Positions 1 to 64,000 of a stretch of 64,000 bases of DNA are shown here, one piece after another. The position numbers and the translations under genes were made by a program. Origin of the DNA: Nannobrachium achirus (lineage: Eukaryota; Chordata; Actinopteri; Myctophiformes; Myctophidae); contig OY997647.1 of the NCBI GenBank assembly GCA_963921795.1, forward strand, positions 56,035,668 to 56,099,667, given 5' to 3'. Within the stretch, counting starts at the first letter, position 1; each line of letters opens with the position of its first letter. The notes below the pieces were generated by a model. The model was not told the origin of the DNA. It worked only from the letters and a program-made list of their open reading frames with translations, and searched no databases.

Positions 1-269
1 TTGTGAATTTGTGTTAAATGTCAAAAGCAGCCATCACCACACAGCCTGTAAAATCCTGTTAATTTATCCATTTATAACTCATAGTGTTGGTTATTTAGTG
101 TTAGTCTGTACAAAATAAAGCCTAGTAATTTGAATTGTACACTTTCTTTACTGTGTAGCCATTCATTGTTACTATGGGAACTGATAGCAGGTGAAGTATA
201 CAGTACAGTATAACATGGCTAATTTGAGCTGTATTCTTGTATGTTTGTTTGTATGGTGTTCACTTTTAG
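1..269 (+). other. Intron/left-edge sequence of the MADF/BESS-type gene
   Basis: AT-rich sequence ending in a 3' splice site (TTTTAG at 264-269) in front of the terminal exon. I see no exon or recognisable repeat in it. It is read as the last intron of the gene entering from the left. Confidence 0.5.
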
Positions 270-602
270 GTGAAGGAGCGAGACTCATCTGCTGAACTAC
301 CACCAACACCTCTTTCCCAGGCGGTGGAAACCCTTGTCCGTCAACTCGGCCCTCCCGCCAGTAAAGGGAAGGGAGTGAAAAGAAAAGTGGAACAAGAGTT
401 CCTAGATTACCAACCTTCTTTAGACCATGATGAACAAGCGCTCAGAGCCATTGCAAACAAGTCTCTCGATGAGGACGAACATTTTGTGCTGAGTTTAGCT
501 CCTGCACTCAAACGTTTAGCCCCTTATAAAAAAGCAAATGTGAAAATAGAGATTATGAGAATGATTACACAGGCAGAGTTTGAGGATTATCATCAGGATT
601 AG
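270..602 (+). CDS. Terminal exon of a MADF/BESS-domain-like gene (partial)
   Basis: The open frame runs from the acceptor AG at 268-269 to a TAG at 600-602, about 110 codons. It has no ATG of its own near the start, so it is a 3' exon and not a whole gene. The last 40 residues, from DEDEHFVLSLAPALKRL through KKANVKIEIMRMI, resemble a BESS motif: an acidic lead, then F-x-x-S-L-x-P-x-L-(K/R)-x-L, then a basic/hydrophobic helix ending in an acidic tail. BESS motifs mediate protein interaction in MADF (Myb/SANT-like) transcription-factor-like proteins, and fish genomes carry many of these, some transposase-derived (family knowledge). The upstream part, with Ser/Pro and basic KGKGVKRK residues, looks disordered and may hold a nuclear localisation signal. 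The DNA-binding MADF domain would lie left of the window. Product identity beyond the family is not established. Confidence 0.6.
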   Translation: MKERDSSAELPPTPLSQAVETLVRQLGPPASKGKGVKRKVEQEFLDYQPSLDHDEQALRAIANKSLDEDEHFVLSLAPALKRLAPYKKANVKIEIMRMITQAEFEDYHQD

Positions 603-1038
603 CCTTTTTTTTCCTTTTCATAAAAGCTCATTAACATCTAAAAAAAAAACTGTTATTGGTTTTATTGTGATATTTTTTGTACTTTTCTTTTTAAACTTTT
701 CTATTTCTAATGATTGTAAAGAGTAGCACATTGTTAATGCAAATGTATAACTTCAAAAATAATATGAATACACTACACTATTTAAAAGTTCTCACGCTCC
801 TTGCCAGTTCCTAACAAGGGAAGATAAGGTATACAAGATAATTGGGGAAGGGAGATGACTTTAAATTGTCAAATGGTTATAACTAGATTCTGAAGGTGTT
901 TGAAGATTAGATCTACTGAGTAAATATTTGTGATAATTTCTCAGTATGGATATTTCAAAGAACTGGTTCGCTCACTCGTTACAGACTTGTCATCTTTCTG
1001 GGTCTCCTGGGTGCGGAATTCGGGTGAAACGTGTAGAG

Positions 1039-1224
1039 AAGCAATCCGCACTCACTTGTTCATTAAAATAGTCTTTTTAATTCCAAAACAGCAGCAGCAG
1101 TTGTCAGGACATACAGACGCATTTCGGCCCTTAGGCCATCATCAGTGTAACACTCATGTAACATTGATGATGGCCTAAGGGCCGAAAAAAGACTCTTAAT
1201 GTACAAGTGAGTGCGGGTTGCTTC
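1039..1224. repeat. Foldback element with ATTTCGGCCCTTAGG core
   Basis: The outer arms, GAAGCAATCCGCACTCAC (from about 1037) and GTGAGTGCGGGTTGCTTC (to about 1225), are inverted copies. Inner arms around TTCGGCCCTTAGGCCATCA (1123-) and TGATGGCCTAAGGGCCGAA (to 1187) also pair. The sequence CTCAGTATGGATAT occurs on both sides (about 941 and 1229) as a longer direct repeat. It is a non-coding inverted-repeat element. The family is not identified. Confidence 0.7.
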
Positions 1225-2019
1225 TCCTCAGTATGGATATTCTCACAGATTTTCTCTTAAATTAAAATGTCACCCCAATCAGTGGGTGGCTACAGATGAG
1301 TTTCCTGGCAAACCTATATAACGAACTGTGAAGTCTCAAGTCTGTAGTTTGCTTGTCGTTTGTGTCCATGCACTATCCAGCAACTGTGCACTCTTGATGG
1401 GCATGTAAAGCGCAAACAGTTGGCATTGTCCCTTTTCATTACAATGTGTGGTCACTGGTCATATTGTCACATTCACGTTGCCATCTATCGACCCCAGAGA
1501 ATTTGTATTCAAGTAATGGCATGGTATGGTATGGCCTTATATTCCTCTCTTAAAAAAAGAAAAGTCACATGCTCTCCTACTGTACCAGTGTGTCTCACAC
1601 ACCTCTTGACAATGCCCATCACCTTCAAGAATCCCACTCAGCTAATTGAAAGCTATAACATGGGTCAGGTGTTACAGGACAGCTAAACAGGCCCTGGTTC
1701 AACATGTTTTTTTTTTGTTGTTGTATAAAACATTGAATACATTTGTATCTATTTTGTTTCTCAAAAGAGAACTCTAAAATTTGAACCAACGACGGGATTG
1801 ACATTGGTTAGATTTTCTTTTTAAGATATGCCTACTGTATTTTTGGGAGCCCTTTCTGTCTTTATTTATAGTGGAAAGTGGAGATGGACAGGAAACGGGG
1901 AGAGAGAGATGGAGACATACAGTAAAGATCGACAGGATTGGGGCTCGACTACTTTGGAGCCTAGGTGCCCTGGACCTTGGTTAACTATTTTGAGAGCACA
2001 GTGGACCTTTCCTGTAGGG

Positions 2020-2524
2020 CATACATGGGCAACTGGCGGCCCGGGGGCCACATGCGGCCCCCACCTTCACTTAATGCGGCCCACAGGTTAATACCAGAAT
2101 ACTGAATATATTATTGATTTCAGCTGTTACATTTCCAAAGATGCTTTAATTCCATCAGTCTATATTAGTAGCTTAATGACTAGTATAGTAGTATTAAAAT
2201 GTATTTTTTATGTCCAATGTATTTGTATTTAGGTTCATAAAGAACTAAAAAACTAAATGAGTTTGAAATTAAATCAAAATGTTACATTTCAGGATTCCAA
2301 TTAAGAAATAACAAAAAATAATTCAGGATTCCAATTCAAAAGAAGCAAAAATAGCCGATCTACAAGCTCAAAACGCCGTTTTGAGCTTGTAGATCTGCTA
2401 TTTTTGCTTCTATTGTATGCGATACTAGAATGACAAAGTAGGACGTAGCAATATGCATTGTGGCCCTCTGGAGTGAAGGTGGAAATATAGTGGCCCTTGC
2501 CATCATCAAAGTTGCCCACCCCTG
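2020..2524. mobile_element. hAT-type MITE with internal GATCTACAAGC hairpin
   Basis: The right end reads AGTTGCCCACCCCTG and the left end CATACATGGGCAACT, an eroded inverted copy. The 8-bp flanks CTGTAGGG (2012-2019 and 2525-2532) are identical, the target-site duplication expected for hAT transposons. The inside is non-coding and includes GCGGCCC-rich ends and a near-perfect hairpin at 2342-2410. Non-autonomous: no transposase frame. Confidence 0.85.
2342..2410. repeat. Shared hairpin module, copy 1
   Basis: Two 33-bp arms separated by 3 bp, differing at one arm position (GCCGATC left, GATCTGC right). Compared with other copies, the stretch next to the loop is CTCAAAAC/GTTTTGAG instead of CTCACAAC/GTTGTGAG, changed on both arms. 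Confidence 0.9.
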
Positions 2525-2634
2525 CTGTAGGGCATGCACATCCATACCACAGTTCATTGTGTATGGTAACTAATACTATTACTACTACTGTTTTGACCAT
2601 AATTTCCCCCTGAAAATCACAGATATAAAAAGCT

Positions 2635-2860
2635 AGATACCTCCTCCGCTGCAGTTCATTGCCGCGACTGGTAAAAGGGGACTGGCAAGCTTCCGGAATT
2701 CTGAAGGATGGATGCTCGGTAGGCCAATTGGATGCGGTACTCCTTCTTTCCAACTGCAGGGGGCAGAGTCATATACTCTATGGGCAGAGTACTTTCCACA
2801 GTTCCGCACTTCTTGCCAGTCCTCTTTTACCAACGCCCCAGAGCTGAGGAGGCGTCTACC
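2635..2860. repeat. Foldback (inverted-repeat) element
   Basis: Left-arm CTCCTCCGCT plus GGTAAAAGGGGACTGGCAAG is mirrored by right-arm CTTGCCAGTCCTCTTTTACC plus AGCTGAGGAGG. The arms are about 60-70 bp and imperfect. Non-coding; short frames on both strands here are shadows of the palindrome. Confidence 0.65.
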
Positions 2861-3302
2861 TTTCTATGTTTATGCTGAAAATGGTGTAATTCACTTGCCA
2901 TCATCTTATGCTCACAGGTCATCTCGCAGATGATAGGTCCAACTGTCTAGGTAGTCAAATTGGTCCTGATCCAACCTGGTTCCCACACTTTAGTGTTGTT
3001 CTGCTCTGAAAAGATACCTAGTATACATGCAATCACCTCTTTAGTCAAAGGAAATTACTGTAGTTGGGGCATTGCATTTGTTTTATGCATTTAATCCAAA
3101 ATACACATATATAACATTTTAGGAAAGAAAGATACAAAACAATTATGTCTTCTCTTAACAGTCCCGAGCCATTTTTCTTGTATCTTGCTGCGTTGTCTGA
3201 CGGGAATTCTCTGGATTCAGTCAATTTGAAAAAATCAACTCATCCAGGATAATATTCGGTCAATGTGAAATTATTGCTCATTCTTTCTTCCCTGCGTTCC
3301 TA

Positions 3303-12981
<9,679 letters not shown>

Positions 12982-13477
12982 TTTCTGTCAACAACAAAGG
13001 AGAAGGTTTATTGTGCTAAGATCTTCCGTGTCACTGTCACTGTGAAGCCTTTCTTCATTATCCATCAACTGTCGCTGCTAATAGCGACAAAATCACACTA
13101 ATCTGCAAAGAATGGAGCATTATGGAGGACAACGGTATGTAAACGCGTTCATAAATGACTTAACACCGGAGAAAACGAAGTGATTATTATACCATATTAG
13201 CTGAGTTCCTGGCTCAAATAATTAAACATAAAACAATGCATAAACGCATTTCGGCAAGTTGTCGGTTATCACAAAGAAGCCATGTTGTTCTGACAGTCAC
13301 GTGACCCAGTCACGTGATTTCCTTAAACAGAGTTGCATTGTGAAAGCTGGGAAACTATGGCAGTTCATTTAAATGTATTTAAAATTGTATTTTACTTTGA
13401 TAATTGATATGCAAAAAAGATACAACAATACTAATATGTAGAAGTTGATACAAGCCACCTTTAGTCAAAACAAAATC
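12982..13477 (-). promoter_or_regulatory. GTF2H4 5' region with two CACGTG E-boxes
   Basis: This stretch between the GTF2H4 start and the ZNRD1 3' end should hold the GTF2H4 promoter and first (non-coding) exon. It contains two E-boxes 13 bp apart, GTCACGTGAC (13296-13305) and GTCACGTGA (13309-13317), matching sites for USF or MiT/TFE factors. No transcription start site can be placed from sequence. Confidence 0.5.
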
Positions 13478-13483
13478 TTTATT
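13478..13483 (-). terminator. Candidate ZNRD1 poly(A) signal
   Basis: TTTATT on the + strand (AATAAA on the minus) about 460 bp past the ZNRD1 stop codon. Another lies at 13573-13578, so either could be used. Confidence 0.4.
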
Positions 13484-13940
13484 TACACATGACAGCTATA
13501 TTATAAGCCTGGTTGAACCCCAAATCCTCATTACAAAACCTGAGGGAAGTGAATAACAGACAATTATATTATTTTATTCAAATGGTAATGAATTTTATAA
13601 TTGCATGCATGACCACTTACTGAATGCCAAATGTTTCATCATAATAATTCACACTGAATTGAGGATTGCCTTGCTTTGCATATTGCATTGTCATTTTGCT
13701 AAATGCATTTTCTATGTAGTATGACCAAATTGCATATCAAAATGAATTACCAATTACAAAATGTATCGCAATTTGAATAAAGAGGCCAAACAATGTCCAT
13801 AACATAACACCTTACATTAACATAACAACTACTGTTCATCTGCAGTAAAATGTTGCAAACTGTTAAACAGACACGTGTATCTCTTGTTCCAGTAAAAGCA
13901 TTACAAAGCTGGGAGAAGCACAAGGTCTTGAATTGTTGTC

Positions 13941-16900
13941 TCATGAGTCTTCTTTCTCTTGATACCTGCAATGTGAAAGACAGTCAATTATATTGTTATT
14001 ATATATTGCTAAATGTTGTACAATCATAAACACATGTCCTCCATCATTCTTTTGTCCGATTGGTTTTGTTTCCCTATTTTTACTTTGCTATTTGTTTTGA
14101 GGTGCCATGTCTTTATAATCCACTTCCTTTTTTAATCTCAGGTTTTCATTTAATCCGTTTTTTAATGACTATCAAGAAGTCTTCAATGTACCTGTACTCC
14201 CTTTCTTTTAAAAAGACTAGTTAGAAACCAGACATCAGACTAATTCGCCTACTATTATTATAACCATGGATTATGTTCGGTTTAAGATCTGTAAGCAATT
14301 GTAATGATGTGTAATATAGTATGAATAGACTTTTTGTTTACCACCCACCGCGTTATAGTATAGCTTTGGTTAAGTATCAACTGCTTTTCATTTCCATCAC
14401 CAGGGTTCCCACACATTTTTACCAATTAATTTCCAAAACTTTTCCAGAATATTTAACCCAATTTCCAGAACTATATAACAATAATTCAGCTCAATAACAG
14501 GTCGATTACTCCTATGCGCAATGCACAAAGACAGGTAGTGTATGCCAGTGGTTCTCAACCTTTTCAGGCCGTGACCCCCGAAATAATCATGTTTTAACTG
14601 GGGACCCCGGCACCTTGACGAGCACTATGAGTTGAGGAATTTTGTATAACACGGTTCTATTGTGAAAATAGCAGATCGAGGCGTTGTGAGCATGTAGATC
14701 GGCTATTTTCACAATTTCTGCCTCATATATTTGACAATTTGGCCAAGGTTTAATTTGTCATTTCAGAGGTATTAACAAAATCAATAACCAAAGACAATGC
14801 ATAGATATTTTCAGGACCTTCCAGGACCCTTGATCAATTCCAAAACTTTTCCAGTACTGGAAAAATATTTTTCTAATTTCAAAATATTTCCAGGAATTTC
14901 ATGACCGTGGGAACCCTGCATCACTCATGCACACAGTAACACATGTTGACCCAGTCATTACCTGCAGTGTATGCAAGTGAAGAAGACAGTCTGCCCTTCA
15001 TCTGCAGATCTCATTTGCCTTGTATGGTAAACCATTCCTTCTTTATTGCAGCGAGAGCAGCGTCTGTCAATCTAAGATAAGAGAAGCCTTAATTGATCAC
15101 TGAGGAAAATGTGGGAGTTTCACTAACGAGAAACTGATACAGCCCGAGAGAAAACTTGAAAAACATGTCAGCAAAGCAGACAATTCAATTAACAGCGATA
15201 ATGAAAGCAAATAAAATCTCAGATGCCGTCTCTGGCAGCGAACAATCAATACAAAATATATATTTTATCATACAGCACAGCAGAACATAAACAGATCATC
15301 CACATTAACAATCAATCGTACCACTGGTCCTTTGAGTTCTGAATTCTCCTCTTCCACCAACACAGAGGACTGTTCTAGGCGGTTGAAGACGATTGTAGAG
15401 GTGATTTCTTGACGTGTGAATTCTGTAAATGAATCATTGATTTATTAGTATAATAATTTGTCCAAAGCAGTAAAAAAAAACAACAACTTTGAAATCCATA
15501 AGATTGATGTCCTTCCCAGGATTCTAAACCAGGCCCACTTGGGCAGAAATTATGTGCTTTGAGCTTCAGGCAATAAATACCAGTGTACTACCCAATTCTA
15601 GTGTTCCTACCCAAACACAGTCAATCTTAAACCACTACAGATTTACTAGATATATACTGTTTTTTCTTTTTAAAAAAAGAGAGAAAAGACTGCAGTTTTA
15701 ATATGCAGCACGTAACTTATCACTTTACAGATCACGCTGTTTTGTTTCAGTTTTTGCAAAATACCTGCATTGCAGTCACTCCACATTTTGCGCCGCAGTC
15801 TGAAAACGCACATCTTCAATAATCTACCTTCTCATTCCTTGTAAGACTTAGTAACTTGTTATAATATGCAGATGAATTACTATGAACAACATATTCTTTA
15901 TAATCATGTGTTGTTAAGTGGGACCTGTTCCTTAACTCTAAATATTTATAAATCATTCTTGTGAAGAGGTATTGTGTTTATGTATCTGTTGCTGGAAGCT
16001 CTTTGATGGGACACTGGAATTATGAGTCCTATTTTAAACATTTAAATATTTTACCGTATCCAAACAAGGACGTGTTTGGATACGGAGCGTCGGCAGGATA
16101 GCGCCTCACCCCACAGAGGATAGGGTTAGGGTTAGGTTTGGTTGTCGAAAAGATGACATGTAGAAACAGCGACACTTTTAATATGGTATTAAGCAATGTT
16201 TGTAGGAGTCAGCTGAATGAGGTAAGTAATGGGGTGATGGAGCACGCACATCCAAGAATTGCAACGGGTGCTGGATCCAAAGTAACACATGTCACATGTG
16301 GAGGAGAGAAAAGTCCACACACACAGTAGAACTAGATAAAGAAATGGGCTCGATAAAAGCCCCAGCTCAATAAGCAGGATCGATAAGGTTCTCATTATCA
16401 ATACAAATGAACGAGCTCCATCCCAACATGTAACTGCTCTATAGATCTGTGGAGCCATGCTGACATCCAATTTAACTTTTATCCATTCTTTAGGCCTCCA
16501 TATCAGGAGGATATGGTACTGAATAGGTCTGCTAAATTTAAATATTCCAAGGCATACATGTATCTAGGGCTCGCCCGTTTCAGTGAATGATATCCTGGCA
16601 TTAAAGGAGGAACATAGAACTATTATTCGTTGTGTCTGACATGACATATTTAGGATGGTTGGTTGCAGGAAAAGGGATTAATCAAGTGTGTATATAAGCC
16701 AGGGGTGGGCAGCATTAATTTCCAGAGGGCCATACGGACCCCGACAAAGTGAGTGAAGGGCCACACATTGTACAATTTAATTGTGTTCTGTTGTGTTCTG
16801 TTCAAACTGTATGGATTTGGTAGACATGCCAAACTACTTTACAATGAGGTCCTTTCACAACAAGACAGCTGTATCACTCTGGTGTACTCTGGCCTACAAT

Positions 16901-18357
16901 AAAAAATATTATAGTTACATAAAATAATCTGAGTCAATGTAATATCAACTTTTAAATTAGCCTATACATTTATACTGTATCTTATCTGATATGCACCTTG
17001 CACCTCTGCATAGGTCACTGATAAAAATGTTATAAATATGGACTCAAGGTTGACTGTTACATTAAAAACATAAAACATTTGACTATACGGAGGTATGCAG
17101 GTATGTACTCAAATGGTAAATATGAATTACTATTAATTGGAGTCCAGTTAAATCAATGTTTCAAAACTATTAACATAAAGCAACAAATGCCATGTCCTTG
17201 TATCAACTTGCTACAGCTTCTGATACATTGATGCTTCAGTGAGGATTCTGGGTCACTATTCTTGGTGACCCAGATGTGATCCTCGATAACTATTCGCAGA
17301 ACTCAGAGACCATCATTTCCATCTTTTCAGAGAACTCCCTCGTCTTTGGAGGAGGGACACGTGACCAGGCTTGACTGAATCAACCATCAGATTGGACATA
17401 TCGGTCGATCAAAAGGTAAGCAACACCTTGTTTCCTCAAAGGTTCACACGATGAGATGATTCATTCCAAGCCTGTTCATCTTTTAGTTTGGGGGTCACAG
17501 CCTGAAAGTGAACCAAGCCAATTTTGGTTCCATGCGTTTGATACTTGGATCCATGGGTGGCACACAGAGACACCAACACGGGGTGAAGAAACACCTTGCC
17601 CTCATTTCTCTCCTACAATCGAGCAGCCACCTCCCTTCTTGCTTTATCTCACACTCACAATGTTGCATTGTGTTGGCTGGTGAATGAATTAACACTGTCC
17701 TTCGGGGTTTAAAAATAATCTGTGCTGCCCTGTTACACAAACATAATCTAATGTTACATGGTGTCGATTTGTGACTGAATTAGCTTTTTTTTTTTTTTTT
17801 TTTTTTTATATTATCAATATTTTGTGGGTAACCTTTAACTTAGAGTCTTGCATATAATAGATTGGTATGATAATATTTGATAGTGATTTGACATATGGTT
17901 GTGACTGCTGTAACATTGGCAAGTGTTGAGCGTGAGTTTTGAATTAACTTTTAATTACCTTAATTGAGTGACTATAGCCAATACATTGTAAATATTAAAT
18001 AGTACTTTGAATTCTGTGACATAGGGAGCCAATAGAATAATAGGAGTGAGATCTGTAGCATTTTGAATGAGCTGGAATCTTCCAACACTATTTTTAAGTC
18101 CAGCGAAAAACCAGGAGGATGACAAATGCGTCGACAAACGACCTACATTTGTACCAATTGAAATAAAGGCTGGCTCGTGTTTAGCTCAAAGTGACAGAAC
18201 TGAACTGAAGAATGTAGCCAGATGGTAAATAATGTGTACCTTCTACAGGGATGCTGAAGGCACAGCGGGGACAAGTAACTGTGTCTCGGTGTCCTGGTAA
18301 TGGGAGGACATTTCCACATTCGGGGCAAAAGTTTGGATCACCACTGAAACACGACAT
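13941..18357 (-). CDS. znrd1 (polr1h): RNA polymerase I subunit H (RPA12/ZNRD1), complete, 4 coding exons
   Basis: This is the small zinc-ribbon subunit of RNA polymerase I, involved in nucleolar rRNA transcription and intrinsic transcript cleavage, and related to TFIIS (family knowledge). Coding exons in gene order are 18357-18240, 15422-15322, 15071-14962 and 13965-13941, phase-consistent, 117 residues (human 126). The N-terminal zinc ribbon has Cys11, Cys14, Cys29 and Cys32 (FCPECG, CPRC). The C-terminal ribbon has Cys78, Cys81, Cys106 and Cys109. The catalytic acidic pair sits at Asp97-Glu98 in the invariant QMRSADEGQT. The protein ends RYQEKEDS. An acceptor directly before the start ATG (TTTTCACAG) and a donor at 19119/19118 suggest a non-coding first exon near 19120, head to head with DDX39B. 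Intact. Confidence 0.96.
14401..14918. mobile_element. Nested hAT elements: CAGGGTTCCCAC element split by a CAGTGGTTCTCAACC element
   Basis: The outer element has inverted ends CAGGGTTCCCAC and GTGGGAACCCTG. Its flanks share only CATCAC, so the duplication is imperfect. A second element begins at 14546 with CAGTGGTTCTCAACC and runs to about 14745. It carries hairpin copy 5 and matches the intact relative at 51794-52151. The inner element has lost a clear right end. Confidence 0.65.
14660..14714. repeat. Shared hairpin module, copy 5 (partial arm loss)
   Basis: TTGTGAAAATAGCAGATC pairs with GATCGGCTATTTTCACAA. The central left arm is deleted, leaving GAGGCGTTGTGAGCATGTA. The arm asymmetry is reversed relative to copies 1 and 4. 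Confidence 0.85.
17785..17807. repeat. Poly(T) tract, 23 bp
   Basis: Homopolymer in the first coding intron of ZNRD1. It may mark the end of an old retroposon, but no body is recognisable. Confidence 0.9.
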
Positions 18358-18439
18358 GACTGTGAAAACAAAGACATTTCAGGAGAAACGGTCAATAGAA
18401 ATGGGACACTCACTCTTGTCATCACAGTAACTAAGTACA

Positions 18440-18590
18440 AGTTTTAGGTATTTGTTTGTACTTTACTCCATTTTGATACCTTATACTTCAACTCCACTTC
18501 ATCCCAGGAGCAAATATTGTACTTTTTGCTCCACTACAATTATTTGACAGCTCTAGTTACTATAAAATGTTGATTACAGGTTGACAGGTT
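18440..18590. repeat. Dispersed fish repeat with TACTTTTTGCTCCACTAC
   Basis: The block from GTTTGTACTTTACTCCA to ATTTGACAGCTCTAGTTACT belongs to a repeat seen in many fish genomes (from memory, not searched). A related copy carrying hairpin 22 lies at about 54845-55115. Confidence 0.45.
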
Positions 18591-19118
18591 AAGCATATAG
18601 CATCACGAACGAATTAAAATCAGTTCCACGTTTACAAGCTGCAACATTAACGTTATTAACACATCAATTCAGTACTAATTACTGTCCAATAATATGACAT
18701 GTGGGTTATTCTGTAACAGGAAGGCAGGGCACAAAGATTCCGTGTGGGCACCTATGGTGGGCACCTTGGAAGAGTGGGCAGTAGTTTGAGTTGAGGGACA
18801 TGTGGGCACCAAAACAGAATCCCACTCTTCTCAGCCAAAGTGCCCACTCTTCTCTAGCACCCAAGTATCCTCTGCAAAGCCACACTGGGGGCACTTTTAC
18901 AACTCATTGAAGTGCATTTAGATGCTAATACTGTTGTATTACTGAAGTAAGATTTTGAATACAAATAATAAACCCCAGATTAGCAGCTGTGTGTTGACAT
19001 GTCTGTTCAGTGTTCAACACGTGTTGGAAAAAACATGAGCCGACCACGTAACGTTAGCAATATGATCAGGATTCAGGATACATGTACACCCGTTAGGTAA
19101 TGTTAAGTTCAGGTTTAC

Positions 19119-19336
19119 CTTTGTCGTACTCAAAATCGATGAATAAATTCAAAACGATCTAGTTGGATCTCTCAGCTCCCTCTTTTCACTCCTGTCTGCA
19201 CAGGCATGTACTGGACGTACTATTGTTGTTATGGGGTCCTTCCTCTGCTCGTGGAAGTTAGGACGCGTGTGGATGACGTCAGTGGTGTGCAAAGCGCTCA
19301 ACTTGAACTCGTCGCGGTGGTCGTTTGTAAAGTCAG
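19119..19336. promoter_or_regulatory. Probable bidirectional ZNRD1/DDX39B promoter with CRE
   Basis: Two candidate 5' splice sites face away from each other. A minus-strand donor (AAAG/GTAAAC at 19119/19118) fits the ZNRD1 leader exon. A plus-strand donor (GTCAG/GTACAA at 19336/19337) fits the DDX39B leader exon. Between them is the most CpG-rich stretch nearby, with a perfect cAMP response element TGACGTCA (19274-19281). The shared-promoter reading is inference. Confidence 0.5.
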
Positions 19337-19860
19337 GTACAATAATTAATTACAAAGAGTTTATTGTTCATTTACAAGGCAAAAACACTTTGTAAAGTTC
19401 ACTCAGCGGTTCATTAGCGTTTAGATATGAAAAGGGGGAAAATTACGACCTGCTGGTTAGTCTAGCTAACGTTAGCTACTTTAGTTTGTTTGTTATGGGA
19501 CTGACGCACACGTGATTGTCTCTGCAGCTGTGTACGACATGTTTTAATTGTTGTAATCCAGAGCTACTAACCTACAACCAGGCAGCCCCCCATGGTGCAT
19601 GCATGTTACCATACTGTACTTACTGTGCATGCATGCACCTTTATCTTGGAGTCAAATTAGTGTATTTGTGAATTGTGTCACATACACTGAAACATTATAT
19701 AAAAGCAATAGTATACTTATAATTATATATTTTATGTAACATGCTTTACATTTTGAAACTTGTAAATGTAAAGCATTTAAAAAAATTACATTCAAGTTCA
19801 CGGGCTGAAAACATTTTGAAACACATTTCAAAGTGCTTCAGGTACATAATCATTATTTGT

Positions 19861-20745
19861 ACCAGTAAGACTCCCTAATCGGGAGATAAGCGACCGTCAG
19901 GTCGCAGCGTGATTTTAGGGCAAAATGTGTAGGAGCAGTGTCCAAAAATGTGGTTAAAAAAATCGGCCTGATGGTGGCGCTATATGGGACATCCATATTG
20001 ATGAGATGAGTGTAGACATACTGTGTACCGATTTGCGTGATTTTAGGGCAAAATCTGTAGGAGCAGTGTCCAAAAATGTGTTTGAAAAAATCGGCCTGAT
20101 GGTGGCGCTATATGGGACAGATCCATGTTGATGACATGAGTGTAGACATAGTGTGTACCGATTTGTGTGATTTTAGGGCAAAAACTGTAGGAGCAGTGTC
20201 CAAAAATGTGTTTTGCAAGAATCGGCCTCATGGTGGCGCTAGAAGAGGGCCATGTGAGAAATGAGGGGTGGGGTCTCCGCGTTGCCTTGGCGGACGAATA
20301 GGTACCGGTCCCGGCTCTCCCGGACGCTCCTAGCCCGAGTTACGCATTTTATGTGAGCTGCAGTGGAGGGGGTCCTCCACTGGGGGCGCCACCACTTTGG
20401 CATCCGTTCTGGAGCACCAGGAGTCGGTGGTCCCCGGGAATTCCCCGTGAGCAGCCCTGTTGGGGTGGTCATTTGGTCATTTTTGCACAATTGGTCATTC
20501 TTTACATCTGGGGGTCCCTGGAGCCCCGGGGGTCCTTGGAGGTTGTAGTTTGGCAGGCAAGGAGTGTGTGTGCAAAATTTGGCATGGATCGGGGCAACGG
20601 TTGCGGAGATATGAGCAGGGCAATAGTGTGACGTGTGAGGTGTGACAGACAGACTGACGGACGGACGGACGGACGGACGGACTGACTGACTGACTGACTC
20701 ACAGTTTGTGGAGGTTTTGATAGTAAGTGCGACCTGACGGTCGCA
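19861..20745. repeat. GCGACCGTCAGGTCGCA-ended dispersed element with three internal tandem units
   Basis: The ends are GCGACCGTCAGGTCGCA (19890-19906) and its inverse TGCGACCTGACGGTCGCA (20728-20745). Each end is itself nearly palindromic. The preceding 29 bp, containing the small hairpin CTCCC-TAATC-GGGAG, is shared with the copy at 51364-51763. Inside are three tandem units of about 128 bp (19908-20235), each starting GTGATTTTAGGGCAAAA, then a GC-rich body and a (GACG)n/(GACT)n tract (20652-20700). Frames of 90-170 codons here lie over repeats on both strands and are not genes. Confidence 0.75.
20644..20701. repeat. (GACG)n(GACT)n microsatellite
   Basis: Tetranucleotide tract inside the GCGACC-type element. 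Confidence 0.9.
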
Positions 20746-21097
20746 ATAAAACATGACAAAGCTTTGAGCTTTTTTAGCAATGTTTTAATAGACAAATGAT
20801 AAAATGTTATATATTATATATATATATATTAAAACATTAAAATCACTTGGGGCATATTAAGCCTTGGAGAAGCTAAAAGACACTATTAAAAAGGTTGGTC
20901 TGTAAGTGGAACTAAATGCACCCCTTCTATTTAGCTAGACTTCAAAGATTTGCATTCACACCTGTGTTTTCCATTGTGCTTATTTATATTCCTTCACCTA
21001 TGGCTGTCACGGTTTATGACATTTTACTTGACAGTGAATTATTGCCCCCTATGATTGATTGATAGGCCTATTGGTGCCCTTGTCTCCTCCAGTCAGG

Positions 21098-33758
<12,661 letters not shown>

Positions 33759-34252
33759 AGGACACGGATCCCAATTTCTTGTGTGCAGTTTGTTTTATAT
33801 TTGCAGTTTATCACTTAATACAGAATAAGTGCAATATATTTTTTTTTCTTTTCAAGTTGAAAACCTGGCTTGTATATTTTCCCCAACATCATTTGTTATT
33901 TTAAATGATACAAATGGGATTTTGTTTTATTTATATTGTATTTTGTTGCAGTGCCCTCTGCAGACTGTATGTATAATTTAAAAGAAGACTGAAGTTTTTT
34001 GTTAAAATATTAAAGCTTTATAGTGTGATATTAATCATGGCTATATTGTTGAGCTTTATATTAACAAAAAGTACATTTTCAGCAGTTTGGGACAGCAGTT
34101 TCATCAGTCAGGAGAGAGAACCCATTTGCTTGGTTCAATTTTATAGTGTTCCGTCATCTTGAAAATTCGATTTTTGTTTTCCTGTTTACTTAAACAAAGC
34201 TTGTGTTTTGTGTTATCTGAAGTTCCTTAATTGTAAGGAAATTGTTAATAAA
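33759..34252 (+). terminator. DDX39B 3' UTR with poly(A) signal
   Basis: An AATAAA hexamer at 34247-34252 (TTGTTAATAAATGC) follows a T-rich UTR of about 490 bp and precedes a T-run. It is the best poly(A) signal after the stop codon; ATTAAA near 34009 is a weaker alternative. Confidence 0.65.
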
Positions 34253-34533
34253 TGCTTTTTTTCCAATGACATCTCTCTCATTCTTAATCCAGCTGTGCAA
34301 CTACTCTAGACTGCCATGAAAGTATTTATAATCAGGCATAACAAGTTATTTACTAATAGAAGTGCTTGGCTATACCCGCTCAACAAAAGTCTGACTTTGA
34401 TGACGGTTGTTTGTCCTTTAATTACTCTTTCCTTTCTGTGGCTGTAAATATGAACAAATAGTCATAAGCAGGCCTGCACCGCATGTCAGTTACCAAAACA
34501 CAGCTGGCCTGGTGCTCCCAGTGCACAGATGAG

Positions 34534-34911
34534 TAGGGATCGACCGATTATCGAAATGGGCGATAACCGAAGTCTATATTCATCACATTTATTAATATCG
34601 CAAAATATCGATATCGGAAAAGAAAGTTGAAAAAAGTTTTGATATATTTTTTTTATTTATTTATTTTTTGCATCTTGGTTACTGATTTTCACGCTATTCT
34701 AGTATGTGGCGATTAGATGTGAGCCTCTAGACATTTAGGATGGGAAAAATATATAAATTAATTAACCACTATTTCCAATTGGGTGATACATTTTTTTATT
34801 CTTTTTTACTTAAAATGCATATCGATTCATAATATCGGTTATCGGCCTCTTTGATCACGACTTATCGATATCGAAATGGATCATGGAAAATCCCATATCG
34901 GTCGACCCCTA
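34534..34911. mobile_element. hAT-type MITE, TAGGGATCGACCGAT ends
   Basis: Inverted ends TAGGGATCGACCGATTATCG and ATATCGGTCGACCCCTA are flanked by a perfect 8-bp duplication CAGATGAG (34526-34533, 34912-34919). The interior has repeated ATATCGATATCGG motifs and no shared hairpin. Confidence 0.9.
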
Positions 34912-35301
34912 CAGATGAGTGCTCCAAACATCTGTTCCATGTTTGGTGAGGTCATGTTCTACCTCAAGAAGAGTGAAGCTTGTTAATCCTGACCAACGTT
35001 CTGCCAGCTCCACCAGAAGAAGACACCAGATAATATCCTGACATGTTGTATCTATCTGGGACATGCAATGTCAATCCATCAACTAAAATCTGATGGTGAT
35101 TTGATATGTTTATAGAGATTACAGTAGAGTGGAGTGGAGAGGAGTTACGTAATCAAACAACCTTTGTCTCGTCAGTTTTCATTCTAGTCATGCTACCCTA
35201 TTTCTTAATTGTCCTTAACCTGGATTGAGAGGGTGTTAAATTGCAATCCATACATTTTAAACAGGTACATTATAGTGTATTATTATTTTATGCTTTAACT
35301 A

Positions 35302-35915
35302 TTGAAAAATAACAGATATACAAGCTCACAGCGCGGTGCCGCGAGCTTGTAGATCTGCTATTTTTGAAAAATCGTGAAAATTAGAATTTTGACCCGATTC
35401 TATAAGTGTCTTTTGAATCCTTCAAAAAAAATTGAAAAACCTATGTTTCTATGTCAGCAATCTGGCTCGCCATCGTCAAGTTAGTTAGACTGAGTTACTA
35501 GGGCCCAAGGTGGAGGGGCCTTAAATTATTTCATACTTTGTGAAAATGTGTGCAAATCTTTGAATATTATGTATTTTTAAGCAAACATTTGTAACTCAAA
35601 TTTTGCTTCTGGGGGGTCCCTGCCTGGAAGTAAATATTTTGAGATGGGGGTCTGTGGCCAAATACATGTAATCTTGGGGGTCCTTCACATGGAAAAAGTT
35701 TGAGCACCACTGACATAGAAACAGGTTTTTCAAAAAAACCTTCTAAGACTTTCACGATTTAAAAAAAATGGCAGATCTACAAGCTCGCAGCCCGGCACTC
35801 GGTGCTGCGCTGTGAGCTTGTATATCTGCTATTTTTCAATAGCTAAAGCACAAAATAACGCAGTGAATCCTTGTACCCAGGGCCCAGAATGTGGTGTGAC
35901 ACCCCTGAGTAACAC
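35302..35915. mobile_element. Rearranged CAGGGGTGTC-family hAT element with two hairpins (copies 14, 15)
   Basis: The right end GTGTGACACCCCTG (to about 35908) and most of the interior match the intact element at 56896-57492 in inverted or shuffled order, including ACTAGGGCCCAAGGTGGAGG. Hairpins lie at 35304-35367 and 35763-35836; both have GCAGATC/GATCTGC-type arms and a GCGCGGTGCC or CGGCACTCGG apex. The left terminus was not found. Confidence 0.65.
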
Positions 35916-36457
35916 CACCTCTTTCTGGAAACAAAACATTACGGAGCTTGCACAAAACTGAATATCCCCTACTGATTTACATCTGTAAACCTGTGATGTG
36001 ACAAAGATTCTGTTTCCGATTCAACCATTGCAAATGTGCAAGTTATATTGTGTTAACATACTCTACCATGCAGATTAGTTCAAATGTTTTATTCGTTAAA
36101 ATACATTTTTGATCTTGTATGTGTCACTGTACTTTTGCACATGAAATTTAACCTCTGCCTTCAACCATCCTATTAGGAGCAATGTGCACCATTAATAGAA
36201 GTTCCGGATTGCAGCTTTAAGAAAACCAATATCAGCATGTTTTTGCAACAGGAAATAGGGCAGGAAAGAATCTGACAGGATGACAACTTTTGTTTTTTAA
36301 AGGAAGTGGGAGAGATAACTGGCCATCACGGGTCATTTTAAACAATAGACTTCTTCAGTTTTATTTTTTAGGCAGCATAAGGTGTTTACAGCTGAATGCA
36401 CTGTGAAATACAAAGAGAGACTCCCTAGATAAGTGGACAAATATCAAAATAGTCTGT

Positions 36458-36463
36458 TTTATT
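36458..36463 (-). terminator. Candidate MGAT1 poly(A) signal
   Basis: TTTATT on the + strand (AATAAA in gene orientation), about 1.1 kb past the MGAT1 stop codon, would make a long 3' UTR across 36458-37570. No repeat or other gene is seen in that stretch, consistent with UTR. Confidence 0.4.
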
Positions 36464-37570
36464 TGCAACGTATTAAAGTTATAAACACATCAGGCAGTGG
36501 TTTTACACATCACCATACAGACAGGAATCACTCTGCCAATCTTCTGGATAATGTCCCAAAGCTACAGTACAATGATTACCATTTATTAAACTCTAGCCCA
36601 CATTTTTCATCCTTATGGCAGAAAGAAAACAAAGAAATTGTTGGTTTTTCAACAAACCCAGTCTTACCAAACCATTGTTTGGAAGTCATGTTAAGTACAA
36701 CTTGCCCTGTAGTACGGCTCGTGGTGATAATACTTCAATAGAATGGACAACTGGCTATCAGACCCAGTGATGTTTGAATCTCAACTAATTTGCAGCATGA
36801 CATCTTTTAAATGGTAGTTAAATAATTTCAAAATAGCTTTACTGAAAAATCTTTATATGCTTCATACAGTTGTTTTCCCCCCTTCTTTTTCAATTAAAAA
36901 AAAGGAAAACTATTCCAGACAATTTTGACCATAAGTTCATTCACCTTGGGTGGACATCTTGAACTGGAAATGCAGATTCTTTTAACCCAAAGAGAGGAGA
37001 AGATGCTGTAGTTCTAAAAAACACTGCCTTCATGTAAAAGTCGTTCTTTTGTCAAAGTACTGGGCTGCACCAAGAAGTTTAAGACATCACATAGTAACAA
37101 ATAGCAGACCATCCAAGACCAGCTCGAGCCAAAGAACAACGCTCTTAGTTCTTCTGAGATTAATCTCTAGCTTCACATCACATTGTGCCCTGTGCACCAC
37201 TGCAGTCAGGGCCGGTATTCATAAATCATCTTGGAATAGCAGTGCTGACCCCAGAGCAGTGTGACTATGACATTCTAGCCGACTTTATCTGCTCATGTGA
37301 CCTTCTGAACTTGTTAACAGCAGTACATTTCTAGAAGCTTTATGAACACAGGCCTCTGTCTGCAGTCATAAACAAATGTAAAAGAATGTTTTGCCCCATC
37401 ACCAAAACTAATCTCCCAACCCTGCTTCAATTTTAATTAAGTTCCTTCATTTATGTGTTGTGTCTAACTACAGTATATTCTTTGGTTTGAGAGGGCATTC
37501 CTCTTGTGTCTCGTGTCCAGCTCGATCCCCTGCTCACCATTCACATTATCATATCTGGATCCAAACTCTC

Positions 37571-40500
37571 TCAGCTCCAGCTGACGTCGTACTGTGTCCA
37601 CCCCTCTGGTGGGGCAAAAAAGACCCTTCGACCTCGTGACAGGAAACTGACGACGCCCCTGTAGCCTGTACGAGGAACCCCCGATTTCAAGTCATCCATC
37701 ACTCCCAGGTTGCGAGCCAAGACCTTAAAACTGTCCCGGCTGGAATATTGCACCCGGAATGGACCCGCTCCCTTCAAACTGCCCCCTTGTTGTAGATCCT
37801 CAATTTTCACCAGAGGGGCGCTGTAAACCTCCTTAATAAAGTTTTCATCATATTTCTCCTTTATCAAGTAAGACAAATCCTGTTTGGTAAAAGGCACAAA
37901 ATCTGTGTTTAGCTTAATGTAGCGCAAGTACTGGTCAAAGAATTGACCTAAACTGACGCCTTTTCGTCCAAAAGTGATAGTTCTGGAGATCTCCGGTCGG
38001 ATGCAAGATCGACCGTTGCGCTGCACCGGCTGACGCATCCAGTCGTCCCAGAAGGCAGCGGGCCATTTGGGCTCCAATTCGTCCCACATCTCCTTGAGAA
38101 GCATCCATCCCAGACCCGGGAAGAAGTCTGTTCTGTACAAGAGATCAGACCTGCCTGGATCTACCAAGGCGTCTCTGCCATTGTCATTCCAGGCAGACAC
38201 ACACCACAGGCTGGGATCAGAGCGCAAGATAGGGTAGAGGGCTCTGAAATACTCAAAGAAATCAGGTGCCACCTGTGTGTGGGGGGAAAAAAAAGAGATG
38301 TGTCTATGAATCATGTTAAAAAAAGGAGCACGTCACACTCTTAACAGCGAACATTTATCTCTGTCAAACACACAGCCAAGAGATTAGGCCAGTTGTTAAT
38401 CATATAATCAATCACAGACAACCATGAAGCGAAAAACGATTAAGGCGGCTGAACAAATCTACTTCAGGCCTAAGGAATGAAAACTGTTATCTGTTTTTAG
38501 TGAACTTGACCTTTAATTTCGTCAAGGTGAATGGATCAGCCAAAACAAACAGAAAGTGAACAAGAGTCCCACAGTTGTCTGTGATAAAAAACAAACATGT
38601 GAAAACATGTTACGTAAATTTAACCAGAACTGAAAAGTCTCCAATTCTTACAGGAAGGTTGATGAACTAACGGTTTTTGCTGGGATTTTGAGCCTCTATT
38701 TGATAGATACAGCTAAGGGACAGGAAACACAGAAAGAGTAGGGGAGTGACATGAAGAAAATAGTTTTACCGCCTGGGAATCGAACCGGAGACTCACGATC
38801 CATGTGAGATCTGCCCTAACCACTATTAGGTGGCCCAATGAACTAGCTGTTTGACTGTTGGGCAACTTTTATTACAAATCATTTCCTCTTGATTTTTTTT
38901 TTCTTTTTTCCTTACCCAATGTTGACACAGATGGGAATTTTGCTTGCTTTAACGACTTTCAACCTGCTGTCCCTTTGCATTAAAAGGTGAACATTTTCCA
39001 AAAAGATCTACAAACTCACAATGTGTCACAAGCTTGTAGATTAGCTATTTTCAATACAATGTATGACCAAGTACAGGTCTCAAGTATGCAAATTGATTTG
39101 CATAGGCACTTCTGCTGCACCCTTTTTCTGAATAGAGAAAGCTAATTAATTCATTAATCACTTAAATGTGCTCATCTGAAAATGCAAAACTAGCTGTCCA
39201 CTCTGAATTAGAATAAATTATGAATGGTTTACAAGCAATCATTCTCGAAATGCCTAACTTTACAAACACCCCACATATTAGGTTTATGCATGCATGCATG
39301 GTATCAAAAACTCCTCAATGTTCATTGTTCACTACTCAGCCTTAAGAGTACACCCAGAGTTTAACTTAGGGAGCAATGCTTCAAACTGTAACATAATTAC
39401 ACCGTATAAATAGGTTGGTGCTGCAGAACTTTTTTTCTAGATCAAGAAACCATAAAACAAAACTGAGAAAGAAAAATGATTGTGATGTATGCAGCCGGAC
39501 AAACGTGGGAACATTACAAGACCAACTCCGATCATTTATAACCCAAATTTAAAATTGAGCCAGATGTAATTACACCTCTTCCATCAAAGGGCCATTTTAA
39601 ATCTATGGAAAATGCTGAGCAATCACAATGTAGCAGAGTATGTCATTTCTGCCAGCGCTGTAGAGCCTGCTCTGAACTAAGTAGACACAAACTTTGATGA
39701 TTTACATAAGGGAAGGAGTTATTGATACCAGACATAGTAGTAGATGAACCTGGACCAATCAAATGTGTTTCACTGAGCCTGGGGGGGGGGGGGGGGGGGG
39801 ATGAGTGACAGGAAAGGGAGAAAAGAGAGCAGGGGTGGTGACAGGCCAGTACCACAGCACTCACACAAGTTACAGGATGTGCTATCCAGACTTTTGTGTT
39901 TTTTGGACGATATATGATGCTGTTGCTATGGATTAGTAACAGGAACGGCATCATACAGAACTTTAAGGCCCAAACCATGACTGCTTTGACCATTTAAATT
40001 GGGGTTATACATTCGTAAAGAGTTTGATTTGTAGGTGGAGAATGTGCTATCATAATAAATCGATATACTGTATAGCTTGGGTTCGTTTTATTTCAATGTA
40101 AACAACCAATTACAGTATTTTTTTCATTTATCTGTTATAGTATTATTCCCTCCTATCAAGACCTGAGTCAATGATTTACTATCTAGAGAATATGTCACTA
40201 CTATTTTCTATTTTGGTGGTGGGGCTACAATACTCAGAGCTTTTACTGTACCTCCAAGTCATCTTCCACAATGACCACGGTAGAGTGGGAGAAGGTGTTG
40301 AAGACTTGGTTGAGAGCCCAGCGGTAATGTCTGGATATCTTGTAGTAGCCCTGGAACTTCCTGTGCTCCGGCCGCACCCTGATGTCAGACAGGTCTGGTT
40401 GGCGGATGTGGGTCACTTGATCTCCATACGAGCCAATCACACGGGCCGTGTCCGCGTGGCCACAGTCCTGGCTGACTATGATTGGATAGAGTTCAGGGGA

Positions 40501-41121
40501 AGGACGATACTGTATTAATCTATCAAGGCTCCTTTTCACCGTCACTCTGTCACAAGCGATGACCAATATGGGGATGACGACTTGAGGAGTGCCGTCGGTA
40601 ACCTCCGACTTATGGTCCAGAATGGTCTCTTCTTTGAGGTCACTGCCCTCTTTCTTTTCAAATGTTGAGTCTGGGACTGTTGTTGTAGGGACCAGTGTTT
40701 GTTTTACTTCAGTTTGGTCCTTGTTATCTAAATGGTCTTTGGGAGGAGCTGGAGGCTCCAGGGGCTGTTTGACATCCTCTTGTTTCTGCTCCTCCTTCCC
40801 ACCGTCCGTGTCTCTTTTGCCGACGTCTTTCCGTTGTGCCCACAGTGACCTGTGACTTTCAATCTGCTTCAGCAGATTCTTCTGGTTCTCCAGCTCAACT
40901 TCCACCTCCTCCGCCAATCGGATCACCTCCCCTGCCAGGTTGGCCCCGCCCCCTTTTCCTTGGGCCACACCCCACTCTTCTTTCCCCCCTGGTTCGGCTC
41001 CGCCACCTTCTGAATGGCGCCCGATGGGAGGACGCCCCCAAAGATAAAGCAGAAGTAAAGCATTCCAGGCAACAAATAGGAAAGCTCCACACAAGATAAG
41101 AGAACCTTTCTTGCGAACCAT
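37571..41121 (-). CDS. mgat1: Alpha-1,3-mannosyl-glycoprotein 2-beta-N-acetylglucosaminyltransferase (GnT-I), complete, 2 coding exons
   Basis: GnT-I transfers GlcNAc from UDP-GlcNAc to Man5GlcNAc2 in the medial Golgi, the first step toward hybrid and complex N-glycans (family knowledge). Exons are 41121-40252 and 38272-37571, GT-AG, phase 0, 523 residues. The type II membrane layout is clear: a short cytosolic tail MVRKKG, a signal anchor at about residues 7-28 (AFLFVAWNALLLLYLW), then a charged Glu/Lys/Pro-rich stem to about 180. The catalytic domain starts VVIPILVIACDR. The metal/nucleotide motif EDD is at 286-288, and SAWNDNG, RTDFFPGLGW, AFWDDWMR and CIRPEISRT are conserved. The protein ends YDVSWS. 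The stem is about 75 residues longer than in human (445 aa). The coding intron falls right after EDDLE, whereas the mammalian coding region is a single exon. An acceptor at about 41591 upstream of the start indicates 5' UTR exons. Confidence 0.95.
38681..38836 (-). repeat. tRNA-derived SINE in the MGAT1 intron
   Basis: On the minus strand a tRNA-like head contains an A-box-like TAGTGGTTAGGGCAG and a B box GGTTCGATTCC (38776-38786). A tail follows (CTGTCCCTTAGCTGTATC, then CAAATAGAGG) as in fish tRNA-SINEs. The head does not fold into a proper acceptor stem, so it is not a functional tRNA gene. Confidence 0.65.
38995..39053. repeat. Shared hairpin module, copy 16 (short)
   Basis: AAAAGATCTACAAACTCACA and TGTCACAAGCTTGTAGATTA arms followed by GCTATTTTCA, in the MGAT1 coding intron. 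Confidence 0.75.
39781..39800. repeat. Poly(G) tract, 20 bp
   Basis: Uninterrupted G run in the MGAT1 coding intron; C-rich on the transcribed sense strand. Such a run can form a quadruplex on the opposite strand and is prone to length error in assembly. Confidence 0.9.
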
Positions 41122-44100
41122 GGCCCAAATGACACCAAAGGAGGGTGGGGGTTGAGGAAATGGCTACAGGTAGGGAATGAGCGCTTAAACAAGAACACAA
41201 TTCCCACAAGCCAGGGTCCCAATCATAGAAGAGGGCTAGACGAAAACATCCAAGTAGGAATCTGATGTCCAATCACATTCTTGTTGTTAGTAAACTTGGC
41301 ATCACTCTGTCTTAGGTCCAAATGCCATGAGGATATGAGGGTACCAATTGACTCCTAGCACCCAGCTGTTCATGGACCCATTCAAAACGTATTGAGCCGA
41401 TATTGAAGTGGAAGGCACGCACTCCATGAAATACCACAGCAAACAGCGAGGTGTAAAGGAAAGCAGCGATAGTTTCCCAGGGGGATGCAGCAACGCATCA
41501 GATTAAAACAGCAAAAATGCTGTTAAATGAGGGCTACTTTGGGGCGAGGGAATGTGAATCCTCGATGTTATCCTTTTGCCATCCTCCTGCAAAAAAGAGA
41601 AGAGTGAATTAGTAGAGCAATAAATTAAACTTGCTTCTTAATTTTTCCTGAACAGCAGAAACAAAGCATTCTACACTATCCCAAATTTGCTAAGGAGCAG
41701 ACAGGATTTCCTTCTCTTCTCCACAGGACATGTAACCTTAAAAAGGTCACAAAATACGTCAAAATCGGTTTACTTGATTATGAAGAAAAATCAGCTGGCT
41801 GATTTTATGGGCCAAAATGTACATATCACTGATATAATAATGCATAAAATATTTTAATTTTAGAATACAAAATATACTGTTTAATCTAGAGTAGTGGGTA
41901 TAATATTTTGAAGTGCTCTGTGTCTCTAGAGCGGGTGGTGGATAATCTGAGATGACAGTAATGTCATTCAAGTAATTTGGTTGGCTCTACTAGAACACAG
42001 AAGACTTGAAAAAGGTTTTCACATGATGCTACATTATACTTAACACAACGAGTAAACAGAGTCTGGTGTCTAAAAAGTGCCCCGTTCTGTGCCTCCTGAG
42101 CCAGTGAGTCAGATTTGACATCACCATTTTTTTTTTGCTATCCACAGCCTGCCTGAGACAGAAATTGTGCCATTTAATAGTGAGCATTAGACACATATAT
42201 GGAGTTGAGGTGGAAGAACGGTTGAAGAAGTAACTTAGCTGTGCAGCTAACATTCTAGAGGTCTACAGATAAAATGACATCTATCTGTAAAGCAATCACC
42301 ATCAACATGTTGGACAGTAATAGAATTCACTTAAATAAGATATCAGTATTAAAACAATAAAGATTATCGAGGTTCTGTTATTTTGCCTCCATCTATCGTG
42401 TCTTAGTGAACATTATTCACTATTAACCCTTGTAGTTAAAAAAAAGAACTTTGAGACACCACTGATTAACTATGAGAGAGAACTGTTCATATACGGAAAT
42501 GATGGGCTAGATGTGAACACAGACAGTCAGGGACATTCTCTACTTGAGAGGCATTTCTGAGTAAAGTTGGTAGGGCGGTGCTCTTAGGAACTTAGTAAAT
42601 GCACAGGAAGTGAATTTGTGGTTTGAACCAAGTCTGCGTGGTAAAACTAGGCCTGCACCAGTTGACAGCTACGTTCTCAAAGAGAGCTGAAACATTAAAC
42701 TGGCAAAAGGTCAACTTTCTGCCTTTCGTCTGCCAATACATCTGTCATCTGTCAACAATCAAAGTCCACGCACCTCCCGAGAGATAAAGAGACAGATAGG
42801 CAAATTTCCCAACTTGCCAAACAGGGACGTCATGGTCACACACCAAGAGCGGCCACAGACAATGCTATGCCTTCAAAATGTCTTTGAAAAGCCTTCTTTT
42901 TAGAAAACAAAGCCACTATCAAGTGTCGGTCATGTTTCTCTGGAGAAAGCGGTATCCTGAATTCCCCTCCAGGAATCAATAACGGTTTATCTTATCTTAT
43001 GTGTTGTTGCAGACTAAAGGATGAATTGAAGAAGTAACTGAATGAGGGTTGTAGAAAGAGGTCACCATCTCTTCTACAGGAGATTTTAAACAGGATAGAT
43101 GTCTAAACCAATTACTGGTGATAAATACAGGCTAATAATAGTCTTCTGGCTAATCACAACTTAATGTATTACACTCCAATGTAATGGCAAACTCAATTCA
43201 GCATAGGCTGAATAGTCTGAAACCTGTTGATCCACATTAGTGTGAAAGACCAGAAAATCTGGAATGACACGCTATGGACACTTGTTATGGTAACCCATCC
43301 TTCACCTAACATTACCTCTCTTGACAAAAAACAAACATGCACACACAGTCCAAAGTACATCTACTGCACACTATGCATTTAAACTGCACTAAACAGTGAA
43401 CACTAAAGCCCTGCTAAGGTAAGGAAACTGTGAACAAATAAATAAAGAGGTGGGGGGATTCAAAGACAGAGTGGCACAGTTTACACAGAAGAAGTCCTTA
43501 AGATTATGGAGTGAGAAGGGGAAAGGAGCAGAGACACACAACAGACAACACATACATCCAAGTTAGAGGAAGAAAATAAGCTGTCAAGGATGATTCACAA
43601 GAGGGCAGACCCCTGCTGTCCCCAGTCTACAAGTCATAAAAATAACAGTTACCTGAACAGCAAGCAGCCTAAAGAAGAGTGCTCCCGTCCCTGTCTATGT
43701 TTCAACACTAGTACAGTAAACCTACGGACAAGAGCTGACTGTGAAAATGGGAGGGAAGACAAGCAGAGTGGGAGGGAATTGTTGCTGGTCTTTTGAGAAA
43801 CACTCTGCCAGCTGAAACTATTCTTCTTTAACCCCCTCCTCCCTCTGACAAACGTGTAGCCCCCTGGTAGGATAATGCACACAGGACAGCAGACTCACCG
43901 CACAGATTGTAACGTGGCATTATTATATCAAAACCATACCACTACCAAAGCCTTTAAAACATGGCATCCCTATGTTGGTGTTATTGTAAGGTGAAACTGA
44001 AACTACAATGGAAATTTGGGGGGAAGTGTAAAATAGGGCTTGACTAGGATAATTGTTTTGTGTGTGTTTTGTAATACCTTGAATAAATTTTGTTTTGTCA

Positions 44101-44738
44101 GTCTTCTTTCTCCTATAATGAACCTCTGAACTTGTCTGAAGATATGATTATGTAATAACTGACTGATAAATTAATATATCTCATAGCAGCACCCCAACAA
44201 GTACAAAGGGTAACAAAGTGTAAATGACAGTATAAAGAAAGGCAGTAGGCCTATTTTGACACATTTGTATTAATGACATTATCACACAGTAAATTATGGA
44301 AAAGGTTAGACCAGACATGCCAGTCAATTCATAAAGCATGGGGTCGTGTCTGGATGCAATTAAACATCAGTGAACTTAATTCAGAAGTAAATCAAAAGCA
44401 GGCTGTCTACATGCTTGTTGGTCTGTACAACCAAAGACAGGCAGCTGTGGCCAGGTTCATTCATAAAAGTGAATCTACTCTGCAGTTTCAAATTACCTAT
44501 AATTAAACTAGCATTAGTTGGCTAGCTGCTTAGATTAACAGGCTAAACCTCATAGCTAACATTAGCCAAGTTGCTGCTACCAATACAAATACAAAATACA
44601 GTATGTTGACAAGTCCACAAGTAAACCACTGACTGCTGTTATTTCTGGCAGGACTGCAACATACATTTGGGAGGGTAACATGAACGTCCTAGCTGACTGG
44701 CTAACGCATAGCTACGCTAGCTAGCACTTCTCTAATTC

Positions 44739-44740
<2 letters not shown>

Positions 44741-44775
<35 letters not shown>
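44741..44775. repeat. (AC)n microsatellite
   Basis: About 17 AC units between MGAT1 and its presumed promoter. Confidence 0.95.
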
Positions 44776-44778
<3 letters not shown>

Positions 44779-45149
44779 CACAGCACACACACACTGGCTA
44801 GTGGCTGCCTGCATGGATTTAGAAGGTAGCACGATGTTTCCAGTTCCACTCACCCCTTTCCATTGCTTTCTGTCAGACATGCATGATGATGTTGGTTGCA
44901 TGTTGAGAGGAAGCTGCTGTGCATCAGCATCATGCAGATGCAGACATTACAGTTATGTCAACCTGATGATGTTGTCTCCACTCTCACATTCACTACAACA
45001 CACATCTCTGTTGTTCCTGGTTCCTCTGATCAGCTTCTCGTCCACCTCTGGTTCCTCATAGCTTCAGTTTCTGTTCCCCAAAACCTCCAAACGGTCTGGC
45101 TGCTAATGTGCACGTTCTGTTTGTCTTCATTGATTCTCTCATCAAATGT

Positions 45150-45480
45150 GTATCTCCATAGATAAGCCTGTTCCACCGGTCCGTGACGCGTATTTGGAAT
45201 TGACACCAGGCCTCCAGGGAAACCCCGCCCACCGAAGCTTTTGATTGGCTGAAGCGGAGCTAGGGAGCGCTCAATTGTAGTCGCTTGGACAGGGCGTTTA
45301 TCGTGGGCTTGCCCAGGCCTTACGGCCTGGGCATAAACGTGACACTTTGTTTGGAACTGCAGACGTGTCGTTAGCAATGTGATGTTCCTCGGTCTCCATA
45401 CACCAAGTGGCTGGGATTCTTTAGTCTCGTGATGATGCAGGTTGACGGCGGCATTTTTTTCATTTGACACACTGTTGTCC
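45150..45480 (-). promoter_or_regulatory. Candidate MGAT1 promoter
   Basis: CpG-richer than the surroundings. It has an inverted CCAAT box (GATTGG at 45243-45248) and a perfect 9-bp-arm palindrome GCCCAGGCC-TTAC-GGCCTGGGC (about 45310-45331). A possible minus-strand donor (GGAAAGGG/GTGAGTGG near 44853) could end a first exon. All inference; no transcript data. Confidence 0.3.
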
Positions 45481-47150
45481 ACACTTCCGGATTGATTTAT
45501 TAATTAATCCAAACTGTAGTGTTCATCTCCTCTGTCCTCATCCTCCTTTATTTACTTTAACATTATGACTAATCGCGGCTTGCAGCGATTCCAGTAAGAT
45601 AATCAAATACGAGTTAATTACCTATACTTGATGATGGTATCGTCATCTGTTGCTATGGGAAACCGTAACGCAGCATAATATACACCAGTACGTGCTGTCG
45701 TTATACTTCCTCAATCCTCCTCCTAGTTGGTGAGCTGAAGCCCAGCGGGTATCTGTTAGTGCTGACGCACCACCACCACAGTCGGATTCTAATGGACTGA
45801 AAGAAGCGCAGCTGGACAGAAAACTGCTGCAGAGGAGCCAGCCATGCATACAAGTTAACTACACTGTAATACGCAACACACACAGCTCCACACAGAGCCA
45901 GTTCGGGATTAGTTATTACACTAGCTGGTGCAGTCCGAAGAAAGAGAGATTTGGAGAAAAACATAGAAGACAAAGAAGACTAGACTAGCCAGGACAACAA
46001 GGACAGTCACACACTGTCAGTCAGTCTCAACAGGAGGGAGTGGAAAACTAAACCGTAAACAACTAAATTACAAAAACAGCTGCACATGGGCCCCTACACA
46101 AAATATTAATTTGTTGAAGGGTAGGCTACACCTGGGCCTACTTGCCAATAAGGCACACATATTGCTGGCATATTAGGCGATAATAAATCTTAGTTTATAG
46201 TAAGTGAATATAAATTCCCACTGTTTTTTTGTTGTTTTTTTCTACACAGCTTGCCTTTTATTTATTTCTCCAACTGCCAGATCAGGTTTATTTCCCTCTT
46301 TCATGTTAATGGCTTATTTTTTTCCAGCACACGTCATTTCTGGTGTCCAACATCATTTGGTAGAGGCATCCAGCTACATACTGTCTTCTTGAACATTTTC
46401 AAACAGCTCAAACATGTTCATGTCAAGGACCCCCAAATGGGTATGTAATAGGCCACAGACCCCTATTTGAAAATGCTTTATGCCAAGGACCACCATAAGA
46501 GAGGACTGTCTATTACAGAATTTTTCAATCGTCTTCTAGGTGGTGAGATAACCGTGGAGAGTGATCATAATTGGTATTCTTTCATTGGGCAACATCTATC
46601 CGGTTAAATAGTGAAATTAAAGCTACAATCCAAGACTTAACCAATCTGTATGGTAATTGTAATACAATATAATTAGCACGTATCCCTACTCTTCCATTGA
46701 GACTGCAGTGCCACCTTTACTGTAGAATGGACATTGTTTCAATTAACACTGTTCTTGAAGACATTCGTTGTAATGTTCAAGCTGCTTTGGCTCTGTGATT
46801 GCTGAACACCACATTTATATCAGTAATTGATCACATGCCTCACTTCAAAGCATTTATCCTGCACATGAAGCGTGCATGATGTAACATAAGAAAGAAAACC
46901 CTAAACTACTCAGAAACGGTTCCAACATTTCACTTTTCTTCATCAAGTGCTGGATTTTGGAATTATTTGCCATGACTTCTCCATCACTGTATTCAAACAT
47001 TTCACTGGTGACGGAAAAAAAAATGTTCACCCCGTGACCATAAGGTCAAAAAGTTCCATTGTCTTGTTCACTTTAGTGGTCCAATCTCTTCATCAGTTTC
47101 AGCTCTGATATGATCTAGTCAGTGAAATCCGGTGAATGTCTGTTTCTAAA

Positions 47151-50148
47151 TTACTGCTGTCTGAGTCCCTGCAGTGCCATCAGCTGGTCCTCAATAGTCT
47201 TCAACTCCTGCTCCAAAGCTGCAATCTGAAAAGGCACAAGTTTAGAATGAGAAAATATCCTAGGTTTTATGTATCAATTTATCTAGCAATTTTAAACAAC
47301 TTTTAGAAACTTAAGTGTTTGTAAGCTCGCTGGCTGCAACACAACATGTGTTCTGTTTGTTGTGATTGTTGTAAGTACAGTATGTGAGGATAATGATAAT
47401 GTTAATAAGGCCTTGGAGAGTTGATCCCCAGACGCCGCTCCAGGCCAGTCCCCTTTGTTCACCTTGTTATCTGTGTCCTGCCTCACACGCTCTGGGACAT
47501 TCTCCAAGTATCTTGGGACTCGGGTTCGAGAGAGGAATTCCTCCAGCTTGGGAAGGAGCCTCTCTTTGCGCTGGGACAGCCGAAGGATGTGTTTGTCAAC
47601 ATTCATTACCGTCTAGTGGAGGACAGACAGTACAGTACAGACAAAAAACATTCAATTCAATTCAATGGGCTTTATTGTGAGAGAAACATGAGAAAACATA
47701 CGTTTACATTGCCGAAGCAGAAGTGTACACAGTACAATACAATCAATCAAAATATTACAATCAAAATAAAATATGTACAATTTGAAGGGATGGAACAGTT
47801 TTCATGTATGGAGATTACTCGATGCAGACACTGCAAGGATGATCGGTAGTCTAAGGTGGTTGTGTTCCATTTGATATCCTTCTCCTATCACAGCAGCTCA
47901 CAAATCTTGCTGCTGTGTTTGCACATTGTCGTACTTCACCCAGTAGATAAGGGAGTTTTTCATCATTGGTCATGTTTTCAAACTCTCCTTGTGTGGTTAT
48001 GATCTGTGGGAAGTATGTGTCTCTGATGTCTTGGTACAGTGGGCAGGCCAAGACAAAAACATTCAACTCACCCTCATTGTTGTTGTACTGATTATCAATC
48101 TCCCATCTCTCTCAAATCTCAGATAACATTCCAGACAATCACAGAGAGCATTGTACAACACAATCAGTGACTTCAACCCCCAGCTAGCCCAATCTATATA
48201 CAGTATGTGTTGAAGTGTCCCTGGACCCTGAGCTAGACACTTAACCCCTAACCGCTCCCTGAGTGGGTGCTGTATTAATAGAATTCATGTATTATTAGTA
48301 TCCTCTGCTCCTAATACAAGGGTGCCTGACTTTCATCAAACATGGAGGGGCAAACGTTTAGGTTGGAGGTATAACCCGTTATTAACCCCCTACCCAAAAC
48401 AAGGTTTCAATGATATACAACAGAAACCTACAATGCTTGAAGGCAAACAAAGTGCACATCAGCAATAAAATAACTTGCCTGTGCGCTGCCGAACTGCACA
48501 GTACAGGAGCAACTATTTATTGATGACCTTCTTCATGGTCATCAGTGACAGAAACGTTGCTTCTTTAAATGAATCGTTGCTCCTGTACCATGCAGTTTGG
48601 CAGTGTGCAAGCGTATTTTCTAATGTTGAGATGAAAATAAAACACAAATGTAGGTCTGAAATAGGAAAAACTGGATCATCCAAAAGCCAAGGGTAAACAT
48701 ACTTTCAAGTATCAGCTGCTGATTCACTAGGGTAACCTTTTGTATCTATAATTATAGTTTCTAGTGAGTTTGATTATCCATTTGATAAGAACATAAACGG
48801 TTGGAGTTAGTTTGCGCCAGACCAATTGGCTACTTCTCTATGTGGTGAAATGCCTCTACAGCCGTTCACTGACCTACTTCCATGTTACTTTGCATTGAAG
48901 CAATAGTAATTGAACTGCATTTGTGAGCGTTACCTGAACGTTAAGGTGTAGCTGACATGAGTGGTCCACCACACCCACTAGGCTTCCTTTAGTGGGAGGA
49001 GAGGTGGTGCCGTCAGCCTCCTGTGGACAGTGGAGGTGGAGGCTGGAGGTACGACTTAAGGTCTGAACAGCTGAGCCAAAGTGACGGAGAGTCTGTGCTT
49101 GGCTGGGGGAACAGACTGCCCACACTGAGGCACAGAGCAAAGAAAAAAGGACCAATAAGACATTAGAATTTGTTAGAAATGACCTTTTCATGTCTGAAAT
49201 ATATTACGTAAACCAGAAATATATAAGACATGCTCAACTCTTTATATTAATAGCTACAGGGTGCCCCATCCTACCAAAAATGCTAGAATTACACAGTAGA
49301 AGAAAGTACAAGAAAAAGGGTTTACTACGTCTACTTAGTCTTGTTATTGAAAATGCTATAACACAAAATGTTTTCGGCTGTAAGGCACACACTGATGAAT
49401 GGCCGAATGGCAAACATTTTACTTTTGTGTTATGGCATATTGAATAGTTAAACTCACTAAAAAGACCTTTTTGAGTTTGCACCTTTTCCTTATATAGCTG
49501 TGTTTTGTTACCCGTGCAGATTTCAAAGGACAAACTTACTATCAGGCTTTTCTTTGGTCATGCCACACTGGGCCCTCAGGGACCTGGCCACTCTGACCAC
49601 TTCCTGTATGAGGGTAAAATCTGTTTCCTCTTCTGGGAAGTGCCAGTGTGCCTGGAACGATGGAGTGGTTGGAAAACAGAGTCAGACAAAGGAATGGAGG
49701 AAGGGAGGGGAAATAACTTGTTTTTTAAATATAAAAATAATAATCCCAGGACCAGGACTCACATTACCAATAACAATGACTGTAAAGATGATGCAAACAT
49801 GGCCAAAACTATAAACCTCTCTCATATCTGATTATTGTCTTTTATTTCTAAAGTAAGCACACTTTACTATCTCCTACCAGTTGAGAGGACGTTGGGTAAG
49901 GCTGCAAACACAAGCTGTCCTTGGCGTTGTCGCCAGCCTTGCTTATGAACGGGCGAAGCCTCTGCCATAGCTCCTCGGTGAGGAAGGGCATGAACGGCGA
50001 GAGCAGGGCCAAAGAGACGGACAAACAGTGATACAGAACGCTCCGGGCCACCTGCCTCTCACGCTCGCTGTGCCCTGTACACATCTGGCCGGCTGCCCCG
50101 GAGTCCTGCTGACTCAGCACCGGCTTTATGCACTCCTACAACACAAAT

Positions 50149-50191
<43 letters not shown>

Positions 50192-53100
50192 TGGGGGGTT
50201 GAGTACAAGATTGTAAATAAATTGCATTTGTTTAGCGTTTTACCAAAAGTCCTTCATGAAGAATGCCTCGCATTCACACTTCACACACAGGGCAGAGGCA
50301 GCCATGCAAGGCGCCAACCTGCTCGTCAGGAGCAGTCTGGGGACCGGAGTCTTGCTCAAGGACAAGGACACGTTGCAATATGTAGTGCCAGGGGTTGAGA
50401 CAGGAACCTTCCGGTTCCCACTTGACCTCTCATTACCTCCTGAGCCACTTCCACACAGAAAGGCTACTAAACTTTGTGAGAGAAAAACCAAAAAACAAGA
50501 CACGCACGCACGCGCACACACGCACACACGCACACGCACACACACACACACACACATAACCTTTATGCATTTATACTTTGTTGCGTCTCAAAAAACAGCT
50601 GATCTACAAGCTGAAGAGGTTGTAAGTCGGCTATTTTCACCAGCAACAAAGTATACCTATGGCTTTACAAAGCCATGTTCTGCGGCAGCAGTTCCTCTCA
50701 CCAAGTAAACATCGCAGAGATTGTGCACCCAGAAAGAATAGACGGCGGACGTGACTGTATGGAGCTCGTATGCCTCGAAGCCTTGCTCACACTGACGGAC
50801 AGTGCTGTAGAGTCTGGAACACACCCAGCGGTCCATGCTGCTCATAGGAGACGTCTGGAAGCAAGTGAAAGTAAAAAGGCTACAGTAAACACTTTATGTC
50901 TGGCATGCTAAGTGGTCCTCACTGGCAGGTGAATCAGTAGGATACTTTTTACTTTTGAGCCGAACGCGAATGAAAAGAAAAACCTGGAAAAGAAAAACAA
51001 CAGAAACACACAATTGTGTGTGGGGAGGAATTATTTGGCATAATGACATAAATTGGAAAAAAAAGGGGGGGGGGGGGACCTCCATTACCTCTGCCAGCAC
51101 CGTCAGCTCTGTCCCGTTGTTAGCCAACACTCCCAGTGTGAATCTCACTGTCTGCCACATCTTATTGCAGAAGTGCCTGCAGCTCAGCACCTGGGACACA
51201 GACAGACTGATGTCCTCTCCTGGTGATGAGGCAGACAGATAAATGAACCCACCAACAGTTCCACGCATGGTTCACAATCATATGGCAATTGTTCCAAGCA
51301 GATAACATCCCTGATATACTGTATACTGTATATTTGCCGGTGTTATGAAGTTATTTGAAATGAACCAGTAAGACTCCCTAATCGGGAGATAAGCGACCGT
51401 CACGTCGCATACACAAACTTTAGAAGGCAATCGTAGCCAATAAGGAGGGACTATGGGAAATGGGTCAGATCCATGTTGATGACATGACTTTAGAGATACT
51501 GTGTACCACTTTGCGAGATTTTAGGCCAAAATCTGTAGGAGCAGTGTCAAAAAATATGTTTTGCAAAAATCGGCCTGATGGTGGCGCGAGAAGAGGGCCA
51601 TGTGATTGTGGAGGTTGTGATTTGCCATCCAAGGAGTGTGTGTGCAAAGTTTGGCATGGATAGGGGCAATGGTGCCGGAGATAAGAGTAGGGGCAAAAGT
51701 GTGACGTTACGTGACGGACAGCCGGTGTAGCTTTTCATAGTAACTTGCGACCTGACGGTTGCAATTAAATTACATTCTGGCTTAAGGTTAGAGCACGGGT
51801 TCTCACAGTGGGGCCCAGGGACCCCCAGGGGTCCTTGAGAGGTTTCCAGCTAATTTTTTAAGTGTATAGAGGGTATCTGCACATTTCTATAGTGACAATT
51901 TAAGGATTTTTTAAATGCCAATGAAATTACAAATTAAACATTGGCCAAATGGCCAAATTGTCAAATATTAGAAGTAAAAATTGTGAAAATAGACGATCTA
52001 CATGCTCACAACGCCTCGCAACATGCTCACAATAGAACTGTCCTATACAAAATGTAATGCCTCAACTCTTAGTGCTCGTCAGGGTGGGAGGGTCCCCCGT
52101 TAAAATATGATTATTTTGGGGGTCGCGCCCAGAAAAGGTTGAGAACCACTGGGTTAGAGTCACTCACCCTGTGCCTTGTAAGAGCATAGAGCAAAGCGCA
52201 GGGCATCTGTCCCACACTCTGGTATCCCCTTGGGGAAGTCTTTCCTCTGTCAACAGGGAGATGAGGCAGAGAGAGAGATGGGAGTGGATGTAATGAGTAC
52301 ACTCAGTCAGGCAGAACCACCACAAATTACTGATGGGACAGAGAGAGATAGCAGCAGAAAGCAAGGGGCTAACCTGCGCTTCCATGGCAACTGTGGTCTC
52401 CCTTGGGTCAATGTTTCCCTGTCTGACTTTCTCCTGAAGACTCTGGGCCGAGACAGGAAAATAAGCAGACACGTTTTATGAGCAGGTGGTATTTATCTTC
52501 TCCTTGAGCGGGGGGCTGAATCACAGCGGATGAGGGCATCAAACGCAGCGTTTCCCTGAGAGCTTTTCTTGTTAGATTTGCTGTAAAGTTCAAGGCACTG
52601 ATGCATGCTTACCTCCTGCTCTATCCTAGAACAAAGACATTGTCGCTGTCGGGTGGAAACCTTGTATGTCCAAAAACCATTACTTTTCAGGATATGGAGA
52701 AAATAACCGGTGTTCATATGGATCCAATGTAGTTAGCTGCTATTGTTAGGTAACATGTCATTGGGTCGAACACCCTTTGGATCGACCACCAAACTCTAAC
52801 ACAACCCCTAATCCTAACCTCAGTAAAACTATGCCTAACTCTAACCCTAACCCTAAACCTAACCTCAGTAACCGTGACGCGGGTGATTATCTAACCTGCC
52901 GACGCTCGCGGGTGATTATCTATCCTGCTGTTCAACCCAACGGGAGTTCGACCTATTAATACTTTTCATTGGTTAAATATTTATAGAACCCCCAGACAGA
53001 CTTAGCCATTCTCACTTTCAAATTAGTTTTCAAAAACATCTAAAACAGATCTATAAGTTCAAAACACATCACACCACATTTTGAGCTTGAGGATCGGCTA

Positions 53101-56100
53101 TTTTAGCTACCGCGCAACACTCGAAAAAGGTCAATCATTTAAATAAAAAATATTTAAATTCAAAAGTAAAAAGTTGTAATATGGAGATACAAGGTTTCTG
53201 CCCGACAGCAGCGACATGAAGGATAGGACATTGAAGTCTCAAACAATCCTTAGTGTGTGTTCAGCCTGTAGTTCCATACGGCCCTATCTAAGATATGTCA
53301 TTTCTGTTGAGCCAAAGTGTTGTGCAACGAACCATAAATCAGCCTTAACGTGAAGCCACCAGCCAGAACAAGCTGATCAATTCACTGACAGTAGCCTCCT
53401 TCCAGCAGTCCAACAGGATTTAGTGGCTTGGCCCTTCAATGTGATAAATAATAGTGAGTCATAAAAAGGATGAGCCCACAGGCCACGTACCTCCAGAGAG
53501 ACGCCAGAAATGATGTCCAAAGGGTCAATGACATTCCCCAACGACTTGCTCATCTTCCTCCCGTGTTTATCTCTCACCAGGGAGTGGAGGAGCACCTGAG
53601 AAAGATAAAGAGGCCAAGAGAGAGAGAGAGAGACAAACACAGATGACAGGGAAAGTTTACGATTCAGCGTGTGTGACCTGACCATGTCTGTGTTTCATGT
53701 TCTGCTTCAGTGATTTGAATTTGCCATTAAGGCTATGTTCAAAAACAGCCCATTTTTTTTTGACAATCCAGATTGGAATCAGATTGTTTATTCAAGTCTG
53801 TACAGAAAAACTAAAAACAAACAAACTTGATTTTGCTAAACTAATTTTAATCACTTTCTTAGCTTGAAATGCAATTCTGATTTCTAAAGATGTGTCTCAG
53901 TCGGACAATGTAGCCGATTGATACTCCATGCTACGTACAACGTTTAGTAAGCAGATCTACAACCTCACAAAGCTTTGCCACATATTGTGAACTTTTAGAC
54001 ATGCTATTAGCGAGCAATACTGTTATACGACGAGTTGCATTACTCACGCCTATGTCGTAACCACACCAACCAAAGCAAAGAGATCGCCAATATGTCTGAA
54101 TACACAATTCCGAGTTCAGATAACTTGTAAATAACAGTGTGTGCGCAGTCAGTCCTAAAGATGATGTATATGATGAGACAAATGTACCTGTTTAAAGGGC
54201 AACTGGCCAGTCAGCTCTGTGCCCAGCATAACCATCCGCGCCACCCAGAAGAAAATGAGGTCACTTCCCGTCTCCAAAACAGAGTTAGGGTAGTACATCT
54301 GTAGGTCGCTAGTCTATGGGAAATCAAAGTGTAGTTATACAGTGAGCAACATACTCAATGTCAGTCCTTAAGTCAAAGTATAGATCAACGTTTTCAGGCC
54401 AAGGACCCCTTAGTCGAGAGAGAGATGAAGCAGGGACCCCCACAACCTTTTCATAGATTCCATATAGTTTCATCGTTTGACAGCACGATCATCAGTGTAT
54501 TTTGGATTCATGTCAATTTGCGTTTTCAGATATTTAACCACTTGAACTGTCAATACTTAATAAACGTGACCTTTCACCCCGTAATTAGTCGTCTCTTTTC
54601 CCCCTCTACACCAAAGCTCTTTGCCAAAAATAGCTGATCTACAAGCTCACAACGCCTCGTAGATCTGCTATTTTTGGCTAAGGTTCTCAGAATATTAACA
54701 CAGTTAAAGGATATGGTTCAAGTTGTTAATATAAAAAAGGGTAAAATGTTTCTATCACACAAAGATTTGGAGGACCACCTATAGTAACTCTGAGGACCCC
54801 CTAGGGGTCCTGGACCCCTTGTTGAAGACCCCTGGTATAGATACTCCTGGTCAAATATTACTCAACTGAAAGTTGCTCTGTCAAGTTTGTACTTGAATTA
54901 AAGTACTGGAGAAGGGGAAAAATGTATTCAAAAGTACAAATTGCAAAGTGAAATTTATTTTGAATAATATTCAATAAAAATAAAAATTGCAGATCTACAA
55001 TAGATCTGTTATTTTCCACCACATCTGAAATAGGTGGAGTAATTTCAAAAGTACAATGTTTGTCTTTGAAATGTAGCAGAGTTAGGTATCCAAAAACTCA
55101 AGTAAAGTACACAATCTACTTTGTTACTGTCCACCACAGACGAAGAGACACTCTACAGTATATCTGCGAGGGCTCTTCAGCTGATGAAATGACAACCTGG
55201 AGAAAGGCCATTACCTGCTGTGGCCAGCCCAGCATGGCAAAAGGGAAAAGGCCGGATGAGAACCACGTGTCCAACACATCTGAGTCTGGGAGGAGACATA
55301 ACATAACGAGATGCAACATAATGTCAATGTTCATTTGTGTAATCAATTTTGTACATTTATTTTATCCATCCGTTTTCTTCCTGTTTCTTACTGTAAATGC
55401 CTGTTTTATCTTTTGGTAACAGTTAACAAACAGCAAAGCAAATTGTATGAAAACCTTACAAAAATACATGTGTCAGATCATATGAACTGGGAGCTTCTCC
55501 CCACCTCAGCAATCCATCTCCCAGAGGTTTTCAACTGGTTGTTCATTTTGTTTTGTTTCATTTTGGAGAAACGTTGGCATTTGTGTGATATGAGAACAGT
55601 GAAATTAAAAACATTATCATCTGTAATTGGAGGAGGTTTGTGTTTCAATAACGAAAGTACTTCAAGCTTACAAGAAGAAGATAAGCTCGATGTCCACAGA
55701 CTCTTTCAAGAGACGACTGTATGAAACAGTCCCTTGTAGTTCTGGATGATGACAGAAAAAGCTAAATGTAATGTACTTTTAGTAAGGATGTATCTCTGTG
55801 AAAGTGGTATTGCCACAATGGAATACCTGAAGAATATTAGTATTACATAACAGTATTATGTACAGGACAAGGTTGGAGACAGAAAATGACATGAGACTGT
55901 CCCTGACCACTACATAATAGCCAAGAAAAGACAAATATGGACCACCTGTAATCATGCAATGGACCATTTGTGGGCCATGGAAAACGGGGAAATCTCGCTC
56001 TTTCGATGGGTCATTCTTTCAACAATGAGAGTCGGCAGGTTAGCTACTCTCCCGCGTCACGGTTACTGTGCTTAGGGTTAGGGTTTGGGTTAGGTTTAGT

Positions 56101-59100
56101 CATAGAGGTTAACATTCACCCACGTTGGCAGGTTAGCTTTTCACCAGGTCAACATTCACCCGTGTCGAAAGAATGAACCGTCGAACAGATGCTATGTCGC
56201 AATATCGACACGCTCCCATGGACAACTACTTGAGAAGCAGCGTACTAAATGACCTGGTGACCTACGATGAGTCAGTTACTGAGAAGTCTCAGGTCAAGAA
56301 GTTTCACACAGAAAAGGGAGTTAGAATCTCAAGGAGGGAAAGTGTCATCATTATTAGGAAATGTGGCCTTTTAATGGCATGTGTTTGCTCACTCATAAAT
56401 GTTACAAATCAGTGGTTTGTTGTCAACCTTTTCTGAGCTTTTGGGGCACTAGCATGTTTAGAGCAATCTTCAATGGCCACCTCAACCCACCTTTAACTAA
56501 TCTTAGCCTACATATCCCCACCCAATACAACACTGGTCCCCATGTTGAATCTTTAATCAGGGTGGTGGTCCCTGGGATAGACTCCCGCACTCTGGCTGAT
56601 ACCGACAATAAGCCTCTATGACCTACTTACTTAATCACTCACACTCACCTATATAAGACATTATTAAACATAATCAAGGGTAAAATAAGCAATTGGTGGT
56701 GACAGGTTCAGATGAGGAACCCACCCTGAGTCAAGGTCACAGAGTCGGCCGGAACTCCATATTTGACAGCAGCTCTCTGTCTGGCCTCCTCCTGGCTCCG
56801 GCCCCACACCCAGCGCTCCTACCAGGGACAACACAACACAGACACAGTGTGGGTTATCAGTTATCACACCCACCGCTCCAAGCAGGGCCAACACACAGGG
56901 GTGTCGCACCAAATTCTGGGCCCTGGGTACAAGGATTCACTGCGGGCCCCCCATGAATGTTCTTCATTGGGGGAAGGGGTTTAACCCATTATTTACACTG
57001 GGAACGCATTATTTTGTGCTTTAACTATTGGAAAATAGCAGATCTACAAGCTCACAGCGTGGCACCGAGTGCCGCTCTGCAAGCTTGTAAATCTGCTATT
57101 TTTCTTCTTTGAATATTTCAAATCCTTCTATGGTTTTTTGAAAAACCTATGTTTGTGGTGCTCAAACCTTTTCATGTGAAGGACCTCCAAAATGATAAGT
57201 ATTTGGCCACGGACCCCCATCTCAAAACATTTAGTTCCAGGGACCCCCCAGAAGCAGAATTTGAGTTACAAACGTTCGCTTAAAAAAACACATATATTCA
57301 AAGATTTGCACACATTTTCACGACTTTTCAAAAAATAGCAGATCTACAAGCTCGCAGCGCGGCACTCGGTGCCGCAATGTGAGCTTGTATATCTGCTATT
57401 TTTCAATAGCTAAAGTATAATTAAGGCCCCTCCACCTTGGGCCCTAGTAACTCAGTCCCACTCCCCCCACCCCCTTGTGAGTGACGCCCCTGCCAACACA
57501 AAACAGACGCAGTGTGGGTTATCACACCCGGCGCTGCTACCAGGGACAACACTAAACAGACACAATGTGGGTTATCACACCCGCTCCGCTCCTGCCAGGG
57601 AGAACACACAACAGAGACCGTGTGTGGGTTATGCCATTATAACAACAGTGGAAGACTGAACCAGCTCTTCAGAGAACGTGTTCTCTTTCAAGACAGAGGC
57701 TTTTCAATACAGAAATGAACAGTAACATAATATCAAAGCTCTTTTGTAGTTTTATATTATGTGTTATCCTTTACCTTAGGGTGACCATATTTTCAGCCGC
57801 TCAAACTGGTACGCAAACCACTGTTGCTTAAAACCGGGACCCTCAAAGCAATGCGCACGTTACCGCGCACGCCCATTCTCTAACGTTTGTGCACGCGCAC
57901 ACATGCACCACAGGGTTGCATGCAGGCAGTGAGTGATTGACAAAAAGCCTCAGTGTTGAATTCAGACACGCAATGAATTTGTTCATGTTTTCTGATTGGT
58001 TAGGTGAGCATGTTTTCGTGAGAAGAACATGATAAATGCCTATGCAACCACTAAAAACAGCTACTATTATTTTATTTCTGGCGAAAACCGGGACAATTTT
58101 GCAGTGAATGTTGAAAACCGGGACATATTAGTGTTTTAGAGATATTTGTCGGGACACTGGGACACGCAGCTTGAAAACGGGACTGTCCCGGGTAAAACGG
58201 GACTGTCCTGGGTAAACCGGGACGTCTGGTCACCCTACTTTACCTAGATATATTTTTGGGTGACCTAAGGGTGAATATTATTTTGTAGCTACTTGTCTGT
58301 CTGTCTATTACAACGCAACGATAATTGGTTCTAACAAGTCACAATCCTCATTCTGTAGGTGTGAATGTATTTGGCAAAATAAAGAATTCCGGATTCTATC
58401 CTTCAGGGCATTTTTATTCAAGAGAACCGTCAACAAATGGTGTCTGTGTTTTGAAAGTTTACAAACCTAACTGTCCATTTGTGGATCGATTAAAGTACAT
58501 TCTTGATACACACAAGCCTGACCTCTTGGCTGTTAGGAGAGTTGGGAAGTGTCACTTGATAAGCAGGAATCTGATGGCCCCACCAAAGCTGCCTGGAAAT
58601 GCACCAATCGCTGAGAGGGGGGAGAACAAACAGAGGTGCATTGTTGACATCCCATAAGTCATAACAACGAGTCTTTTATCTCATCTTGACACCAGGCAAA
58701 TAAAAGAAAACAGAGACACCGATAACGATAGATGGCTGCTGTCCCAAATCTCAGAGCCTGTCAGTGTCACTCAGTACTGATGTCAGTCAAGCTAGGATGA
58801 GAACACAAGACATCACTGTTTGCGACCGAAGGTCGCAGTTTACCATGAGAAATGTCATAGCTTGTCCGCGTGTAGACGTGTGTGTACACATTTTTACAGT
58901 CTATCACAGGTGATATCACAGGTGGCATCACCGATGTGAAAGTCCATATATGGGTTTTCCCCAGAATCCCCTTTTATGCCCATATATGAAGATCCCTGAT
59001 GTCATCGATCACTGGCCAGATGTCCAAGACATGGCCCATATCTGTGTGGCTGATTCAGATAGGAATCTCCATGTATGGGCAATAAAATATTAAATATATT

Positions 59101-62100
59101 GAATGTTGTGATGTCATGGGAACCACTCTAACAGAATCCATTTTATAGATAACATTTCTCGAAGCTGTATTTCAATTGTACACAACCTTTGCTGCCTAAC
59201 TCTGTCTCTCATTACTGCCAGAAGTTATGGCTTTGGGGGGTCTTTATCATGATAACGTTTGGAAACCGCAGTCACAGAGGATCCAGTGTATTTCTTCAAG
59301 AATCGTGTGAAGCATAACAGGGTACCTGATGTTGGACAGCCAGTTCTTCCAGGTTTTAGTGTAGAAGTGGGGGATGATCTCCAACTGGCCGTCCTCCACT
59401 GCCTGAGGCAGAGAAAGTGAGAGTTGAGCATGGTATTCGAGTCCACAATCCACATCATTCACAACTTCAATGGCTACATAGATAAAGGCTGACCTAGAAA
59501 GCACAACGTCACAATGATCAACTCCAATTACCTGGATGGCCCGTTTAGCCATTTGATCACAGCGCACAAACCACTGCTTCTTCAACAGAGGCTCAATGAT
59601 GTCCCCCGAACGACTGAAAGGATGGATGGATGGATGGATGGATGGAAGGGAGGGAGGAAGGGAAAGTAGGTTATTAGAAAATAAAAGACAAAGAGCTTTA
59701 TGGGGATATAGTGGGTGTGGCCACTATTGTCAAGTATCAGGAAGGGACAGAGGAGCCAAATACTGTATAACAAAGAACATGACAATCGTCAGCTGATATT
59801 GGGAACACGAAGACCAGGTCTATTGTCAACTGAAATTCGCAACATGATCACATTTCTTGTGACATCATTAGAAAGGTCACTTGAGAGCTTCCTCAGTGAA
59901 TAATGGCATACATGAAATAATACAACATTTCTCTTTTCCATTCACTGTTTGTCTTTTTGAATTTCCCTTCAGGGGAAGGTGTAGTCACCTTAGCTGGAGT
60001 CCATGGACCAGCAATGGTGACTACATTACCCATGATGCAACTTGGCACCACCGTGCAGCTGGAAGCCCCTTTCCCAATAATGAGGTGTAAAGAAGCTACA
60101 AATTCCCAGCAGCACAGAAGATGTATACTGTATACATATAATCTCCACAGTACCCCCTTCTGTTCCTGAGTTCCATGGTGTTAAAAAAGAAAGAAAGGTG
60201 TTTCTGATAAACATTGTCACACCGAAGTTGACCTTTCGGATATAATTAGCTTATGAATTCTTTAGTTATGGCCTAAAACGTATTTTGTGAGATCACCTTT
60301 GACCACCAAAATCAAATCAAATCATTCAGGAGTCCAGCTGGACATTTGTGCCAGTTGTAATGAAATTCCCTTCAGGCGGCCGTGAGGTTATACAGTGACC
60401 TTGACCTTTCAATAATTTACAGCTTGATAAATGTACATTGAAAGGCTCTTTTAAAAGATGGGCTGCCTTTCTTTGGCTACAGTATGCAGAGAGAATGACC
60501 TTCCTGGTTGTCCCCAAATAGAATTCAATTATATTTACTTATTTGTATTTATTTATTTTTATTCTGACCTGAAGGTTGAGGCTATTGTGTCAAATATAAA
60601 CCAAGCAGAATGTTTGTGTTCCTTGTCTCGACATGTTGTTTTTTCTACTGCACAATTATAATATACTGTATGACAGTGTCACTGCCAGTGTGCTTAAATG
60701 CCCCTTAACTGGAAAAGCATTAACAGGCCGAATACTGGCCAATGGCTGAGAGAAATGTCATCTTCTCTAACAACGGAAAGGATCACTTGTACTCAGGCAC
60801 GTGCACACATAGACATCAAATGGGGCTTTAGCCCTTTTATCTGCCTGTAAAAAGTGCCATCTCCAGACAATGAATGCAGTTTTTACTGTGGTGAAAGAAA
60901 TGCAAATGTCCTCTTTCCATGCCATAAGGCAGCATTCATGAGAATTACCTTGTCCAAACTGACCTGAACTTGATGCAGCATCTTATTTGCCCTCTCTGTA
61001 TATAAATCCATGCCGTTAGGTCACATCTCCGGTATTCACTCGCTTATGCTAAGTTCAGTGTGGTATCAAGCACCGAAAATAGCCGACCTCCAAGCTTAGC
61101 GCGATGCGTTGTGAGCTTGGAGGTCTGCTATTTCCGATATTATAATAATCTCAGCCCCTGCCTCTCTAACATTCTCTGCACGTCCCTGCTTGTACTGTCA
61201 GGGGAAAATAAGATATCTTTAAAGAGTTTGTCGACCATTTGTGGAATATGTTGAGCAAAGTGATGTGGGTGATAATACGGGTATATATTGGTCACAGGCC
61301 GGTGTCGGTATTTGTATTTTTGAGTGTTGTTGGAGAGCTTTTGCTTGCTTTTTTAATTTGAATTAATACACAAAATGCATTGAAAAATTACTAGCAATTT
61401 TATATTAGCACATGTACATGTAAGTGGAATGACACTTTGCCATACCTGCAGACAGGCAAAGACATGGCATGATCCTGCTTCCCCCTGAATAACTTTTTCT
61501 CTACAAGGGCATTCAGGACTCGTTCTCTGGCATCAAAGCGCTTCAACCCCTGAAAAAAAGAGAACACATTTATGAATAAGCCATTGGATATATTGGACAA
61601 CATTGGTAAATTAAACCCTATTAAGCCATCAGTCGTTCTTAACGCCCTTCAAGTCAAGCCAAATTTAGTCATAAAGCACATTTAAAAACATCTGTCACTG
61701 ACCAAAGTGCTGCACAAAATCACAGAATACAGAAGTCAATGACAAACAAGGACTTACTGCTCAAGTACTGCAATAGTAAATTCCCAAATCCTTATGCTGA
61801 CCAAACACGTCTAAATGTATTATAACAGTATACTGCCAAGAGTGCAAAACCAGCTGCAAGCAATAACTATGTAATGTTATGTTATGTAAGAATATATAAG
61901 TAAGAGCTTAAAAAAGAGGTGGCTCTGTATTGTGAAATGAGTGCACATAGTACTGATATAGTCAATTAAAAAGATAATTGCACTAATGGTTTGTCTTTGT
62001 CACAAAATCCCACGGCACACCACCTGGGAACCACTGCACTACATAACTGTAATGAATCACAGATCAATCATTTTCTTAAGTAAACGTCTGTCAGATCAGA

Positions 62101-63790
62101 GACAATGGTACATTTCTCTGGGATTGCAGCATGCACCTCCAACCACTGGCCACAAAGAGGGGTCATTGTCCCATCTCCTCCAATCACAGTAAGACGTGGT
62201 AGCGAGTGCCTCTGGGAGAGCAGGAAGTCAGTGTGGTCATGAGCTGGAGTAACCTTTACTGCCCCTGTGACCATACACACACAGAGCCAAAATAAGAAAA
62301 GGACACAGGCTAAACAGCTAGGTCTATCTCTCAAGATATACATGTTTTTAAACCATGTAAAAAGAACAATAACATATTTATTACAAATGATAATCAGCTC
62401 ATGGGTATGCAGTGATATTATGTTAAAATATCTCCTTTAGTTATATTACCCGTGCCAAGCTCCATGTTCACCACTGGATCAGTGACAATAGGTATGAGTC
62501 TGTCGATGAAAGGGTGTCTACACTGCTTGCCATGAATATCCTAGAAGAAAATGATGACAGGAGAAAATAAGTAATAGGGCATATGATTCTAGACACAACA
62601 TATGAGCTTGTTCTTCTCAGTGAGTAAAAAAACAAACAATCATGAATGCAAGCGATGTTGTCATTTTGTACGAGCCTGGTATCGAGGATCATCTGGATGC
62701 ACAGCGATGGCCACGTCTCCCAGCATGGTCTCAGGACGGGTGGTTGACACGGCCACCTCTCCACCTGACAACAAACACCACGTTAACACCTTCACAAACA
62801 GGGAAACTACGCAGAATTCAGAAGAGAATATCCATATTTCTTTTAAATTTGTTATGTCTGTTTACAATTTAGATATTTGGTAGATGTTTTTTAAATTACA
62901 TGTATGGTCATTAAGGATAGGCAAGTGCTACGGTAAGTGCTATGGGGCCGTGACATCATTTTGTAGTCAGACCTCCAAGCAGATTTATTATCAATATCTG
63001 TCCCTCGCTATTTCAACAGATCCGAGACAAAAATAACGACTAAAGTATAATTCTACCACTTTCTTTTCAACAACAAAGAGAAGAAAAATTTGTAAATAGT
63101 AAAAATTGTAAAAAGATTCACGGGCGCTGGGGGCAGTTGGCCCCAAAAGTTCTCCTCTGCCTACAAAATGTCAGACTTAACAGCCCCATAATGGGCCAAG
63201 GTGGAGTCTGAAGATGTGAGTCTTCAAACCACGGAGGAACCTAGGGAGTGAGTCTGCAGTTCTAAGTGCAACAGAGAGTCTATTCCACAGTTTGGGGGCC
63301 AGGAGGGCGAAGAGTCTAGGACGAGTGGATCGTTGTCCTGGGATTTTGACTAATTTCTTTTCTTCATAAATTCATGCCTTAGAGAAGACAGCCAATCTAC
63401 AGCATTGCTATGTGCAAGCTCGTAGATCTACTATTTTTGCCTATTTTCAAAAACAAAAACCTTTAAAGTCAAAGTGGTTAATTCTCTCTGTGGGTTTTAT
63501 GAATATTTAATCAATGAAAAGTATTAATAAGATCTTGTGACTAAATAACAACTACAATGGATGCTTTGGAACACAGGTTCTTTTTTTTCTTTCCATGAAA
63601 AGTAAGGGCTTTGTAAATACTCAGTGTCCACCTGATGGCAACTAATAGATCACATCATTTAGGCCAGTTAGGATGACTCACCACCGCCCTCTATAGGATA
63701 CACAAAGGTCACCATAGATCCAAATTCCACCTTCTTCTCATAACCAGGAACAGACAGCATAGTCCTCCCAGACAGCTCCTTTGACTCAAC
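47151..63790 (-). CDS. vars2: Mitochondrial valyl-tRNA synthetase VARS2, 3' 21 exons (N-terminus beyond the window)
   Basis: VARS2 charges mitochondrial tRNA-Val (family knowledge). Exons in gene order are 63790-63682, 62764-62676, 62540-62450, 62264-62137, 61549-61446, 59613-59532, 59402-59326, 58610-58523, 56818-56725, 55285-55215, 54313-54188, 53595-53491, 52442-52374, 52246-52168, 51219-51089, 50854-50702, 50135-49878, 49651-49540, 49124-48934, 47612-47463 and 47225-47151. Total 2382 nt, 793 codons plus stop, phase unbroken. The editing (CP1) domain covers the first exons ([28 protein letters not shown]). The catalytic core follows ([36 protein letters not shown]). The class I signature KMSKS is at 53556-53542. 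Then come the anticodon-binding domain ([28 protein letters not shown]) and a C-terminal coiled coil. HIGH lies outside. Residues such as [16 protein letters not shown] and [13 protein letters not shown] favour VARS2 over cytosolic VARS1, as does synteny with GTF2H4. The intron after 62676 starts GC, not GT. Confidence 0.93.
47650..47870. repeat. Possible LINE 3' fragment (TTTATTG type)
   Basis: CAATTCAATTCAATGGGCTT, TATTGTGAGAGAAACATGAG and ACAGTACAATACAATCAATC are typical of truncated retroposon tails in fish. A similar GTACTTTATTGTCAC block lies at about 28055. Family not resolved. Confidence 0.4.
48200..48270. repeat. Dispersed retroposon fragment
   Basis: GTGTCCCTGGACCCTGAGC followed by CACTTAACCCCTAACCGCTCC is a phrase common in vertebrate SINE-like repeats. 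A related stretch is at about 24040-24110 and another at 50330-50440. Assignment is from memory. Confidence 0.4.
50152..50189. repeat. (GA)n microsatellite
   Basis: About 18 GA units in a VARS2 intron, starting 17 bp from the exon edge at 50135. In gene orientation it is a (TC)n tract just upstream of the 3' splice site and could act as an extended polypyrimidine tract. Confidence 0.95.
50501..50556. repeat. Compound (ACGC)n(AC)n microsatellite
   Basis: Alternating purine-pyrimidine tract in a VARS2 intron, Z-DNA-prone. Confidence 0.9.
50590..50639. repeat. Shared hairpin module, copy 17 (reduced)
   Basis: AAAAACAGCTGATCTACAAG and TTGTAAGTCGGCTATTTTCA arms, directly beside the 50501-50556 microsatellite and 63 bp from the VARS2 exon end at 50702. 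Confidence 0.75.
51364..51763. repeat. GCGACCGTCACGTCGCA-ended dispersed element, short copy
   Basis: Same family as 19861-20745: shared 29-bp lead with CTCCCTAATCGGGAG, ends GCGACCGTCACGTCGCA (51393-51409) and TGCGACCTGACGGTTGCA (51746-51763). It retains a single internal unit and no GACG tract. Confidence 0.7.
51794..52151. mobile_element. hAT-type MITE, CAGTGGTTCTCAACC family, with damaged hairpin
   Basis: The right end GGTTGAGAACCACTG is intact and the left end CACGGGTTCTCACAG eroded. The 8-bp duplication GGTTAGAG is perfect (51786-51793, 52152-52159). The hairpin region (51980-52035) keeps the left arm but its right arm is rearranged (ACATGCTCACAATAG). It ends 16 bp from a VARS2 exon (52168), inside the donor-proximal intron. 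Confidence 0.88.
52632..53216. mobile_element. TGTCGGG-type MITE with a nested TTAGGG-bearing element and hairpin copy 19
   Basis: The ends ATTGTCGCTGTCGGGTGGAA and TTTCTGCCCGACAGCAGCGA are inverted copies. A second element lies inside at about 52756-52957, with ends TTGGGTCGAACA and TGTTCAACCCAACG and telomere-like CTAACCCTAACCCTAAACC. The hairpin is at 53040-53107 (CTAAAACAGATCTATAAG ... GAGGATCGGCTATTTTAG). Non-coding. Confidence 0.8.
53949..54008. repeat. Shared hairpin module, copy 20 (eroded)
   Basis: AGCAGATCTACAACCTCACA and TTGTGAACTTTTAGACATGC arms in a VARS2 intron. Confidence 0.7.
54386..54834. mobile_element. hAT-type MITE, CAGGGGTCTTCAA family, copy 3
   Basis: Right end TTGAAGACCCCTG; left end shortened to CAACGTTTTCAGGCC. 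The 8-bp duplication GTATAGAT is perfect (54378-54385, 54835-54842). Hairpin copy 21 lies at 54623-54677, with part of its right arm deleted. Confidence 0.9.
54845..55115. repeat. AGTAC-type fish repeat with hairpin remnant (copy 22)
   Basis: TTGTACTTGAATTAAAGTAC, GAAATGTAGCAGAGTTAGGT and CTCAAGTAAAGTAC mark a repeat related to 18440-18590. A reduced hairpin TTGCAGATCTACAATAGATC, then TGTTATTTT, lies at 54982-55016. So the module occurs in yet another repeat family. Confidence 0.5.
56005..56181. repeat. TTAGGG-bearing short element, another copy
   Basis: Inverted ends GGTCATTCTTTCAACA and GTGTCGAAAGAATGAACC enclose GGCAGGTTAGC, CGCGTCACGGTTACTG and TTAGGGTTAGGGTTTGGG. Same family as 6868-7290 and 52756-52957; a fragment is at 16085-16150. 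Confidence 0.6.
56804..57632. repeat. Minisatellite of about 53-60 bp units overlapping a VARS2 3' splice site, split by a hAT element
   Basis: Four units, each beginning CACACCC-GCGCT-like sequence, then CCAGGGACAACACAACACAG, then GTGTGGGTTAT. Unit 1 starts inside the VARS2 exon 56725-56818 and runs across its acceptor. Unit 2 (from about 56865) is interrupted by the hAT at 56896-57492. Units 3 and 4 lie at about 57525-57577 and 57578-57632. In gene orientation units 3 and 4 contain acceptor-like CCCTGGTAG/CAGCG and CCCTGGCAG/GAGCG. Confidence 0.8.
56896..57492. mobile_element. hAT-type element, CAGGGGTGTC ends, with two hairpins
   Basis: Inverted ends CAGGGGTGTC and GACGCCCCTG are flanked by a perfect 8-bp duplication CCAACACA (56888-56895, 57493-57500). 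Hairpin copies 23 (57030-57104) and 24 (57327-57405) flank an internal segment that itself resembles a hAT end (GGTGCTCAAACC ... GGACCCCCCAGAAGC). The element may therefore be a composite. 597 bp, non-coding. A rearranged relative is at 35302-35915. Confidence 0.92.
57777..58237. mobile_element. hAT-type MITE, TAGGGTGACCA ends
   Basis: Ends TAGGGTGACCAT and TGGTCACCCTA, with a perfect 8-bp duplication CTTTACCT (57769-57776, 58238-58245). The interior is rich in AACCGGGAC repeats. No shared hairpin. Confidence 0.92.
59620..59662. repeat. (ATGG)n / GGAGG-rich microsatellite
   Basis: Tetranucleotide repeat beginning 7 bp upstream of the VARS2 exon 59613-59532 in gene orientation. The transcript therefore reads a (CCAT)n/(CCTC)n pyrimidine-rich run directly before the 3' splice site. 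Confidence 0.9.
61073..61136. repeat. Shared hairpin module, copy 25, with paired substitutions
   Basis: Left CCGAAAATAGCCGACCTCCA and right TGGAGGTCTGCTATTTCCG. Relative to other copies, GATCTACAAGC is GACCTCCAAGC on the left and the right arm carries the matching GCTTGGAGGTC. Two independent base changes are present on both arms. Confidence 0.9.
63120..63345. repeat. Dispersed repeat (TTCCACAGTTTGGGGGCCAG)
   Basis: The stretch GAGTCTATTCCACAG ... GGGCGAAGAGTCTAGGACG is a phrase common in repeated DNA of fish (from memory). Not coding; family unresolved. Confidence 0.4.
63385..63439. repeat. Shared hairpin module, copy 26 (eroded)
   Basis: ACAGCCAATCTACAG and AAGCTCGTAGATCTACTATT arms around CATTGCTATGTGC. 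Confidence 0.65.
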
Positions 63791-63982
63791 CTAAGATCAA
63801 AATTGCAACTTTAAAATGAAATTCATTAGCTGCTCAAACCCACAAGCTATGAGATGATGAATATCAATGACACAACGAATACCTCAGTACAGCAAAGTAG
63901 ACAGAGCAAAAATGCACAATATTCCTGCCTAACTAAGACTATGAAAACACAGACTGCACTCTGGACCATTCTGTTTTATCTT

Positions 63983-64000
63983 TGCTGTCGGGCAGAAACC
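63983..64000. mobile_element. End of a TGTCGGG-type MITE at the window edge
   Basis: CTGTCGGGCAGAAACC at the last bases matches the ends seen at 52632 and 53216, so another copy continues to the right. Confidence 0.5.

Follow-up and report, generated by a model that had tools for sequence, protein, structure and literature searches.

Families of SINEs that are otherwise unrelated can share a conserved central domain, such as V, Deu or CORE. The repeat described here is similar in being a central module common to families unrelated elsewhere, but SINEs are retrotransposons, whereas the present carriers look like DNA transposons and their module is a hairpin. MER6 is a mammalian Mariner-type MITE with a SINE V domain (PMC6887750). 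As that account has it, a conserved domain came to lie within a MITE after insertion of another element, and the composite was amplified. That much is shared, but MER6 as described there has one domain in one MITE lineage, with alignments numbering from hundreds to about 2,900 in a genome, while here a palindrome is found in many families and, by extrapolation, in about 600,000 copies. Made1 (PMC1784062), a palindromic MITE of 80 bp in which 37-bp inverted repeats enclose 6 bp, is a near-perfect palindrome of comparable size. In that description, however, Made1 is the whole element. The palindrome here is enclosed by larger elements, and a search for a target duplication belonging to it found none. 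Bacterial REP sequences, associated with tyrosine transposases in the description of PMC2817692, are likewise abundant short palindromes, but they are prokaryotic and are linked with a transposase of their own. Finally, the Pack-TIR/FoSTeST model, as presented in PMC8277862, has animal DNA transposons (mostly hAT and TcMariner) gain foreign internal sequence. The cargo in that presentation consists mostly of single-copy fragments of genes or genome, whereas here it is one repeat across many high-copy families. No shared MITE hairpin of this kind is named in the literature titles and abstract openings searched, Repbase lying outside that search, and six 14-base words from the core gave only an unrelated match in the open-access literature.

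The window, by which is meant the whole 64,000-nucleotide stretch of Nannobrachium achirus DNA analysed, holds copies of a hairpin module that goes back to a single ancestral quasi-palindrome, near-perfect in the manner of a Made1-like MITE and 71 bp at full length (34+3+34). Its core border is sharp in the alignment of arms. At a threshold of 17/24, a scan for arms gives 44 matches in the window; five Markov-1 sequences of equal length give 0-2 each. Simple repeats aside, the arm words are the commonest 14-mers in the window, and six hairpins that were folded have z values of -7.1 to -15.3. A covariance model trained on 15 of the 22 whole hairpins (an alignment of that same size) finds 24 window loci at E < 0.01, the 15 training copies among them. 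Of these, the locus at 25003 was dropped as an unrelated hairpin and that at 54983 as doubtful. The 22 that remain, with three one-armed or half-collapsed copies at 7132, 31755 and 51986, make 25 firm copies (Table 1), in agreement with the preliminary description, which put the number at about 25. The module is present at all 21 positions given there: 20 are hairpins and one, at 31757, is a single split arm, whose partner at 32238 is cut off from it by the insertion of an E7 element into the loop. E1, E3, E4, E7 and E10 have a C.T mismatch of the stem in common, which argues for one origin of the module. It is not a known RNA gene, since no Rfam model reaches its gathering score in the window, and the weak MIR841 match, confined to E4, stands far below (33.5 bits against 200). 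Nor is it a Helitron-type hairpin, which is a feature of ends; the module is internal.

Table 1. Hairpins and their carriers in the window (hAT-type assignments are putative)
Feature	Positions	Details
E1, hAT-type MITE (CATACATGGGCAAC / CAGGGGTGGGCAAC)	2020..2524	duplication CTGTAGGG 8/8; hairpin 2348-2404
E2, hAT-type (TAGGGTGGCCA)	6925..7250	duplication 7/8; hairpin collapsed, arm 7132-7155; interior E9/E6-like
E3a, TA-flanked MITE	8013..8271	full 71-bp hairpin 8094-8164; host hAT-type MITE starts ~7907
E4 (TAGGGCTGTCACGAT)	11394..11780	full 71-bp hairpin 11607-11677; flanks share only 5 bases here
E5a (CAGTGGTTCTCAACC), single end	14546..14782	hairpin 14665-14709, much of one arm missing
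Hairpin, carrier not secure	21704..21761	covariance model
E3b hairpin	21813..21879	E3b interrupted by E7a; E3b right end near 22399-22431
E7a, hAT-type (CAGGGGTCTTCAAC)	21929..22373	duplication ATTTAAAA 8/8; hairpin 22082-22142
Hairpin, carrier not secure	23227..23281	arm scan and covariance model
E4b, half of an E4 element	24222..24485	hairpin 24222-24271
E6, hAT-type (CAGTGGTTCCCAAA)	24678..24955	duplication 7/8; hairpin 24806-24876
Hairpin with E7b in loop	31755..32261	arms 31755-31778 and 32238-32261
E7b	31788..32234	duplication GTTTAGAG 8/8; hairpin 32027-32079
E8/E9 copy, rearranged	35306..35907	hairpins 35306-35364, 35765-35835; E8 end 35889-35907
Hairpin, carrier not secure	38996..39051	covariance model
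Hairpin, tentative carrier	50592..50637	within 80-bp palindromic stretch 50574-50653, TA each side
E5b, hAT-type	51794..52151	duplication GGTTAGAG 8/8; module half-collapsed, arm 51986-52009
E3c	52640..53214	ends by eye; inner insertion ~52735-52953; hairpin 53039-53104
Hairpin, carrier not secure	53945..54010	covariance model
E7c, left end damaged	54392..54834	duplication GTATAGAT by eye; hairpin 54627-54674
E8, hAT-type (CAGGGGTGTCGCAC / CAGGGGCGTCACTC)	56896..57492	duplication CCAACACA 8/8; hairpins 57032-57102 and 57332-57402, one each side of E9 interior
E10, hAT-type (CAGGCACGTGCACA)	60794..61188	duplication CTTGTACT 8/8; hairpin 61076-61134
E3d, diverged E3 copy	63385..63642	hairpin 63385-63437; flank matches E3c

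Beyond the window, both arm cores occur exactly at 46,803 places in the 1.66-Gb genome; a control gives 0. Extrapolation from twenty 10-kb stretches puts the number of hairpins at about 600,000, hence at an estimated half a million or more, and their share of the genome at ~2.3%. The density in this main sample is 0.36 hairpins per kb and is lower in two extra stretches (4 in 20 kb). In viral contigs the arm patterns occur at 0, 1 and 2 places, where the stretches L002, L003 and L004 have a single arm and no hairpin. A bacterial match (L001) is also a single arm only.

The carriers do differ in their ends, as had been claimed. The ends of hAT elements begin with CA or TA, and so do the short terminal inverted repeats of E1, E2, E4-E8 and E10, such a start having been a precondition in two of the end scans and not in a third. 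Most delimited carriers are bordered by an 8-bp target duplication of the hAT type, matching at all eight bases or at seven in the window copies so marked in Table 1. The duplication of E4 is 8/8 in two copies elsewhere (L015 and L026); E5a, E4b and the 35-kb copy of E8 are incomplete. By duplication and ends, then, E1, E2, E4, E5, E6, E7, E8 and E10 look like hAT-type MITEs. E3, the TGTCGGG family, had been counted among the hAT elements, wrongly, for it is flanked by TA. In my own reading of its end matches TA stands beside 25 of 41 and other letters beside 16, and E3c has letters other than TA at both ends.

What these families have in common is the module. Of the 73 between-family pairs compared among 13 carrier copies (E4b, E3b, E3d and the 35-kb copy of E8 left out), 71 match as long as the module is included and 7 once it is masked, by my count. 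This upholds the earlier view that one module is common to families that otherwise hardly match, and it disposes of simple common descent of the carriers as wholes. Some likeness survives the masking: the ends of E5, E6 and E7 are weakly similar, and the interiors of E2 and E6 share sequence with E8/E9. The interior of E2 is like E9 and E6 while its ends are unlike theirs, and the suggestion of a relic with swapped ends fits this element.

How a module may pass from one family to another can be seen in E3. This MITE targets TA, measures about 210-260 bp and bears the hairpin centrally. The hairpin or a collapsed remnant of it is present in all nine aligned copies. Copies of E3 occupy two different TA sites in a single hAT-type MITE family. 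At site 1 it is present in the window, in L017 and in L033, which differ in their outer flanks, and in L031 the site is uninterrupted to the base. This exact empty site has one TA, in keeping with the duplicated TA target of MITEs such as the Tc1/mariner type. Site 2 is not clean, since its filled copy has six additional bases next to the right-hand TA, and it is the insertion at site 1 that carries the argument: a transfer of the hairpin between families. To this extent the proposed mobile palindrome that enters MITEs is borne out, by an element with the hairpin inside it and not by a bare unit inserting itself. A copy in L030, which keeps the left half of E3 and the hairpin and lacks E3's right end, is apparently an intermediate in the loss of E3's outer parts, and the CAGTGGTTCCCAAA family (E6) retains the hairpin with outer arms of the E3 type. 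The E3 route accounts for a minority of cases, since just 22 of 101 sampled hairpins have E3-like flanks at E 0.01 and 79 do not. E1, E5, E7 and E8 have no trace of E3 apart from the palindrome itself, and in the random sample more hairpins sit in E8 (25/67) than in E3 (17/67) or any other carrier, a result against the reading proposed below.

I propose, leaning only somewhat to this side, that an ancestral 71-bp quasi-palindrome has become the interior core of many families of non-autonomous DNA transposons and has been moved between them by nested insertion. Within a family the module would multiply with its carrier, because it lies inside and moves along with it. Between families, an element bearing the hairpin would insert into another MITE and the composite would then spread. 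Subsequent loss of E3's outer parts would leave the hairpin in a hAT-type element, and equivalent transfers may have supplied the other families. In still other cases the hairpin may have been captured by template switching during repair. Some results count against the proposal. Over all arms, the distance between families (0.213) exceeds that within families (0.137), column 15 being excluded here as in every arm distance. The imperfect second E3 site tells against it too, as do the nearly equal rates at which module and remaining element change, given below.

An unlikely but not negligible alternative is that all carriers belong to a single old transposon lineage, in which ends and interiors diverged beyond recognition while selection preserved the hairpin, as it might a binding site or a feature that assists transposition. 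The residual likenesses under masking would fit, as would the persistence of stem pairing while the sequence changes, and hAT-type MITEs identified independently of the hairpin frequently contain it. Of 9 such MITEs in the window 6 do so, and of 21 in the random sample 9 do, although 3 of these 21 are artefacts whose ends are module arms. Yet E3 is flanked by TA and the other delimited carriers by 8-bp duplications. Among delimited carriers (minus the short arm of E7c and copies without a secure carrier) arm distances are little larger between families, at 0.166, than within them, at 0.125, yet the flanks hardly match. Moreover, the module changes within families about as fast as the rest, at 32 of 320 sites versus 194 of 1726 (summed over six overlapping pairs), though equal rates would be compatible with selection confined to active copies.

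It is rather improbable that the hairpin was captured several times independently, by template switching in replication or gap repair with hairpins as preferred switch points. The palindromic extensions beyond the module differ between families, its borders have no duplication, E2 is a mosaic, and the animal elements for which such a model has been presented are mostly hAT and TcMariner (PMC8277862). Against it, donor-acceptor junctions with microhomology were not resolved here, and the sole fully resolved transfer is the ordinary TA insertion of E3. I rank last, as improbable too, the reading that the palindrome is itself mobile, a Made1-like minimal MITE or a single-stranded-DNA unit entering other elements, even with its sharp border, its preferred full length (71 bp in 44 of 101 sampled hairpins) and the 14 of 67 random-sample hairpins whose flanks match none of the compared carriers. 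No target duplication was found directly at the module's borders: in 20 hairpins, compared at offsets from -8 to 12 for repeats of 2-6 and of 8 letters, no direct repeat is consistent, and eight-letter pairs reach a mean match of 0.43 at best (with no formal control). A joined-flank empty site was found for none of the 101, nor does E7 show one whose gap is smaller than 5 bases at the 100 places listed out of 127, and the outer flanks tend to be palindromic and not directly repeated. Candidate duplications around 38996 and 31755 are weak repeats and were judged to be chance; by eye, the one at 31755 would enclose an exon-like stretch.

The two arms of a hairpin change in concert. An identical change in both arms is found 9 times versus 2.6 expected in 17 hairpins and 66 versus 17.4 in 101 hairpins. 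Cells changed on both sides number 21 versus 8.5, a value reached in 0 of 500 shuffles (15 rows). Either template switching within the hairpin or selection on pairing would fit and may uphold the likeness of the arms. The pairing extends outward: positions 1-6 of the outer flanks pair at 0.43 versus 0.28 over 33 non-redundant flank types, a signal that is weak within the window alone (p 0.02). Deletion at short internal repeats has frequently collapsed the hairpin, and the hairpin-less copies of E7 resemble collapsed palindromes, as judged from the 100 places listed out of 127.

A less probable reading goes a step further and regards the palindrome as a second-order selfish module, a hairpin core that would favour whichever MITE acquired it and would thereby spread across transposon superfamilies. 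It would then be to DNA transposons what the conserved central domains are to SINEs. MITE families are usually taken to be private derivatives, each of one transposon. Here a single hairpin is common to families with different ends and target rules and makes up, by extrapolation, ~2% of a vertebrate genome. This offers a natural test case of whether an internal hairpin helps a MITE to amplify, and its copies, in the tens of thousands, are material on which to measure template switching and the collapse of palindromes.

The arm of the module, GTGAGCTTGTAGATC[TG]GCTATTTT, is matched at 17 or more of 24 positions 44 times in the window, and the majority of these arms fold into hairpin pairs; each of five Markov-1 controls contains 0-2 such matches. 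When full, the module is most often 71 bp long, with a 34-bp arm on each side of a 3-bp centre; in shorter copies part of the middle is missing. A covariance model trained on 15 hairpins and run over the window with filters off matched 24 loci at E < 0.01, the training hairpins included. Together with the arm scan, it gives 25 firm copies (one-armed or half-collapsed ones counted in), which bears out the preliminary description's claim of about 25 repeats. DNA folding of six copies gave z from -7.1 to -15.3.

A scan for 8-bp duplications with inverted ends, blind to the hairpin, found 12 candidates in the window (four Markov sequences yield 1, 0, 3, and 0), and it overlooks some real carriers, such as E7a (a copy of the hAT-type family E7) and E8 (another hAT-type MITE), both recovered by another search. 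Nine of the 12 were counted as hAT-type, and 6 of those 9 enclose a hairpin (p 0.004, with hairpins shifted round the window).

Features of the window and of two further stretches (L033, L034)
Position	Feature	Remark
	Carriers in the window	E1, E2, E3, E4, E5, E6, E7, E8, E10
1036-1226	Nested inverted repeats	second hairpin 1122-1187
7132	Module copy	one-armed or half-collapsed (arm scan)
7964-7990	Second TA site of the E3 host MITE	uninterrupted
8013-8271	E3 in first TA site of host MITE	
21704	Hairpin	no secure carrier
21708	Scan candidate	dropped from hAT-type count: chance pair
23227	Hairpin	no secure carrier
24964-25134	hAT-type MITE without module	own unrelated near-perfect hairpin, 25002-25027 / 25041-25066; target duplication common to adjoining E6
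25003	Covariance model match	rejected: hairpin unrelated to module
27159-27849	Two 257-bp arms in inverted order, 98.8% identity	perhaps a young palindromic element
27290	Scan candidate	dropped from hAT-type count: different palindromic element
31755	Module copy	one-armed or half-collapsed (arm scan); no secure carrier
31755-32261	Loop of one hairpin copy interrupted by E7 element bearing same hairpin	target duplication GTTTAGAG
37571-41163, minus strand	GNT-I (MGAT1-type) gene reading frames	
38996	Hairpin	no secure carrier
48477-48612	Inverted repeat, 45-bp arms	separate from module
50592	Hairpin	no secure carrier
51986	Module copy	one-armed or half-collapsed (arm scan)
53945	Hairpin	no secure carrier
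54983	Covariance model match	doubtful as module copy
57088	Scan candidate	dropped from hAT-type count: bounds are module arms
	DDX39B-like and VARS-like pieces	by eye only
L033, 3064-3615	Tandem array, 12.4 copies of 45 bp	unit includes module arm
L034, 2327-2497	Tandem array, 4.1 copies of 43 bp	unit includes module arm

It might be thought that the carriers are one family whose ends have diverged, rather than the unrelated families of the preliminary description. Alignment speaks against this. At E 0.05, 71 of 73 between-family pairs among 13 carrier copies match with the module in place, while masking it leaves 7 of 73 (my count), so the masked carriers hardly match. Weak end matches among E5, E6, and E7 make up part of the seven; the others, E6-E8 and E2-E8, come from a common interior (E9) adjoining the hairpin, which E2 combines with different ends. 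For this reason E2, E6, and E8/E9 need not have gained the hairpin independently of one another. The module itself carries a C.T mismatch in its stem (A.G on the opposite strand) in E1, E3c (a copy of E3), E4, E7, and E10, and since this imperfection of the palindrome is common to carriers, it points to a single ancestor for the module. Arms differ by 0.125 within families and 0.166 between them in delimited carriers, or 0.137 and 0.213 when all arms are taken. Within families, change is about equal in the module (32/320 sites) and the rest of the element (194/1726), summed over six pairs that are not all independent; taken singly, the module is slower in five pairs and faster in one.

How, then, does a hairpin pass from one family to another? 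One transfer is resolved, by insertion of E3, a MITE of about 210-260 bp with ends TCGTCRYTGTCGGG and TA flanks (TA adjoins 25 of 41 E3 end matches, by my reading). A hairpin or its collapsed remnant is present in all nine aligned E3 copies. The host is a MITE with ends CAGGGGT..CACAAAC, hAT-type as judged by an 8-bp duplication in L031, and E3 occupies its first TA site in the window and in stretches L017 and L033, its second in L031. Without E3 and one TA, the first site of the window is exactly that of L031, and that of L023 with one mismatch. The second site is uninterrupted, by eye, in L017 and L033 as well; in L031, where it is filled, six additional bases stand beside the right TA. Outer flanks differ among the window, L017, and L033 copies, all with E3 in the first site, so the composite of MITE and E3 has itself spread. 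L030, which keeps the left half of E3 and the hairpin and is without the right end, and the CAGTGGTTCCCAAA family (L015, L025, L026), with a hairpin or remnant within outer arms of E3 type, are read as stages in the erosion of E3, in an order that I infer. E3-like flanks are found at E 0.01 in only 22 of 101 hairpins. The other families may have gained theirs through an insertion that later eroded, or through capture by template switching.

The preliminary description had proposed a test for hairpin-less versions with a clean empty site: a search with joined flanks found none in the sample for the sampled hairpins. For E7, 127 places have the two flanks separated by 0 to 30 bp (control, 0), and among 100 of these 127 none has a gap below 5. 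Most of those 100 retain parts of the module, in many cases fused at its repeated GATC or at TA, and resemble collapsed palindromes; the hairpin was therefore probably already in E7 before E7 spread.

The two arms change in concert. Identical changes in both arms number 9 against 2.6 in permutations (17 hairpins) and 66 against 17.4 (101 hairpins, 67 from random stretches), and cells changed on both sides number 21 against 8.5 in shuffles of 15 aligned modules (0/500 reach 21), all counts being inflated by relatedness of copies. Flanks outside the core vary by family, yet tend to pair: in 33 non-redundant flank types from the 101 hairpins, positions 1-6 are paired at 0.43, against 0.28 with partners swapped (0/5,000 swaps reach it), and pairing is weak in the window alone (p 0.02). 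PMC8794818 describes how stems of such a kind can be created and repaired by template switching, and PMC8604942 how arms are homogenised by it. Selection on pairing would give the same picture.

In the assembly of 1,658,514,493 bp, the 16-mer GATCTACAAGCTCACA has, with at most one mismatch, 274,643 forward and 273,404 reverse occurrences (4 + 4 for the reversed pattern), and at 46,803 places both exact 12-bp cores are present with 10 to 40 bp between them (control, 0). A random 10-kb stretch was taken from positions 1 to 28 Mb of each contig from 1 to 20, and the twenty together hold 67 hairpins in 183,965 non-N bp: 25 are assigned to E8, 17 to E3, 4 to E7, 3 to E5, 2 to E4, 2 to the CAGTGGTTCCCAAA family, and 14 to no carrier. 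Of 21 elements delimited there through their ends and duplications, nine have a hairpin inside; 3 of the 21 are artefacts whose bounds are module arms. The density of the 67 hairpins extrapolates to about 604,000 hairpins in the genome (bootstrap 451,000-757,000), or about 2.3% of it, taking a mean of 64 bp. One module is found in many families, with two kinds of target duplication and at very high copy number.
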